Below, piece by piece: positions 1 through 64,000 of a stretch of DNA of 64,000 nt (position 1 is its first letter; the number at the start of each line of letters is the position of its first letter). A program made the position numbers and the translations under genes. The DNA is from Bacteroidales bacterium. GTDB taxonomy: Bacteria; Bacteroidota; Bacteroidia; Bacteroidales; Paludibacteraceae. The DNA lies in contig JAAYQF010000130.1 in the NCBI GenBank assembly GCA_012519425.1, positions 1-64,000 of the forward strand, given 5' to 3'. Under the pieces are notes generated by a model. It was not told where the DNA came from. It saw nothing but the letters and a program-made list of their open reading frames with translations, and ran no database searches.

Positions 1-1472
1 ATAAATTTATCTGTTTTTCTGTCGAATATGTATGTCCCGTTTGAAGTACCAATCCATATATTAGACGAGCTGTCTTTAAAAATGGCAAAAATATCATTAT
101 TTTTAAGCATTCCCTCCTGATTCCCCTTGACGTAATACTTCCATTTTTTAGTTTTAGTATTATATACATTTATGCCTTGACTGAAAGTTGCAATCCACAA
201 CAACTCATCATCCAAAACTACATCATGTACATTATGATAACTTAAACCACTGGGCGGGTGATTAGGAAGAAAGGATTCAAATAAATTTGATTCCACATCC
301 AATTTATTCAATCCTGCATCTTCGGTTCCTATCCAAATATTCCCTTCTGCATCTCCACAAATTCCACTAACACGTTCTCCTGATAAAGAGTTTTTGTTAG
401 CCACGGGATAGTATCTTTTAAAGTAATTATAAGGTAACGGATAATAATTTACACCTCCGAAATAAGTACCAATCCAAATCCCCCCCTCTCTGTCTTCATA
501 CATTGAGTAAATTGCATTATCCGATAAGGAATAGGGATCATTGATATTATGGGTTAGATGTACCATCTCTTTTTGCACCGGATCATAGATATAGAGACCT
601 GACTCTGTTCCAATCCAATAGTTTTCATCAGAGAAGACACCAAGTGTTCGTACAAACAAATTCTGAGATATATTACTATTTAATCGGAAGCTGGTTATTT
701 CCCCATTTGTTTTGTCTAATAAACGTAATCCGTCATTAAATGAACCAATTAATAAAAAATTTTTACTGACATCTATTGATCTTGAAATCTGACTTGATAA
801 TAAATCATTGCCATGAGAGTCGTAATAGTAGTTAATCAGTTCATTTTTGTAGGGGTTAAAACGCTTAATTCCCCCATGCATAATATTAATCCAAACCTGG
901 TCATCATAATCAATGTTAACAGACCAGGTTTGTGCTAAAAAAGAAGATTCATCCGAAAACTCTCTTTCAGAGTATAAAAATGTTTCTAATTCATTTGTGT
1001 TTAAAGAATATCGAAAAAGATTTTGAGATGATATCCAAATATTTCCAAATTTATCCAATTGCATATCCAATACTTCGTTGGTGATGCTTTCATTCTTCTT
1101 AGTTTTACTAAGAAAGGGCGTAAAATGCTCATAAATCGGATCATAAACGTATATTCCCTTATCAGTTCCTATCCATATCTTTCCGTCAGGTAGCTGCAGC
1201 AATGACCATATTGTATTGTTTCCTAAGCAATAATCATTGTCTTTTTCATATTTAAAAACTTTGACTGACTTACCATCATACCGATTGAGTCCATCTTTTG
1301 TTCCAAACCACATAAAGCCTTTATCATCTTGCAAAATAGATAAAACGGTATTTTGGGAAAGTCCATCTTCTGTGGTTAAATGGCGAAAATAATAATCTTG
1401 CTGCTGAAAAGCACCAACAGAAACACTAAAAAATAAGAGCGTAAATAATACGATTTTTTTAACAATCACCAT
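1..1472 (-). CDS. Two-component propeller sensor (hybrid HTCS-type), N-terminal part, cut by window edge
   Basis: Reading the minus strand from the ATG at 1470-1472 gives an open frame of about 490 residues that leaves the window without a stop. After a signal sequence (MVIVKKIVLFTLLFFSVSVG) comes the typical start of a Reg_prop periplasmic sensor, with HLTTEDGLSQNTV followed by repeated blades such as GFMWFGTKDGLNRYD, KIWIGTDKGIYVYD, NIWIGTEDAGLNKLD and NIWIGTSNGTYIFD. These blades form the two seven-bladed propellers that bind glycan fragments. The rest of a hybrid two-component system (Y_Y_Y domain, histidine kinase, receiver, AraC-type HTH) would lie outside the window. Its place at the end of the minus-strand Sus locus suggests that it regulates that locus. 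The family call is firm; the kinase and HTH parts are inferred. Confidence 0.93.
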   Translation of the reverse strand, partial: MVIVKKIVLFTLLFFSVSVGAFQQQDYYFRHLTTEDGLSQNTVLSILQDDKGFMWFGTKDGLNRYDGKSVKVFKYEKDNDYCLGNNTIWSLLQLPDGKIWIGTDKGIYVYDPIYEHFTPFLSKTKKNESITNEVLDMQLDKFGNIWISSQNLFRYSLNTNELETFLYSEREFSDESSFLAQTWSVNIDYDDQVWINIMHGGIKRFNPYKNELINYYYDSHGNDLLSSQISRSIDVSKNFLLIGSFNDGLRLLDKTNGEITSFRLNSNISQNLFVRTLGVFSDENYWIGTESGLYIYDPVQKEMVHLTHNINDPYSLSDNAIYSMYEDREGGIWIGTYFGGVNYYPLPYNYFKRYYPVANKNSLSGERVSGICGDAEGNIWIGTEDAGLNKLDVESNLFESFLPNHPPSGLSYHNVHDVVLDDELLWIATFSQGINVYNTKTKKWKYYVKGNQEGMLKNNDIFAIFKDSSSNIWIGTSNGTYIFDRKTDKF

Positions 1473-1840
1473 ACAAGATAATCCTTTCGATAAATTTCCG
1501 AGTCAGTTCATACATTAAAAAGACACACAAATCAATAAAGTTACACCTGCTTTTTTGACATTATTTTAATAAGTATGTAAGTATAAAATGAAGAATTCAG
1601 TTTTTATATGTATTCCCTTTTTACAAATATAGTTATAAATTGATTCATTACAAGTTCCCGGTTTTTAATAGGCTATGTCCATTTTTTTGTCACTTCTTTT
1701 ACAGTTAAGTACACTGATTTGAAATCACTTCAGTAGGGAAATTAGAGCTTATTTTTGGTGTGTTCCCTGATTTTACTGTTTTTTTAGTATGGCACGAAAC
1801 CGCAATAAAACCGAATTAAATAAGGAACATGAATTTCTTT
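1473..1840. other. Intergenic region upstream of the propeller sensor
   Basis: No gene is visible. The stretch is AT-rich with several homopolymer runs. A weak -7-like element on the minus strand (TTGATTTG, 1528-1535) could serve the sensor gene. I see no convincing terminator hairpin after the GH43 gene, so read-through into the sensor gene is possible. Confidence 0.4.
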
Positions 1841-2947
1841 TTATTTTGTCCCTGAAGGTTTTTTTAAACGTGTTGATGTGGGTTGAGGAACTCCGAACAC
1901 AGGATAATCATTATCTTTCCACTCTATCTTTTGAGCTCTAGGAGAGCGTGTGTCTCCCTTTCCCGGAGGGTCAACTTGTGTGTCGCGAGCATGATACAGA
2001 ATATAATCTTCAGTTCCATCAGGTGATTTAAAAAAACTATTATGACCTGTTCCGAAAACTCCATTCTCAGGTGATTGTCTAAATACCGGCTCGGCAGACT
2101 TACTCCACGAAGCAGGATCTAATAAGTTTGCATCTGTTCTTGCAGACAATAATCCTAAAGCATAATATGGAGTCCAAACTCCACTGGCTGAATAAGCAAT
2201 GTGAATATATTTTCCTTGTGGACTTTTCAATGGCTGTGGACCTTCATTTACGTAAATAACATATGGAGGATTCCATCCTTTTTCATTCTTCCAATGTCTT
2301 TCCCACTCAAGTTCCGGTTGTGAAATCAGGACTCTTTCTGAAGCGAGCGTCCAGGGATTTTTCATCTTAGCAATGTATATGCATTGAGTTTCTGTATCAA
2401 CACGTCGTGTTTGCCATCCTGACCAAACCATATAAAGCTCATTTTGATGTTCAAACAATGATCCATCTATTGCCCAGTTATTATCCTTATCAGTGCTAAT
2501 ACGTCCTTTCATAATAAAATTACCTACAAAAGGATCTTCATTGGGATTTTCAAGTACATATAATTGATGATTATCTGTATTACCATCATCTGCTGCGTAA
2601 TGTATATACCATTTATTGTTTACACGAGTAATCTCAGGTGCCCAAAGATTTTTTGCATTGCTTGGATCGGTGGGGATCCAGACTGTTTTCTTAGCTGCAT
2701 TTCGAATATCCGTAACATCTTCAGTTTTCCACAATACTAAACTATCAACCATGGTATGCATATAATAATAAGTTCCCTTATGGTAATATGCCCATGGATC
2801 GGGTCCATAATCCAACAATGGATTTACATATGTTCCGGTTATTGAATCAGACTCAAAATTTTTGTCTTTATTTGAGTTAGTAGATTGTGTGCACGAAGAA
2901 CTAAATAAAACAGTTGCTACACACATGATAATCAATAATTGTTTCAT
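1841..2947 (-). CDS. Glycoside hydrolase family 43 lipoprotein (arabinofuranosidase/xylosidase type)
   Basis: This 368-residue lipoprotein (lipobox SSSC, Cys19) is a single-domain five-bladed GH43 beta-propeller. Visible landmarks are the DYGPDPWAYYHKGTYY start, which carries the likely catalytic base Asp in GPDPW, then WAPEI, the WAIDGSLF motif with the pKa-modulating Asp, the Glu of NEGPQ as likely general acid, and the late GTGHNSFF motif. The family releases terminal L-arabinofuranose or D-xylose from side chains. The lipobox suggests an outer-membrane or periplasmic lipoprotein. It lies last before the sensor in the minus-strand locus, 113 bp after the unknown protein upstream. Exact linkage specificity cannot be read from the sequence. 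Confidence 0.88.
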   Translation of the reverse strand: MKQLLIIMCVATVLFSSSCTQSTNSNKDKNFESDSITGTYVNPLLDYGPDPWAYYHKGTYYYMHTMVDSLVLWKTEDVTDIRNAAKKTVWIPTDPSNAKNLWAPEITRVNNKWYIHYAADDGNTDNHQLYVLENPNEDPFVGNFIMKGRISTDKDNNWAIDGSLFEHQNELYMVWSGWQTRRVDTETQCIYIAKMKNPWTLASERVLISQPELEWERHWKNEKGWNPPYVIYVNEGPQPLKSPQGKYIHIAYSASGVWTPYYALGLLSARTDANLLDPASWSKSAEPVFRQSPENGVFGTGHNSFFKSPDGTEDYILYHARDTQVDPPGKGDTRSPRAQKIEWKDNDYPVFGVPQPTSTRLKKPSGTK

Positions 2948-3060
2948 AATTTTTTTAAAAATAATTAAGTTGATATTTTTTACGGGATGCTTTCACGTTC
3001 TTTTAAATTTTCAAAACAAAAAATATGATAAATATTAATTTTCTTATAAGCATAATGCTA

Positions 3061-4095
3061 TCAAAAACCCCTGTATTTAACCATAGGGTTGGTAACATGC
3101 CATCTGAAATACTCGTAAATTGTATGAGCAGAATACTTTTGAAAAGCCGGCATTTCATAAGAAACAGACGTATTCTTACCATTTATCCTTACCCATATTT
3201 TATCTGCTCTCAATATTTTTTCTAAATCTTCTCTAAAAATAAAAACTCGCGTATCTTTTTCACGCAATAGACCATTTTCTAATCTATCAACAAACTCTTG
3301 TCTTATACCATATTGTAATACTACATCATCATCCAAGACAAAATTAATGTATTGAAAATCCATCAATTTCTTCCCAGTGTGATAGAGTTTAAAAGCAGAT
3401 TGCACATTATTTTCCTTTGATTCCTGATTGAAAAAAGCCAAAGTAATATATTCATTTTCTGAAAAATAAAAATTCTGTGGACCATAATATACCGTCTGCT
3501 TAACTCCGGGGTAAACTGACTCTTCTACAGGATAATGAAATAAAGAAAATAATTCTAATGTATTTAGTTTTTCATCAAACCGGACTAAAAAATCCTCATC
3601 GGAATAGACGGTTATCCCCTGATTTGAAAAATCATGTTTTTTGAAATAATATTCCAGTTCTTTATTAATGCTATCTGTCTGATGAGAATCTAGTTTTTCA
3701 CAATATAAATGTAATCCATACAGAGTGCTATCACAAAATATATATTTCATTCTATTAAATAAATCATTATGCCTCAGTGAAATTATTGTACTTTCCTGTA
3801 AATTAACATTTTTGTTTTGCAATTGGATTTCTGAAGTAGGCGATAAGGTAAAACCAAAAGGAATGATATTTTTCACTCCCAATATATCCAATACGGGAGC
3901 ATTCAGTATTAATTTTTGGTTAGATTTATATTGCTGCATGGGCAAACAATAAAATCTAGAGTGAACTGAATGTTGAGAATCGGATACTTTTCCTGTTTCT
4001 GCTAGATAATTTTCAACATAAGGGATGCGCGGTTGCTGAGCTATCAACACCCCCGTTATTAGGAAAAACCATATAATCAAGGATTTACTACGCAT
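3061..4095 (-). CDS. Secreted protein of unknown function in the Sus locus
   Basis: The product is 344 residues with a signal peptide (MRSKSLIIWFFLITGVLIAQ, probable cleavage after AQ). I recognise no family. The body is mixed alpha/beta, rich in aromatic and charged residues (for example YYGPQNFYFSENEYITLAF), has no T9SS tail and no further membrane segment. It starts 5 bp after the stop of the large enzyme gene upstream, so the two are almost certainly cotranscribed and the protein probably acts with that enzyme. It could be a periplasmic binding or accessory protein, or an uncharacterised enzyme; nothing visible decides. Confidence 0.7.
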   Translation of the reverse strand: MRSKSLIIWFFLITGVLIAQQPRIPYVENYLAETGKVSDSQHSVHSRFYCLPMQQYKSNQKLILNAPVLDILGVKNIIPFGFTLSPTSEIQLQNKNVNLQESTIISLRHNDLFNRMKYIFCDSTLYGLHLYCEKLDSHQTDSINKELEYYFKKHDFSNQGITVYSDEDFLVRFDEKLNTLELFSLFHYPVEESVYPGVKQTVYYGPQNFYFSENEYITLAFFNQESKENNVQSAFKLYHTGKKLMDFQYINFVLDDDVVLQYGIRQEFVDRLENGLLREKDTRVFIFREDLEKILRADKIWVRINGKNTSVSYEMPAFQKYSAHTIYEYFRWHVTNPMVKYRGF

Positions 4096-4100
4096 ATAAT

Positions 4101-6344
4101 TTATTTGTTTTCAGAGGCTAATCCCTGATTATTAGAATACGTTTCCATCAAATTTAATCTTTTCTCCAGAGGCCACTGTTCAATGACATCTATATCCCAT
4201 TCATTGAAGGCATCCATAAAACGATGCATGGGTTCAAGCACTGCTGCCTGATTCCATGGAAGCTGCTGACGTACACTATGCCCACGATTAGATTGAGGAC
4301 CAAAACATTCTGTTAAAAGTCCGCGATAACGATATCTCATCTTTCCGTCTAAATCCATAATTTGCAAGGTGTTGTTTTGTATTACCTTCGCAACATGCAA
4401 AAAGTGTTTGTCTCCTGTTATCAAATATAAACGGTAATACTGGAATGATGAAAAAGACAAGCCGTTATCTATGCCGGAATGACCGGTTGCAATCAAGGTA
4501 AAACCAGTAATATCACGATGTCGCGGAAAATCAGTAAGACTATCATTCACTGCCATGGGTACATCATAAGCGAACATAAAAGTTTCTGTATATCTGGCTG
4601 CCTGAATAGCAGCTTCTTTCCATTTGTCATCTTTTGTAACATCATATAGTGAAAGAAATGCATAAATAGCTAATTGTCCTGATTCGCGGTCTTTTACATT
4701 CGGATTGTCAATCACACTACCTACGTATAAATAGTTATTATGAATAAAATCGTAACTAAATTCGCCTGCTTTGAGTGCTGTCTTCAAATATAAATTGTTG
4801 CCGGTTACACAATACAATTCAACTAAAAAACGTATAATATTGGTAGTAGTATATTTGCTGTCATGATTAGGTTTTGAATTCTCCCATTGATATCTATTAA
4901 AAAAACTACCATCCTCATTCTGATTGTTTATCAACCATGTAGCATATTTTTTACAATAATTTAACCACTCTGGCTTGTCATATCCATGTTTTTTCATGGT
5001 ATTCCAAGCTGTAATCATCCCCTCCATGCCTCCTGCGGTGCTTCTCATATATGTTTCATACGTTCTCCAGGTATTCTTTTTATCAACATAAGCATCTGTC
5101 CATGTTTTTGGCAACCCAACATCAGTCATACTATCATGAATCCAAAAATCAATTACTTCTGATGCACGTTTTACAAGTCTTTGATTATTATTTTCAAGTC
5201 CATATCTAAGTAGAAAAGCAGCATTGGAAATTTGTGCTCCAATAAAGCCCATTTGATAATTGTATGCCCTTGCAACACCATTTGGTAAATATATTGAGAA
5301 AGGCCATCCGGGCGCTTCGTTAACGTTTTGCAGATAAACATCCAACACTTCAATGCTAGCCTGATAAGCATCTTTGATGTCCATTTTATGAATAGGAGGA
5401 TTGTATTTCTCCCAAACATATTTCCAACTGTTTTCTACCAAATCAGCAAAACTATTTGCGTTCACCTCGCCAAATACAAGTTGGTAAGAATGATTAATCC
5501 CAACTTCAACGGGATGACTACGATAAGAAAAATACTGTTGCTTGTTGTCTAACCGTCCCGTGTAAGTCTTCTCTCCTTCAATCCCAGGATATACAAATTG
5601 AACGGACAAACCATCAACTTGAGCAAAACCCAAACTACCAAATTGCATGCGTTCATCTACAATTCTACTAAGGCCGTTTTCACCAAAAAAAGTTTCAGGT
5701 TTTGCATCAACATGCATCATTTGAAAAGTATTTCCATTCGCTTTATCACGACAAGATATGGTAGGAAGAGGCAGACGATCCTCCCTGAAATAAAAATAAT
5801 TATCGCTGTAATCATTGGCTAATGCTCTTTTGGTCAAATACTGATTGTCTTTATACCAAATTCCGGGTACAAAAAACTCAAAATCATCTACTGTAGAAGG
5901 GGTTTTAATCATCCATCCAAAATAGGAATTGAAGAATTCATCGGACTGGCTTTTTTTGAGCACTTTCACCTTTCTCTTCAACTGAAAATATCCATTGAAA
6001 TCAGCAGAGAAAACATCAGTTATTTCAAAGACACTACCTTGTTTACTAATAAGGTTTCCTGTACAAATAAGGCTATTTTCTTCTTTAATGATTTCAGCAT
6101 AAAATCCAGAGAGAGTTTCTTCATTCACTTCAAGTGTAATCGGGTAAGGATGATTGATTGTTTTGTAGTCTATATCATTAATACTTAAAGTCAAGTTGAG
6201 TTTTTTGGAAAAAGGTCCACTCAGAGACAAAACTGCATCACCAGAAATTATCTGATAATTATTTGCCGTCCAACAACCGAGCGATATAAGCAGCAATAAA
6301 ACTATCAAACATTTCCTCAACAATTTATGTGATAAAAAACTCAT
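4101..6344 (-). CDS. Large secreted (alpha/alpha)6-type carbohydrate-active enzyme, lipoprotein form
   Basis: The start is set at the ATG at 6342-6344; the frame extends 13 codons further but only from a TTG and without a signal sequence. From the ATG the 747-residue product begins with a lipoprotein signal (LLLLISLGC, Cys24). Residues 30-320 look like a beta-rich N-terminal domain, and the rest has recurrent helical hairpins of a six-hairpin toroid (ATWLINNQNEDGSF, GEFSYDFIHNNYLYVG, ESGQLAIYAFLSLYDVTKDD). It is a paralogue of the protein at 12801-15341, sharing GGMEG, ESGQ(L/M)A and GHS(G/A) motifs. The organisation recalls beta-glucuronidase-type families such as GH154, an assignment from memory that needs a profile search. 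The MITE-like insert lies in its upstream gap. Confidence 0.72.
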   Translation of the reverse strand: MSFLSHKLLRKCLIVLLLLISLGCWTANNYQIISGDAVLSLSGPFSKKLNLTLSINDIDYKTINHPYPITLEVNEETLSGFYAEIIKEENSLICTGNLISKQGSVFEITDVFSADFNGYFQLKRKVKVLKKSQSDEFFNSYFGWMIKTPSTVDDFEFFVPGIWYKDNQYLTKRALANDYSDNYFYFREDRLPLPTISCRDKANGNTFQMMHVDAKPETFFGENGLSRIVDERMQFGSLGFAQVDGLSVQFVYPGIEGEKTYTGRLDNKQQYFSYRSHPVEVGINHSYQLVFGEVNANSFADLVENSWKYVWEKYNPPIHKMDIKDAYQASIEVLDVYLQNVNEAPGWPFSIYLPNGVARAYNYQMGFIGAQISNAAFLLRYGLENNNQRLVKRASEVIDFWIHDSMTDVGLPKTWTDAYVDKKNTWRTYETYMRSTAGGMEGMITAWNTMKKHGYDKPEWLNYCKKYATWLINNQNEDGSFFNRYQWENSKPNHDSKYTTTNIIRFLVELYCVTGNNLYLKTALKAGEFSYDFIHNNYLYVGSVIDNPNVKDRESGQLAIYAFLSLYDVTKDDKWKEAAIQAARYTETFMFAYDVPMAVNDSLTDFPRHRDITGFTLIATGHSGIDNGLSFSSFQYYRLYLITGDKHFLHVAKVIQNNTLQIMDLDGKMRYRYRGLLTECFGPQSNRGHSVRQQLPWNQAAVLEPMHRFMDAFNEWDIDVIEQWPLEKRLNLMETYSNNQGLASENK

Positions 6345-6385
6345 TTGTATATTTTTTGAATTAAAAAAAGATAACAATGACAAGT

Positions 6386-6546
6386 CGGTGTCTCATAAGT
6401 GCCCAACTGCTGCGTTACTTTCGATATTCGGGCTCAGTCACATACTTCAGTATGCTCCTTCGTCCTCAATCTCAGTGTCTTGCATTTAGACACTTCTAAG
6501 ACACCTTACGGTTTTTGGCTTCAATATTTACTTTTGAGACAGCCCC
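6386..6546. mobile_element. MITE-like insert with terminal inverted repeats
   Basis: About 160 bp with no ORF are bounded by near-perfect inverted repeats: TGTCTCATAAGT at 6389-6400 and the complement of TGTCTCAAAAGT at 6530-6541, matching at 11 of 12 positions. The right end continues into GCCCC, so read inward it is GGGGCTGTCTCAAAAG, an end I associate with IS elements. Internal hairpins are AGTGTCT/AGACACT around 6474-6494 and a CATACT/AGTATG palindrome near 6441-6454. The GC-richer internal sequence differs from the AT-rich flanks. It sits in the operon gap between the DUF3823 gene and the lipoprotein enzyme gene. I did not identify a parent transposase. Confidence 0.6.
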
Positions 6547-6644
6547 CAGAAAAAATAAAACCAACGTAATACTTAAAATCAAAATCTTAACAATCTGAAT
6601 AAAAAATGAATATATTCGTCTCATCTTTCATAAAAAGGTCATAA

Positions 6645-7406
6645 TCAGGGAGTTAATGGAACATTTTCGATTTTTGTTATATTTGAAAATAAATAATACG
6701 AAGGAATTCCTTCTAATTCAACTGACACCCTACAGTAAGCGCTCTCTTTAAAATTATTGGTGTAAATTTCACGAAATGAATTTACTCCAAAAATTGGAAT
6801 TACAACTTCAAAACTTCCGGAATCAGTAATTACTGCCCTTTTCGTCCTTGTCAACAAAGTGCCACCGTTAACAATAGAAGTCGTACTTACGTACCCTCTT
6901 CCAAACGTTACCTTAGGCGCAGTAGCAGGTGCATCCGGATTTTTTGTTACATTACAATTTAAAACAATGTTATTATTTTCAACTTTTGCTGTAAAATCTG
7001 TCAACAAATAGTAAGGTGTTACTTTGAAATCCATCTTCAAGTCAGATTTTAAATCTATCTTGATGGAATCATACCCCAAACCTGCACCTAAAGAATTAAT
7101 ATTTTCTACCTCAAACGGATACGGATTATTTTCGAGTGTAAGCCAGTACTCTCCCGGGAAAAGTAGTTGAGCATAGTTTCCTCTTTCGTCAACTCTAACA
7201 TTAGTACCTCCATCGGTTTTTCCAAAACCTTTCTGGATAACTTTAATCAATCCGCGTCCAGGATTACCATCATAAAAAAACGGGTCTCCTGAAGCTGTTA
7301 TCAAACTACCGGTAAATTTTACAGAAGGTCCATCGTAGTTATCGTACTCACACGATATCAAGAACATTACCGATACAATAAAAACTATATAATTTATTTG
7401 TTTCAT
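6645..7406 (-). CDS. DUF3823 lipoprotein (SusE-position surface protein)
   Basis: The 253-residue lipoprotein (MFLISC, Cys19) continues directly into EYDNYDGPSVKFTG, typical of the DUF3823 family found after SusD in many Bacteroidota loci. An N-terminal beta-sandwich (about 30-120), with a carboxypeptidase-regulatory-like pattern (GLIKVIQKGFGKTDGG then VRVDERGNYAQLLFPGEYWL), is followed by a second beta domain (about 130-250). Proteins in this position are thought to bind glycan at the cell surface beside SusC/SusD. The gene follows SusD by 33 bp. The family is well supported; glycan binding is inferred from position. Confidence 0.85.
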   Translation of the reverse strand: MKQINYIVFIVSVMFLISCEYDNYDGPSVKFTGSLITASGDPFFYDGNPGRGLIKVIQKGFGKTDGGTNVRVDERGNYAQLLFPGEYWLTLENNPYPFEVENINSLGAGLGYDSIKIDLKSDLKMDFKVTPYYLLTDFTAKVENNNIVLNCNVTKNPDAPATAPKVTFGRGYVSTTSIVNGGTLLTRTKRAVITDSGSFEVVIPIFGVNSFREIYTNNFKESAYCRVSVELEGIPSYYLFSNITKIENVPLTP

Positions 7407-7439
7407 TTGATTTATTTTTTAAAGTTAATAACTACTGTC

Positions 7440-9395
7440 TTAATGATTTGGATTCATTTCCACCAAAAGATTTCCTGCATTCATAGGATAAGTTGAATAA
7501 TACATGGTTCTATCAAAGCTGATAGGCATACCCATATCCGTAGCGGAACCTCTATGCTCTAATTTGACTTTTCTGTAAAGCCATTTTCCATCCACAGGTT
7601 TTCCCGGAGCATATATTTTATAGGGCCATAAGCCGTACAAAACAGCTGTTTCACTGTCACGATTAGGTTCCCAAATCTCATCCGCAATTCTCCATCTTTT
7701 TAAGTCATAATATCTATGGTCCTCAAACGATAACTCTACCTTTCTTTCGTTGATTATCCTGTCAAATGTTAACTCAGAAGCATTTAATTTAAACTCATCG
7801 CCTCCTGCACGTTTTCTTACTTTATTGATATAATCAAGTGAGAGGGTTTTTGTGTCTTTTCCATTATAAGAGCCAACACCATTCATGTTTAAGAGCAGCG
7901 CAGCTTCAGCGCCATTTAATAACACTTCGGCATAGCGAAAAACAATATAAGGTACACTGCTATTCCCTTTTGTTTCACTTCCAGTTGAAGTATCTACGTA
8001 TTTTCTCAATAAAAATCCAGAGTGAGATATATACCAGAAGCTAGATCCTGCACGAAAAGGTCCATCCTCGCCTGTCATCTTAATACCCTCATAATTAGCA
8101 GTACTTATTGCTTCAATAGACTGAGCTGACTTGAAAGTATAAGTTCCATCGTCTTCAAGAATTGCTAAACCTGCCTGCAAATCAATAGGTTTGTTTTTAA
8201 AGGTTGACCCTGCATGAAGTACAGTACCTGCCAACCTTGGATCTCGACCGGCAAAAATATCTTCCGGTTTGTCATATATGATGTAATTCTTATCTGACGT
8301 TTTAGCGGTCATTAATTCAATAGCATCCTCACCGACATAGGCCTGCATAGGCTTGATTTCACGGGTAGCCAACAGTTCATATGAATTAACCAGGTTTAAA
8401 GTAGGGTTAATTTGTGCACCGCTTTTAGCAACTCCGGTTTGAGAACGTGCTATTGCTCTTTGTGTAAAGTAATTGAACATGTTAACACCATCATAAGCTT
8501 TACAGAAAATAATTTCACGGTTATCTGTTCTATTTAGAAATAACTTACTATAATTAAGCGATAAATCAGCATCTTTTTGGTATAAAGCATAGTATTGCAT
8601 ATCATCTAATTCTTGACATGCTTCTAAACATTTTTCAAGATATGCATTTGCCTTACTTTTTTCAATTCCTGTGGCTCCACTTGGAAGATTTAAACCTTTA
8701 GCTGCACTCTTATCATAATTAAATGCCAAAGATCCTGCATAAAGCATAGCTCTGGATTTTAGGGCTAATGCACTGCCTTTTGACGCTCTTGTTTGTGTAA
8801 TCGTGCTTGAATACACAGTCAAATCATTCTTTATATCATCTATCTCGTTAACAATAAAATCATATACTTCAGATTCTTTATTACGTTTTTTTGCCAGCAA
8901 AAGAGGATCATCTACATAGCCCATTGTTTCAGTAATCAACGGAACACCTCCAATCCTCGTCACCATTGTAAAGTACACAAATGCACGTAAATATCGAGCT
9001 TCAGCTTTATAGTATTTCAGTTTATCATCAGGAATAGACTTAGCATTTTTTTCTAATTCTTCTAAATGCAGATTGATGTCTCTGATTAAGCCATAGTCGT
9101 AATACGACCTATAATCTCTTCCGACATTGGATGCAAAAGCCCAGTATTGACTATTATTTACTGCCTCATCCCATCGGGTTAAATCATAGGACTCGTTATC
9201 TAAAGCAAAGTCTTGTTCATACCGAAGTCTGGAATACAAATTCGCAACAATACTGGTAATTCCTTGATCGCTAGAGTATGTGTCACTAGGATTCATGCCA
9301 GTTAAATCTTTCTGAGTCAGCCAATCATCACAGGATACTAATGTTAAGAAAATGGCTGAGAAAAAAATGATAGTTATTATATTATTTAGTTTCAT
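7440..9395 (-). CDS. SusD/RagB-family glycan-binding outer-membrane lipoprotein
   Basis: The product is 651 residues with lipobox TLVSC (Cys22), then DDWLTQKDLTGMNPSDTYSS, the standard opening of SusD/RagB proteins. The family's helical TPR scaffold shows as YYKAEARYLRAFVYFTMVTRIGGVPL near residues 130-155, and the C-terminal signature as INERKVELSFEDHRYYDLKRW near 560-580. SusD forms the surface lid over the SusC channel and hands oligosaccharides to it. At 651 residues it is on the long side for the family. It lies between SusC (108 bp upstream) and DUF3823 (33 bp downstream). Confidence 0.96.
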   Translation of the reverse strand: MKLNNIITIIFFSAIFLTLVSCDDWLTQKDLTGMNPSDTYSSDQGITSIVANLYSRLRYEQDFALDNESYDLTRWDEAVNNSQYWAFASNVGRDYRSYYDYGLIRDINLHLEELEKNAKSIPDDKLKYYKAEARYLRAFVYFTMVTRIGGVPLITETMGYVDDPLLLAKKRNKESEVYDFIVNEIDDIKNDLTVYSSTITQTRASKGSALALKSRAMLYAGSLAFNYDKSAAKGLNLPSGATGIEKSKANAYLEKCLEACQELDDMQYYALYQKDADLSLNYSKLFLNRTDNREIIFCKAYDGVNMFNYFTQRAIARSQTGVAKSGAQINPTLNLVNSYELLATREIKPMQAYVGEDAIELMTAKTSDKNYIIYDKPEDIFAGRDPRLAGTVLHAGSTFKNKPIDLQAGLAILEDDGTYTFKSAQSIEAISTANYEGIKMTGEDGPFRAGSSFWYISHSGFLLRKYVDTSTGSETKGNSSVPYIVFRYAEVLLNGAEAALLLNMNGVGSYNGKDTKTLSLDYINKVRKRAGGDEFKLNASELTFDRIINERKVELSFEDHRYYDLKRWRIADEIWEPNRDSETAVLYGLWPYKIYAPGKPVDGKWLYRKVKLEHRGSATDMGMPISFDRTMYYSTYPMNAGNLLVEMNPNH

Positions 9396-9503
9396 ATGAT
9401 TATGATAATAATTAATTTTTTAACGATCGTATAAAATTCACACACTAAAATAATCATCGTATTGAATGTATAAATTTGCATGCTCGTTTCATACGTCCAT
9501 GAT

Positions 9504-12500
9504 TTATAATGTTAAATTGACACCAAAGAGACAAGTACGGTGTTGCGGGTAATCGAAACCTGTAACTGTTGATGTTTCTGGATCGAAACCATAATCTTGT
9601 AGCGTATCAATAGAGAAAAGATTACTTCCTTCAAAATAAACTCTGAATTTCTCAAGTAAAATTTTCTTAGTGAATTTAGCAGGTAAAGTATATCCTACTA
9701 CCAAATTACGAAGTCGCACATAATTTACTTCTTTGGTATAATAATCATTCCAGCTACGAAGAGACGGATTGTTCCAACCGGCAGGGGCAGGAAATTTTCC
9801 AGGTATCCATGGAGAAGTAGGATCGTAAATGTCTTCATGTCTCCAAACATCTAAGGAATTATAAACAAATCCGGTTTGAGTGCGATATGGGCCATATTTG
9901 ACATGCCAATCAGGAACAAAGGTATTCATGCATCCACCGGCAAAATCTGCTGCTATATCAATTCCCTTCCATTCAACTCCCATGTTAATCCCAAAAGACA
10001 ATAATGGATTTTTATTCCCTTTGGAAGAATCCCACGGCCAATCAGCAGCCGCGTAGCCTAAAGGTCTTTTATCGAACTCATCAATTATGCCGTCACCATT
10101 GACATCTTTAAAAATCAAATCGCCCGGACGTAAATTGGTGTTGTTGGCTCCATCTATATTAATCGGATAATTGTCAATTTCTTCCTGCGTTTGGAACACT
10201 CCTATAGTCTCCCACATCCAAATCTCGCCTTGTTGAACATTTGCCCAACGATTTTCTTGTGACCAACGGTACTGATCCCATGCATTAAAAAACAATTCTC
10301 CATATCGTTTTCCGTTCATCTGACGTGCTAAAGTAGCATTAACACCAACAAAGTAATTTAAATCTGCAACCTTATCACTCCATTTGACAAAACCGTCAAC
10401 TCCAACAGTTTTATCAGAATTGAGATTCTGTGGCATTGCAGGGAACCCACTTTCCAAAGGATATATCACATCATCAGGATATGCTGGAATACCATCGCGT
10501 ATTCTTTGAAAAGCGTCTAATTCTGCAGTTAATTTATTGTCAAAGAAACCAAGTTCAATCCCAATATTGCTGATGGCAGTTTCAATCCATGAAAGATTTG
10601 TGATTGGTAATCCTTTTGACTGACTACCAATCATCATATTATCCGAAGCGTTAGAAATGGGATTTGGAGAGATAATTGCTCCACCCACATCATAGTTATA
10701 ACCTGATTGATAGGCAAAATAAGGATAAATTCCGGTACTCAAAGCATCACTTCCCATAGATCCGTAAGAAGCCCTTAGCTTAACATTCGACAACCACGAA
10801 GAAATTTCCGAGTCCTTAAAAAAATCTTCCTCAGATAATCTCCATGCACCGGATACAGAAGGGAAAAATCCCCATTGACTACCTTTCTGAAATCTCCAGG
10901 ATGCATCATAACGACTGGAAAAATCGATGATGTATCGTTGATCATACACGTAACCAGCTCGAAAAACCCAGCTTGCAGTGCTATAATTCAAAGCATTATT
11001 AACAACCTTATTATTTTCACTATCAGTCAGCATGGTAATAAAGGTATTGTTAGCAGGAGACTGATATATATACAACCTGTCCCATGCTCTTCTATACAAT
11101 TCAAGACCAACTGTAGCAGTTACCTGATGAACATTCGAAAAGGTTCTGTCGAAGTCAAAGTAAGTTTGAGCTGTTAATTCTTCTACATGTTCAGTATCTT
11201 TTCCCAAGTAAGTTTGCCCTAGATCTACACGATCATATTTGATTTCATATACCTTCGTTGCTGAATTGTAAGTATACTCCTTCCAACCCTTTTCGAAATC
11301 AGTTGTATTCTTGTCAGCATAATAATATGACAGCAACGATTTAAACTTTAAGCCTTTAATTGGAATATCATATTCGATATTAAAAACAGGTTGAACTGTA
11401 CGCCATATCTGATTAAACTCTCCAGCATTATCAATTGTATATGCAGCCATATTCCTTGCGGCATCATGTCCTGCCATAAAATTCAAATAATCGGGATTAT
11501 CATTAGCATAGGGTCTCCAAATAGGTAACAGATTATATAAAGATGAACGCATTTCTGCATAATCATCAGTACCTGGAAGAGCTGGATTAACTCTGTTTTC
11601 TATCTTCCCTAATACCTGTGCCCCAACTTTCAGACGCTCGGTCAGATCAATGTTAAAGTTAGCCGTCATATTGGTACGATTAAAGTTATAATCTTTAAAC
11701 ACAGCATCTTGATTTACATGTCCGACAGAAAGATAATAAGTAGTGTTGTCGGTACCTCCGTTAATATTTATATTTACATAGCTCTGTGGGGCAGCTTTGC
11801 TGACAAAGTTATCATACCAGTCAAACCCTCTGTAATCTTCACCGGTTTCCGGATTATAATATCCTGTTTTCCACTTCTCCAATTCTTCCTTTTTATTGGC
11901 AATAACTGCTGGATCCTTTAAAATACCCGAATTAACGTCAGCCATATCATTAGCGTAATTCCATTGATATGCGTTCAACAACTTAGGATATTTTGTCCAT
12001 TGTTGAAAGCCTGTGTAAGCATTAACATTGACTTGTTGTTTTTGTTTCTTTCCTCCTTTTTTAGTAGTAACCAATACCACACCATTGGATGCCTTGAACC
12101 CATAAATCGCAGCGGCTCCGTCTTTTAAAACAGAGATATTATCGATGTCATGAATATCAAGATTATTAAACGCACCTTCATCAGTCATTACGCCGTCAAT
12201 CACATATAGAGGTGTTCCAAGATTTCTGATTTGTAATGACGCAGATGATCCGGGTACACCCGATTTTTGACGAGCAGTTATACCGGAAATTTTACCAACC
12301 AAAGCACCTGCCGTTGTGGTCGAAGCCGATCGGATTATATCTTCACTTCTTACTGTACTCACAGATGCTGCTAAGTTTCCTTTTCTCTTAGTACCATATC
12401 CAACCACAACAATCTCATCAAGTATTTCGGAATCTTCTTGAAGAAGAACGTTCAAGACAGTTCTTTCACCTACAATGACTTCTTGTGTTCGAAATCCGAT

Positions 12501-12785
12501 ATAAGAAAAGGATAACACAGAGCTACTACTTGTAACTGTCAGCTCAAACAGACCATTGACATCTGAAATGGTCCCGTTTCCGGTACCTTTTTCAACGATG
12601 CTTACTCCTGCCAAGGGAAAATCATTTGCATCTGTAACCTTACCGTGAATTTCTTTATGACTTTGAGTTAAACTCTCCGCTATAATCGGTGTAACAAAAC
12701 CACAAAAAAACACAGTGAACAGACCGAATAACCATAAGGGCCTTTTTACATTTTTTAAAAGTTGCGTTTTACATAGTTTGCTCAT
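9504..12785 (-). CDS. SusC/RagA-family TonB-linked outer-membrane transporter
   Basis: This 1093-residue transporter imports oligosaccharides with its SusD partner, powered by TonB. An N-terminal signal and anchor (about 1-37) is followed by a carboxypeptidase-D-like domain (EIHGKVTDANDFPLAGVSI, about 45-120), a TonB-box-like segment ending ILDEIVVVGYGTKRKG, the plug (about 130-250, with PLYVIDGV and KDGAAAIYGFKASNGV), and a long beta-barrel ending in an aromatic strand at LFGVNLTL. It starts 15 bp after the 846-residue enzyme gene, so it is in the same transcription unit. Length and motifs are normal for the family. Confidence 0.97.
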   Translation of the reverse strand: MSKLCKTQLLKNVKRPLWLFGLFTVFFCGFVTPIIAESLTQSHKEIHGKVTDANDFPLAGVSIVEKGTGNGTISDVNGLFELTVTSSSSVLSFSYIGFRTQEVIVGERTVLNVLLQEDSEILDEIVVVGYGTKRKGNLAASVSTVRSEDIIRSASTTTAGALVGKISGITARQKSGVPGSSASLQIRNLGTPLYVIDGVMTDEGAFNNLDIHDIDNISVLKDGAAAIYGFKASNGVVLVTTKKGGKKQKQQVNVNAYTGFQQWTKYPKLLNAYQWNYANDMADVNSGILKDPAVIANKKEELEKWKTGYYNPETGEDYRGFDWYDNFVSKAAPQSYVNININGGTDNTTYYLSVGHVNQDAVFKDYNFNRTNMTANFNIDLTERLKVGAQVLGKIENRVNPALPGTDDYAEMRSSLYNLLPIWRPYANDNPDYLNFMAGHDAARNMAAYTIDNAGEFNQIWRTVQPVFNIEYDIPIKGLKFKSLLSYYYADKNTTDFEKGWKEYTYNSATKVYEIKYDRVDLGQTYLGKDTEHVEELTAQTYFDFDRTFSNVHQVTATVGLELYRRAWDRLYIYQSPANNTFITMLTDSENNKVVNNALNYSTASWVFRAGYVYDQRYIIDFSSRYDASWRFQKGSQWGFFPSVSGAWRLSEEDFFKDSEISSWLSNVKLRASYGSMGSDALSTGIYPYFAYQSGYNYDVGGAIISPNPISNASDNMMIGSQSKGLPITNLSWIETAISNIGIELGFFDNKLTAELDAFQRIRDGIPAYPDDVIYPLESGFPAMPQNLNSDKTVGVDGFVKWSDKVADLNYFVGVNATLARQMNGKRYGELFFNAWDQYRWSQENRWANVQQGEIWMWETIGVFQTQEEIDNYPINIDGANNTNLRPGDLIFKDVNGDGIIDEFDKRPLGYAAADWPWDSSKGNKNPLLSFGINMGVEWKGIDIAADFAGGCMNTFVPDWHVKYGPYRTQTGFVYNSLDVWRHEDIYDPTSPWIPGKFPAPAGWNNPSLRSWNDYYTKEVNYVRLRNLVVGYTLPAKFTKKILLEKFRVYFEGSNLFSIDTLQDYGFDPETSTVTGFDYPQHRTCLFGVNLTL

Positions 12786-12800
12786 TGTATCGAAATTTTA

Positions 12801-15341
12801 TTATTTAATAATTAATTTATTAGTTTTCTCAAATTGTTTATTATCTAATTGTAGATAATATATTCCGGGAATGAGTTCGTCAAGATTATTTAGATAAATC
12901 TTCTGATCCTCATTGTTTAATTGCTTAGAAAAAACAATTTCACCCAATACATTATATATGTCTAATTTGTAAACTGGATGTAATTTGTTCGGTATTTCAA
13001 TGGTTAATTGACTTGCATTTTTTGTAAAAGGATTGGGATATATCTTTAGACCCGCATTCATTTCGTTTGTTTGGGGAGTAGAGAGATCTATTTCCTGACC
13101 ATAATTAGCAGATTGCACTTTAGCATACAGCTTATTTAATCTGATTCTCTCATCCCACGGGATTTGTTCAACTTCTTCTAAATTTGGCGTTCCAAACGCA
13201 TCTTTGAATCTAAACATAGGATCAAGATGTGCAGCGTAATTCCAATTAAGGGTTGTCATAACACCATTACACCTACGAGGAATCATGACTTGAAAAGCTT
13301 CTAATTGTAATCCTTTGGGCTGACCTGGGAAAAGAGATCCATCCCAGTTCATGGACTGTTTTGTGTTGTGTGCTGATATGCGGGCAACTTTTAAATAATG
13401 TGGATTACCTGTTTCCAAATACAAACGATAAAATGCAAAAGACGACCAGGCAAAGCCTAAGTCAGCAGCTGAATGACCGATGGCAATCAGGTGTTGCCCC
13501 ACAATACTTCTATCTTTAGGGAAAGAAGTCGCCTCTGTTCTATCTTTTTCTACGGGAATTTCTTGTGAATACACCCAGGTTTCAGTATAAGTAGCTGCCT
13601 GTTCTGCCGCATTCAGCCATTTTTTCTCTTGCGTAAGATCATATAAAGCAAGAAATCCATTTAATGCCATTTGTCCGGATTCACTGTCAATGGTTTGTGG
13701 ATTATCTACCACACAAGCAACATACATATATTTATCATGAATATTTTTGTAGCAAAAATTTCCCGCCTTTAAAGCTGCTGTTTTGTATGCTTCATCTCCA
13801 GTTGCTATGTAAAGTTCAACCAAATATCGAACAGCACATATGGTCAAATATTTATTGTAATTACTTGCCGGATGCTTTCCCCCAACAATACTATTTTGAT
13901 TGTATGAAAAAAAATAACTCCCGTCGGTATTTTGATTACCCACCAACCAATCTCCAAATCTTTTGCATGCATTAATCCATGCAGGAACTTCAATCTTATT
14001 TTTTTTTGCAAAAGCCCATGCAGCTATTAATCCCTCCATACCTCCGGTACATACCCGAATATCACTTCCACCACGAAAACTACCGGTATTTCCATTTAAA
14101 CCAGGATCATACCAAGTACGTGGAAAACCAAGGGATGTTAAACAATTGTTTGCCCAAAAATCAAGTACTGCAGCACCTTTGTTTTTGATAGATTGATCAC
14201 CTCTTTCTATACCTTCTCTGTATAAATAATAACCCGTAGCTATCTGCATACCAACAAAACCCATTTGATAGTCAATTCCCATCGGTTCAAAAGTAGTCAG
14301 ACTAACCTGAAAAGGAAACCCAGCAGCATCTCTAATGCCACCCATTTGACTGTTCGGAACATAATATGTCAGCAGGGTTTCAATTAAACCATCATATGTA
14401 TATGATAAATCAACCGGATAAATCTTAGGATTATAAAGCTCAAAGGCACGATTCCATGTATTCCGTACACCATCTGCATACGAAGAAGTTTTTGAAAAAG
14501 AAATTTCTAAATTATACTCATGCTGAACACCTTTTTCAACCGGATGAAACCGATAACCTCTGCCAGCTGGTCTTTCATGTTCGGATCCGGGATAAATAAA
14601 TGAAGTGTAAATTGTATCATTTTCTCTTTTAATCCCCAAAGAGCCAAATTGGTAATCCTTATTTACATAGATGTTATTGGCATCTTGCACAACTGTTTCG
14701 TTAGGAGAATCCTTGTGTATGATTGACATCGTAAACCCATCAGTTGGGTTTCTAAACATAACTAATGGAAGAGTTATTCGGTCCTCTCTATAGTAATGAT
14801 ATGTGTCACTTGAATTTGGTAACCCCTGAGGCAAGTTTCCAGATGCAGAAAAATTTCCTTTGTACCACACACCGGGAACAAAGTACTCGTACTGGCTTAA
14901 TCTAATAGATTGAGGGTCTGCTATAAACCCAAACAAAGAGTTAAAATAAGAGTCTAAACTTTTTGCTGTTATAATATTAAGTTTTCGCTGTAACTCAAAT
15001 CTTCCTTCTCCTTTAGCAATATATTTATCTTCAATGGAAAATTCAGACCCTCTTGAGCTAACAAGCAGAGATTTACAGAGTAATTCACTGCTTGTCAACA
15101 GTTCACATGAATAATAGGTAGCTGTTGCTTTTTTCCCTTTAATTTCAAGGTAAACAGGATTGAGAGGGTCTAATGTCTGAATCGATATGCCATCAAAACT
15201 AAAAGCGAGATAATACTGATTATCAGATAACAACTCTACTTTGACAGATGCATTATCTGAATATAATACAGGTAAATTGTTGGCATTTAGACAGACTTGA
15301 AGAAGAAATAATACTAAGAAAAAGAAAGACCTAATATTCAT
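12801..15341 (-). CDS. Large secreted (alpha/alpha)6-type carbohydrate-active enzyme with T9SS tail
   Basis: The 846-residue product has a signal peptide (MNIRSFFFLVLFLLQVCLN), an N-terminal beta-rich domain (about 25-310), and an (alpha/alpha)6-like domain (about 320-740) with repeated hairpins such as GDWLVGNQNTDGSYFF, GNFCYKNIHDKYMYVACVV and ESGQMALNGFLALYDLTQ. The tail (about 765-846, starting GLKIYPNPFTKNA) is a type-A T9SS sorting domain, so this enzyme should be exported to the cell surface, unlike its lipoprotein paralogue at 4101-6344. The pair may act on the same glycan at different locations. Uronic-acid chemistry (GH154-like beta-glucuronidase) is a guess by resemblance. A terminator-like hairpin precedes the gene. 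Confidence 0.75.
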   Translation of the reverse strand: MNIRSFFFLVLFLLQVCLNANNLPVLYSDNASVKVELLSDNQYYLAFSFDGISIQTLDPLNPVYLEIKGKKATATYYSCELLTSSELLCKSLLVSSRGSEFSIEDKYIAKGEGRFELQRKLNIITAKSLDSYFNSLFGFIADPQSIRLSQYEYFVPGVWYKGNFSASGNLPQGLPNSSDTYHYYREDRITLPLVMFRNPTDGFTMSIIHKDSPNETVVQDANNIYVNKDYQFGSLGIKRENDTIYTSFIYPGSEHERPAGRGYRFHPVEKGVQHEYNLEISFSKTSSYADGVRNTWNRAFELYNPKIYPVDLSYTYDGLIETLLTYYVPNSQMGGIRDAAGFPFQVSLTTFEPMGIDYQMGFVGMQIATGYYLYREGIERGDQSIKNKGAAVLDFWANNCLTSLGFPRTWYDPGLNGNTGSFRGGSDIRVCTGGMEGLIAAWAFAKKNKIEVPAWINACKRFGDWLVGNQNTDGSYFFSYNQNSIVGGKHPASNYNKYLTICAVRYLVELYIATGDEAYKTAALKAGNFCYKNIHDKYMYVACVVDNPQTIDSESGQMALNGFLALYDLTQEKKWLNAAEQAATYTETWVYSQEIPVEKDRTEATSFPKDRSIVGQHLIAIGHSAADLGFAWSSFAFYRLYLETGNPHYLKVARISAHNTKQSMNWDGSLFPGQPKGLQLEAFQVMIPRRCNGVMTTLNWNYAAHLDPMFRFKDAFGTPNLEEVEQIPWDERIRLNKLYAKVQSANYGQEIDLSTPQTNEMNAGLKIYPNPFTKNASQLTIEIPNKLHPVYKLDIYNVLGEIVFSKQLNNEDQKIYLNNLDELIPGIYYLQLDNKQFEKTNKLIIK

Positions 15342-15371
15342 AAAGTAATAAAACTACCAATAAAAAATGAT

Positions 15372-15420
15372 AATTAAAAAACAAGGAAGTGCTTTATCCA
15401 TAAAAAGGTGCACTTCCTTG
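15372..15420 (-). terminator. Rho-independent terminator or attenuator inside the Sus locus
   Basis: A perfect 11-bp stem (CAAGGAAGTGC, 15382-15392, with GCACTTCCTTG, 15410-15420) and a 17-nt loop is followed on the minus strand by TTTTTTAATT. It lies between the first small T9SS gene and the rest of the locus, so it probably makes the first gene more abundant than the downstream genes. Confidence 0.8.
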
Positions 15421-15437
15421 AAAAGAAACAAATTCTG

Positions 15438-16148
15438 TTATCTAACCAGTACCTTGCGAACTGAATCATTTACCTTAAGGATATAAATTCCATCTTCCAA
15501 CGTGAAATTATAAGAAGTAGATGAAGTAGTCGATGAATCTATTCTCTGACCTGTAATTGAGAAAATTTCAATCTGATTTTTACCTGTTAAACCTTCGATA
15601 GAGATAGCACCATTAGTGGAAATCACTCTAAATTCGTTTGCCTGAATCATCTTCGTTCCAGAAAAATCACCAGACAATTGAATACCGCTGATAATAGGCC
15701 AGTCCTTTGTTTGTTTAAGCTGAATAACATTATCATAATCGGCAAAAAGTTCAACATCAAAATCAATTGTAGCAGGAGGATCAGCTGTTAATGTGTGCAA
15801 AACAAGCTGTGTGGCAAATTCATTATTAACATTAACAGTAAGGATTGCTCCAGCATCATCGGCCCAACCAATCCCATAAGATAAAGTAACAGTGTATTTT
15901 GCATCCTTTGACACCCATACCGGAAATTCAACCGCACTGCCACCATTGAAATCAACATAGTCGTTATTAGGACCAAACAACTTCGAACCGGTTCCTTCCC
16001 AGTCTGTGCATGCTGCATAATAAAAATGCTCAAGCCAGAAATCCACGGTCTTCGCCTCATCCGAAGTATAACATTGAACTTCCGCTTGTAAAGTATTGCC
16101 TAAAGAGATAAAGGCAAATAACGCTGAAATAAGTAACATTTTTTTCAT
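15438..16148 (-). CDS. Small T9SS-secreted protein with CBM6/35-like beta-sandwich
   Basis: This 236-residue protein has a signal peptide (LLISALFAFISLGNTLQA), a single beta-sandwich (about 23-160) and a type-A T9SS sorting tail (about 170-236, ending in GIYILKVNDSVRKVLVR). The middle has the look of a carbohydrate-binding module of the CBM6/CBM35 kind: FNGGSAVEFPVWV, then KYTVTLSYGIGWADDAG and DNVIQLKQTKDWPIISGIQL. It probably binds glycan at the cell surface. It is the first gene of the locus, next to the promoter and operator, and is separated from the following gene by a terminator hairpin, suggesting high expression. The CBM family assignment is tentative. Confidence 0.75.
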   Translation of the reverse strand: MKKMLLISALFAFISLGNTLQAEVQCYTSDEAKTVDFWLEHFYYAACTDWEGTGSKLFGPNNDYVDFNGGSAVEFPVWVSKDAKYTVTLSYGIGWADDAGAILTVNVNNEFATQLVLHTLTADPPATIDFDVELFADYDNVIQLKQTKDWPIISGIQLSGDFSGTKMIQANEFRVISTNGAISIEGLTGKNQIEIFSITGQRIDSSTTSSTSYNFTLEDGIYILKVNDSVRKVLVR

Positions 16149-16236
16149 ACTAATAAATGATTAAAATAATTAAACTTTGAATAATAAAAATCAAAAATGT
16201 GCTCTATGAAATTACTGCAGAGCCACTTTCTGATTA

Positions 16237-16244
16237 CAAATTTA
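16237..16244 (-). promoter_or_regulatory. Bacteroidota -7 element for the minus-strand Sus locus
   Basis: TAAATTTG on the minus strand matches the TAnnTTTG consensus exactly, about 90 bp ahead of the first gene's ATG. I see no good -33 TTTG at the usual spacing, which fits an activator-dependent promoter with the direct repeat just upstream. Confidence 0.6.
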
Positions 16245-16274
16245 TTGTATTTTAATCTGTGATTTTATCTTTAT

Positions 16275-16303
16275 CTCGTCAATAAATGACACAAACTCGT
16301 CAA
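16275..16303 (-). promoter_or_regulatory. Direct-repeat operator candidate (21-bp period)
   Basis: TTGACGAG occurs twice on the minus strand (16303-16296 and 16282-16275), with starts exactly 21 bp apart, ending 30 bp upstream of the -7 element. The first half-site continues as GACGAGTTTGTGTCA. The FAS1 operon leader at 29492-29529 has the same arrangement (GACGATATTGTGTTA and GACGATTTTGTGTCA). A tandem site two helical turns apart fits a dimeric activator such as an AraC-type response regulator. Confidence 0.6.
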
Positions 16304-16712
16304 AGCAAACAAGATGACATAAAAATTCGAATAACAAATTGTTAAATTCATTAAATTAAGGCAAATTTATGTTACATATTTGAGTAATATAAACAGCTTC
16401 TAATGCACGAGTCATGCAAGTGATTTATTTTAAAACCGTAAATGTATAAGCACATCAGTTCTGTTCATACTGATGTGATGAAGAGTTGAAGGAACTGAAA
16501 AAGCTGCACAAGCAGAAACACAAAAAGTGCAGCAGGAGATGGAGGCAATATTGAAGAAAGCTGCATTGACATAAGCAGAAGTAATTGTCAATTTTAATAT
16601 CTTTTTGCAACAGTTTTTCAAAATTTCAAAGAAAGAATAATTGGTTTGCTTAAAATAAATTACTTTACTGAAAATCAGGTAATTTTAATTAAAGAATTTT
16701 TTCCTTAATTCC
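16304..16712. other. Divergent intergenic region with a hairpin and a coding-like remnant
   Basis: No complete gene is visible. A 9-bp inverted repeat (CACATCAGT, 16451-16459; ACTGATGTG, 16469-16477) could be a hairpin. Directly after it, 16482-16574 on the plus strand reads as 30 codons of a charged, coiled-coil-like peptide (AQAETQKVQQEMEAILKK) with stops just before it and no start codon, possibly the tail of a lost gene. The rest is AT-rich and unremarkable. Confidence 0.35.
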
Positions 16713-16743
16713 TTGTTTTCTTTAAAATAAATAGCGATATTTG
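16713..16743 (+). promoter_or_regulatory. Promoter of the carboxyltransferase-to-kinase operon
   Basis: TTG at 16713-16715, a 20-bp spacer and GATATTTG at 16736-16743 differ from the Bacteroides TTTG-N20-TAnnTTTG pattern only slightly. The predicted transcript would have a leader of about 80 nt before the ATG at 16829. Confidence 0.55.
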
Positions 16744-16828
16744 CGGGCGAAAAAATGATTATTTTTTGTGTATTTATACAATACAGGTTTTATTCGCTCC
16801 AATCAACCGTTAATTTATTTTTTGTAAA

Positions 16829-18595
16829 ATGAAGGAAATTAAGTTTAGTCTTGTTTACCGTGACATGTGGCAATCTACCGGGAAATATGTGCCACGTAAA
16901 GATCAGTTAGCCAAAATTGCACCAGTCATTATCGATATGGGATGTTTTTCCCGTGTTGAAACAAATGGTGGGGCATCTGAACAGGTTAATTTGCTGTACG
17001 GCGAAAATCCGAACGATTCGGTTCGTACTTTTACCAAACCTTTTAATGAAGCAGGCATACAAACACATATGCTTGACCGGGGGCTGAATGGTTTACGCAT
17101 GAACCCCGTTCCTGCAGACGTACGTGAGTTGATGTATAAAGTAAAAAAAGCACAAGGAGTTGACATCACACGAATTTTCTGCGGACTGAATGACGTACGT
17201 AATATCGCACCTTCCATCCGTTGGGCAAAAGCTGCCGGCATGATACCTCAGGGTACCCTCTGTATTACTTATTCCGACATTCATACGGCAGAATATTATA
17301 TCAGCATGGCTGAAGAATTGATTGCAGCCGGTGCCGAAGAAATTTGTTTAAAAGACATGGCAGGTGTTGGTCGTCCGGTGATGTTGGGGCAAATCGTAAA
17401 AGCCATTAAAACCGCACATCCCGATATCATTGTACAGTACCATGGACATACCGGTCCGGGTTTTTCTGTGGCTTCTATGTTGGAGGTTGCCAAAGCCGGT
17501 GTTGATTACCTGGATTGTGCCATCGAACCGCTGTCATGGGGCATGTCACATCCGGATGTGTTGACCATTCAGGCTATGTTGAAGCAGGCAGGCTTTAAAG
17601 TGCCGGAAATAAATATGAAGGCTTATATGGAAGCACGCGCTCTGACACAAAGTTTTATGGATGATTTCTTAGGTTATTTCATCGACGACAGAAACAAACA
17701 AATGACCGGATTATTGATAAGTTGCGGACTTCCCGGTGGTATGATGGGTTCATTGATGGCTGACTTAAAAGGTATGCATGCTGCCATCAATAATAATTTG
17801 AAGGCAAGAGGAAAGGAAGAGTTATCAGAAGACGAATTGCTGGTACAACTTTTTGATGAAGTTAATTATATATGGCCTAAATTAGGAAATCCTCCTTTGG
17901 TTACTCCCTTCAGTCAATATGTCAAAAATGCGGCATTGATGAATATTTTTACGATGAGCAAGGGAGGCAAAAGGTTCGAAATGATTGACAGAAACACCTG
18001 GGATATGATTTTGGGAAAAGCCGGTAGACTACCCGGAAAATTGGCCCCCGAAATCGTTGAACTGGCGAAAAAGAATAAATTCGAATTTTTTGAGGGTAAC
18101 CCACAAGACAATTATCCTGATGAACTGCCGCGTTTCATCAAAGAAATGGAAGAATTAGGCTGGGATAGGGGACAGGATGATGAAGAATTGTTTGAATTTG
18201 CCATGCATGAAAACCAATATCGTGATTACAAATCCGGCGAAGCCAAAAAACGCTTTAATCGGGAGTTGGATGCAGCCATTGAAGAAAAATTCAAAAAGCA
18301 GAATCTGCCTATGCCTGATAGGCGTCAGTTACATCAATTAAAATACAGAGATGCCGAGGTAATTGTGGCACCGGTAAGTGGCAGATTGATATGGGAACTC
18401 GACTTTGACGACCATTCCATGGAACCGGTTCCCGGAACATTAATTAACAAAACGAAACCGCTTTACTACATCCAAACCAAGTTTGGAATGGAATATATTG
18501 ATAGTCCGTGGACTGGTCGTATTGTTGGTGTAGAAAAGTTCCAGGGTGAAATGGTGAATAAAGGTGAGGTTGTGGCTTATCTTGAAAAAGAGTAA
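16829..18595 (+). CDS. PycB/OadA-like carboxyltransferase with degenerate biotinyl domain
   Basis: The 588-residue protein has the HMGL-like carboxyltransferase barrel of pyruvate carboxylase subunit B/oxaloacetate decarboxylase alpha (about 1-300), a conserved C-terminal carboxyltransferase region (about 300-470) and a biotinyl-like fold (about 505-588). Visible active-site features are the metal-site Asp in YRDMWQS, the lysine in ICLKDMAG and the HxH in YHGHTGPG. Two departures stand out: RDAHQS of the family is RDMWQS, and the EAMKM biotin site aligns with TKFGM, leaving Gly where the biotinylated Lys should be. Carboxyl transfer may use a separate biotin carrier, or the substrate may differ. 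It is the first gene of the operon, 32 bp before the glycosyltransferase. Confidence 0.85.
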   Translation: MKEIKFSLVYRDMWQSTGKYVPRKDQLAKIAPVIIDMGCFSRVETNGGASEQVNLLYGENPNDSVRTFTKPFNEAGIQTHMLDRGLNGLRMNPVPADVRELMYKVKKAQGVDITRIFCGLNDVRNIAPSIRWAKAAGMIPQGTLCITYSDIHTAEYYISMAEELIAAGAEEICLKDMAGVGRPVMLGQIVKAIKTAHPDIIVQYHGHTGPGFSVASMLEVAKAGVDYLDCAIEPLSWGMSHPDVLTIQAMLKQAGFKVPEINMKAYMEARALTQSFMDDFLGYFIDDRNKQMTGLLISCGLPGGMMGSLMADLKGMHAAINNNLKARGKEELSEDELLVQLFDEVNYIWPKLGNPPLVTPFSQYVKNAALMNIFTMSKGGKRFEMIDRNTWDMILGKAGRLPGKLAPEIVELAKKNKFEFFEGNPQDNYPDELPRFIKEMEELGWDRGQDDEELFEFAMHENQYRDYKSGEAKKRFNRELDAAIEEKFKKQNLPMPDRRQLHQLKYRDAEVIVAPVSGRLIWELDFDDHSMEPVPGTLINKTKPLYYIQTKFGMEYIDSPWTGRIVGVEKFQGEMVNKGEVVAYLEKE

Positions 18596-18627
18596 TTTTG
18601 TAGCTTACAATCAATCTTTTTTATAGC

Positions 18628-20082
18628 ATGCCCATTAATTGTTTTGTTCCTTACCAAAATTACAATCAGGCGAAGGCTACCATCTGTGCGTTAAAGCAAT
18701 CTCCTTTGATCCGTAAAATTTATTTACTTTCCAAACAAAATACGCAGGAGGTTATTGATGGTTGTGAGGTCATTCGTGCGGATACACTTTATGCGACTGC
18801 AACTGTAAAAGCAATTGCGGAGTATGCGGATGCTCCTTATAGTTTGATTTATACCAAGACCTCCGGGCTAAGCCTGGGTTACTTTGCCTTAGAAAGGATG
18901 TTGCAAATTGCAGAAAACACCGGAGCAGGCATGGTTTACAGTGATCATTATCAGGTGAAAAACGGTCAGAAAATCAACAATCCGGTCATTACCTATCAAA
19001 AAGGCAGTCTGCGCGATGATTTTAATTTCGGACCGGTCTTGCTTTACAAAACTACAGCACTGAAAAAAGCGGTGAAAAATATGGATGCAAACTATCAATA
19101 TGCAGGTTTGTACGATTTGCGATTGAGAGTTTCACGCCTTGCCGAATTGGTGCATATCAACGAATACCTTTATACCGAAATTGAGCATGATGACAGAAAA
19201 TCGGGCGAGACAATATTCGATTATGTAGATCCGAAAAATCGCGCCATGCAAATTGAAATGGAGCAAGCTTGTACTGATCATCTCAAGCAAATAGGAGCTT
19301 ATCTGAAGCCTGAATTTAAAAAGGTAGATTTCAATCAGGAAAAGTTTGAATATGAGGCATCTGTCATTATACCGGTCAGAAATCGCATCCGAACCATAAC
19401 GGATGCCATTCAATCGGTGTTGACACAAATAACTGATTTTAAGTTTAACCTGATCGTGATCGATAATTACTCTACCGATGGCACTACAGAAGCCATTGGT
19501 GCTTTTAAGTCGGACAAGCGACTGATCCATATCATCCCCGACAATAAAGATTTAGGGATAGGCGGCTGTTGGAATGTGGGGGTACATCATCCGCAATGCG
19601 GTAAATTTGCTGTGCAACTGGACAGCGATGATATGTATGCGGATGACCAAACTTTGCAGAAAATCGTAAATGCTTTCTACGAGCAGCAATGCGCCATGGT
19701 AGTTGGATCATATATGTTGACCGATTTTGATAAAAATCCGATTCCCCCCGGAGTTATCGATCATAAGGAATGGACACCGGAAAATGGTCGGAATAATGCC
19801 TTGAGAATTAATGGACTGGGTGCTCCAAGGGCATTTTTTACTCCTTTGCTCCGAAAGATTAAAGTGCCGAATACCAGCTATGGTGAAGATTATGCCCTGG
19901 GCCTTGCATTTTCCCGTGAATACCAAATTGGTCGTATCTATGAGGTGGTGTATCTTTGTCGTCGTTGGGAAGACAATACGGATGCTTCGTTGGATATCGT
20001 GAAAATGAATGCACATAACACTTACAAGGATAGGATCAGAACCTGGGAACTGCAAGCAAGAATTGGAATGTTAACTCGCTGA
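18628..20082 (+). CDS. Glycosyltransferase family 2 protein with two GT-A-like domains
   Basis: The 484-residue soluble protein has no signal peptide. The C-terminal half (about 240-484) is a canonical GT2 domain: EASVIIPVRNRIRTI, LIVIDNYSTDGT, then the metal-binding QLDSDDMYADD and a YGEDYALGLAFSREY acceptor-side motif. The N-terminal half (about 1-225) resembles a second, diverged GT-A fold with a YSDHYQ acidic motif and NFGPVLLYKTTAL. The product and acceptor are not evident. It lies in an operon with DUF4922, SpoIID, AmpG and a sugar kinase; its stop is 15 bp before the DUF4922 start, so translation may be coupled. Confidence 0.85.
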   Translation: MPINCFVPYQNYNQAKATICALKQSPLIRKIYLLSKQNTQEVIDGCEVIRADTLYATATVKAIAEYADAPYSLIYTKTSGLSLGYFALERMLQIAENTGAGMVYSDHYQVKNGQKINNPVITYQKGSLRDDFNFGPVLLYKTTALKKAVKNMDANYQYAGLYDLRLRVSRLAELVHINEYLYTEIEHDDRKSGETIFDYVDPKNRAMQIEMEQACTDHLKQIGAYLKPEFKKVDFNQEKFEYEASVIIPVRNRIRTITDAIQSVLTQITDFKFNLIVIDNYSTDGTTEAIGAFKSDKRLIHIIPDNKDLGIGGCWNVGVHHPQCGKFAVQLDSDDMYADDQTLQKIVNAFYEQQCAMVVGSYMLTDFDKNPIPPGVIDHKEWTPENGRNNALRINGLGAPRAFFTPLLRKIKVPNTSYGEDYALGLAFSREYQIGRIYEVVYLCRRWEDNTDASLDIVKMNAHNTYKDRIRTWELQARIGMLTR

Positions 20083-20097
20083 TTGACTAATTATATA

Positions 20098-21033
20098 ATG
20101 AGTTCGTTTTCAAAGAAAGTCCATATATTTTTCAAAGAACAGCTTGAGGAATGGCATTTGGCTGCCAAGAATTATGAGGCTTTGAAACAAATCAAAGTCA
20201 AGGCCTTTCATTACGGTGATTTTGATGTAAAGGTGCAGTTTAATCCTGTCCGCCTGATTTCCGGTTCAGCCAAAATTGACCCTCAATCCATACGGGAACG
20301 CAAGTGTTTTCTTTGTCCTGCAAACCGACCGGCAGAACAACGTAGCTTGTCCTTTGGAGAAAACTATTTGATCTTGGTGAATCCTTATCCGATTTTCCCC
20401 GTACATTTGACTATTCCCGAGCTGAACCATGTCAATCAGCGCATTCATGGAAGATTTGCCGATATGTTGACCATGGCCGAGGCGTTGCCGGACTTTGTTG
20501 TTTTTTACAACGGACCAAAATCCGGGGCTTCAGCACCCGACCATATGCATTTTCAAGCCGGCAATAAAGGTTTTCTGCCTTTGGAAAAGGATTTAAAGTT
20601 TGTTGAGAAAGAAACCTTGTTTGTTCGTAAAAATACGCAGCTTTATACCCTGAAGAATTATTTACGCAATATCTTTGTGCTTGAATCGCAAAATAAGGAG
20701 GACATGACAAGCATCTTTGAACAGATAAAAGCGATGCTACCCCGGAAAGAGGGAGATCAGGAGCCTATGATGAATATTGTTGTGTGGTATGATGCAGGCA
20801 CCTGGACGACTTGCATCATGCCGCGTCAGCAGCACCGCCCGTCCTGTTTTTTTGCAGAAGGGGCAGAAAATCTATTGATCAGTCCGGGTACGGTCGATTT
20901 GGGCGGCGTTATCATCACCCCAAGAGAGAAAGATTTTGAGAAAATAACAGCAGCAACCGTCAACACAATTTTCAAAGAGGTATGTGTGACTGATGACGTT
21001 ATAGAAATGGTCAAGCAGAAAATGGATCATTAG
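20098..21033 (+). CDS. DUF4922 protein, HIT-like nucleotidyltransferase/phosphorylase fold
   Basis: I place the start at the ATG at 20098 rather than the in-frame TTG five codons earlier, giving 311 residues. The sequence matches the DUF4922 family as I know it: CFLCPANRP (a possible Cys metal site), ILVNPYPIFPVHLTIP and the PDHMHFQAG segment, which is the HxHxQ signature of the HIT/GalT superfamily. Such proteins transfer or hydrolyse nucleotidyl groups on sugar nucleotides; the true reaction of DUF4922 is not known to me. It lies between a GT2 gene and the SpoIID gene with gaps of 13-15 bp, so a sugar-nucleotide or cell-wall-sugar role is a reasonable guess. Confidence 0.82.
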   Translation: MSSFSKKVHIFFKEQLEEWHLAAKNYEALKQIKVKAFHYGDFDVKVQFNPVRLISGSAKIDPQSIRERKCFLCPANRPAEQRSLSFGENYLILVNPYPIFPVHLTIPELNHVNQRIHGRFADMLTMAEALPDFVVFYNGPKSGASAPDHMHFQAGNKGFLPLEKDLKFVEKETLFVRKNTQLYTLKNYLRNIFVLESQNKEDMTSIFEQIKAMLPRKEGDQEPMMNIVVWYDAGTWTTCIMPRQQHRPSCFFAEGAENLLISPGTVDLGGVIITPREKDFEKITAATVNTIFKEVCVTDDVIEMVKQKMDH

Positions 21034-21046
21034 ATTGAAGGATACC

Positions 21047-22342
21047 ATGGAACAACCGACAGTAAGCATTGGAATTTTGAAAAAAGACAGGATCCGGTTT
21101 AATTTAACCGGAAATTATGTATTGAATGAAAAGGCTGTCAGGGGCACGCAAACCGTCTTTTTTGAAGGTGGCAAGATCAATTGGAATGGGAAGCTATACG
21201 ATGAATTGTTCTTCGAAACAAAGGACGATGAGTCTGTGTTTATTTTAAAAGATGTTATCATAGGCATTAATTTTCATTGGGAAAGGAAGGAAGACCAACG
21301 ATTTCAAGGCTCTTTGAAGTTTATTGTTGAGGATGATGCTATTACAGCCATTAATATTATAGGTATAGAAGACTATTTGGTTAGCGTCATATCTTCAGAG
21401 ATGAGCGCATCATCTTCCATGGAGCTGTTGAAAGCCCATGCCGTTATTTCGCGAAGCTGGTTGCTGGCGCAGATTGAAAGGAGACAGCAAGTTGAGAGAT
21501 CTGTCGTAAAACCGAATTTTGTGGAGACTGAAGACAAAAGAATTGTTTGGTACGACAGGGAAGACCATGTTAACTTTGATGTGTGCGCCGATGATCATTG
21601 TCAGCGCTACCAGGGTATTGGGCGATTGCAAGATAATTACGGGCATGTCAGGGAAGCCGTGTTTTCTACCCGGGGACAAGTGCTTTCCTATAATAATCAG
21701 ATTGTTGATGCGCGTTTCTCAAAATGTTGTGGTGGCGTGACGGAAGAGTTCCGGTCTTGTTGGGATGACATAGAAGTTCCTTACTTGATCAAGGTAAGAG
21801 ATGCGGAGACGGACAACAATTCTCCCGATTTAAGGCAGGAAAAGGAAGTTGTAAAATGGATTTCCGGAAGACCTGAAGCATTTTGCAATACGACTGACAC
21901 GGAGATCCTTAGTCAAGTGCTGAACAATTACGATCAGGATACCCGTGATTTTTACCGTTGGTCGGTCAGCTATCAGGCAGATGAGTTGTCCGCATTGATT
22001 TACAAGCGTTCAGGAATTGATTTTGGAGCAATAGTCGATTTGATTCCCATGAAAAGGGGTGTTTCCGGACGCATCATCGAGTTGAAAATTGTGGGTACCA
22101 AAAAGACCATGGTGATTGGTAAAGAACTGGAGATCAGAAGAATTTTATCGGAATCTCATTTGTATAGTTCTGCTTTTTATGTTGAAAAAACTGACGATAC
22201 ATTTGTTTTGCACGGAGCAGGCTGGGGGCATGGTGTAGGATTATGCCAGATTGGTGCAGCCGTTATGGGAGCAAAGGGCTATACCTTCGATGAAATATTG
22301 CGGCATTATTATGTAGGTGCAAGTATTAAAAATATTTATTGA
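21047..22342 (+). CDS. SpoIID/LytB-domain protein
   Basis: The ATG at 21047 is preferred over the TTG at 21035, giving 431 residues. The product belongs to the SpoIID/LytB family of peptidoglycan lytic or amidase-enhancer proteins: IEDYLVSVISSEMSASSSMELLKAHAVISRSWLLAQ near residues 107-142 includes the catalytic-type Glu of SSEM, and the C-terminal HGAGWGHGVGLCQIGAAVMG is diagnostic. SpoIID acts on glycan strands lacking stem peptides. I see no clear signal peptide (MEQPTVSIGILKKDRIRF), which is odd for a wall enzyme and may mean a cytoplasmic or non-classical location. The neighbouring AmpG and sugar kinase support a role in cell-wall turnover. Confidence 0.87.
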   Translation: MEQPTVSIGILKKDRIRFNLTGNYVLNEKAVRGTQTVFFEGGKINWNGKLYDELFFETKDDESVFILKDVIIGINFHWERKEDQRFQGSLKFIVEDDAITAINIIGIEDYLVSVISSEMSASSSMELLKAHAVISRSWLLAQIERRQQVERSVVKPNFVETEDKRIVWYDREDHVNFDVCADDHCQRYQGIGRLQDNYGHVREAVFSTRGQVLSYNNQIVDARFSKCCGGVTEEFRSCWDDIEVPYLIKVRDAETDNNSPDLRQEKEVVKWISGRPEAFCNTTDTEILSQVLNNYDQDTRDFYRWSVSYQADELSALIYKRSGIDFGAIVDLIPMKRGVSGRIIELKIVGTKKTMVIGKELEIRRILSESHLYSSAFYVEKTDDTFVLHGAGWGHGVGLCQIGAAVMGAKGYTFDEILRHYYVGASIKNIY

Positions 22343-22395
22343 ATTTTTGCGTTAGCAATTATATTTTAAACCCTATATTTTTTTTAATAAAATCA

Positions 22396-24249
22396 ATGCA
22401 GAAAAACAGATCGCCTTGGGCATGGATTCCTACTTTGTATTTGGCTGAGGGTCTTCCTTACGTTGCGGTGATGACCATCTCGGTAATTTTGTACAAGCGC
22501 ATGGGGATATCCAATACGGACATTGCCTTATATACAAGCTGGTTGTATTTACCATGGGTTATCAAGCCATTCTGGAGTCCGTTTGTGGACTTGCTGAAAA
22601 CCAAACGCTGGTGGATAGTGAGCATGCAATTGCTGATAGGTGCGGGATTCGGAGGAATTGCCTTTACCATTCCGGTGGACTTTTTCTTTCAGGCTACCTT
22701 AGCATTTTTCTGGTTGCTGGCTTTTAGCTCTGCTACGCATGATATTGCTGCTGATGGCTTTTACATGCTTGCCCTGAGCACCAATGATCAGGCTAAGTTT
22801 GTGGGCATACGCAGTACTTTTTATCGCATTGCAACCATTGTGGGACAAGGCTTTTTAATCATGCTCGCCGGAGTATTGGAAAGTGTTACAGGCATGGAGC
22901 CGCTTAAAATCAATGTGGAAGTTTCACCTGAATATGCAAATGTATCCACCTTGTTTGACGTCCCGCAAGAAATTGTTCCGCAGGCGGGAGACTTGCATTT
23001 TGTTACCAATACCCAAACTGTTCAGATGGGAGTTGGCGGGATCGATCAAGACAGTGCAAAGCTTTTTTTGCAAGAGATAGAACGTCTGAATCGTGAACAT
23101 GGCTTTGTCGCTGAAGCCTCGGATGTCTCAAAAACGGCATCAACCAAGCAAACCTGGTGGTCGGCTCATGTTGCTCAGCCTTTGGGCGCATGGATCCAGC
23201 ATAACTTTGGAGAAAAGCGTGAAACAGAGGAATTGAGCCCCTTGGCAGGAAATATGGCCCTTGTTGCTGTTTGGTTGTCCAGGTGTCCCGACGCTGAAAA
23301 ACAGATTGTCCTAAACACCACCCTGAACCGCGGTGATAAAAGTATTGCGTTGGTACATGGAGAAAGACTTACTTTCCATGCAGCCAATTGGGATAAGCCG
23401 GCATACCTGGTTTTCCAGTCGGACCCCAAACTGATGGGGGCCACAATGGCAGAATTTAAAGGTTTGTCAGGCAATATTCCTCTTGCATGGTCTGTTACTT
23501 TCTTAGTGTTGGCCGGCTTATTCATCGTGTTTAGTTTTTACCATCGCGTATTTTTGCCGGTACCCGATTCGGATATGCCTTCTTCACAGCTCACGACCGC
23601 CTCTGTTTGGAGAGATTTTTCAGACACCTTTGTTTCATTTTTCAAAAAACCAGGTGTGGGGGCAGCCATCTTTTTCATGCTGACCTTTCGTTTTTCCGAA
23701 GCACAAGCTTTAAAGCTGATCACTCCTTTTTTATTGGACTCTCGGGATGTGGGCGGCTTGGGACTGACTACCGGGCAAGTCGGATTTGTATATGGAACGG
23801 TAGGAATATTGGCATTGACCATTGGCGGAATCATTGGGGGCATCACGGCTTCGCGCGGAGGATTGAAAAAATGGCTGTGGCCCATGACCTTGAGCGTTTT
23901 AATCCCAACGGCCGTTTTTGTATATTTGAGCTATACTCAAACCGGCAATATGTGGGTCATCAATACCCTGGTGTTTGTTGAGCAGTTTGGTTACGGTTTC
24001 GGATTCACGGCCTATATGCTTTATCTGATGTATTTTTCTGAGGGCAAACAGAAAACGGCGCATTATGCCATATGTACCGGATTCATGGCTTTGGGCATGA
24101 TGCTACCCGGCATGTTTGCAGGATGGATGCAGGAGATGTTAGGCTACAATCATTTTTTCATTTGGGTGATGATATGCAGTATTGTGCCTATTATTGCCGT
24201 ATCTTTGCTGAAGATAGATCCTGCTTACGGAAAAGCAGTAGAAAAATAA
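22396..24249 (+). CDS. ampG: AmpG-type MFS muropeptide permease with large insertion
   Basis: The ATG at 22396 gives 617 residues starting MQKNRSPWAWIPTLYLAEGLPY, the usual start of AmpG-like permeases, which import anhydromuropeptides or wall sugars. Membrane segments form two bundles, about residues 10-170 and 360-610. Between them lies a hydrophilic insertion of roughly 180 residues (from about LESVTGMEPLKINVEV to AEFKGLSGNIPLAW). It includes a WWSAHVAQPLGAWIQ stretch and a small beta-rich part, and is probably extracytoplasmic. Typical AmpG proteins are shorter by about this much. The gene is 53 bp after SpoIID and 12 bp before the kinase, consistent with uptake then phosphorylation. The substrate is inferred. 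Confidence 0.85.
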   Translation: MQKNRSPWAWIPTLYLAEGLPYVAVMTISVILYKRMGISNTDIALYTSWLYLPWVIKPFWSPFVDLLKTKRWWIVSMQLLIGAGFGGIAFTIPVDFFFQATLAFFWLLAFSSATHDIAADGFYMLALSTNDQAKFVGIRSTFYRIATIVGQGFLIMLAGVLESVTGMEPLKINVEVSPEYANVSTLFDVPQEIVPQAGDLHFVTNTQTVQMGVGGIDQDSAKLFLQEIERLNREHGFVAEASDVSKTASTKQTWWSAHVAQPLGAWIQHNFGEKRETEELSPLAGNMALVAVWLSRCPDAEKQIVLNTTLNRGDKSIALVHGERLTFHAANWDKPAYLVFQSDPKLMGATMAEFKGLSGNIPLAWSVTFLVLAGLFIVFSFYHRVFLPVPDSDMPSSQLTTASVWRDFSDTFVSFFKKPGVGAAIFFMLTFRFSEAQALKLITPFLLDSRDVGGLGLTTGQVGFVYGTVGILALTIGGIIGGITASRGGLKKWLWPMTLSVLIPTAVFVYLSYTQTGNMWVINTLVFVEQFGYGFGFTAYMLYLMYFSEGKQKTAHYAICTGFMALGMMLPGMFAGWMQEMLGYNHFFIWVMICSIVPIIAVSLLKIDPAYGKAVEK

Positions 24250-24261
24250 AAATTGACAGCT

Positions 24262-25107
24262 ATGTTATTAATTGCAGACGGAGGTTCAACTAAGGTTGAT
24301 TGGTGCTTGATCGACCGGGGCAATATTGTTAAAAAGGTTTCTACTTCAGGAGCGAATCCTTTTTTTCGCAGCAGGGAAGATATCAGTCGGGAATTGGCTG
24401 ATAAGCTTGTTCCTGTTTTAAAAGTAAATAAAGTTGAAGCTGTTTATTTCTACGGAGCAGGTTGTGCGTTTCCTGAAAAAAACCAAATTATCAGGGAAGC
24501 CATTGCCGATAATTTGAATGCCGGTACGATTGAGGTGGGTAGCGATTTATTGGGTGCAGCCATCGGACTATGCAACGATCAACCCGGTATAGTCTGCATA
24601 CTCGGTACAGGTTCAAATTCTTGCTTTTACGATGGTCGTGAGATCGTAAAAAATGTATCTCCTTTAGGATATATTTTGGGTGACGAGGGTAGTGGGGCAG
24701 TGTTGGGCAGGTTATTTACCGGCGCGTGCCTGAAAAATCAATTCACCGGGGGTATTCGTGAGAGCTTCCTGGAATATTTGGATATGGATGTGTCTCAGTT
24801 GTTGGACAGGGTTTATAAACAGCCCCTCGCCAATCAGTTTTTGGCAAGCATTGTTCCCTTTATTCAAAGCAATATCCATGAACCAGGCGTTCATGATTTA
24901 GTGTATCAGGCTTTTACGGATTTTTTCAAGAAAAATGTTATGCAATACGATCATCAAGAGCATGCGGTATTTTTTACCGGTTCTGTAGCCTATTATTTTA
25001 AAGATATCCTTCGTGAAGTTGCGGCATCACTCAATATTCATATTGAAAAAATAGAACAATCACCCATGTCAGGATTAATTCGATATCACACATCCTGTAG
25101 CGTGTGA
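24262..25107 (+). CDS. BadF/BadG-type ATPase family sugar kinase (amino-sugar kinase, MurK-like)
   Basis: The ATG at 24262 is preferred over the TTG at 24253 and gives 281 residues. The ASKHA ATPase signature is clear: LLIADGGSTKVDWCLID (phosphate 1), VCILGTGSNSCFYDG (phosphate 2) and GYILGDEGSGAVLGR, with FFTGSVAYYF as the adenosine motif. Bacteroidota members of this family phosphorylate N-acetylglucosamine or N-acetylmuramic acid; Tannerella forsythia MurK is an example. Position directly after AmpG favours a wall-derived amino sugar. MurQ and the exo-muramidase NamZ are not in the window, so the pathway is not closed here. It ends only 5 bp from the convergent FAS1 gene. Confidence 0.82.
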   Translation: MLLIADGGSTKVDWCLIDRGNIVKKVSTSGANPFFRSREDISRELADKLVPVLKVNKVEAVYFYGAGCAFPEKNQIIREAIADNLNAGTIEVGSDLLGAAIGLCNDQPGIVCILGTGSNSCFYDGREIVKNVSPLGYILGDEGSGAVLGRLFTGACLKNQFTGGIRESFLEYLDMDVSQLLDRVYKQPLANQFLASIVPFIQSNIHEPGVHDLVYQAFTDFFKKNVMQYDHQEHAVFFTGSVAYYFKDILREVAASLNIHIEKIEQSPMSGLIRYHTSCSV

Positions 25108-25114
25108 TTTTCTT
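25086..25114 (+). terminator. Short hairpin terminator at the end of the kinase gene
   Basis: ATCACAC (25085-25091) pairs with GTGTGAT (25102-25108) over a 10-nt loop and is followed by TTTTCTT. It overlaps the kinase stop codon and the end of the convergent FAS1 gene. The stem is only 7 bp, so termination may be partial. Confidence 0.45.
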
Positions 25115-26999
25115 AATAAATGTCTTCTCTTTCGATGTAGCTGGTAGGAACAAATTCCACAAAATCAATTTGAAATTGTCCTCCGCTGAGCCCCCTGACG
25201 GTAATGACGTGATTGCCGGCTTTATCAAAAATAAACGTACCCAAAATCTTTCGTAAATTACTGCCATTTTCTCGTGCGCTATTGCCACTGTACCAACTTG
25301 GATTGATAGCTTTAAAACTTCCCGGACCCTTCATATAGCCTTTGTTACGCATGGCTTTATCATTTTCAAAACCATTTGGGTCGTTCGCATTCGCGGGATT
25401 GGGTTTTTCGTAACCTATATCAATATCGCTACCGTTATTATTCAGATTAACCGGCACACCGCATGGATAACCATCAACATAAAATTGAGCCACCCCCCGG
25501 CGACCATTCGATTGATATCCAAAACGCACTTCGTATGTACCTGCAGGAACAGGAGGTGTAATTACGTCAAAATCATATAATTTGGCGTTTTTTACAACGA
25601 TGAAAAATTCATCACCCATATAGTTCATGAGTTTATCATTCGCAGAAGAATAGCATAACACAGTTTGTTCTGTACATTTGAATCTGTCCAAATACCCCGG
25701 AGGCAAAGCGTTACGATATAATGCTTTGTCGTCTGATAACCTTCCGCGCATATTATTATTGGTCAACTCCGGGAAAAAACTTGCAAAATCGAAACGCAAT
25801 CTCTTGGATGACAGTTCGTTTTCGACAGCCTTAGAATACACCAAAATACCGTCAATTTCGTGGTAGACTCCATTTTCTGCATCTTTGTCAAAATCAACGA
25901 GGCGGATGGCTTCCCCTGTTTCAGGCAAGTGGTTGAAAAGATTATGTTCTCCGCTCATCCGATCTATTTTTACTTCTATCAAAGTGTTGGAACACATAGG
26001 CTCAATATATTCATATAAATCGATGGTTTTCCACATGTGTTGCGTGTCATAGTCTTTTATAAATTTCGTATAACTCAATTCTTTGTTAATCAGGTGATAG
26101 GATACAAATCTGTTTAGGCTGTTTTCTCTGCTTGTTTCTTCCTTGATATGTGCATCTTGTGGATATACAACGTCATAAACAGATGCAGCATAGGCTCTTA
26201 GGTCGTCCAAGTTCTCAATACCATGTTTTTTATAGGTGTTATTGCTTTCCATGAGTACGGTGTATCCGTATTTGCGACTATACGGCGCATGACGTTCACT
26301 TGAAATGGTTGTGATCAGTGCATTCTCTAATTCCTCTGCGTAGCCTTTGGTCATTACGTAGTTCTCATCTTCAGTTCTGAGCAAGGAGTCAACCATGCCC
26401 GTTACAACCAAAGCCTCGTAAAAGAGACTGAAGGTGCTGTCCTTTGAAATAGTTTCAGCAATGCCGGAACGTTCCGGATCCAAGACTCTGTCTATTTTGT
26501 GAATGACTCCATTGTGCACTACAATATCTTTCAATGTAATTTTAGAGTTTTTATTGACATAAGTTTCAGTACCATCAAAATTAATGGCAATGTATCTTTC
26601 GCTCATCGTTTGGTTAAACAACCGACCTTCGTTGAAATTTACAAATTTTATAACCGCTCCATTTATTAAATGGTCGTAAGCCATTAGTTTTAAGCTGTCT
26701 GCTGTAAAATCCTCAAGCTTAGTTTTACCTTTAGCTTCATAAAACGACCTCATGGCATCATTGTCCGGAGCAAAACAAGTCATGTTGCCGTACGAGTTCA
26801 CAAAGCCTGACAGGCCCGTCATGGATATCAGCTTGTTGAATTCTGATAAGGTAGTGTCAGTCACCAGTTCTTCTCCCAACATTTTATCGGTAAAAGTATA
26901 TAAGGTATTACCGACATCATCTGAGTCACAAGCGTTGAACAGAGTTATGATAGTGAATGACAGGATTATAAAAGCTAAAAGTTTGTTTTTTGGAGGCAT
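25113..26999 (-). CDS. Fasciclin (FAS1) domain lipoprotein
   Basis: The 628-residue lipoprotein (LFNAC, Cys24) has a FAS1 domain at about 45-185 (SGFVNSYGNMTCFAPDNDAM, then ITLKDIVVHNGVIHKIDRVL, the classic H2 box), a second diverged FAS1 at about 190-395 and a beta-rich C-terminal module at about 420-628 (YEVRFGYQSNGRRGVAQFYV; HVITVRGLSGGQFQIDFVEF). It is a paralogue of the two genes at 29752 and 32055, most alike in the C-terminal module and the EREDIY/ETEDIY end. It has its own promoter and is divergent from the GH105 gene. FAS1 proteins act in adhesion and polymer binding, so a surface glycan-binding role is likely but unproven. Confidence 0.88.
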   Translation of the reverse strand: MPPKNKLLAFIILSFTIITLFNACDSDDVGNTLYTFTDKMLGEELVTDTTLSEFNKLISMTGLSGFVNSYGNMTCFAPDNDAMRSFYEAKGKTKLEDFTADSLKLMAYDHLINGAVIKFVNFNEGRLFNQTMSERYIAINFDGTETYVNKNSKITLKDIVVHNGVIHKIDRVLDPERSGIAETISKDSTFSLFYEALVVTGMVDSLLRTEDENYVMTKGYAEELENALITTISSERHAPYSRKYGYTVLMESNNTYKKHGIENLDDLRAYAASVYDVVYPQDAHIKEETSRENSLNRFVSYHLINKELSYTKFIKDYDTQHMWKTIDLYEYIEPMCSNTLIEVKIDRMSGEHNLFNHLPETGEAIRLVDFDKDAENGVYHEIDGILVYSKAVENELSSKRLRFDFASFFPELTNNNMRGRLSDDKALYRNALPPGYLDRFKCTEQTVLCYSSANDKLMNYMGDEFFIVVKNAKLYDFDVITPPVPAGTYEVRFGYQSNGRRGVAQFYVDGYPCGVPVNLNNNGSDIDIGYEKPNPANANDPNGFENDKAMRNKGYMKGPGSFKAINPSWYSGNSARENGSNLRKILGTFIFDKAGNHVITVRGLSGGQFQIDFVEFVPTSYIEREDIY

Positions 27000-27027
27000 G
27001 GTAAAACACGATAGAAATTAACAGTCG

Positions 27028-27059
27028 CAAATTTACGGGATAATTTCAGATAACGCAAA
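27028..27059 (-). promoter_or_regulatory. Consensus promoter for the minus-strand FAS1 gene
   Basis: On the minus strand TTTG (27059-27056), a 20-bp spacer and TAAATTTG (27035-27028) match the Bacteroides vegetative promoter exactly. The leader before the ATG at 26999 would be about 20-25 nt. Confidence 0.75.
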
Positions 27060-27190
27060 AAATGTGATCAAAAATCAATTATATAGACAGCCAGGCAATA
27101 CGGATGTTTTTGTTGTATTCTGAAATATAATAAAGGTACAGGTCAACGAAAGGATTTTCCGGCGAAAGATTGGGAATAAAAAAATATCCT

Positions 27191-27198
27191 TATTTTTG
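27191..27198 (+). promoter_or_regulatory. -7 element of the GH105 gene; decides its start
   Basis: TATTTTTG matches TAnnTTTG; a weaker TTGG lies 17 bp upstream. Transcription would begin around 27204-27206, downstream of the first in-frame ATG at 27201. That argues for translation from the ATG at 27270, where the signal peptide also begins. Confidence 0.55.
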
Positions 27199-27269
27199 CG
27201 ATGTGCCCCATGAAGTTCACTAACTTCTTTCCCATTTGCGGGTGTCTTGAACAATCGAATAACAGAGTA

Positions 27270-29447
27270 ATGAATATGATAAGAAATTTTTTAGTGTGCG
27301 TGCTGTGTATGATCGCCGGCGGCGACTTTGTAACTCATGCTGAGAACAGCGTAAAGCAAGATGCAGGGCATCCTGTTGTCGGGACTTCAGAGAACATATT
27401 ACCTCAAAAGGTTGATGTCTTGAAGGTCATTTATAAAGTCAATGATTATTGGCAAATAAACAATCCTGCGCATGGTAATGCTTTCTGGCACAGGGCTGCC
27501 TATCACACCGGAAATATCGCAGCTTATGAAGTGACTAAAGATCTTGGTTATCTTGATTTTTCGTATGCCTGGGCTGAAAGGAACAATTGGAAAGGCGCCA
27601 CTTCTGATAGAAAGTCTGAATGGAAATACAGTTATGGAGAAAGCATGGATTACGTGTTGTTCGGTGATTGGCAGGTCTGCTTCCAGGTGTACGCGGATTT
27701 GTATCAGATTGAACCTTCTGCACATAAGATTGCTCGCGCCAGGGAAGTGATGGAATATCAAATGTCGCTTCCTGCCAGCGATTTTTGGTGGTGGGCTGAT
27801 GGACTTTACATGGTGATGCCGGTAATGACAAGACTCCATAAGATCACAGGAAACGCACTGTATCTTGAGAAACTTCATGAATATTGGCAGTGGGCAAATG
27901 GTATCATGTATGATGAAGAAGAGGGCTTGTATTATCGTGATGCCAAATATGTTTATCCCCAATGGAAAACCTCCAATGATAAAAAAGATTTCTGGGCAAG
28001 GGGTAATGGCTGGGTGTTCGCTGCTTTTGCCAGGGTGTTGGCAGACTTGCCTGAAACAGACCCCTATAGAGACAATTATATTCAGTATTATACCCGTATG
28101 GCGGAAGCACTTGCCGCAACTCAACAAGAAGACGGTTATTGGACACGAAGCATTATTGATCCGGAATATGTGCCGGGTGAAGAGACTAGTGGAACAGCAT
28201 TCTTTACTTACGGTTTTCTTTGGGGCATCAACAATGGTTACCTGTCGGATGAAGATTATGGGTCGGTAGTTGAAAAGGCATGGGACTATTTATCAAATAC
28301 AGCCTTACAGGAGAGTGGGAGAGTGGGTTATGTTCAGCCCATTGGTGCTGCAGCTATACCCGGACAAAAGATTGATGCCAATTCTACTGCAGACTTCGGG
28401 GTTGGTGCTTTTTTACTGGCTGCCTCAGAAATGTATAAGTATGTGGATGGGGATGATATTCAAACCATTTTGCGGCTGTCATCGGTACAGGCTGAAGGCC
28501 CAAATAGTATTATGGTAGTTTTCAATGACACCTTAGATTCAATGTCTGCAGAAAATATTAATAATTATCAAATTAATGGTGAACCAATTGTCGGAGAAGC
28601 TGATTTCGACGGTTTGCGTACTGTATTGATAACTTTGTCCAATTCTTTGGATTATGGTTTACATACAATTTCCGTGTCCGGTTTGGTCAGCAAGGGAGGT
28701 GTGGAAATTCAGCAAGACTCCGACAAACAGTTTATGCTGGCAGTGCCGCTTGATGCTCCTCAAGAAGGTATCACAGTGACAGCCATCGGCAATCAAACCG
28801 GGAATACTCCCCAAAACACAATGGATGGCAGTTTAAATACACGTTGGAGTCAACAGGGAGCAACCGGACAATGGATTAAGTATGATTTGGGAGCGAAAAA
28901 ATTAGTCTCAGCAGTCGATATAGCTTTTTATAATGGAGATAAGCGTACGGCTTATTTCAGTATTGAAGTTTCTGTTGACAACCGAATTTTTAAACCAGTA
29001 TTACAAAATATCATATCAAGCGGTATTACAAATGAACTTGAACGATATGCATTTTCTGCGGAAGAGGCTCGCTATGTTCGCATAGTGTGCAACGGGACTT
29101 CCGAAGGTGACTGGAATAGCATCACCGAAGTACGTATCAGATATGAAGACTTATTCAATTCAATTCCAATTATAGAGGATGAGTCTGAAAAATCATCCAA
29201 TCATTCATCCTTTTATATATTCCCTAATCCGTGTGAAGCTTCCGGTGATATTTATTTGACCGGTTTAAAAATATCCGGTGGTCTCGTTGATGTTGAAATT
29301 ATCGATTTAGGAGGAGTTGTCGTAGCTTCAGGACTTAATCAAACAGTGCCGGTTCATCTGACAACCATGACACAGGCAGGTGTATATCTTGTCAGGATAA
29401 CAGATGAGAAGCATCGTCAGCAATCACTGAAACTCACAGTAAGATGA
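27270..29447 (+). CDS. GH105 unsaturated uronyl hydrolase with CBM32-like domain and T9SS tail
   Basis: Starting at the ATG at 27270 the 725-residue product has a signal peptide (MIRNFLVCVLCMIAGG). Residues about 45-400 are an (alpha/alpha)6 GH105 domain with the catalytic WWWADGLYMVMPV motif, FWARGNGWVFAAFARVL and TSGTAFFTYGFLWGINNGYL. An Ig-like linker domain (about 400-495), an F5/8-type C/CBM32-like domain (about 505-625, NTMDGSLNTRWSQQG and ARYVRIVCNG) and a type-A T9SS tail (about 650-725, FYIFPNPCEASGD) follow. GH105 removes unsaturated uronic acid from lyase products of pectin or similar polymers. The T9SS tail places it on the cell surface, whereas most GH105 enzymes are single-domain and periplasmic or cytoplasmic. 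Confidence 0.9.
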   Translation: MNMIRNFLVCVLCMIAGGDFVTHAENSVKQDAGHPVVGTSENILPQKVDVLKVIYKVNDYWQINNPAHGNAFWHRAAYHTGNIAAYEVTKDLGYLDFSYAWAERNNWKGATSDRKSEWKYSYGESMDYVLFGDWQVCFQVYADLYQIEPSAHKIARAREVMEYQMSLPASDFWWWADGLYMVMPVMTRLHKITGNALYLEKLHEYWQWANGIMYDEEEGLYYRDAKYVYPQWKTSNDKKDFWARGNGWVFAAFARVLADLPETDPYRDNYIQYYTRMAEALAATQQEDGYWTRSIIDPEYVPGEETSGTAFFTYGFLWGINNGYLSDEDYGSVVEKAWDYLSNTALQESGRVGYVQPIGAAAIPGQKIDANSTADFGVGAFLLAASEMYKYVDGDDIQTILRLSSVQAEGPNSIMVVFNDTLDSMSAENINNYQINGEPIVGEADFDGLRTVLITLSNSLDYGLHTISVSGLVSKGGVEIQQDSDKQFMLAVPLDAPQEGITVTAIGNQTGNTPQNTMDGSLNTRWSQQGATGQWIKYDLGAKKLVSAVDIAFYNGDKRTAYFSIEVSVDNRIFKPVLQNIISSGITNELERYAFSAEEARYVRIVCNGTSEGDWNSITEVRIRYEDLFNSIPIIEDESEKSSNHSSFYIFPNPCEASGDIYLTGLKISGGLVDVEIIDLGGVVVASGLNQTVPVHLTTMTQAGVYLVRITDEKHRQQSLKLTVR

Positions 29448-29491
29448 TAGTTGTCGTTTTGATGTTTAAATTCAACGATAATTAACAAAAA

Positions 29492-29529
29492 GACGATATT
29501 GTGTTAAATAATGACGATTTTGTGTCAAA
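29492..29529 (+). promoter_or_regulatory. Direct-repeat operator candidate (21-bp period)
   Basis: GACGATATTGTGTTAAA (29492-29508) and GACGATTTTGTGTCAAA (29513-29529) agree at 15 of 17 positions, with starts 21 bp apart, upstream of the -7 element. Half-site and period are the same as in the pair upstream of the minus-strand Sus locus (16275-16303), which suggests one regulator for both. Confidence 0.65.
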
Positions 29530-29559
29530 AAGAATAAACCAGAATAAAAAATTATCCAC

Positions 29560-29567
29560 TACATTTG
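29560..29567 (+). promoter_or_regulatory. -7 element for the FAS1-SusCD operon
   Basis: TACATTTG matches TAnnTTTG exactly. No proper -33 TTTG lies at 19-21 bp, as at the other locus with the same direct repeat, which fits activator dependence. Confidence 0.55.
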
Positions 29568-29751
29568 CGGAATACATAAAGGTGTTATTGAAATTTAAAT
29601 AATACATCTGCTAATTGCGGATGGTTGTTCGGGTTTAATTGATTGATACTGAGTGGTATTGATTTATTGTCGTCGTTGCAACGAATTTTAAATGACAATA
29701 TGTATTTGTTATGTTTAATGTATAGTAGAATAATTCCTTAATCATATTATC

Positions 29752-31650
29752 ATGCATCGTTTGAATATCATTAAAGTTTTATTGTGTCTACTCGTAATCA
29801 GCGTTTTTAGCTTTTTGCCTTCATGTGTTGAAGATATTCCTGAGGAATTCATGTTTACCAGTACCAAAAAAACCATGGGGCGCTATATTGAAGACGATCC
29901 TGATTTGTCGGAGTTTACCGCTATTTTGCAGAGGAGCAAAACCCTCGGTCTACTGAAAGCATATGGTTTATATACTTGTTTTGCTCCGGACAATGATGCC
30001 ATTGAAAGGTATTATGAGGCTAAGGGCAAGTCTTCCATAGATGATTTTACTGAGGAAGAGTTAAAACAAATTGCTTATGATCATATAGTGTACGGAGATA
30101 CCCTCACATCCGGTGATTTTGGCATTGGCCGATTGAATCAGATGACCATGAGCAGAGGTTTTTTGTCCATTTCCTATTCAGAAAATGATATTTTTGTCAA
30201 TGGTAGATCCAGGTTGATTGAAAAGGATATTTCAGTTCACAATGGGATGCTTCATATTATTTCCGAGATGATAGACCCTTCCCGCTATGGAATTGTTGAC
30301 CAGCTTTCCAAAGAAGAACGTTTTACTTTATTTTATGAAGCTTTGATGCTGACCGGACTGGCAGATTCACTCCAGAAAGATGTTGACGAGTCTTATAATC
30401 CTAATTTATACAGACATTTGGTAATTTATCCTCCGGAAACCAATCCTGCCTGGAGAGCTGATGAAATTCCCGAATCAAGGCGGTATGGTTATACCATATT
30501 GATGGAAAGCAATGAGACCATGGAGGCCAACGGTATTACGGATATAGAATCTCTTAAAACATATGCAGCAAGCGTGTATGATGATGTATATCCCGAGGAT
30601 GCCGGTATTACGGATGTAACCGACAGAAGGAACAGTTTAAATCGGTTTGTTGCCTATCACCTGATAGATAAGGAATTGAGTTTGAAACAATTCATTGATG
30701 CGTATGACAATGGTAATGTTGTTAAGACAGTCGATATGTATGAATATATTGAGACCATGTGTCCCAATACCCTGATAGAGGTGACTAAGGTACGCAGTAC
30801 GAACGAGACCAATCTTTTGAATTACATACCTTCAGCAGGTCGTAAAATACAGATAGTCAATAATTTTGAAAACGAAGATGCGAACAAGGCTCAAAACGGA
30901 ATATATCATGAGCTTGACCAAATGCTTGTTTATGACAGAGTTGTGTTGGAAGAACATTCCGGTAAACGTTTGCGTTTTGATATGGCCAGCTTTTTCCCGG
31001 AATTTACCAATAACGGCATCCGGGGACGGACACATCGTATTCCTTGCCACCACATATGGTTCCCACATGATTACATAGAACGCATCAAAGCGACTCCCCA
31101 AACCGTTATGGGCTACGTAGAGTCCAATAGCAGATTGGGGAATTATCAGGGTGATGAGTTGTTTATGGATGTTAAGCCCGGTAATTTGTATGAATTCACC
31201 ATCACTACTTTTCCTGTTCCTGCCGGGACTTACGAAGTTCGTTTTGGTTATTTGACTAATTACGCCAGAGGTGTTTGTCAGTTTTATTTTGATGATATTC
31301 CCACCGGAGTTCCTATTAATTTGAACAACGATGGATATCACGAAGCTATCGGATGGGTGAGACCCGGGTCGGATCCAAGTGACCCTGAGGGTTATGAAAA
31401 TGACAAAATGATGCGTAATTTGGGTTATATGAAAGCACCTGCATGTATCAAAATAAGTGATTTTGCGTGGGGTCCTAATGAGTTTCCCAGAAACGCCAGT
31501 AATGTTCTTAGAAAAATACTTGGCATTTATACTTTTGACAAAGCCGGCCACCACACCTTGTCCGTCAAGGGTTTGAGCGGTGGTCAGTTTATGATAGATT
31601 ACCTGGAGTTTGTACCGATCAGTGCCCTTGAAACTGAAGATATTTATTGA
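29752..31650 (+). CDS. FAS1-domain lipoprotein, tandem copy 1
   Basis: The 632-residue lipoprotein (FLPSC, Cys25) has FAS1 domain 1 at about 45-190 (LLKAYGLYTCFAPDNDAIE; LIEKDISVHNGMLHIISEMI), FAS1 domain 2 at about 195-400 (YGYTILMESNETMEANG; NSLNRFVAYHLIDKEL) and a beta-rich C-terminal module at about 420-632 (YEVRFGYLTNYARGVCQFYF; LSVKGLSGGQFMIDYLEF). It is over 80% identical by eye to the next gene. It is the first gene after the operator and promoter of the FAS1-SusCD operon. Anchored at the cell surface, it could take the place of SusE/F-type glycan-binding lipoproteins; this is inference from position. Confidence 0.9.
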   Translation: MHRLNIIKVLLCLLVISVFSFLPSCVEDIPEEFMFTSTKKTMGRYIEDDPDLSEFTAILQRSKTLGLLKAYGLYTCFAPDNDAIERYYEAKGKSSIDDFTEEELKQIAYDHIVYGDTLTSGDFGIGRLNQMTMSRGFLSISYSENDIFVNGRSRLIEKDISVHNGMLHIISEMIDPSRYGIVDQLSKEERFTLFYEALMLTGLADSLQKDVDESYNPNLYRHLVIYPPETNPAWRADEIPESRRYGYTILMESNETMEANGITDIESLKTYAASVYDDVYPEDAGITDVTDRRNSLNRFVAYHLIDKELSLKQFIDAYDNGNVVKTVDMYEYIETMCPNTLIEVTKVRSTNETNLLNYIPSAGRKIQIVNNFENEDANKAQNGIYHELDQMLVYDRVVLEEHSGKRLRFDMASFFPEFTNNGIRGRTHRIPCHHIWFPHDYIERIKATPQTVMGYVESNSRLGNYQGDELFMDVKPGNLYEFTITTFPVPAGTYEVRFGYLTNYARGVCQFYFDDIPTGVPINLNNDGYHEAIGWVRPGSDPSDPEGYENDKMMRNLGYMKAPACIKISDFAWGPNEFPRNASNVLRKILGIYTFDKAGHHTLSVKGLSGGQFMIDYLEFVPISALETEDIY

Positions 31651-31670
31651 TTGATTGATTGATTGATTGA
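31647..31670 (+). repeat. (TTGA)6 microsatellite
   Basis: Six TTGA units run from the last base pairs of the first FAS1 duplicate into the following gap and include its stop codon. Slippage would not change the protein because the stop lies in the first unit. Confidence 0.9.
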
Positions 31671-32054
31671 TCAGTGCACAACTTACGATACTACATATAG
31701 TAATATAGTGTGGTATAGTGTACGATATTAAATGTAGATGGGGTGATCAAAGGTGATTAAATTTGATCGTATTTGTGGGGAATGGATTGTGTTTTTTTGA
31801 TTTAAAACCAGGAAAATTGTTAATATTTAACCACCTTTTGAGGTGCAGGGAATTTCAAATTTTTAATGTAATTTTCTGATAGTTAATAATCTATATAAAT
31901 ATATTGTTGTTTTGTTGTTTTTTTTGATAAAATTTCAATGCGATTCTTATGGTTTTTATTAAGTTTTATTTATCTTTGCCTCAATTTGTTTGTAAATAAC
32001 AAATATGTGTGATATATACCATGAGAAGAATAATCCCCTAATTGTACTATTATT
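31671..32054. other. Gap between the FAS1 duplicates with internal promoter candidate
   Basis: No gene is visible. An inverted repeat GATCAAA/TTTGATC (31745-31751 and 31762-31768, 10-bp spacer) could be an operator. TATCTTTG at 31971-31978 matches the -7 consensus about 75 bp before the second duplicate, so that gene may have its own promoter. The last 30 bp before the ATG resemble the sequence before copy 1, indicating that the duplication included some leader. Confidence 0.45.
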
Positions 32055-33956
32055 ATGCATCGTTTGAATAATGCCGTTGAAATTTTATTGTGTCTGTTTA
32101 TAGCAGGCATGTTTGGTTTTTTGTCTTCATGTGTTGATGAAATTGATGAGGAGTTTAGGTTTACCAGTACCAGAAAAACCATGGGACAATACATTGAAGA
32201 CGAACCCGATCTATCGGAATTTACTGCTATTCTTGAGAAGAGTAAAACACTCGGTCTACTAAAAGCATACGGTTTATACACCTGTTTTGCTCCAAGCAAT
32301 TCAGCCATTGAAAAATATTATGAGGCTAAGGGCAAATCTTCTATAGATGATTTTACCGAGGAAGAGTTAAAACAAATTGCTTATGATCATTTGGTGTATG
32401 GGGACACCCTTACGTCCGGTGATTTTGGTATTGGACGATTGAATCAGATGACCATGAGCAGAGGCTTCTTGTCCATTTCTTATTCAGCCAACAATATTTT
32501 TGTCAACGGTAAATCCAGGTTGGTTGAAAAGGATATTTCCACTCACAACGGGATGCTTCATATTATTTCCGAGGTGATAGATCCTTCCCGCTACGGAGTG
32601 GTTGACCAGCTTTCCAAAGAGGAACGTTTTACATTGTTTTATGAAGCCTTGATATTGACCGGGCTGGCGGATTCTCTTCAGAGAGACGTCGACGAGTCTT
32701 ATAATCCTAATTTATACTCACATTTCATAATTTATCCCAGGGAGACCAATCCCAGTTGGAGATACGATGAAGTTCCCGAACAGAGGCGATATGGTTATAC
32801 CATATTGATGGAAAGTAATGAGACCATGGAAGCTAACGGGATTACAGACATAGAATCTCTCAAAACATACGCAGCCAGTGTGTATGATAATGTATATCCC
32901 GAAGATGCCGGTATTACAGATGTAACAGACAGGAGGAACAGTTTGAATCGGTTTGTCGCTTATCACCTGATAGATAAGGAATTGAGTTTGGAGGGATTCA
33001 TTGATGCGTACGACAATGGTAATGTTGTTAAGACAGTCGATATGTATGAATATATCGAGACCATGTGCCCCAACACCTTGATAGAGGTGACCAAGTTGCG
33101 TAAAACCTTGGAGACCAATCTTTTGAATTATATACCTTCAACAGGACGCAGGGTTGAGATACTTAGTAATTTCGAGGAAAATGCGAACAAGGCTCAAAAC
33201 GGAATATATCATGAGGTTGACAAAATGCTTGTTTATGATCAGGTTGTATTGGATGAACATTCCAGTAAACGTTTGCGTTTTGATATGGCCAGTTTATTCC
33301 CGGAGTTTACCAACAATAATATTCGGGGACAAAAACATACACTTCCTTGTAAACACGTTTGGTTTCCACATAATTATATAGAACGGGTTAAAGCGACTCC
33401 CCAAACTACTTTGGGATATGTAGAATCTAATGAGAGGTTGATGAACTATCAGGGTGATGAGTTGTTTATGGATGTTAAGCCCGGTAATTTATATGAATTT
33501 ACTATCACTACTTTACCCGTTCCTGCCGGAACTTACGAAGTTCGTTTTGGTTATTTGACCAATTATGGCAGAGGTGTTTGTCAGTTTTATTTTGATGGTG
33601 TTCCCACCGGTGTTCCTGTTAACTTGAACAACGATGGGGCTCATGAAGCCATTGGGTGGGTGAGACCCGGGTCGGATCTAAGTGATCTTGATGGTTTTGA
33701 AAATGACAAAATGATGCGTAATCTGGGTTACATGAAAGGGCCTGCATGCCTTCAAGCACCTGATCCTGTGTGGACAGGGGGAGCTGCCGATGGCAGGCGA
33801 GACCGTCGTCATCTCAGAAAAATAATCGGTATTTATACTTTCGACAAAGCCGGTCATCATACCCTGTCGGTTAAAGGACTGAGCGGGGGGCAGTTTATGA
33901 TAGATTATATGGAGTTTGTGCCGATCAGTGCCCTTGAGAATGAAGATATCTATTGA
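32055..33956 (+). CDS. FAS1-domain lipoprotein, tandem copy 2
   Basis: The 633-residue lipoprotein (LSSC, Cys26) has the architecture of its upstream copy: two FAS1 domains and the beta-rich C-terminal module. Differences gather in the signal peptide, in the loop at about 340-355 (LRKTLETNLLNYIPSTGRRV against VRSTNETNLLNYIPSAGRKI) and near residues 580-595, where copy 2 has DPVWTGGAADGRRDRRH and copy 1 has DFAWGPNEFPRNASN. Clustering in a few surface-type loops suggests diverging binding sites. It is followed by the multi-FAS1 gene after 56 bp. Confidence 0.9.
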   Translation: MHRLNNAVEILLCLFIAGMFGFLSSCVDEIDEEFRFTSTRKTMGQYIEDEPDLSEFTAILEKSKTLGLLKAYGLYTCFAPSNSAIEKYYEAKGKSSIDDFTEEELKQIAYDHLVYGDTLTSGDFGIGRLNQMTMSRGFLSISYSANNIFVNGKSRLVEKDISTHNGMLHIISEVIDPSRYGVVDQLSKEERFTLFYEALILTGLADSLQRDVDESYNPNLYSHFIIYPRETNPSWRYDEVPEQRRYGYTILMESNETMEANGITDIESLKTYAASVYDNVYPEDAGITDVTDRRNSLNRFVAYHLIDKELSLEGFIDAYDNGNVVKTVDMYEYIETMCPNTLIEVTKLRKTLETNLLNYIPSTGRRVEILSNFEENANKAQNGIYHEVDKMLVYDQVVLDEHSSKRLRFDMASLFPEFTNNNIRGQKHTLPCKHVWFPHNYIERVKATPQTTLGYVESNERLMNYQGDELFMDVKPGNLYEFTITTLPVPAGTYEVRFGYLTNYGRGVCQFYFDGVPTGVPVNLNNDGAHEAIGWVRPGSDLSDLDGFENDKMMRNLGYMKGPACLQAPDPVWTGGAADGRRDRRHLRKIIGIYTFDKAGHHTLSVKGLSGGQFMIDYMEFVPISALENEDIY

Positions 33957-34012
33957 TTTAAAAATATATATGCACACTTATAAATGCACGTGTAAAAATT
34001 AATTTACTACTT

Positions 34013-36577
34013 ATGAGTTACCAACGAAACAGATTTTATTTCAATCTTCACGCATTATTCATTTTAATTGTTGTGGGATTAACAATTAGTTCTTGCGAAA
34101 AAGACTATTACTACGATACCAGAGAACCGGATTTCTTGAATGGTAGTATATATGAATACCTGGAAAAAAGTGGTGATTTTAAATACTACGTTCGTCTTAT
34201 CAATGATTTAGGCTATAAAGAAGTTCTTGCTCTGACAGGTAGTAAAACCTTATTTGTCAGCAAAGATGAAGCTTTCGACAGATTCTTTCAAGACAATGAG
34301 TGGGGAGTTTCAAGTTATGAAGAGTTGTCAGTCAATCAAAAGAAGATGTTGTTTTATTTCTCTATGATCAACAATGCATACACCCTGGAGAAATTGTCGA
34401 ACTATTACGACGGACAATTCAACGAGGGATTGGCACTCAGGAGGCTGACTGCATTGTCGGCTATAGACCGACTTTCTTTTGACACTGAATTGCCTGCGGG
34501 ACCCTATTGGGATCCGTACAGGGAAAACGGACTTTATATTTTGAAGGATAATACTGATATTCCGTTTATCTTTTTCTCACAGCAGTTCATTGACAGGACA
34601 GGCATGACGGATGATGACTTTACCTTTTTGAGTGGTGGTAAAATTCGTGTAAAGGATGACTTTTATGTTTTTGATAATAAGGTTATAGAAAAGGACATCG
34701 TATGTAAAAATGGTTTTATCCAGATAATGGAAGATGTGTTGATACCGCCCGATAATATGGCTGAGTACATCACCGGTAATGAAAAGATGTCTATATTTGC
34801 CGCCTTGCTTAACCGTTTTTCGGCTCCATTTTATGATCATCAAAATACGCTGTTGTATCGTGAATTAAATCCTGAATTTACCGATTCAATTTTTAACAAA
34901 CGTTATTTCGCCGTCAATGGTGGAGTGTCTATGGATCCCGACGGAAAACCGGTTCCGCTTCTTGCTTTTAATCCAGGCTGGAATGCATATGTTACCACGT
35001 CCTCCATTTATTCCGATATGGCTGCGATGTTTGTTCCTACTGATGAAGCGATGACCTATTTTTTCAATAATGAACCTATTGGTATGTTGTTGAAAGAACG
35101 CTATGAAACCTGGGAAAATTTACCCAATGAGGTGGTAGTCTCTTTTTTGAAAAGGCATATGCGGCCTTCTTTAATTGAATCATTCCCGCATAATTTTGAC
35201 AAGATGGTGGATGATCAAAACTATCCGATGCAAGTTGTTGAAGCAGACATTGTAAAGGAAGAAAATTATACAGCGATTAACGGGCAGGTTTATGTGACTA
35301 ACAAGGTTTTTACCCCTGTAGATTTTATCTCCGTATATGGACCTGTGTTGCTTAGCGAAGATTCCAGGGTGATGAACTGGGCAATTCGAAGAACGGAAAC
35401 TGCAACGGACGGGTCACAGTTTGCGTTTTATCAACTCTATTTGAACTCTTTAGTGGTTAACTATAGCTTATTTATTCCTTCAGATGGATTTTTCAATTCT
35501 TATGTAGATCCGGTGGCATTTGGGCAAGATGGTATTCAGGGAGCTATGAAGTATTGGTATAATGAAGAAACGAAAGCGGTAAATGCTACAATTTATGAAT
35601 ATTCTAAAGCTACCCATGAAATAGGTGATTCCATCGCTGCAATCACTGATGCCGGTTTTATACAAAATCGTTTGTGGAAATTATTAGACAGTCATATCGT
35701 AGTGGGCGATATTGAAAAAGATGGATATTACATTACCAAAGCCAACGACTTCATCAAAGTGAGTGAGCAAGGAAAGGTTGTTCAAGGGGGTTATGACGGT
35801 AAAACGGGTGACAAGGTTAATATACTCAGAACTTTTGATCAGGCGAACGGTAAAACCTACCTGGTAGACGCACCTATTCAATCTTCTTTGCAGACGGTTT
35901 ACGATGTGTTGTCTGATGTTCAAAAAGACAAGTTTTCCATGTTTTTTGATTTGTTGAATGAAGCTCCGCGTGACTTTGAGCCTGAGATTCTTTCAATCTT
36001 TACTCCAAGAGGTATCAATTATTGTGTGAGTTTTTTCAATTCATTTAATTATACCATTTATGTTCCTTCCAATGACGCAATTCAGAGTGCCATTAATAGT
36101 GGGAAAATCAAGACATGGGCCACTATCAACGCTTTGCCGCTTGATGATCGTAAAAAAGAAACAGCCGAGTTGATACGCTTTTTGCGTTATCATTTCCAGG
36201 ACCGGGCTGTTTTTATTGGACAGGACAGAGACGACAATATTTATGATTCCAGTGCACGAAAAACGGCGGATGACACATTCCCTTCCAAATACGGCACCGG
36301 TGTGAATAAATACTATAAATTGGGACTGGAAGATGTGGATGGAACTATTGAACTTACAACAGAGTCAGAGGGTAAAGCTCGTGTGATCAAGGAGGACGGA
36401 TACTACAATCTGGTCGCAAAAGATTATGTTTTCAATACCAATAAAGATATATCGACGAGCTTTAAAAATGTAGATGGTACCGGGGCAGCTTCTGCTAAAG
36501 CATTTGTGACATCCAGGGTTGTCACCACCTCATCTGCTGTTATACATTTAATCGATAATGTATTGAGTTATAAATAA
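34013..36577 (+). CDS. Large multi-FAS1 lipoprotein
   Basis: The 854-residue lipoprotein (ISSC, Cys28) holds several FAS1-type domains in series: about 40-250 (LALTGSKTLFVSKDEAF; VIEKDIVCKNGFIQIMEDVL), about 255-435 (AMFVPTDEAMTYFF; YTAINGQVYVTNKVF), about 445-620 (YSLFIPSDGFFNSYV) and about 640-854 (YTIYVPSNDAIQSAI; TSSAVIHLIDNVLSYK). It lacks the beta-rich C-terminal module of the two genes before it. It starts 56 bp after copy 2 and ends 66 bp before SusC. Its size and place directly before SusC suggest a surface component of that transporter complex. Confidence 0.87.
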   Translation: MSYQRNRFYFNLHALFILIVVGLTISSCEKDYYYDTREPDFLNGSIYEYLEKSGDFKYYVRLINDLGYKEVLALTGSKTLFVSKDEAFDRFFQDNEWGVSSYEELSVNQKKMLFYFSMINNAYTLEKLSNYYDGQFNEGLALRRLTALSAIDRLSFDTELPAGPYWDPYRENGLYILKDNTDIPFIFFSQQFIDRTGMTDDDFTFLSGGKIRVKDDFYVFDNKVIEKDIVCKNGFIQIMEDVLIPPDNMAEYITGNEKMSIFAALLNRFSAPFYDHQNTLLYRELNPEFTDSIFNKRYFAVNGGVSMDPDGKPVPLLAFNPGWNAYVTTSSIYSDMAAMFVPTDEAMTYFFNNEPIGMLLKERYETWENLPNEVVVSFLKRHMRPSLIESFPHNFDKMVDDQNYPMQVVEADIVKEENYTAINGQVYVTNKVFTPVDFISVYGPVLLSEDSRVMNWAIRRTETATDGSQFAFYQLYLNSLVVNYSLFIPSDGFFNSYVDPVAFGQDGIQGAMKYWYNEETKAVNATIYEYSKATHEIGDSIAAITDAGFIQNRLWKLLDSHIVVGDIEKDGYYITKANDFIKVSEQGKVVQGGYDGKTGDKVNILRTFDQANGKTYLVDAPIQSSLQTVYDVLSDVQKDKFSMFFDLLNEAPRDFEPEILSIFTPRGINYCVSFFNSFNYTIYVPSNDAIQSAINSGKIKTWATINALPLDDRKKETAELIRFLRYHFQDRAVFIGQDRDDNIYDSSARKTADDTFPSKYGTGVNKYYKLGLEDVDGTIELTTESEGKARVIKEDGYYNLVAKDYVFNTNKDISTSFKNVDGTGAASAKAFVTSRVVTTSSAVIHLIDNVLSYK

Positions 36578-36643
36578 GTGTGATATTAACGAATATCTGC
36601 CTACAAAATATTAAAAATAGCTGTTACTAAAAGAAAATAACAT

Positions 36644-39600
36644 ATGAGATATTTTTCAGTATTAACCATAGTCCTTTGTGCCATAATTCTTTCTCCGTAT
36701 TATGGGTATTCTCAAGCAAGCAGAGAAGCTGTTATTATTCAGGGTACCGTGACTTCTAAAGCCGATGGGGAGCCTTTGATCGGTGTAAGTGTTGCAGAAT
36801 TAGATGCATCTAATCGTGTTGTAGCCGGTACTGTAACCAATTTCAACGGACAGTATCTGTTGCGTGTTTCTAATGCCAATGGTCGTCTTATGTTTTCATA
36901 TATGGGGTTCCAAAGAGTAGTGCTCAATGCCGGAAACAGAACAAGGATTGATCTTCAAATGGTTGAAGAATCAACTTCGATAGCTGAAGTTACGGTTACC
37001 GGTACCAGAAAGACAACCAGTCAGGGAGGTTTTTCCATACCCGAACGGGAAGTGAGTACCGCCATGCAGTCAATTAGTACCAAAGAGTTCGAGGGATTGC
37101 AGGTCACTTCTATTGATGATGCTCTGCAAGGACATATTGCCGGGTTGGATATTGTAGCTAACTCCTCCGACCCCGGAGCGCCAACCTCCATGCGTATTCG
37201 TGGGGTTAACACCATTAACAGTAATGCAGAGCCCTTGATTGTGCTTAACGGGGTACCTTATTCGTTGGATGTGGATCCTAATTTTGACTACGCCAACTCG
37301 AATACGGAGCAATATGCTAATATGTTAAGTATCAACCCGGATGATATTGAGCAGATTGAAGTATTAAAAGATGCGGCTGCATCAGCCGTATGGGGAACCA
37401 AAGGTGCCAATGGTGTAATTATGATCACTACCAAAAAAGGGGTAGCCGGACCAACCCGGGTCACCTATTCTTATCGATTTACCCGAACCAAGCAACCCCA
37501 GGGCAAAAAGATACTTACCGGAGACGACTACACCATGTTTATCAAGGAGGCCTATCTGAACCCTCGTCAGGATGATGAAGCCAATGATTTGCCCGAATAC
37601 AATTATGACAGAAACTTTCCGGATTTCGAAAATTATAACAATAACACCGATTGGATCAAAGAAGTATCTCAGATAGGATATATCCACAACCATAACCTCA
37701 CGGTTTACGGTGGTGGCGATCGTGCTAAATACAGATTGTCGGGAGAGTACCTTACACAACGTGGGACCATTATTGGACAAAACTTAGAACGCTACTCCTC
37801 CCGATTGGCTTTGGAGTACAATGTGTCGGATCGCATTCAGTTTGTTTCAGAAACAGCTTTCACCTTCACAAATAACCGTAGAAGTTACGATAATTATTTA
37901 GGGATTGCTTACAATAAAATGCCGAATGTGAGTGTCTATATGCAAGATAGGGATGGGAATGATACAGAGGAGTTTTTTAATATACCCAGAACTTCTCAAC
38001 TCAACGACAGTCAGAAAAACTTGAGGAACCCGATAGCATTGTCAGAATTAGCGACCAATCGTTCAAGGTCTACACGTATCCTTCCACAGGTTGGAATACG
38101 TTACCACCTGTTGGATCCCGTAGTTCATTTGTTGAGGCTGAATATTGATGCTACTTTTGATGTAAACAATGATAAATCCAATGTTTTCTTACCCGCTAAC
38201 GCCACGAATTTAAGGTGGATGGATAGAGTTAATGAGGCATCGGATGCTTCCTCACAGAATTTGGGTGTTTTCTCGGACGCTAACTTGCTATTTGTTCCAA
38301 ATTTTGAAAACAAAGATCACTCTTTGTCGCTTTACGCTTCTATGCAAATTTCAACCGGTAACAGTTCAAGCCAGCAAATTGTCACTTCAGGCTTACCGGC
38401 GTATGATCTGATTGATGCATCTAATCTTGGATACATCGAGTCAGCACGCAACGGCAGATCTTCCTACAGGGGACTTGGATTTATGACAAGATGGCATTAT
38501 GCGTACAAAGGGCGCTATATCACTTCGGGTACATTGCGTCAGGATGGAAGTACAAGATTTGGAAAAGGTAACCGTTGGGCAACTTCCCCGGGCCTTTCGT
38601 TAAAGTGGATCATGTCTGATGAACCATTTTTAGATAGTGCCGATTGGTTGAGCATGTTGGCATTTCGCGGATCATGGGGTATCAGTGGTAATCAACCCGG
38701 GTCTGATTATCTGCACTATAGCCGATACGGAATATATGGAAGTTACATGAATCTTCCTGCTGTTAAACCTAATTCATTGCGATTAGATGCACTTAAATGG
38801 GAAACAGCAACTGCCTACAACCTGGGGGCTGAGTTTGCTGTGATAGATTACAAGTACAGCGCTGATTTCAACTATTACAAGACTCGGATCGATGACATGT
38901 TGTTTTCAGGCTTTGCATTATCAAGTAGTTCGGGATTCCCCTCTTTGCCCTATGTCAACGCCGGAATCATGGAGAATGAAGGATGGGAACTTTATCTTAA
39001 CTTCAATAGATTCGTGGAGGTAAAGGATTTTTCAATGGACTTTAAAATAAATTTTGCGAATAACAGGAATACCATCATTGAAATAGATCCTACAATATTA
39101 AAAAGCTGGAATGCCGAGTTTAATTATACAAACGGAACTTATTTAACACGTATTCAAGAGCGTAATTCGTTCGGATCAATCTACGGTTTCAGGTACAAAG
39201 GAACCTATAAATACGACAAGTTTGAAAATGCCATCGAAAAAGAAGGAAGCATCTTAGGAGCGGACGGTGTTCCTTTGGCACCATTTGCTTTGGACGCGGA
39301 GGGAAATGTGATTTATGACCACAATGGGAAACCAAAACCCATGTATTTTTCATACAATCATTTGCCGACACGTTACCAGTTCCGCGGGGGTGATGCTATT
39401 TACGAAGACATAAATAATGATGGTACCATTGATGAACTTGATATAGTATATTTGGGGAACTCCAATCCTAAAATACACGGTGGATTTGGTCTGGACTTCA
39501 GATACAAGAGATTTATGCTACGTAATTTCTTTAATTTCAGATATGGAAATAAAGTTGTTAACAGCGCCAGAATGCATGCTGAAAACATGTACACTGACAA

Positions 39601-39964
39601 TAATCAGAGTATAGCTGTAAACTGGAGGTGGAGACACGAAGGAGATGTGACTGATATGCCCAGAGCACTTTATCAATATGGATATAACTGGTTGGGTAGT
39701 GACAGATATGTTGAAGATGGGTCGTTCTTGCGCTTTAAGTATATGCAACTTAATTATGATTTCCCAAAGTCAATGTTGCAACCTTATCATCTGGAAAGAT
39801 TATCATTCTATATGACCATTAATAACCTTTTCCTTCTGACGAAGTACTCCGGTGTTGACCCGGAGGTAGGTTATGGTGGCTTGGGCGGAGGAGGAATTAG
39901 TTACGACAATAACAGAACTCCACGAACGAGAGACTTTGTATTTGGGGTGACAATAGGGTTCTAG
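36644..39964 (+). CDS. SusC/RagA-family TonB-linked outer-membrane transporter
   Basis: The 1106-residue transporter has a signal peptide (LTIVLCAIILSPYYGYSQ), a carboxypeptidase-D-like domain (about 30-115, IQGTVTSKADGEPLIGVSV), a TonB-box-like segment (SIAEVTVTGTRK), a plug (about 140-265, PLIVLNGVPY and KDAAASAVWGTKGANGV) and a 22-strand-type barrel ending TRDFVFGVTIGF. It follows the multi-FAS1 gene and precedes SusD, so it should import oligosaccharides with the SusD at 40016-41599. The substrate is unknown; no endo-acting enzyme is encoded between 29.7 and 48.3 kb. Confidence 0.96.
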   Translation: MRYFSVLTIVLCAIILSPYYGYSQASREAVIIQGTVTSKADGEPLIGVSVAELDASNRVVAGTVTNFNGQYLLRVSNANGRLMFSYMGFQRVVLNAGNRTRIDLQMVEESTSIAEVTVTGTRKTTSQGGFSIPEREVSTAMQSISTKEFEGLQVTSIDDALQGHIAGLDIVANSSDPGAPTSMRIRGVNTINSNAEPLIVLNGVPYSLDVDPNFDYANSNTEQYANMLSINPDDIEQIEVLKDAAASAVWGTKGANGVIMITTKKGVAGPTRVTYSYRFTRTKQPQGKKILTGDDYTMFIKEAYLNPRQDDEANDLPEYNYDRNFPDFENYNNNTDWIKEVSQIGYIHNHNLTVYGGGDRAKYRLSGEYLTQRGTIIGQNLERYSSRLALEYNVSDRIQFVSETAFTFTNNRRSYDNYLGIAYNKMPNVSVYMQDRDGNDTEEFFNIPRTSQLNDSQKNLRNPIALSELATNRSRSTRILPQVGIRYHLLDPVVHLLRLNIDATFDVNNDKSNVFLPANATNLRWMDRVNEASDASSQNLGVFSDANLLFVPNFENKDHSLSLYASMQISTGNSSSQQIVTSGLPAYDLIDASNLGYIESARNGRSSYRGLGFMTRWHYAYKGRYITSGTLRQDGSTRFGKGNRWATSPGLSLKWIMSDEPFLDSADWLSMLAFRGSWGISGNQPGSDYLHYSRYGIYGSYMNLPAVKPNSLRLDALKWETATAYNLGAEFAVIDYKYSADFNYYKTRIDDMLFSGFALSSSSGFPSLPYVNAGIMENEGWELYLNFNRFVEVKDFSMDFKINFANNRNTIIEIDPTILKSWNAEFNYTNGTYLTRIQERNSFGSIYGFRYKGTYKYDKFENAIEKEGSILGADGVPLAPFALDAEGNVIYDHNGKPKPMYFSYNHLPTRYQFRGGDAIYEDINNDGTIDELDIVYLGNSNPKIHGGFGLDFRYKRFMLRNFFNFRYGNKVVNSARMHAENMYTDNNQSIAVNWRWRHEGDVTDMPRALYQYGYNWLGSDRYVEDGSFLRFKYMQLNYDFPKSMLQPYHLERLSFYMTINNLFLLTKYSGVDPEVGYGGLGGGGISYDNNRTPRTRDFVFGVTIGF

Positions 39965-40015
39965 ACAATTAAAGCGTACGAACTACATACGAACTGAAAA
40001 ATAATTCAATAACAT

Positions 40016-41599
40016 ATGAAAGTATTTAGAATAGTATTATTTGTTATAGTGGTGTCAGTTTTGACAACCGGATGTGATAGTTGGTTGGAACTGAAACCCG
40101 AAAATGAAATAGTGTTGGAAGACTTTTGGAAATCCAAAGCTGATGTAGAGTCTGTTTTGGCCGGATGCTATAAAAGTTTGAGTGAGAGGCCTGTTATCGA
40201 GAGGATGATTGTTTGGGGTGAGCTTCGCTCCGACAATATGGTTGAGGGCAGGACTATCCCGGCAGGTTCCGGCTTGTATGACATGCGCAGGATATTGGAT
40301 GGTAACCTCACCAGACATAACAGCTATGCCAATTGGGGACCACTCTACACCACCATCAACTATTGTAATACACTGCTGTCTTATGCACCTGAAGTAAGAG
40401 AAGTGGATGCCAACTTTTCTCAAAGGGACTTAAATTTGGTCATAGGAGAAGCTACAACTTTGCGTGCATTGGCTTATTTCTATTTGGTCAGAGCGTTCAG
40501 AGATATTCCGTTAATTCTTGATCCCAGTATCAATGATACGCAAGACTATGACAGACCCCAAGATGACGAGGAAACTGTTTTGAACTTTATTATTGACGAT
40601 TTGAATGATATTCTTAACAAAGGATGGGTGAGAGACAGTTATGGGGACAGAGCCAGTGATAAAGGACGCATAACGCGAAGCGCAGTGAACGCGTTGTTGG
40701 CCGATGTTTACCTGTGGAAAGAAGATTATGAAAATTGTATCAAAGCTTGTGACAGAGTTTTGGCGGATAATAACCTGAGACTCGTTACGGATATTGAGCA
40801 GTTTTATGCCCAGGTGTTTTACAGAGGAAATTCGACAGAGTCTATTTTTGAAATACAATTCAATGAAAGAGATGTAAGAAACACGGCCATTGTCGATTTG
40901 TATTCCAGTCTGGACAACAGTAGAGGTTATTTGGCATTCCCTACATCCCTGGGATGTGACTATGCTACGAACTATAGTACTCAATACAGTCCTTTTAATG
41001 CCAGAGTACCCGGTTCAGTTGAGTTAGAGGCAACCTCTGATGTTCGCTCATGGTCATTCATACGTTATGAAGGTGGAGATGCTTTTTCAATTTTCAAATA
41101 TGGAGGTGCCAATGTGTATCAGAGAGATTTGATCTCAGCCAAAACTTATTCATATCGTAATACCACTGCCAATTGGATAGTTTACAGATTAGCTGATGTT
41201 ATGCTGATGAAGGCCGAGGCAATGGTTCAGGCTGATAAAGATTGGGATGAAGCTTTCAAATTAGTTAATGACATATATTTACGTGCGAGTGAAACAAAAG
41301 AGCCGCTTGTAGCTGATAATTACTCTAATAAAGTTGACAGGGAAGAATTGGTGTTAAGAGAACGTCAAAGAGAATTGATGTTTGAAGGAAAACGTTGGTT
41401 TGATTTGGTGCGCCTGGCCAGAAGAGGAGGTTCCGTGGATAGGCTGAACAGATATGTGACTCTTAAACGCTCGGATTCTCCGGCACCTTTGGGGGCTTTG
41501 GTAATGGATGCACTTTACATGCCTATTGCGAAAAGCGAATTGGATGCCAATGAAAATTTCAAACAAAACCCCTATTATGACACTTTGAGAGATAAATAA
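40016..41599 (+). CDS. SusD/RagB-family lipoprotein (pair 1 of FAS1 operon)
   Basis: The 527-residue lipoprotein (LTTGC, Cys20) starts DSWLELKPENEIVLEDFWKS and has the SusD helical core (VIGEATTLRALAYFYLVRAF) and C-terminal signature (LVLRERQRELMFEGKRWFDLVRLAR). It is the surface lid for the SusC just upstream (51 bp). It is followed after 49 bp by another FAS1 lipoprotein, in the position where SusE-like proteins are usually found. Confidence 0.96.
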   Translation: MKVFRIVLFVIVVSVLTTGCDSWLELKPENEIVLEDFWKSKADVESVLAGCYKSLSERPVIERMIVWGELRSDNMVEGRTIPAGSGLYDMRRILDGNLTRHNSYANWGPLYTTINYCNTLLSYAPEVREVDANFSQRDLNLVIGEATTLRALAYFYLVRAFRDIPLILDPSINDTQDYDRPQDDEETVLNFIIDDLNDILNKGWVRDSYGDRASDKGRITRSAVNALLADVYLWKEDYENCIKACDRVLADNNLRLVTDIEQFYAQVFYRGNSTESIFEIQFNERDVRNTAIVDLYSSLDNSRGYLAFPTSLGCDYATNYSTQYSPFNARVPGSVELEATSDVRSWSFIRYEGGDAFSIFKYGGANVYQRDLISAKTYSYRNTTANWIVYRLADVMLMKAEAMVQADKDWDEAFKLVNDIYLRASETKEPLVADNYSNKVDREELVLRERQRELMFEGKRWFDLVRLARRGGSVDRLNRYVTLKRSDSPAPLGALVMDALYMPIAKSELDANENFKQNPYYDTLRDK

Positions 41600-41648
41600 A
41601 TCTATGATTACCGTAAGATCAATTTATAACTAAATAGTTCTGAACCCC

Positions 41649-43232
41649 ATGACAATAACAAACAAAATTTTGAAAATTAAATTATATGCTCTTGTCGGCA
41701 TAGCTATGCTGTTTTCTTTCCAGGCTTGTAAGGATGCTTTCAACGAACACTACAGTCTGGATACAGAGATGAGAAGCGACCTCAACTTGATCGAATACAT
41801 GCAGTCAAGAAGCGATTTGGGTAAATTTGTAGAATTACTTGAATTTACCGGATATAAGGATACTTTAACGCACTCACAGGCATATACTGTTTTTGCGCTT
41901 ACTAATGATGCGTTGAGTGATATAGAAATAAATGAGTCTGTTGCAGATAGTTTGCGATTGCTTGTTGCTAATCATATCACCGGAGGTACACACGTATTTC
42001 CGGCCATCATTAAAGCATTTAACGGTAAGTATATTGAACAACAAAAGGAACAGGGTGCATTCTATTATGGAAATCAAAAGATTGTTGAGCCTAATTTGCT
42101 GACTAAAAACGGAGTAGTTCATGTTTTGAATACTCGTGTACCTTACGTCATGAATATATGGGAGTTTATCCAAAATCAGCCGTCTTTAGATTCATTGCGT
42201 AATTATTTAAACTCAATTTCTAAATTGGAGTTCTCTCCGGCGCTCAGTTATGATGAGAATAGTGTGTTCATTGATTCTGTGTTTGTAGAAAGTAATAGGT
42301 TCTTAAATGAGCTAGGTGCGATTAACAATGAGCTGTTCTTGTCATCAGTTATTTTACCTTCAAACGCCGCATGGAATGAGTTATATGGCAAAATTTTCCC
42401 GTATTATCGTTCTCTTGATAAATTGGACGAGGATTCGACTCTGATAACCGGTGAGGAGCAACAGGCATCATTAACCAAGTGGTCAATGGTTAAAGATTGT
42501 GTTTTTGGCGGTTTGTTAGAAGACCCTGCTACCAAAGACTCCCTCCGTTCAACTTCCGGAAGTGTCTTTAAAAATCCGGCTTACCTATTCACATCGTCTG
42601 AGAAATATACGTTGAGTAATGGTCATGCTTACGTGACTAATCAGATGAAGAATAAATTGACTGATTCATGGCTCAAACCCATCATAGTTGAAGCAGAAAG
42701 TGATATTTATCAGAAAGTTACTGTGGCTAACTGTAAGTTGGTAACATATTCCACATTCGGATCACAGTTTACAGCTTCCAGGAATTATTTTGTTCGTTAT
42801 GAACAATTACCCGGTAACGACTTCTCGAAAGTATCTGTTCGCTTTCCGATACCCAATACATTGGCCAATGTTAAATACAACATATACTGTGTATTTATTC
42901 CGTCAAATGCTATCAATCCGGACGATACACGACCTTATCGCGCAAACTTTTACTTATCATATGTAGATGAAGAAGGGAATATAATAACGGATAAAGCATT
43001 GCCGGTAGAAAGTAATGATACAAATCCGGATGAAATAACTAAGTTGTTGATAGCGGAAAATTATCAATTCCCATATTGCAATCTGATTTCAGGACCGGCT
43101 TCTGAGGTAGGTAAAGATATTAACGTGTACTTAAAAGTCGAAAATGCTGCCAGAACAAGAGATGAAAGAAACGGTACGTATAGTCGTAGCATTGCGATTG
43201 ACTATATCATCTTAGAACCCGTAATGGATTGA
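41649..43232 (+). CDS. FAS1-domain lipoprotein between two SusCD pairs
   Basis: The 527-residue lipoprotein (FQAC, Cys27) has a clear FAS1 domain at about 45-175 (LEFTGYKDTLTHSQAYTVFALTNDAL; NLLTKNGVVHVLNTRVPYVM), a second partial FAS1 at about 180-340 and a C-terminal beta-rich domain at about 350-527 (VEAESDIYQKVTVANCKL and PNTLANVKYNIYCVFIPSN), which resembles the C-terminal modules of its neighbours only in general type. It lies between SusD (49 bp) and the second SusC (41 bp), so it is part of the same operon and probably forms a surface complex with one of the two transporters. Confidence 0.86.
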   Translation: MTITNKILKIKLYALVGIAMLFSFQACKDAFNEHYSLDTEMRSDLNLIEYMQSRSDLGKFVELLEFTGYKDTLTHSQAYTVFALTNDALSDIEINESVADSLRLLVANHITGGTHVFPAIIKAFNGKYIEQQKEQGAFYYGNQKIVEPNLLTKNGVVHVLNTRVPYVMNIWEFIQNQPSLDSLRNYLNSISKLEFSPALSYDENSVFIDSVFVESNRFLNELGAINNELFLSSVILPSNAAWNELYGKIFPYYRSLDKLDEDSTLITGEEQQASLTKWSMVKDCVFGGLLEDPATKDSLRSTSGSVFKNPAYLFTSSEKYTLSNGHAYVTNQMKNKLTDSWLKPIIVEAESDIYQKVTVANCKLVTYSTFGSQFTASRNYFVRYEQLPGNDFSKVSVRFPIPNTLANVKYNIYCVFIPSNAINPDDTRPYRANFYLSYVDEEGNIITDKALPVESNDTNPDEITKLLIAENYQFPYCNLISGPASEVGKDINVYLKVENAARTRDERNGTYSRSIAIDYIILEPVMD

Positions 43233-43273
43233 AATTGGTAGAATTAATTATAAATACTACAAATTAATATAAA

Positions 43274-46200
43274 ATGAAAAGAGACCTCATTATATTTATA
43301 AAGCTCATGCAAAAGATGTTATTTCTATTGGGACTGTTTTTAATTGTGCTTCCTGTTCAGGTCAGGGCTGAGGAGGCGCCGAAAGTCGAAATTAAAGGGA
43401 TAGTCAGAGATGCCCGCACCAAAGCTCCTGTTAATGCTGCCCAAGTTATCTTGACTAACAAAGCTTCCGTCATTACCGGTGAAGATGGAACATTTACTGT
43501 TGACATAGGAGGTACAGATGGTGTTTTGCATGTTGAGGCTTTTGAATATGAAAGACAGGAAATTGCAGTTTTTTCAGCGGATCAATTCGTTGAGGTTAAT
43601 CTTTATCCCAAGGGATTCTATAACTATTTCAAGCCGATCAGGTTGCCACATGCTACCGTAGATAATTCGGCGTTAACCATTTCTGCAAAAAGCACTGAAA
43701 ACTTTAGTCAAAATACTGATGTTACAGCGGATACAAAAATTCAAACTTCCTTTGGGTCTGATTTGCGCTCTGTGAGCAGGTCCGGTCTTATCGGAAGTGG
43801 TAATAATCTATTCATACGAGGTATTAATTCTCTGTATATGAGTACCCAACCTCTTGTAGTAGTGGATGGTGTTATCTGGAACAGCTACCAGGATTTGGAA
43901 TCTATTCATGCCGGTTTGTTTATCAATCCCCTGGACGACATAGATGTTAATGATATTGAAGATATTACCATTATGAAAGATGGTACGTCTATCTATGGTG
44001 CAAAGGGAGCAAATGGTGTTGTGTTGATAACGACCAAACGCTCAAAATCCATGGTGACCAAAATTGGATTAAACGTTTTTTATGGAATTTTAGATCGTCC
44101 GGCGCAAATTCCTTTGTTGTCTTCGGAAGAATATAGGATTTATGCGAGTGATATGTTGACTTCTTATAAGGTTGCGACCGGGGAAGATGTTAGTGCCGAC
44201 TTTTTGGCTAATCCCAACAATCCGATTTATAATGCTTATTTCAACAACACCAATTGGTCTGACTTAGTGTATCAAACCGGAAATGTTGGTAATTATGTTG
44301 TGAATGTTGACGGTGGTGACGACAGAGCAATGTACTATTTTTCCATTGGTCTTACCAATTCAGACGGAGCTGTGAAAACAACAGACTACCAGCGTTTGAA
44401 TGCACGCTTCAATGTAGATGCTAACTTTACTAAATTCTTAAAAACCAAAGCTGAGGTTTCATTTACGAATAATATTAGAACTCTTCTTGACGATGGAGTG
44501 GATAGATTTTCGTCTCCAACCTGGCAGGCACAGATTAAGTCTCCTTTCCTTTCGCCTTATCTCTTTAGCTCCACCGGAGTTGAGACCAAGCAATTGGCCT
44601 ATGCCGATGAATTTGGTATTGCGAATCCTGTCGGAGTAGTTAATTATTCACAGAATAAACAGAAGAAGCAGCATTTTAATATTGGTATCACGCCGGAGCT
44701 GACGATATTACCGGTTTTAAAATTCACAACTCAGTTTAATTATAGTTTGCAGAAGATAGACGAAGCTTATTTTCTTCCTATGAACTATACACCTGAGAGA
44801 ATAATGCCGCTTCAGGGTATTTCCAAAAACAATCTGAAGAGTCAGGTTGCAAACAATAATTCTATATACAGTGACAGCAGGTTGATCTACAATCAATCTT
44901 TTAATAATCACAATCTTAATGCTGTTGCCGGATTTAGATATAGCTACAATAGCTATGAAGTTGACTTTATCGATGAACACAACTCCGGTTCAAACTCGAA
45001 TACGATGATCACGGGGGCATATGAATTCCTCACAGTTGACGGCTTTGATGTTGAATCAAAATATATTTCAAATTATCTGGGTGTAGATTATGATTTCCAG
45101 AAAAAGTACTTGGTTTCTGCAGCTTTTGCGATGGATGCATCTTCTCGTTTTGGCAAACAAGCACGGTCCGGCATCTCATTGTTTGGAGCATCCTGGGGTC
45201 TTTTCCCATCTATCAACGGTGCCTGGGTCTTCAGTTCAGAAGAGTTTATGCGTCCGGTTTCTATGATTAATTATGGTAAACTTCGTTTAGGCTACGGTAT
45301 AACCGGTAATGATGCTATCCCCGACTACGAGGCACAAACCTATTTGACATCTACGCGTTTTACCAACCGGGCTAATGGTTTGAGATTGGCTCACTTTGAA
45401 AATGAGGAGATCCAGTGGGAGCAAACCAGGAGAGCCAATGCAGGCCTGGATCTTGAAATGTTCAGAAATATAGTGAACATCTCTTTGGATGTTTATACGG
45501 GAACTACTGATAATCTGCTCACTTTGATAAAATATCCTGAAGTGTTGGGAAGTGGTTACTATTGGTATAACAATGGTTCCATGATTAACCAAGGATTTGA
45601 AGCCTCGCTTAATCTGAAAATGTTGAATCTGAAAAACTTTATTTGGAATCTTGGACTTAGTGCAGGACATTACAATAATAAGATCACTTCTTTGCAAAAT
45701 CCCGAGGGATATTTTGTGACCCCTGTGTTTGGTTCGGAAGTAATCACACAAAAGGGTCAACCTCTTGGTTTGTTCTACGGATATAAGTCGAAAGGGGTAA
45801 TTAGTACACAAGACGAAGCAGATGCATTGGGTTTGAAGCAGATTGCCAAATCCGGTGGATATGATTATTTCATGGCAGGAGATGTACAGTTTGATGATGT
45901 TAACAAAGACGGTATTATAGATGAAAGAGACAAACAGGTTATTGGAAACCCACATCCGAAACTTTATGGAGCAATTAATAGCAATATGAAATTACATCGT
46001 TTCGATTTAAGTTTGCTCTTCACCTATTCTTACGGTAATGATGTGTATAACTACCACCGTCGCATGTTGGAAACCGGAAGTGATTTTAGTAATCAGTCTA
46101 AAGCCAGACTAAACAGGTGGACAGCGGATGGACAGCAAACTTCTCAACCTCAAGCCATTTATGGAGATCCTATGGGCAACGGAAGATTTTCTGACAGATG

Positions 46201-46444
46201 GATTGAAGATGGTTCTTATCTGAAGCTGAAGAATGTCAAGTTGTCGTATGTGTTTGCATATAAAAATGATTATATCAGAGGAATTAATATTTGGGCTTCT
46301 GTGAATGATGTTTATACCCTGACTAATTATCTGGGTAGGGATCCGGAATTCAGTATCAGTAGTTCACCATTTTATCAGGGTATTGATGCCGGTTTTATGC
46401 CTAATATGAGAGCTTATTATCTTGGTTTACGTATAGACTTTTAA
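43274..46444 (+). CDS. SusC/RagA-family TonB-linked transporter (pair 2)
   Basis: The 1056-residue transporter could start at MKRDLIIFIKLMQKML or at the internal MQKML, both ahead of the signal core LFLLGLFLIVLPVQVRA. A carboxypeptidase-D-like domain (VEIKGIVRDARTKAPVNAAQ), plug (PLVVVDGVIW; MKDGTSIYGAKGANGVVLIT) and barrel ending YYLGLRIDF follow. Compared with the first SusC it has a longer, unusual stretch between the N-terminal domain and plug (GFYNYFKPIRLPHATVD). I could not see a standard VVVGYG-type TonB box, so its mode of coupling is less certain. It pairs with the SusD at 46569-48341. Confidence 0.93.
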   Translation: MKRDLIIFIKLMQKMLFLLGLFLIVLPVQVRAEEAPKVEIKGIVRDARTKAPVNAAQVILTNKASVITGEDGTFTVDIGGTDGVLHVEAFEYERQEIAVFSADQFVEVNLYPKGFYNYFKPIRLPHATVDNSALTISAKSTENFSQNTDVTADTKIQTSFGSDLRSVSRSGLIGSGNNLFIRGINSLYMSTQPLVVVDGVIWNSYQDLESIHAGLFINPLDDIDVNDIEDITIMKDGTSIYGAKGANGVVLITTKRSKSMVTKIGLNVFYGILDRPAQIPLLSSEEYRIYASDMLTSYKVATGEDVSADFLANPNNPIYNAYFNNTNWSDLVYQTGNVGNYVVNVDGGDDRAMYYFSIGLTNSDGAVKTTDYQRLNARFNVDANFTKFLKTKAEVSFTNNIRTLLDDGVDRFSSPTWQAQIKSPFLSPYLFSSTGVETKQLAYADEFGIANPVGVVNYSQNKQKKQHFNIGITPELTILPVLKFTTQFNYSLQKIDEAYFLPMNYTPERIMPLQGISKNNLKSQVANNNSIYSDSRLIYNQSFNNHNLNAVAGFRYSYNSYEVDFIDEHNSGSNSNTMITGAYEFLTVDGFDVESKYISNYLGVDYDFQKKYLVSAAFAMDASSRFGKQARSGISLFGASWGLFPSINGAWVFSSEEFMRPVSMINYGKLRLGYGITGNDAIPDYEAQTYLTSTRFTNRANGLRLAHFENEEIQWEQTRRANAGLDLEMFRNIVNISLDVYTGTTDNLLTLIKYPEVLGSGYYWYNNGSMINQGFEASLNLKMLNLKNFIWNLGLSAGHYNNKITSLQNPEGYFVTPVFGSEVITQKGQPLGLFYGYKSKGVISTQDEADALGLKQIAKSGGYDYFMAGDVQFDDVNKDGIIDERDKQVIGNPHPKLYGAINSNMKLHRFDLSLLFTYSYGNDVYNYHRRMLETGSDFSNQSKARLNRWTADGQQTSQPQAIYGDPMGNGRFSDRWIEDGSYLKLKNVKLSYVFAYKNDYIRGINIWASVNDVYTLTNYLGRDPEFSISSSPFYQGIDAGFMPNMRAYYLGLRIDF

Positions 46445-46568
46445 TGCTATTAAAATGAATTTAAAATTAGATTCGATGAAACAGCCATTTGAGAAAATTC
46501 TCAAACACAAGGAAATGATTAATGGCGTGTTCCATGTGACCTTAGTATAAAAAATAAAAAATAAACAC

Positions 46569-48341
46569 ATGAAAAGAGTAATTAATAAAATACTTTTATG
46601 GAGTTTTTCCCTGGTTGTTTTAGTTGGATGTGAAAACATGCTCCAGGTAGACTCAGATCAAATGGTTAGGGTTGATCAGCACGATATGAGTTCTGACAGT
46701 TTGTATTCCCTGTTTGGGATTTTAGCCGAACTTCAGAAGATTGCCGACAGCTATGTTATCATGGGGGAGTTGCGTGGTGACTTGTTGGAGATTGATGAAA
46801 ATGCAGATATGTATTTGAAAGAAATCTATAATTTTGACAATTATTCCGTTGATAATCCATATGTCGGAAAGAGAAGTGATTATTACACCATCATCAATAA
46901 TTGTAATTATATGATTAACAATATTGATACTGCGAAGGTAATAAAAGCTGAAAAACCCTTTTTAAAAGCAGGTGCAGCAGCAACAGCCATAAAAGCATGG
47001 GCTTATATGCAATTGGTGTTGAATTATGGTGATGCCATTTATTTTGATAAACCCGTTTTGAGCATCAAAGAGTCTGAAAATATACCTGCACCCATTCAAA
47101 TGGGAGAATTATTTCCAATATTAATCAATGAATTACTTCCGTATAAGGATGTAGAACCTTACAGAGTTGGAACGTTTGGTGGTTTTCAGAGATCAGAACT
47201 GCTATTTTTCTCAGTGCCGGTTATCTTGGGTGATTTGTATCTGTGGCTTGGAGAAAATGAAAATGCTGCTAATGTCTATAGAGACCTGATTTATAGAAAT
47301 AGTTATACAATTACTGATACTTATGTTAATCGTCGGGAAGTAGTTGGTACAGGTGAAACTATGGAATTTACAGACCATATAACTTCGAATTGGCAAATGA
47401 TATTCATGAGTAAAGCTTCTCCTGAATTTATTACCACTTTAGCAGTTTCTAACGAATATGAATACTTAAGTCGTTTGGATAGCTTATTTGTAAATTATCA
47501 GCTGGGCACTGATGAAGGATACTTAGTTACATCAGCGAGCATAAATACACCTTTGAGACCAACACAGGTGGCTATCAACTATTTCGACAGCACTTTGTAT
47601 TTCCACAATTATACAGACAACAAAGGTACTACTTACTTGACTGAGTACGGAGACCTCCGGGCCAATGGTACTTTTGGTAATGTTATGATGTCATCGTCTT
47701 TCAGTAGTGATTTAGACTTGGATGACTATATTTATGTTTCCAAATATATCACCATAAATCGGGGAGGAAATATTGATTTTGGATACTCTAATATACAAGA
47801 GCAAGCCAGAGAGGCTAATGTTATTGTACCTTATCGTATTCCTACTATATATTTGAGATATGCCGAGGCAGTTAACCGACTAGGGAAACCCAATTTAGCC
47901 ATGGCTGTTCTAAAACATGGCTTGAAAAATCAAACCTTGATAAACAGACAAATTTTGAAGGAATCAGATGTTCCTGATCCATTGCCTAATTACATGGATT
48001 TCAAGGATGTACGCTTTAATGAAAATGTGGGAATTCATACTCGTGGTGCCGGTTATACTGAAAGAGATACCACCTTCTATGTTATAAAAATAGATAAGCC
48101 CGAGCCTACACTAATGGATTCAATTTTATTTGTTGAAGATTTAATCCAAAAAGAAGCTGTATTGGAATTATCCTATGAAGGCAATAGATACCATGACTTG
48201 ATGCGGTTTGCCATGTTTAGGGATGACAACAGCTACCTGGCTGATAAAGTGGCGGCCAAATTCACCGACTCTGCGCTTAGGGAAAGTGTTAGAACGAAAC
48301 TAAACGACAGAAGTAATTGGTACGTAAAATTTGCGGATTAA
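46569..48341 (+). CDS. SusD/RagB-family lipoprotein (pair 2), diverged
   Basis: The 590-residue lipoprotein (VLVGC, Cys21) is recognisable as SusD by ENMLQVDSDQMVRVDQHDM at the start, the helical stretch AAATAIKAWAYMQLVLNYGDA, YLRYAEAVNRLGKPNLAMAVL and the end signature AVLELSYEGNRYHDLMRFA. It is more diverged than the other two SusD proteins here. It is the last gene of the FAS1-SusCD operon, 124 bp after its SusC, and is followed by a strong terminator. Confidence 0.9.
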   Translation: MKRVINKILLWSFSLVVLVGCENMLQVDSDQMVRVDQHDMSSDSLYSLFGILAELQKIADSYVIMGELRGDLLEIDENADMYLKEIYNFDNYSVDNPYVGKRSDYYTIINNCNYMINNIDTAKVIKAEKPFLKAGAAATAIKAWAYMQLVLNYGDAIYFDKPVLSIKESENIPAPIQMGELFPILINELLPYKDVEPYRVGTFGGFQRSELLFFSVPVILGDLYLWLGENENAANVYRDLIYRNSYTITDTYVNRREVVGTGETMEFTDHITSNWQMIFMSKASPEFITTLAVSNEYEYLSRLDSLFVNYQLGTDEGYLVTSASINTPLRPTQVAINYFDSTLYFHNYTDNKGTTYLTEYGDLRANGTFGNVMMSSSFSSDLDLDDYIYVSKYITINRGGNIDFGYSNIQEQAREANVIVPYRIPTIYLRYAEAVNRLGKPNLAMAVLKHGLKNQTLINRQILKESDVPDPLPNYMDFKDVRFNENVGIHTRGAGYTERDTTFYVIKIDKPEPTLMDSILFVEDLIQKEAVLELSYEGNRYHDLMRFAMFRDDNSYLADKVAAKFTDSALRESVRTKLNDRSNWYVKFAD

Positions 48342-48380
48342 AATTGTCACATTGACCATCGACTTGTTTAGCGTATATTA

Positions 48381-48419
48381 AAAACGGTAGATGAAATTTT
48401 TCATCTACCGTTTTTGTGA
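48381..48419. terminator. Strong bidirectional intrinsic terminator
   Basis: An almost uninterrupted 16-bp inverted repeat (AAAACGGTAGATGAAA, 48381-48396; TTTCATCTACCGTTTT, 48399-48414) has a T run on the plus side and an A run at its left edge. It lies between the convergent SusD and transporter genes and should stop transcription from both. Confidence 0.92.
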
Positions 48420-48451
48420 TAATCGTATTTTGTTCGATTTTACCTTTACAC

Positions 48452-50665
48452 TCACTCAATTTTCTTTGCTGAAGATGCATTGACAAACAATACGCTGCCC
48501 AATGCATCATATCCTTCAAACACATCACGACCATGTGATCTTACCTCTTCTGCAGTAAAGCCGATGATAGTCAGGCCCGCTTCCGAAGAGTAATCGGCTA
48601 TGGTTTTCTTATAAGAGATTTCTTCTTTACGAACTACAATTTCAATATTGTGCTGATAAATTGGCATCCTGCCACTCACGATCAACTCATCGAACCAGGC
48701 TTTTACAGCCTCTTTTTCATCTTCTCGGCAGAAATAATAAATTTTGATTGAACTTCTTCTCCAATCGGGATGACCTAAAATAATAAAACTCATCAGTATC
48801 ATTAAATTGGCATTTAACTCATCGTACGTCTTGATCCACACATGTATGCCGTTTTTATAAAAGATGGGTTTTCTGGAAACAGCCAAAATACAAATATCGA
48901 AATCACCGGCATTGACTATACGGTAGTTGTCAATGATGATATCCAGATCATCAGGTTCTTCCTTGTCGTAGTCAAAAATCAACATATTGTTCTCCATGCC
49001 GGCAATACCCGGGATTTGTATGGCTTGCACAATGGCAGATGTGTTGGATGGGGATACAATGGTGTTGACATAAACGCTGTGGTCAATTTCAATATTTTTC
49101 AGAATTTTCACCAATTCTTTCTGAGCGCGCTCGTTGGTTTCTCTTGAGTAATAATCCTGAATGAAATGCAGGTAAGTTCCAAATCCGAATTTATAAGACA
49201 GCCAATTCAATAAACGAAAAGCATTGTCATATTTGAAGGAATTTTTCGATATGCAAATGGCACTGGGCCGCCACTCTTTATCGACGTTAGAGATCTTTTG
49301 TCTCTGAATATAGACTTGCAACCACCTGTTTAGCTGGAAAATGGAATTGGCAAAGATGGACTCCAAACCTTTGCGCTTTTTATGCAGGTTATCAATATAA
49401 ATATAAATGAGCACCAAAACGACTAAAGCAGACAAAGTGTAGATTACGCTGATTTGAAACATGATCAGGACAGATGCTGCAAAGCCGATCAAGGAGAAAA
49501 ACCATTTTGACTTAAAAGAAGGACGATAGGAAGGTGATGATCCAAAATGGTTCAAGAACGAAATCAAACAGATGGAGCCGTAGCTTACCAGAAAAAACAT
49601 GGAGATAATTTGTGCTACCATATCCACATCTCCAATCAATACAAAGAAAATGGCAATTACACAAGTAACAAGGGTTGCGTTGACGGGTTCTCCATCACTT
49701 TCTCTGTTTTTAGTCAGCCACTCATTGATTTTATTGGAGGGGAAAGACTCGTCGGTAGCGAGGGCTTGTAAGGTGCGTGGTGCTACCAAGGCCACCCCCA
49801 GAGCGGCTGAGCTTGTGGCAGCAGCTAATCCCAGCGGAATAACGACAGATCCCCATACCGCAATATCAGCCATGATCAGCTGATTGCTAACTAAGTCCTC
49901 CGGACTGGCGGAATGAGCTAATTTATAAGCAACCAACAGGTAAGTGACCATTCCAATCAGAGTTGCCGCAATAGTTCCCAACGGAATGGATTTGCCCGGA
50001 TTTTTTAAATCGCCGGACAAACCCACACCGGCTGTCATGCCTGTGAATGCGGGAAATACAATGGCGAAGACCAGGAAGAACTGGTCCATATTGCGAAACT
50101 GAGCATTGGCTAAACTAAAACTTGATCCGGCCGAAAATTCTGTTCTTCCAAGAAAGAACAACAACAAGGAAACACCAAGTATCCCTGTAATGATATACAA
50201 AACTTTCATTCCCATGTCGGCTCCTTTCTTAATAATCATATAAGCTAAAAGAAGCATCACAGGAACACTAATAACCTGGCGCGGAAGTATGAGGTCATAC
50301 TTGTCTTTCAAGAAATCAAACAAGAAAGAAAAAGATTCTGTGAAGGCAATGACATAAAAAGCTACGCTTATCGCCTGAGAAAGATATAGGACGATACCGA
50401 TGGTAGCTCCGATATTCAGTCCAAAAGAGCGGGAAATAATGTAATACTCACCTCCACCTTCAACCCGTTTGTTGGTGGCTATTTCAGAAATTGCCAATGC
50501 AGTGGGAATCGTGACAGTATGACCCAACAGAATGATTAAAATCACTCCCCAAAAACCAACTGTACCAACGGCATATCCGAATCGTAAGAATAAAACTGCA
50601 CCCAATATGGTGGAGATGGCTGTAAAGAAGACAGGAGCTGTACCAAATTTTTTACGTTGTTCCAT
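48452..50665 (-). CDS. SLC12-like cation-chloride cotransporter / APC-family permease
   Basis: The 737-residue membrane protein has about 12 hydrophobic segments (residues 12-430), opening GTAPVFFTAISTILGAVLFLRFGYAVG, the TM1 signature of the SLC12-like APC branch. A glycine-rich EGGGEYYIISRSFG loop follows TM2. The C-terminal 300 residues are soluble and cytoplasmic, as in eukaryotic Na-K-Cl and K-Cl cotransporters (YVNTIVSPSNTSAIVQ; PDWRRSSIKIYYF). Ion-coupled chloride or amino-acid transport is likely; the exact substrate cannot be read. It has its own promoter and convergent terminator and looks unrelated to the neighbouring loci. Confidence 0.85.
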   Translation of the reverse strand: MEQRKKFGTAPVFFTAISTILGAVLFLRFGYAVGTVGFWGVILIILLGHTVTIPTALAISEIATNKRVEGGGEYYIISRSFGLNIGATIGIVLYLSQAISVAFYVIAFTESFSFLFDFLKDKYDLILPRQVISVPVMLLLAYMIIKKGADMGMKVLYIITGILGVSLLLFFLGRTEFSAGSSFSLANAQFRNMDQFFLVFAIVFPAFTGMTAGVGLSGDLKNPGKSIPLGTIAATLIGMVTYLLVAYKLAHSASPEDLVSNQLIMADIAVWGSVVIPLGLAAATSSAALGVALVAPRTLQALATDESFPSNKINEWLTKNRESDGEPVNATLVTCVIAIFFVLIGDVDMVAQIISMFFLVSYGSICLISFLNHFGSSPSYRPSFKSKWFFSLIGFAASVLIMFQISVIYTLSALVVLVLIYIYIDNLHKKRKGLESIFANSIFQLNRWLQVYIQRQKISNVDKEWRPSAICISKNSFKYDNAFRLLNWLSYKFGFGTYLHFIQDYYSRETNERAQKELVKILKNIEIDHSVYVNTIVSPSNTSAIVQAIQIPGIAGMENNMLIFDYDKEEPDDLDIIIDNYRIVNAGDFDICILAVSRKPIFYKNGIHVWIKTYDELNANLMILMSFIILGHPDWRRSSIKIYYFCREDEKEAVKAWFDELIVSGRMPIYQHNIEIVVRKEEISYKKTIADYSSEAGLTIIGFTAEEVRSHGRDVFEGYDALGSVLFVNASSAKKIE

Positions 50666-50724
50666 CGATTTGCTTTTAAACAGGTTCTCTTGTAGGTATT
50701 ATATGGTAGCTTATGCGAAACGTG

Positions 50725-50732
50725 CAAATATA
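50725..50732 (-). promoter_or_regulatory. -7 element for the cotransporter gene
   Basis: TATATTTG on the minus strand matches TAnnTTTG, 60 bp upstream of the ATG at 50665. No clear -33 element is present at 19-21 bp. Confidence 0.5.
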
Positions 50733-50801
50733 AAAAATATACTTAAATTATTTAGGGATATTATTGTTAAATTTAAATTTTAAAGCAGGTTTGAGAATTA
50801 T

Positions 50802-50904
50802 GTTGCCCCTTCAGGGCGCCTGGTATGTTGGATTGACATTAACCCAGAGCAACGCCTTGGGGAATATGTACGGAATAGTAAAATACACGCCCTGCAAGGG
50901 CAAC
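50802..50904. repeat. REP-like intergenic inverted repeat
   Basis: A 103-bp element is bounded by GTTGCCCCTTCAGGGCG (50802-50818) and the inverse copy CGCCCTGCAAGGGCAAC (50888-50904), which pair at 15 of 17 positions; each arm is itself a small palindrome. The inner part has TAACCCAGAGCAACGCC. It is GC-rich against its AT-rich surroundings. From general familiarity, similar CGCCCTG(A/C)AAGGGCAAC elements are common between genes in Bacteroidales. Confidence 0.65.
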
Positions 50905-50960
50905 ACATACATACTGTATTATTAGGTGGGAATCTTTACAGATGATTAATCAAGTTTCTT

Positions 50961-51650
50961 TCAGAAGGCGCTTTTCCGTGATTTTAAAAGCGCAAAAACA
51001 ATCCCCATGAGTAGCAGTGGCAACAGTCCTTCTCCTACCGGAATGCCGATGGGGTCTTCAGTTGGATCTATACCCGGATGTGTGATGTCACCGGGGACAT
51101 AATCATCAATAATAGGATCTGAAGGCGGTGATGTCAATATAGTACCTTGACTGCCGGAGGTGGGAACGGAACTCCTACCGGAGAGGGAACTGGAACTTGA
51201 CAAAAGTGGACCTTGTGCTATGAAGGCACTGGAACTTGTTCCTGATTCCGAATTTTTTCTTGAACTTGATCCTCCAAATCCGTATGGTATAGGCGCGGTT
51301 GCTCCTCCACCGATTGAAGTGGCAATAGGGCTCTTCCTTGAAGCATTGTGGGTTGAGGGTAGCTGTGAGGTAGAAGCAGATGGTGTAGTCGCTTTGTAAT
51401 TTGGAAGTTGATTGTTTTGATTTGTGTAACTGGAAAACGGGTTGTCCACCAAACTTTGAGACGTGACAGATTTTTTCGAAGAAGCAATTTTGGATGATTT
51501 AAAATCCTGGTTGTAGGGATTTTTTATCGGACTTACATACACCAAGTAATCTTGAGAGAGCATGTCATCAGAATAAGTTGTTTTGACCAGGTAAATACCC
51601 ACTCCGATCAAAGCTACAAAAAACAATATGTAAAGAAACTCTCTCCTCAT
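50961..51650 (-). CDS. Small Ser/Gly-rich double-TM protein with C-terminal PVGEG motif
   Basis: The 229-residue protein starts with a membrane segment (LYILFFVALIGVGIYLVKT, N-terminus inside), continues as a low-complexity Ser/Thr/Gly/Pro-rich stretch (about 50-195) and ends in PVGEG, a second hydrophobic segment (LLPLLLMGIVFALLKS) and basic residues. The same plan is seen in the 245-residue protein at 59825-60562. The tail resembles a membrane-retention or sorting signal (motif, TM helix, basic end) like PEP-CTERM, but with PVG(D/E)G. It starts 7 bp after the T9SS protein gene at 51658-53685, which it may help export or anchor. I recognise no named family. Confidence 0.72.
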   Translation of the reverse strand: MRREFLYILFFVALIGVGIYLVKTTYSDDMLSQDYLVYVSPIKNPYNQDFKSSKIASSKKSVTSQSLVDNPFSSYTNQNNQLPNYKATTPSASTSQLPSTHNASRKSPIATSIGGGATAPIPYGFGGSSSRKNSESGTSSSAFIAQGPLLSSSSSLSGRSSVPTSGSQGTILTSPPSDPIIDDYVPGDITHPGIDPTEDPIGIPVGEGLLPLLLMGIVFALLKSRKSAF

Positions 51651-51657
51651 GTAATCA

Positions 51658-53685
51658 TTATCTTCTTATTAAAAACTTGCCGGTTTCAACCGCATCACCT
51701 GCAATTGCCCTCACTAATACAATCCCCGTATAATTATTGTCAAGGTCAAAAGAAGTACGTTTTTTTGCCGGTAAAGCTTGCTGTTTCAGCAATCTTCCGG
51801 ACATATCATAAGCGATACAGTATCCGTCCTCTTCCGTTAAATTTTGAACAACCACATAACATTGATTGATGTTGTATATATTAATCAATTTGGGGTCAGA
51901 ATCAAGCTCATCGTTGTTGATATTGATAATTTTAAATCTTTCATTTGACTTGTTATATACTTTCCCAAATGAATAACAGGTTGTATCCGACCGGATTTCT
52001 GTCAGTTTGTTTTCATAGAGGTCGACTAAGTACAGAGAAGGATACAATTCATCAACATCCTTGTTGATTATTTTGATGGTATATGCTTCGTCAATTCCTT
52101 CTTTGAAGTGTAAATCAACATCACTGAAATCATTGATTGTGTTGACTTGTAAATCACCTGCCGGCTCATTGAAATAAATTGCGGCAGATGTACTGTTGTC
52201 CTTGATGATTTTGTAGCCATCCCACCCATTATCAAAGAATTTGGAAGAAGACGGCTCATGGAATAACCAAGCCCGATCCATGGTGTTGTTTCCATGCAAT
52301 TCAACAAGCAAGTGTGGAAGTACACGATCCTGACTTTTGATTCTTTGTGCGCCGGCATTTTTAGTGTAAGAAGAGTAGGGGATAGTGACACTGCCACTAT
52401 TGGCAGTAGCTCTAACCACAAAACCTTGCATAGATGGTATTCCACCTGGCAGAATTGTTCCCGCTGCATTTTTCGGAACTGCCAAATATTGACCTCTTTC
52501 AGTTCCCAAACGTCCGTGGGTTTTATCTACATTCCAATCAGCATATGACCCGGAGTGGTAAATATAAACCGTTGCCTCTGTGTTGGTATCGAAGGTCATA
52601 TCGCTTACTTTGATGGCGGCTGTGTAGGGATTTGCCAATACATGCTGACCGGAATAATAGTCTACTACAGACTTGCTGAGGGATATTGTAGCATCTCTGT
52701 TTTCAAGAATGCCCTGAAAAATATATGTTTTTTCTTCCGGCTGAACTACTTCATACCCCCGGAACGAAACGAGCATGTCAGTGTTTGCCAATGCTTCCCA
52801 TTTACTGTATTCATTGGAAGTTTCATCAAATTTTCTTACATAAGCCCCGGTAAAAGTTGGTGCAGCAACCAGGGTGCGCAGAGGAATTCCGAAGTACTGC
52901 CAGTTGAGTTTGTCGGTGTCACCATCAGGGAGACTGCTATCAATATAAGCCATCGAATACATTTCCACTGTTGCTGAAACAGGATTGGATTCAGGATTCT
53001 GGAAGATCAAAGTGCCGTTGGGATTTCCCAAGGATGCTTTGATGTGCAACCTGTCCACATGGGTATTGTTGATGATTGTCTTAACCTCCAATTGGTTATT
53101 AGGGGTAATGATCACTTTTCCTTGTTCACCAATCTCAATGATAGACTTACATACTGCGTTGGCATTATTCACAGTGGATTCATCTATCACAGTGACCACA
53201 TCATGTTGGTGGGGGATGCGATCAATATTCCACTTTCCGGCCATGTTCCAATTGCCGTCTCCTCTGTTGAATATGATGGAATACTCCACCGGACCGATAT
53301 CAATTGTATCGTTGTATGGACGAGGGTTGCCGTTGATGTCACGAGTAGGGATACCCATAACCTGATTGCCGGCATTCACCAAGTCGGTGGTTGGCGATAA
53401 ATAATAAGAGTACACTTCTGCCGGGGCAGCTAACTGGTCTTGAAATACCGTGTCTTCCGGAATTATTTGATTACCTGTTCCGGGCACTAACGTCTCTCCA
53501 TATATTGCGGAATAGGTAGCTGTTACGCTACTGCCCAATTGGTCAAAATCATGATCATTGTCCACGATTGAATTGATCACTTGCAATGACCCTGAAATAC
53601 CGGTAGGCAGTGCAGACTGAGCCATGCTCATCCCTGTTACGAACAAACAACACAATAAAAACCATATGTTTTTGATCAATTTCAT
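51658..53685 (-). CDS. T9SS surface protein, choice-of-anchor/beta-helix end plus shared C-terminal module
   Basis: The 675-residue protein has a signal peptide (IWFLLCCLFVTGMSMAQ). Its start resembles the end of a parallel beta-helix protein (SLQVINSIVDNDHD, then a choice-of-anchor-Q-like VNAGNQVMGIPTRDINGNPRP). A module at about 130-590 (LNWQYFGIPLRTL, NPYTAAIKVSDM, IPSMQGFVVRA, FDNGWDGYKII) is shared with the surface proteins at 56351 and 60583. The end (about 600-675, CIAYDMSGRLLKQQALPAKK) is a T9SS sorting domain. It lies 3 bp after the preceding gene and 7 bp before the small PVGEG protein. The beta-helix part looks like a fragment continuing from the two upstream genes. Confidence 0.8.
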   Translation of the reverse strand: MKLIKNIWFLLCCLFVTGMSMAQSALPTGISGSLQVINSIVDNDHDFDQLGSSVTATYSAIYGETLVPGTGNQIIPEDTVFQDQLAAPAEVYSYYLSPTTDLVNAGNQVMGIPTRDINGNPRPYNDTIDIGPVEYSIIFNRGDGNWNMAGKWNIDRIPHQHDVVTVIDESTVNNANAVCKSIIEIGEQGKVIITPNNQLEVKTIINNTHVDRLHIKASLGNPNGTLIFQNPESNPVSATVEMYSMAYIDSSLPDGDTDKLNWQYFGIPLRTLVAAPTFTGAYVRKFDETSNEYSKWEALANTDMLVSFRGYEVVQPEEKTYIFQGILENRDATISLSKSVVDYYSGQHVLANPYTAAIKVSDMTFDTNTEATVYIYHSGSYADWNVDKTHGRLGTERGQYLAVPKNAAGTILPGGIPSMQGFVVRATANSGSVTIPYSSYTKNAGAQRIKSQDRVLPHLLVELHGNNTMDRAWLFHEPSSSKFFDNGWDGYKIIKDNSTSAAIYFNEPAGDLQVNTINDFSDVDLHFKEGIDEAYTIKIINKDVDELYPSLYLVDLYENKLTEIRSDTTCYSFGKVYNKSNERFKIININNDELDSDPKLINIYNINQCYVVVQNLTEEDGYCIAYDMSGRLLKQQALPAKKRTSFDLDNNYTGIVLVRAIAGDAVETGKFLIRR

Positions 53686-53688
53686 GCT

Positions 53689-54597
53689 CTATCTTTGCGA
53701 TATCATTGCAACAGGCCGAACTTTATAAACACCCGATATTTTATTAGCCTGTGCAGGCTGGCCGGCAGTGAGTGGAAAATTATAGTTCCATGCAGCCGTT
53801 CGGGTGCGTTCGTTGGATGACCAATACCGTCCTTGGATCAATGGTTTATTCAATAATCCTAAAAGTTCATTGATAAGGTCTAATTCAATTTCAAGTCTGC
53901 GCAATTGACCGATTGAAGGTAAAAACCATTTGGCATCTTCTCCCGCCGCACGTCTGTATTCGTAACAATACTTGGCTGCACAATTATCCACAGTCAAGGC
54001 GTATGACTTGGTAGGTTGTTCGACGAATCCGGAGTGATTGACAATAAGTGCCGTATTGCCTTCTCCGTCGTAATCCATCAAAGCAGCCTCTGCCGTCTGA
54101 TAATTATACAAGTCGGGTATATCCGGGGGATTCCATCCGCCGGTGCCGTCAGCGTTCAAGCCCCTCGGGCACCAAATTAAAGACACTTCATCCAGTGCCA
54201 AAATCCACGAGCGACCGTTGATATAATCGTTATGTGTATTGCTCCAAAAGCATATGCCAATCACATTCGAAGCATCGTAGTTATCCGGAAAAATTAAATT
54301 TCCGTTGGCATCATATACTGGCGTGTACACCACACCGTCGTCAAAAAACATATCACCCGGATAAACGACAGAAGATTTCAGGTAATAGTTATCAGTAACC
54401 TTGCAATTGACCACTTCACCTGCAGCTCCGGCAACGCCAAACCCGTTAACTGCATAATTTTCAGTGACAATGCTGTTGATGAGTTTTCCGTTATTTCGGA
54501 TATACACACCTCCCCCTTCAGCAGTTTGTGTTGAGACAATATCACTGTATGTCAAACCTATGACAAGGACAAGGATATGTAAAATGGTTCTTCTCAT
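53689..54597 (-). CDS. Secreted protein with beta-helix fragment and DUF1566/Lcl-like domain
   Basis: The 302-residue protein has a signal peptide (MRRTILHILVLVIGLTYS). Residues about 28-75 (GGGVYIRNNGKLINSIVTEN, then AAGEVVNCKVTDNYYL) look like rungs of a parallel beta-helix taken out of context. The rest is a Lcl/DUF1566-like domain with KWFLPSIGQLRRLEIEL, GRYWSSNERTRTAAWNYNF and the final VRPVAMISQR. It has no T9SS tail. It is 5 bp after the 422-residue gene and 3 bp before the 675-residue gene; together the three read like serial pieces of one larger beta-helix protein, but each has its own signal peptide, so this is not a simple frameshift. Confidence 0.75.
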   Translation of the reverse strand: MRRTILHILVLVIGLTYSDIVSTQTAEGGGVYIRNNGKLINSIVTENYAVNGFGVAGAAGEVVNCKVTDNYYLKSSVVYPGDMFFDDGVVYTPVYDANGNLIFPDNYDASNVIGICFWSNTHNDYINGRSWILALDEVSLIWCPRGLNADGTGGWNPPDIPDLYNYQTAEAALMDYDGEGNTALIVNHSGFVEQPTKSYALTVDNCAAKYCYEYRRAAGEDAKWFLPSIGQLRRLEIELDLINELLGLLNKPLIQGRYWSSNERTRTAAWNYNFPLTAGQPAQANKISGVYKVRPVAMISQR

Positions 54598-54602
54598 ATT
54601 TT

Positions 54603-55871
54603 TTATCGAAGCGATTGATATTTAATCGTTACGGGAACAATAAAACCTCTTTCTGTTTTGCTTCTTTTTGCTAAACCCCATCCACCCCACGGATAGGAAT
54701 TGGTGTCAAGCCCCCACATACGGTCAGTATCAGGAGTGTCGCATTCAGTGGATGATACATACATTCCTTTGGGAAACATACTTGCTGATGGTTCAATCCA
54801 CTTGAGTATATCTCGTGCGCAGGCATCCATCTGCGGAAAAACCTCCCACATTTTGTACAACTCTCCCCCGGCAGGAAGATGCCATTCTCCTAAGGTACCG
54901 GCAGGTGTGTTATATGCCTCTATATACTTCAGGGCATAATTAGGCTCGTACCAAGGTGGTATTCCCGAAGGAGGGGTGTTGTCTTGGATCCATTGAGATA
55001 TGCTCACAGTCAATGAATCTGAATTCGAACGCCCGTTAAAATCTTCCATAGCCTCGTCCAAAGTTGCCATATTGGGTAAATTTGCCGCATCAATAGGCGG
55101 ATTAAACCACATCCTCTTATCATTATTAGTAGTAAGAATTTTCCCCATCACATGGATTCTGCCTGTTGTGGGAGCCGGATCTACATAAAAAATGATGCCT
55201 TGAGGGGTTTTTTGCGAAAGTATCAAACTATCCGAACTAGACAAACTAGCCACCACTTTCCCCTGCGAATTTATCGAATAAGTCGGTTGAATGATGGTTC
55301 CGTCCGTACAATAAATGTCCCCTATACTGCCCACAAAAGTTCCCGGAATAATTCCGGGTTCGGGTTCTAATTCAGAAGCTACATTGTTATGGATGATGCA
55401 ATTCATCACGGTCCCTCCGTCAATCAGCAATCCGCCTCCCGCTCCCTTTATGGAACCGGAAATTGTATCAAAAGCATATCCTTTTGTAATCACAAACCCA
55501 TCCAATGTACCGTAAACCGTTGCTACACGATGTTCGTATTGACCGTCTAAAACACTTTGCTGGCTGGGTGTTGCACGACCCGGATAAATTCTGTCGTTTA
55601 ATGAAGTGGCATTGCCGGGAAAACCGCCAATCAGCGTTATTCCTGAAGGAACAATAAGTTCCTCCTCGGTATAGTTCCCGATGGCTACCCAAATTGTGCC
55701 GGGTGCGGAAAGTCCGGAGATGGCGTCAGCTATGGAGTCAAAATTCGCTACACCACTTATGGGGGTGCTAAAGTTGACCGTTCTTGCAGGTTGTTGTGAC
55801 TTGGTAGAACAGAAGACGAAAAGAAGCAGAAAGATTGTCAAATAAATTCTTTTCATGTGATGAATCATCAT
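54603..55871 (-). CDS. Secreted beta-helix protein with Lcl-like C-terminal domain
   Basis: The 422-residue product may start at 55871 or at the ATG at 55856 (MKRIYLTIFLLLFVF), which is directly ahead of the signal core. Residues about 30-165 form the cap and first turns of a pectate-lyase-like helix (GTIWVAIGNYTEEELIVPSG; ITLIGGFPG; GAGGGLLIDGGTVMNCIIHN). A Lcl/DUF1566-like domain follows (GEWHLPAGGELYKMWEVF; GMYVSSTECDTPDTDRMWG). It is the first gene of a four-gene minus-strand operon ending with the PVGEG protein. It has no T9SS tail, so its route beyond the periplasm is unclear. Confidence 0.75.
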   Translation of the reverse strand: MMIHHMKRIYLTIFLLLFVFCSTKSQQPARTVNFSTPISGVANFDSIADAISGLSAPGTIWVAIGNYTEEELIVPSGITLIGGFPGNATSLNDRIYPGRATPSQQSVLDGQYEHRVATVYGTLDGFVITKGYAFDTISGSIKGAGGGLLIDGGTVMNCIIHNNVASELEPEPGIIPGTFVGSIGDIYCTDGTIIQPTYSINSQGKVVASLSSSDSLILSQKTPQGIIFYVDPAPTTGRIHVMGKILTTNNDKRMWFNPPIDAANLPNMATLDEAMEDFNGRSNSDSLTVSISQWIQDNTPPSGIPPWYEPNYALKYIEAYNTPAGTLGEWHLPAGGELYKMWEVFPQMDACARDILKWIEPSASMFPKGMYVSSTECDTPDTDRMWGLDTNSYPWGGWGLAKRSKTERGFIVPVTIKYQSLR

Positions 55872-56275
55872 TTTTCCTCAGGGTTTAGCTTAAGGATTGT
55901 TCAAAATCCAAAATATCAAACTAGTTTCACCTATCAAAACTACAAAAGTAATTAAAATTTTTTAAAACAATCAACTTTAAGGGTATTTATATGCTTCAAA
56001 ACAAGAAAAATATCAAAAAATATCATGTTATGGTACGAATACCGCTTTCAAAGAAGAATCGATTTCCATAAATTTTTATACATAAAAATTTGAGCGTGTA
56101 TAGAAATTTAAGCATGCCGTGCACGTGCACAAAGGTACAAGTTAATTTTCAATTTACGATCAAACTATATGTTAATTTTTTTGGAGATAAAGTAAGGTGT
56201 TGGTTTTTAGATGGTTGCGCAGTGATTAAAATTTGTAATTTTTGTTAAAAAGTACAGTATCTCTTCCTTGATAAG
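55872..56275. other. Intergenic region with promoters and a palindrome
   Basis: No intact gene is visible. On the minus strand two -7 elements are adjacent: TAGTTTTG (55942-55935) and TACTTTTG (55950-55943), the latter with a TTG 21 bp upstream (55974-55972). They would give a leader of about 65-75 nt for the beta-helix operon. A perfect 12-bp palindrome GTGCACGTGCAC lies at 56119-56130. The rest is AT-rich. Confidence 0.5.
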
Positions 56276-56350
56276 CTATTCATTTCTGCTATTGTCGACC
56301 GGAATAGTATTTTGTTTTACCTCTTTTGTAGTTGTAGCAGGCTCCGGGGT
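56276..56350 (-). pseudogene. Decayed C-terminal remnant of a PVGDG small protein
   Basis: Directly after the stop codon of the 1101-residue surface protein, the minus strand reads TPEPATTTKEVKQNTIPVDN and then stops after SRNE. This aligns with the end of the small protein at 59825-60562 (DPGAATTEEIEQNAIPVGDG). The DNA agrees as well: ACCGGAATAGTATTTTGTT at 56298 against ACCGGAATGGCATTTTGTT at 59913, with similarity continuing through the following 25 bp. The glycine motif, TM helix and most of the gene are gone and there is no start codon. Confidence 0.75.
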
Positions 56351-59300
56351 TTATCTTACCACTATTTTTACCATTTCACGATTGCCTTCTACTTGCAGAT
56401 TGACTAAATAAATACCCTTTGGGAGATTGAGCGGCATTTCGGTTATATCTGTCGGCATATGCTGTGAGAAAAGCATGCTTCCGGTAGTGCTATAGATGGT
56501 TATTCGTCCTTCTTTTTCACTCAGATTGTTGATGGTCAGCAGGTTATCATCTTTAAGATAAGCGCTCAGTGGATTAACTGAACCATCGTTTTTAAGCTTT
56601 AATTTATGGTTATTTAAAATCACAAATCGTTTTTCTGCATTACCGTTATTAACAGCTGTAAAATAGTAGTGGGTTGTATCTGAATCAAGTGCGAGGCTTG
56701 TTTCGTTTATCAAGTCGTGCAGATGTAAATTGGTGTATTGTTCTAAATTGGATTTGATCAGTGTCAATTCATACTCGGTATCTGCATTGGCGTAGAAACT
56801 GATCATGCTTCCATCTATGGTCTTATCTGTATTTACCTGCATCAAACCATCTTCATTTTCTGTGAAAATATAGGCGGTGGGTGTCCCGAAGGACTTGTAT
56901 CCATCCCAGCCGTTGTCAAAACGATTGGTGGTCCCTTCCCGGCTGATAAGCCAGAGGGCATCCCGGGTGGAGGCGCTCTCCAGGTTTATGCGGAGGTAGG
57001 AGAGTGGAGACGCTTGTTCTTGTTCAATGGTTTTTCCAACCCGCTGTCCATGTTGTCCCGGCGCCAACTGAGGTTTGGTGTTTGGGATGACCTTCGGTTC
57101 TCCTGCTGCTGCGTACGGGATAGTGATCGTTACAGGGGCACCCGGACCCGCTTCCAATGCCGCGTCGGTAAATTTCAACATAAACCCCTGCATGGAAGGG
57201 ATTTGATTGTCCCATATGGCCGGAGAAGCGTTTTTCGGAACGGCGAACCAGTTTCCGGCACTCAATTGCGGAGTTGCTCCTGTAGTCAGTATTCCGGTAG
57301 AAGCCCAGTCGTGAAAACGTCCGGTATTATACAGATATACGGTAGATTCTATTTCCGGAGGGAATGTGAGCTGATTAATATCAATCGCTGCCGTATAGGA
57401 ATTACCGAACAGGTTTTGCCCCAGGCCGTAACGTACGTTTTGAATGTCTCCGGTCGCTCCCGTTACAACCGGAGCCTGGCGTGTCAAGGTAAGAGTTTTA
57501 TCACAGAAGTTCAATTTTCCGGTAATATTGTAGATTTTGGCTTCTTCCTGAGTGATGGAATAACCTTTAAAGGCTTCTAACACGCTGTTGCTGTTTAACC
57601 GATGCCATTTTTTATAAAATTGTGTATTATCGCCGTTATAGGTCTCATCATACATATACAGGGTGGCTCCGGAGAATGTAGGCTTGGCGATGATACTATC
57701 TACAGGGATACCAAAATACTGCCAGTGGTGGGAACTTGTAAAGGACTGACCTTTAGTAGGACTTCCTTCAATGTTGTCAATCCAGGTTTGTTCCTCTCCT
57801 TTTAGTCCTTTGGCATAAAGTTGTACGGTACCATAAATATTTTGTCCGCAACCCGTAGTAGCGATGAGTGTTCCGTTAGCTTTACCGGCTTCGGCACCCA
57901 CCACTATTTTATGTGCTTTGTCTGCCGTACCACTACCGACAATGTTTCCACGTACGGTGAGCGATGCTTCTGTCGGAATTACCGTGGCAAAGTTTGTTTC
58001 GTTGGTTAAATTTCCTATAATTTTTGGGTCGCCAACAGGTACGTGAAGGTCGGCTAAAGCATATTTACCATTACCGGATTGATTGTTGGCAAATGCCACG
58101 TTGTTACCCGGTGCCGGGGGTGAAAGTTGTGTCCAGTTGGTGGAAGTATTCCAATTCGTTGGATTTACACCGGAAGTATTACCTATCCAATAGTTATCGC
58201 ATTGACTGTGGATACTTGCATTTTTAGAATCTCCCGCACCTTGACCTATATCGTAAGTACCATCGGTATTATCGGCTACACCTGCTGAAAAAGATGTGTT
58301 GGAAGTGGCAGGATTTACCAATTCCGGTACACCATAAGCATTTGGTTCGATACTGATGATCTCTGAGGGTGTACCTGAACTTGTACCGTTTGCTTTTACC
58401 TTTATTTGTCCCGGATAATTCGGGTGTGTTACAGGGTGTATTTGACCTAGCAAAATGTGTTCACTGCCTTCTACGGCATCGGGGCAGCCGTCACCATCGG
58501 AGTCAGGGTCTAAACGGTTGGGAACACCATCGCCGTCGGTATCAATGTCGGTACATAAGGTATATGTAATTTCGTATACATACGAAGTCTCTTGCGTGCT
58601 TCTATTTGTGACTTTAATGTATCGTGCAGCTTCCGGCAATATATAAGTTGCTTTCTTGCCATAATTCCATGGAGTTGGATTCAAAAAAGAGGATAAAATT
58701 TTAAACCCGCTGGTTGGAGATGAAGAATATTCTAATCTAGGCTCAGGTCCATCCTTGTAAAAAAACATATCGATGTACGTACCCGCTGGTTTTGACGAAC
58801 CACCTAAATCGACAGTTATATAAGAATAATTAGAACTATAACGCGGCATTGTAGCCCAGGTGTTAGTCGAACCGTCTATTGCATCTCCGGGTTTAGTAAC
58901 ATTTGTACTATTACTGTGCAAAGTAGGTGATTCGTTTACGGCCGTACAATTCATTTCATCCGTATCCAATATGCCGTCGTTGTCATCATCTAAGTCATAT
59001 TTGTCGGGTATACCATCGCTGTCCGTATCCAGAAGTACAAGGGAGGTGGGACAAATTTCCACAAAAAAGCCCCAACCGTTTCCCGAAACCCTTGGATTGG
59101 TAATAGTAAGCGAGGTAAACGGGGTGTTGGAAGATACCACGATAGCGGCGTCAGTCAACGTTCCGTCGTTTTGATTGTAAATAACTGAAGAATTGGAAAT
59201 AGCTACCTTGTTTTTACAATCTATACTGGTTGGGTTTTTACTTAAAGTCAGGGGTAAGATAGTTTCTCCCGTTTTTATTTCAAAGACGGCTTCGTCAGTA

Positions 59301-59656
59301 GCATTAGTCCAATATGAATTCCCCAAAAGAAGTAGGAAAACCTGTACGGATTTTTGTGGTTCATCAAATGTATAAGTTACGGATTCAGGTTTATCTGAGT
59401 CTTCTGCTCTTAGCCAGGCATAGCCCGAGGAATAGGTTCTGCTACAACTCGTAGAGTTTGGGGCTGAAAACAAACCACGCGTCAATGTTCGGGTAACTTT
59501 TACCCCGTTAAGTGTGCCGGATGTGCTAGTGCTTTGGGAAAACTGAGGTCCCGGTACCGTATTGCAAATTGAAGCTGTAGGGAACTGAGCCTGCATACTA
59601 CCGTAAGAAGCAGATAGAAACAGTACGGTAGCAAGCAAAGTTTTGAAGTATTTCAT
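56351..59656 (-). CDS. Large T9SS surface protein with thrombospondin type 3 calcium repeats
   Basis: The ATG at 59656 is the true start; two codons before it is only a TTG. The 1101-residue protein has a signal peptide (FKTLLATVLFLSASYGSMQAQ), an N-terminal beta domain (about 25-205), TSP3-type Ca-binding loops (DTDSDGIPDKYDLDDDNDG and DTDGDGVPNRLDPDSDGDG), a discoidin-like domain between them (about 240-365), the shared module (about 500-1000: HHWQYFGIPVDSI, FGNSYTAAIDI, IPSMQGFMLKF, STRDALWLISREGT) and a T9SS type-A tail (about 1015-1101). It is probably an adhesin or surface-layer protein. Its C-terminal half is nearly the same as that of the protein at 60583-64000. Only a remnant of the small partner follows it. 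Confidence 0.85.
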   Translation of the reverse strand: MKYFKTLLATVLFLSASYGSMQAQFPTASICNTVPGPQFSQSTSTSGTLNGVKVTRTLTRGLFSAPNSTSCSRTYSSGYAWLRAEDSDKPESVTYTFDEPQKSVQVFLLLLGNSYWTNATDEAVFEIKTGETILPLTLSKNPTSIDCKNKVAISNSSVIYNQNDGTLTDAAIVVSSNTPFTSLTITNPRVSGNGWGFFVEICPTSLVLLDTDSDGIPDKYDLDDDNDGILDTDEMNCTAVNESPTLHSNSTNVTKPGDAIDGSTNTWATMPRYSSNYSYITVDLGGSSKPAGTYIDMFFYKDGPEPRLEYSSSPTSGFKILSSFLNPTPWNYGKKATYILPEAARYIKVTNRSTQETSYVYEITYTLCTDIDTDGDGVPNRLDPDSDGDGCPDAVEGSEHILLGQIHPVTHPNYPGQIKVKANGTSSGTPSEIISIEPNAYGVPELVNPATSNTSFSAGVADNTDGTYDIGQGAGDSKNASIHSQCDNYWIGNTSGVNPTNWNTSTNWTQLSPPAPGNNVAFANNQSGNGKYALADLHVPVGDPKIIGNLTNETNFATVIPTEASLTVRGNIVGSGTADKAHKIVVGAEAGKANGTLIATTGCGQNIYGTVQLYAKGLKGEEQTWIDNIEGSPTKGQSFTSSHHWQYFGIPVDSIIAKPTFSGATLYMYDETYNGDNTQFYKKWHRLNSNSVLEAFKGYSITQEEAKIYNITGKLNFCDKTLTLTRQAPVVTGATGDIQNVRYGLGQNLFGNSYTAAIDINQLTFPPEIESTVYLYNTGRFHDWASTGILTTGATPQLSAGNWFAVPKNASPAIWDNQIPSMQGFMLKFTDAALEAGPGAPVTITIPYAAAGEPKVIPNTKPQLAPGQHGQRVGKTIEQEQASPLSYLRINLESASTRDALWLISREGTTNRFDNGWDGYKSFGTPTAYIFTENEDGLMQVNTDKTIDGSMISFYANADTEYELTLIKSNLEQYTNLHLHDLINETSLALDSDTTHYYFTAVNNGNAEKRFVILNNHKLKLKNDGSVNPLSAYLKDDNLLTINNLSEKEGRITIYSTTGSMLFSQHMPTDITEMPLNLPKGIYLVNLQVEGNREMVKIVVR

Positions 59657-59789
59657 AATCAACAGTTCGTAATGATTGATTATATGATAAAAATCGTTTC
59701 TCTATGGAGTTGTACGACACTTTTCCTAAGGATATTCCTAAGTATCGAGATATTAAATAACTAATAATTATTAATGTTTAGAGAGGGTG

Positions 59790-59797
59790 CAAAGATA
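59790..59797 (-). promoter_or_regulatory. -7 element for the 1101-residue surface protein
   Basis: TATCTTTG on the minus strand matches TAnnTTTG, about 134 bp ahead of the ATG and after the stop of the small PVGDG protein, so this cassette has its own promoter. The region 59657-59824 holds nothing else that I recognise. Confidence 0.55.
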
Positions 59798-59824
59798 ATT
59801 AATTTATTTTAAAAATCATCAAGC

Positions 59825-60562
59825 TTAATGAATTTTTATGCTGGAAATATGCTTTTTTCTCAGCAAACCATACACTCCCGCCATTGCCAACATTATCCAC
59901 AGGCCATCCCCTACCGGAATGGCATTTTGTTCTATCTCTTCTGTGGTTGCAGCACCCGGATCAAACAATATGGTGCCGCTGGTTGTGGTGGGAGGTGTTC
60001 CCGTAAAACTATTTGAAAAAGGAACTGCTAACGGACTGCTTATACTACTTATGGCACCACCGGAAGAGTAGTTGTTTGCATAGCCGGAAGTTCCTCCAAA
60101 CCCTCTCGATGCATAGGTGTTGTAAGGCATTACTCCACCCGTACTACCACCATAGAATTTATTCTCTTTTACATTATTTTTGTGGGCAATGCCCCTACTT
60201 GTGTTGAAACTAGAACCAGTGGTTTGTCTGTTGCTAAAATTATTGTACTTTGACAAGTTTGAATTGGCTACACTGCTATTTATTCTGCCTATTCCACTTG
60301 ATTCACTTGATCCCAACAATGATGGGTTCGATGGCGGTATGTAAGGTTTTGATCTATTATTTGTCTTGAAGGAAGGCAAATTCTCATAATAGTTAGGTAC
60401 AAGTTCCATGTTTTGCCGCGGCTCACCTATGAAAAAAAACTCATACCAAAACGTCCCATTGGAAGCCCCGGGGTTAACGAGCGTGTAAAAATAATAACCT
60501 CCCCCTACAACAACAAAAAGTGTAAGTGTCAGTGTGGTCAGTATTTTAATTATCGATCTCAT
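59825..60562 (-). CDS. Small Ser/Gly-rich double-TM protein with C-terminal PVGDG motif
   Basis: The 245-residue protein has an N-terminal TM helix (ILTTLTLTLFVVVGGGYYFYTL), a Ser/Gly/Asn/Tyr-rich middle (about 75-195, with a GGVMPYNTYASRGFGGTSGY stretch) and a C-terminal PVGDG followed by LWIMLAMAGVYGLLRKKH. It shares the plan, both end features and the FGG(S/T)S motif with the protein at 50961-51650, although the middles differ. It starts 20 bp after the stop of the large T9SS protein at 60583-64000. Topology predicts both ends in the cytoplasm and a periplasmic low-complexity loop. The function is unknown; a role tied to export or anchoring of its partner is a hypothesis. Confidence 0.75.
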   Translation of the reverse strand: MRSIIKILTTLTLTLFVVVGGGYYFYTLVNPGASNGTFWYEFFFIGEPRQNMELVPNYYENLPSFKTNNRSKPYIPPSNPSLLGSSESSGIGRINSSVANSNLSKYNNFSNRQTTGSSFNTSRGIAHKNNVKENKFYGGSTGGVMPYNTYASRGFGGTSGYANNYSSGGAISSISSPLAVPFSNSFTGTPPTTTSGTILFDPGAATTEEIEQNAIPVGDGLWIMLAMAGVYGLLRKKHISSIKIH

Positions 60563-60582
60563 TATTTCTGTCCGGGCTGGGT

Positions 60583-63500
60583 TTATCTTATTGCTATTTT
60601 TACTGTTTCATGATTGCTTTCTGCCCGCAGGTTGACCAAATAAATGCCTTTTGGGAGATTGAGCGGTATCTCGGTGATGCCAATCGGTATATGTTGCGAG
60701 AATACATTGCTTCCGGTAATGCTGTAAAGGGTTATTTGTCCTTCGTTATCACTCAGATTATTAACAATTAATAAGTTATCATGTTTCAGATAAGCGTTTA
60801 ACGGATTGATTGAACCGTCGTTTTTAAGTTTTAGCTTATGGTTGTTTAAAATCACAAATCGTTTTTCTACATTTCCTTCATTAGTCGCCGTGAAACGGTA
60901 GTAAGTTGTATCTGCATCAAGCGCAAGGCTCGTTTCGGTTACCAAATCGTGCAGGTGTAAATTGGTGTATTGTTCCAAATTGGACTTGATCAATGTCAGT
61001 TCATATTCCGTATCTGCATTGGCGTAGAAACTGATCATGCTTCCATCTATGGTCTTATCCGCATTTACTTGCATCAAACCATCTTTGTTTTCTGTAAAGA
61101 TAAATGCAGTGGGTGTCCCGAAGTGTTTGCGTCCGTCCCAGCCGTCGTCAAAATGGTCAGTAGTACCTTCTCGGCTGATAAGCCATAGGGCATCCCGGGT
61201 GGAGGCACTTTCCAAATTAATGCGGAGGTAAGAGAGTGGAGATGATTGCTCTTGTTCAATGGCCCGGGAAGCCCGCTGCCCATGTTGTCCCGGTGCCAAC
61301 TGAGGTTTGGTGTTTGGGATAACCTTCGGCTCTCCTGCTGCTGCATACGGAATATTGATCGTTACAGGGGTGCCCGGACCTGCTTCCAATACAGTATCGG
61401 TGAATTTTAACATAAATCCTTGCATGGATGGAATTTCGTTGTTCCATACGGCTTTTGCACTTTCTTGCGGAATGGCAAACCAGTTTCCGGCACTCAGTTG
61501 CGGACTTGTTCCTGTGGTCAGCGTTCCTGTAGAAGCCCAGTCGTGAAAACGTCCGGTATTGTACAGATAGATAGTCTTTTCTACGATGTCGTCCGGTAAC
61601 ACGAGCTTGCTGATGTCAATAGCTGCCGTGTAGGAATTACCGAACAGGTTTTGCCCCAGGCCGTAACGTGTGTTTTGAACGCATCCGGTTGCTCCTGTTA
61701 CAATCGGAGCCTGGCGCGTCATCGTAACAGTTTTATCACAGAAATTCAATTCTCCGGTAATGGTGTAGGTTGTGGCTTCTTCCTGGGTAATGGAATAACC
61801 TTTAAAAGCTTCCAACACGCTATTGCTGTTTAGCCAGTGCCACTTCTGATAAAACTTCGTATTGTCGCCATTATAGGCTTCATCGTACATCCGCAAACTT
61901 GCTCCGAGGAATGTAGGATTAGCAACAATACTCTTTACCGGAACTCCAAAGTATTGCCACTGGTAGGAAGTTGTAAAGGACTGACCTTCGGTGGGACTGC
62001 CTACAATGTTGTCAGTCCAGGTTTCTTCGTTTCCTTTTATTCCTTTGGCATAAAATTGCACGGTACCGAAAATGTTCTGTCCGCAACCTGTGGTGGCGAT
62101 GAGTGTACCGTTGGCTTGACCGGCTTCAGCTTTGACCATTAATTTATGTGCTTTGTCTAAAGTTTCGCTACCGCTAACTTGTCCGTTGATGGTAAGTGAT
62201 GCGGTGGCCGGAACTATGGTAGCTTTATTGGTGGCATTGATCAATTTACCTATTGTTTTGGGGTTGCCTACGGGAACGTGAAGATCAGCCAGCGCAACTT
62301 TTCCGTCACTTCCGGGCTGATTATTGGCAAATTCCACATCATGCAGCGGATACGGTACGATACCTTGCGACCAATTGGCAACTGAATCCCAGGCATTGAC
62401 AAATCCCGTAGTTCCACCTACCCAAAAGTTATTACAAAGATCAATTGTACTGTTTTGTGATGTTCCTACTCCTTGCCCTTGAACCCCGTCAACATCGCCG
62501 GCACCGCCGGGATTTACCAAATTAGGAACGCCATCTGCATCCACTCCGCCGGTAGTTGCTATATTTATGCTGCCATCAGCATTCAATTGTTCTTCTGCAA
62601 CATAATCTTCGCCTTCCATGGCATCGAAACAACCGTCTCCGTCGGAGTCTAAATCTAAGAAGTTAGGAATACCGTCTGCATCAATATCGCAGAGGGTACG
62701 CACGGCAAAGCCGAAGGCTTGAGCACCACCGTTTGTTTTTACTACAACATCTACCGTATGTTTGGATAAAGTGTAATCGATAGTTTCAAACAAACCGTTT
62801 ACGTTACTTGGATTTCCCGTCATGACACCGGCATTATTATTATCGGTATAATTGTAACTAAGAGTACGATTGTCTGCACTCAATTCAATCTTTTGTAATG
62901 CACGGTAAAAACCATTATGACTTATAGTAACAACATCGTTGTAGTTACCTGTTCCGGTTTTTTCGAGAGACTGAAATCCATATCCATGGTCCATAAACCT
63001 GATTTGCTCGGGCCAATTATTATCGAGGGTTAAGCTCGTGGCTTCCGCATCAAATACCACTAATTGAAATGGTACGGGTACAGTGCCTTTTTCGGCTCTT
63101 ACCTCTACTTTGAAGCGTGCTTCGCCTATTAGAGTACCACTTCCTTTAACCCATATTACTTCATGTTTGTTAGTGACATTATAGTTTTTGTATATCATTT
63201 GTTCAGGTCCGCCAGCCCATGTATTTATATCTTTTCCTTCAAACTTGCTCACTTTTGTCGGATTTGGGGTCCCCGAAGTAAGTTCTATATTCACGGCAGA
63301 TGGCCTATTATAGTTTTGTACGTACGTATAGGTAACATCTGCAGTATATGTAACTCCGTTGTAGGTGGCTGTACGGGTAACTTTATCGCCAATAGCATTC
63401 CATTCGGCACCGGTAAAATCGAAGAAACCGAGTTGAGTTTTAAATGTACCGGATCCTGTGGTTGTTTCTGAAGGCAAGTCGGGATTGTCGCAATAAAGCT

Positions 63501-64000
63501 CGTCCATATCAAGTATCCCATCATTATCTTTATCAATGTCGTCAGTGTCGGGAACACCGTCACCGTCCGTGTCGGCACAAACATTTATGTTGTTAAATTG
63601 AGAGTAACCTATGCCTTGTCCTACATCTCCGCCAACATCGGCAGCACCGCCGGGATTTACTAAATTGGGAACACCGTCGGCATTTACACCTCCATAAGCT
63701 GCTATATTTATACTTCCGTCCGCGTTCAGATGGCTGGCGTTTACATTTTCATCGCCTTCAATAGCATCGTAGCAGCCGTCGCCATCGGAGTCCAGGTCTA
63801 AGAAGTTAGGAGTGCCATCTGAGTCGGCATCGCAGAGGGTACGCACAGCAAAACCAAATGCTTGAGCAGTACCGTTCGATCTTACTATAACATCAACAGT
63901 ATGCCTGGATAAAGAGTAATCGATAGTTTGAAACAAACCGTTTACGTTACTCGGATTTCCCGTCATGGTACCGTGATTATTATTGTCGGTGTAATTGTAA
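60583..64000 (-). CDS. Large T9SS surface protein with TSP3 repeats, N-terminus outside window
   Basis: The frame is open to the window edge, and the residues before the first internal Met (YNYTDNNNHGT) match a repeat further in, so the gene continues outside; at least 1138 residues are seen. TSP3 Ca-binding loops (DSDGTPNFLDLDSDGDG; DTDGDGVPDTDDIDKDNDG; DADGIPNFLDLDSDGDG) alternate with beta domains (GIGDKVTRTATYNGV-like region). The shared module follows (QWQYFGVPVKSI; FGNSYTAAIDISKL; IPSMQGFMLKF; STRDALWLISREGT) and then a T9SS type-A tail (ITLYSITGSNVFSQHIP). It is probably a long adhesin. The small PVGDG partner follows 20 bp later. Confidence 0.85.
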   Translation of the reverse strand, partial: YNYTDNNNHGTMTGNPSNVNGLFQTIDYSLSRHTVDVIVRSNGTAQAFGFAVRTLCDADSDGTPNFLDLDSDGDGCYDAIEGDENVNASHLNADGSINIAAYGGVNADGVPNLVNPGGAADVGGDVGQGIGYSQFNNINVCADTDGDGVPDTDDIDKDNDGILDMDELYCDNPDLPSETTTGSGTFKTQLGFFDFTGAEWNAIGDKVTRTATYNGVTYTADVTYTYVQNYNRPSAVNIELTSGTPNPTKVSKFEGKDINTWAGGPEQMIYKNYNVTNKHEVIWVKGSGTLIGEARFKVEVRAEKGTVPVPFQLVVFDAEATSLTLDNNWPEQIRFMDHGYGFQSLEKTGTGNYNDVVTISHNGFYRALQKIELSADNRTLSYNYTDNNNAGVMTGNPSNVNGLFETIDYTLSKHTVDVVVKTNGGAQAFGFAVRTLCDIDADGIPNFLDLDSDGDGCFDAMEGEDYVAEEQLNADGSINIATTGGVDADGVPNLVNPGGAGDVDGVQGQGVGTSQNSTIDLCNNFWVGGTTGFVNAWDSVANWSQGIVPYPLHDVEFANNQPGSDGKVALADLHVPVGNPKTIGKLINATNKATIVPATASLTINGQVSGSETLDKAHKLMVKAEAGQANGTLIATTGCGQNIFGTVQFYAKGIKGNEETWTDNIVGSPTEGQSFTTSYQWQYFGVPVKSIVANPTFLGASLRMYDEAYNGDNTKFYQKWHWLNSNSVLEAFKGYSITQEEATTYTITGELNFCDKTVTMTRQAPIVTGATGCVQNTRYGLGQNLFGNSYTAAIDISKLVLPDDIVEKTIYLYNTGRFHDWASTGTLTTGTSPQLSAGNWFAIPQESAKAVWNNEIPSMQGFMLKFTDTVLEAGPGTPVTINIPYAAAGEPKVIPNTKPQLAPGQHGQRASRAIEQEQSSPLSYLRINLESASTRDALWLISREGTTDHFDDGWDGRKHFGTPTAFIFTENKDGLMQVNADKTIDGSMISFYANADTEYELTLIKSNLEQYTNLHLHDLVTETSLALDADTTYYRFTATNEGNVEKRFVILNNHKLKLKNDGSINPLNAYLKHDNLLIVNNLSDNEGQITLYSITGSNVFSQHIPIGITEIPLNLPKGIYLVNLRAESNHETVKIAIR
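62434..64000 (-). repeat. 1143-bp period tandem repeat inside the surface protein gene
   Basis: The block 62434-62857 and the block 63577-64000 encode the same 130-residue segment plus the preceding YNYTDNNN, offset by exactly 1143 bp (381 codons). The two 130-residue copies have 97 identical residues by direct count. The second block touches the window edge, so further copies outside are likely. Confidence 0.85.

Follow-up and report, generated by a model that had tools for sequence, protein, structure and literature searches.

The window considered here, a stretch of 64,000 nucleotides from a Paludibacteraceae genome, contains a run of genes for fasciclin-domain (FAS1) lipoproteins and two SusC/SusD transporter pairs, preceded by a gene for an unsaturated uronyl hydrolase. 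The features are as follows:

25113-26999, minus strand: third FAS_A homologue, a FAS1 lipoprotein of 628 aa (PF02469, 75.3 bits), divergent from the GH105 gene
27201-29447, plus strand: unsaturated uronyl hydrolase of GH105 type (Glyco_hydro_88), carrying an F5/8C domain and a T9SS type A sorting tail
29752-31650, plus strand: FAS_A1 lipoprotein (Fasciclin PF02469, 70.3 bits)
32055-33956, plus strand: FAS_A2, the tandem duplicate of A1 (Fasciclin PF02469, 74.7 bits)
34013-36577, plus strand: FAS_M, a lipoprotein of 854 aa, first gene of the cassette (Fasciclin PF02469, 51.7 bits)
36644-39964, plus strand: SusC1, a TonB-dependent transporter of cassette clade C1 (TIGR04056, 712 bits)
40016-41599, plus strand: SusD1 lipoprotein (PF07980, 90.5 bits)
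41649-43232, plus strand: FAS_B lipoprotein (Fasciclin PF02469, 45.2 bits)
43274-46444, plus strand: SusC2, of cassette clade C2, sister to C1 (TIGR04056, 596 bits)
46569-48341, plus strand: SusD2 lipoprotein, last gene of the cassette (PF07980, 35.1 bits)

The eight genes from A1 to SusD2 are all open frames at these positions. With cut-offs of 22 bits for PF02469, 368 for TIGR04056 and 23.1 for PF07980, the four FAS1 lipoproteins and two SusC/SusD pairs of the preliminary description were borne out, and SusC1 and SusC2, both above the curated TIGR04056 cut-off, are SusC/RagA transporters. A fifth FAS1 gene had been overlooked: the protein encoded at 25113-26999 falls into the FAS_A group in a profile scan, shares 47% identity with A1 and has the lipobox NAC/DSDD. 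A1 and A2 are indeed tandem duplicates, with 83.6% DNA identity. A signal peptide and a lipobox cysteine were found at the N-terminus of every FAS1 protein and of both SusDs, and the cysteines C25 in A1, C28 in M and C27 in B are invariant. The upstream GH105 with its surface-anchoring tail was recovered as well, by Glyco_hydro_88 (PF07470) at 284 bits, PF00754 at 63 bits and the T9SS type A tail model TIGR04183 at 33 bits (cut-off 23); its translation perhaps begins further in, at the Met at 27270.

Each SusD lies directly 3′ of its SusC, at a distance of 51 bp in the first pair and 124 bp in the second, and the gaps along A2-M-C1-D1-B-C2-D2 are 56, 66, 51, 49, 41 and 124 bp. The single operon that had been suggested is plausible, judging by these gaps of 41-124 bp, for the part from A2 to SusD2, whereas A1 and GH105 may have their own promoters because they are followed by wider gaps of 404 bp (A1-A2) and 304 bp (GH105-A1). 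Promoter and terminator scans of the locus gave results near shuffle expectation, and no evidence was drawn from them. The window copy is a rearranged variant of the cassette, with FAS_A upstream and duplicated, and the adjoining GH105 supplies the nearby carbohydrate-active enzyme which, together with a SusCD pair, characterizes a polysaccharide utilisation locus (PUL).

A genomic survey of FAS1 genes beside SusCD, as proposed in the preliminary description, revealed a cassette with the conserved order M-SusC1-SusD1-FAS_A-FAS_B-SusC2-SusD2. Complete cassettes numbered 62, and 58 of the 62 had the identical order, with median gaps of 13-30 bp; the recurrence of the same set in 62 complete loci places the gene set of the locus beyond chance. 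Eight of the complete copies belong to families of the class that lie outside Bacteroidales; they are all of the loci that a phylum-wide draw yielded from outside the order, and each has the same gene order. The window’s own genome has three cassette copies, and Paludibacter-like bacteria have up to about six per genome (counted as FAS1 clusters). Cultured carriers include Natronoflexus pectinivorans, Dysgonomonas sp. 216, Maribellus sediminis and Alkalitalea saponilacus. Counts from the FAS_M profile surveys, in which only two candidates per genome were scored, are rough. In trees comparing them with 11, then 41 other SusCs from up to four genomes, the SusC1s and the SusC2s were each monophyletic (support 99-100) and formed sister clades. 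The pairwise distances of the seven proteins were correlated, with r of 0.92-0.97 overall and 0.93-0.98 within genomes, i.e., between paralogous cassettes, and the observed SusC1-SusC2 distance correlation was reached in 0 of 2000 within-genome shuffles. The sequences establish that the gene set and its order are fixed and tightly spaced, that SusC was duplicated once and that the seven proteins have diverged in concert. The region is likely to be a variant of a seven-gene cassette for outer-membrane import that is ancient and inherited as a unit.

The FAS1 proteins score above the gathering threshold of PF02469 and have the FAS1 fold in their models. In an AF2 prediction (pLDDT 90), FAS_A1 consists of two FAS1 domains (about 36-178 and 180-396) followed by a CBM35/CBM84-like jelly roll (402-626), and the model of this C-terminal domain matches xanthan-binding modules and CBM35s with Z scores of 11.3, 11.0 and 8.3. 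Such similarity of fold alone is no demonstration of sugar binding. Cry toxins, which appeared among the weak structure matches, were discounted as unrelated jelly-roll proteins of common fold. The large multi-FAS1 protein of the preliminary description is FAS_M, which is predicted by AF2 (pLDDT 89.5) to have about four FAS1 domains and whose model aligns to the four-FAS1 proteins TGFBIp and periostin with Z 17-18. FAS_B has an N-terminal FAS1, a profile match to the N-terminus of FAS_A, a probable second FAS1 and a beta-rich C-terminal region of unproved fold; hhalign gave no similarity between the C-terminal regions of FAS_A and FAS_B.

FAS_A and FAS_B were correctly placed at the SusE/F-type position, directly behind SusD, where they form a fixed unit in a double-SusCD system. 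Pfam comparison of the FAS1 proteins gave no SusE or SusF match, only Fasciclin and sub-threshold noise (E up to 0.1), and by sequence FAS_A and FAS_B are not SusE/F homologues. The position behind SusD and the lipobox would suit a surface glycan binder, and in FAS_A a CBM-like fold is predicted. That the FAS1 arrays themselves bind glycan, as had been proposed, was found unsupported or unproved; the CBM-like domain of FAS_A is the better candidate, with FAS1 serving as a spacer or protein-docking scaffold.

The same gene order might arise from two independent PULs lying side by side, the FAS1 genes coding for unrelated adhesins and the SusCD pairs working without cooperation. FAS_A is indeed mobile, having been moved, duplicated or lost (in the C13 cassette of the same genome) or standing alone elsewhere, and at least one FAS1 gene is therefore not bound to the cassette. 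The phylum-wide fixed order, the single origin each of SusC1 and SusC2 and the concerted divergence within genomes nevertheless argue against independence, as does the finding that searches begun from FAS_A and FAS_M yielded no half-cassette (single SusCD pair) among the complete loci, and we regard it as very improbable. It was also considered that the FAS1 proteins are mainly adhesive, towards plant or particle surfaces or sister cells, and that the importers feed on whatever is present. FAS1 domains are known adhesion modules and FAS_M resembles periostin and TGFBIp, but FAS_A and FAS_B are encoded where surface binders belong and have diverged together with the transporters, and FAS_A has the CBM-like domain, which makes a mainly adhesive role unlikely. 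Adhesion and glycan capture by FAS1 proteins are not mutually exclusive. An import cassette with FAS1 surface binders is the reading in which we have high confidence.

Near the cassettes, GH88/105 genes are enriched threefold (16 observed against 5.2 expected, P 6e-5) and GH128-like genes sevenfold (7 against 1.0, P 2.5e-5), in a test that took genes as independent although enzymes clump, in which GH88 was picked after seeing the window and the cassette-near counts were made by hand from listings. GH3, the control, was not enriched (1 against 4.6), and GH28, as a pectin marker, not significantly so (9 against 5.2, P 0.075). Distant cassettes adjoin rhamnose catabolism (RhaT, aldolase, isomerase, kinase) as well as GH106, GH28, GH88, rhamnogalacturonate lyase, pectate-lyase-like and pectin-acetylesterase-like genes. 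On contig C13 the gene just upstream of M codes for a GH128-like enzyme with a T9SS tail, and uronate/arabinose enzymes lie around C130, the enzymes at the two comprising GH128-like, GH43, GH127, GH39 and GH28-like; Glyco_hydro_cc is found in 15 of 68 neighbours and H_lectin in 13. GH128-like enzymes are best known as beta-1,3-glucanases, and those at the Paludibacter-type copies are a pointer away from pectin. At the window copy GH105 is the only such enzyme nearby, and it is there without a lyase to make its substrate. The absence of an endo-acting enzyme holds for the window copy, whereas sibling cassettes carry GH128-like enzymes or pectinases. A glycoconjugate substrate, as originally suggested, was unsupported or unproved, and the neighbourhoods indicate uronic-acid-rich pectin-type polysaccharides. 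With pectinases or rhamnose catabolism next to several distant copies, the substrates are likely to be polymers of pectin type that are rich in uronate; a pectin or uronate-type substrate is an even call for the window copy itself.

Alternatively, the Paludibacter-type cassettes, including that of the window, may act on a beta-1,3-linked glycan (glucan or arabinogalactan backbone) and not on pectin, by means of the T9SS protein that is both GH128-like and an H-type lectin. This is favored by the GH128-like gene that immediately precedes M in C13 and in many relatives, by the Glyco_hydro_cc and H_lectin counts and by the sevenfold enrichment; the window copy, however, has GH105 and no GH128-like gene, and enzymes of pectin type occur at C130 and at the distant copies, leaving the beta-1,3-glycan a minor though real chance. 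SusCD-like systems can also import peptides, as RagAB does, and the copies L161, L162 and L166 have no adjoining enzymes, yet a non-carbohydrate ligand (peptides or a glycoprotein) is most unlikely in view of the enrichment of GH88/105 and GH128-like but not GH3, the rhamnose operons beside distant copies, and the weaker match to RagA than to the dextran utilisome SusC.

The levan and dextran utilisomes of Bacteroides thetaiotaomicron are built of SusC2D2 with a surface binder and a hydrolase (PMC7618045). They resemble the cassette in combining SusC and SusD with surface lipoproteins, and among solved structures the dextran SusC (8aa4) is the one closest to both SusC1 and SusC2; a close relative of SusD1, PDB entry 9sje, shares the SusC of 8aa4. 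In these utilisomes SusC is duplicated as a homodimer and the complex holds one non-FAS1 binder and a surface GH, whereas the cassette combines two diverged SusCD pairs with three FAS1 lipoproteins and contains no enzyme. SusE, SusF and other Sus-type surface glycan-binding proteins are likewise lipoproteins encoded directly behind SusD, but FAS_A, a predicted binder of modular spacer plus CBM-like design, has FAS1 instead of Ig-like spacers. Periostin, TGFBIp and bacterial FAS1 adhesion proteins share the FAS1 fold and the four-domain array seen in FAS_M, while the cassette proteins are bacterial lipoproteins of the cell surface whose genes are tied to those of transporters. Tandem-pair systems such as the xylan system XusABCDE are a further possible parallel, with two SusCD pairs in a row and an extra surface lipoprotein, which is not FAS1.

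In the proposed mechanism, FAS_M, FAS_A and FAS_B would be surface lipoproteins doing the job of SusE/F-type surface glycan-binding proteins. FAS_A would catch the polymer via its CBM-like C-terminal domain, and the proteins would be spaced and docked beside two dedicated SusCD pumps by the FAS1 pairs and by FAS_M, whose four FAS1 domains would form a stalk. Secreted enzymes (the T9SS GH105 at the window copy, GH128-like enzymes or pectinases at sibling copies) would release oligosaccharides, to be imported by the two pumps. The substrates would be pectin-type (rhamnogalacturonan-like) polysaccharides that contain uronic acids, and paralogous copies would have specialised on different polymers. 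More tentatively, SusC1D1 may pair with SusC2D2, instead of forming the usual SusC2D2 homodimer, in a putative hetero-dimeric utilisome held by FAS_M, FAS_A and FAS_B, one FAS1-scaffolded machine then importing two different parts of the same polymer.

The Bacteroidota take up complex carbohydrates mainly through SusCD systems, whose surface binders have so little sequence in common that they are poorly catalogued. No account of the cassette was found in the searched open-access literature, where relevant mentions are limited to an entry in the legend of a Gramella PUL figure and a FAS1 protein that is highly transcribed in a mussel symbiont. The cassette is probably a two-pump machine for the capture and import of complex plant-type polysaccharides. 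Its conservation in several families of the phylum as a seven-gene unit, in which FAS1 proteins are fixed surface parts, offers a testable role for FAS1 in the capture of glycans, and its two obligately linked transporters raise the question of why two diverged SusC pumps must stay together. Genes now annotated piecemeal as “fasciclin domain protein” and “SusC/SusD” become recognisable as one system.

Translation of positions 29752-48341 with Pfam and NCBIfam annotation recovered eight genes, those for the tandem FAS1 (fasciclin) lipoproteins FAS_A1 and FAS_A2, the multi-FAS1 lipoprotein FAS_M and the FAS1 lipoprotein FAS_B (A1, A2, M, B) and for SusC1, SusD1, SusC2 and SusD2 (C1, D1, C2, D2), all as in the preliminary description; a T9SS-tailed GH105 lies upstream. 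One gene had been overlooked in that description:

25113-26999, minus strand: third FAS_A homologue, divergent from the T9SS-tailed GH105

With it, the window copy has three FAS_A genes, none of them in the usual slot between SusD1 and FAS_B. The FAS1 genes and both SusCD pairs had been described as one operon; gaps are 41-124 bp from A2 through SusD2, against 404 bp for A1-A2 and 304 bp for GH105-A1, which leaves A2-M-C1-D1-B-C2-D2 as the closely packed unit, A1 and GH105 perhaps being transcribed separately. Nearby, genes for a glycosyltransferase, DUF4922, a SpoIID-like amidase enhancer, an AmpG-like permease and a BadF-type kinase (18628-25107, plus strand) resemble a peptidoglycan-fragment recycling cluster. 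At 4101-15341 (minus), a separate ordinary SusCD pair (7440-12785) lies between two weak GH76/GH127-like proteins, one with a T9SS tail, and downstream of the cassette is a cluster of large secreted proteins, T9SS-tailed or repeat-like, without Pfam function (50961-55871 and 56351-63966, minus).

FAS1 occurs in 27 of 60 related genomes. Seven profile models were used to map the fetched loci, 80 loci from named genomes (Paludibacter, Marinilabiliaceae, Prolixibacteraceae, Dysgonomonas, Natronoflexus, Alkalitalea, Geofilum, Maribellus and herbivore-gut Bacteroidaceae) and eight retrieved with the M profile from other families of the class. The order M-C1-D1-A-B-C2-D2 was found in 58 of 62 complete cassettes, with median gaps of 13-30 bp, the exceptions being the three copies in the window's genome and one copy that has gained another A; the eight loci from outside the Bacteroidales were without exception complete and in the same order. 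The M profile matched in 9/395 genomes drawn from the phylum and 43/393 from the order, rough counts because scoring was confined to two candidates in each genome and the weaker matches include FAS1 proteins outside any cassette. One record titled Clostridium sp. (L117) carries a Bacteroidota cassette and is probably a misnamed bin. In a tree of 27 SusC1s, 27 SusC2s and 11 other SusCs of the window's genome, SusC1s and SusC2s were each set apart from all the rest by a single branch (99, 100) and were mutually sister, and FastTree with 41 other SusCs from four genomes gave the same grouping (100, 100). Pairwise distances of the seven proteins correlated at 0.92-0.97 over 61 cassettes and at 0.93-0.98 over 26 pairs of paralogous cassettes from the same genome; when labels were shuffled 2000 times within genomes, the observed SusC1-SusC2 value was never attained. 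Together, these sequence comparisons indicate that the cassette is inherited and duplicated as a unit, its parts almost never exchanged, FAS_A excepted.

That FAS_A is mobile is seen in the window, in two further copies of the same genome and in stand-alone copies. Three clusters account for all nine FAS1 matches of the 2.39 Mb assembly (95% complete), and the two copies besides the window's, on contigs C130 and C13, read A-M-C1-D1-B-C2-D2 (C130) and M-C1-D1-B-C2-D2 (C13), with FAS1 proteins 31-47% and SusC1/SusD1 37-55% identical. The stand-alone copies of gut Bacteroidaceae have glycosidase genes as neighbours, and that of locus L059 a T9SS-tailed secreted protein. The herbivore-gut Bacteroidaceae loci L109, L113, L115, L118 and L121-L124 have such homologues without SusCD, several adjoining genes that by eye look like GH51, GH43, GH31 or GH95.

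The AF2 model of FAS_A1 (66 sequences, pLDDT 90) shows a pair of FAS1 domains followed by a jelly roll at the C-terminus (402-626), for which the best solved match was a module of a xanthan lyase from Paenibacillus (6f2p; Z 11.3, rmsd 2.8, 136 aligned), followed by the xanthan-binding module MiXBM (7ehg; Z 11.0, rmsd 2.4, 128 aligned) and CBM35 (4qb1; Z 8.3, rmsd 3.3, 125 aligned). The FAS_M model (pLDDT 89.5) aligned lengthwise with TGFBIp and periostin, both of which have four FAS1 domains (7asg: Z 18.1, 511 aligned), the rmsd of 13.5 presumably arising because domain angles differ. In FAS_B, one FAS1 domain is clear and a second probable, while no domain could be assigned to the C-terminal region, and no Pfam match to SusE/SusF was found for FAS_A, FAS_B or FAS_M. 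For both SusCs, the SusC from the dextran utilisome is the nearest of known structure.

What is established is the cassette's gene content and order, its co-inheritance, the lipoprotein signals and the predicted folds. The preliminary observation is borne out and extended, and the surface-capture reading built on it is supported in part. The FAS1 lipoproteins would be displayed on the surface, where the CBM-like domain may capture glycan and FAS1 may serve as spacer and docking unit, with import via two dedicated pumps. Whereas known utilisomes are homodimers, the obligate pairing and concerted divergence of the two pairs are consistent with a possible SusC1D1-SusC2D2 hetero-dimer in their place; two pumps serving two products of one polymer would produce the same pattern. 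The cassette is a variant within SusCD import and no separate kind of system. No published account of it was found in the open-access literature searched.

In the window, GH105 is the sole local clue to the substrate. Around the C130 copy lie GH127, GH43, GH88-like, heparinase-II/III-like, alginate-lyase-like, GH28-like and GH39 genes, and in C13 a T9SS-tailed Glyco_hydro_cc (GH128-like) gene directly precedes M. The commonest domains among 68 cassette neighbours were T9SS tails (30), Glyco_hydro_cc (15), H_lectin (13) and laminin-G-like (10). A T9SS-tailed protein of ~900 aa, GH128-like with an H-type lectin (L012:17252-20000, minus strand, and relatives), recurs directly upstream of FAS_M. 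Beside distant copies are genes for rhamnose uptake and catabolism (RhaT, aldolase-dehydrogenase, isomerase, kinase) and for GH106, GH88, GH95, GH28, rhamnogalacturonate lyase, GH115 and pectate-lyase-like or pectin-acetylesterase-like proteins. Within 25 kb of a cassette in 16 genomes, GH88/105 (16 observed, 5.2 expected, simulated P 6e-5) and GH128-like genes (7 against 1.0, P 2.5e-5) were enriched; GH28 gave 9 against 5.2 (P 0.075), and for GH3, taken as the control, 1 was counted where 4.6 were expected. The cassette family would thus appear to act on uronate-rich, pectin-type polymers, its paralogues probably having specialised on different ones.
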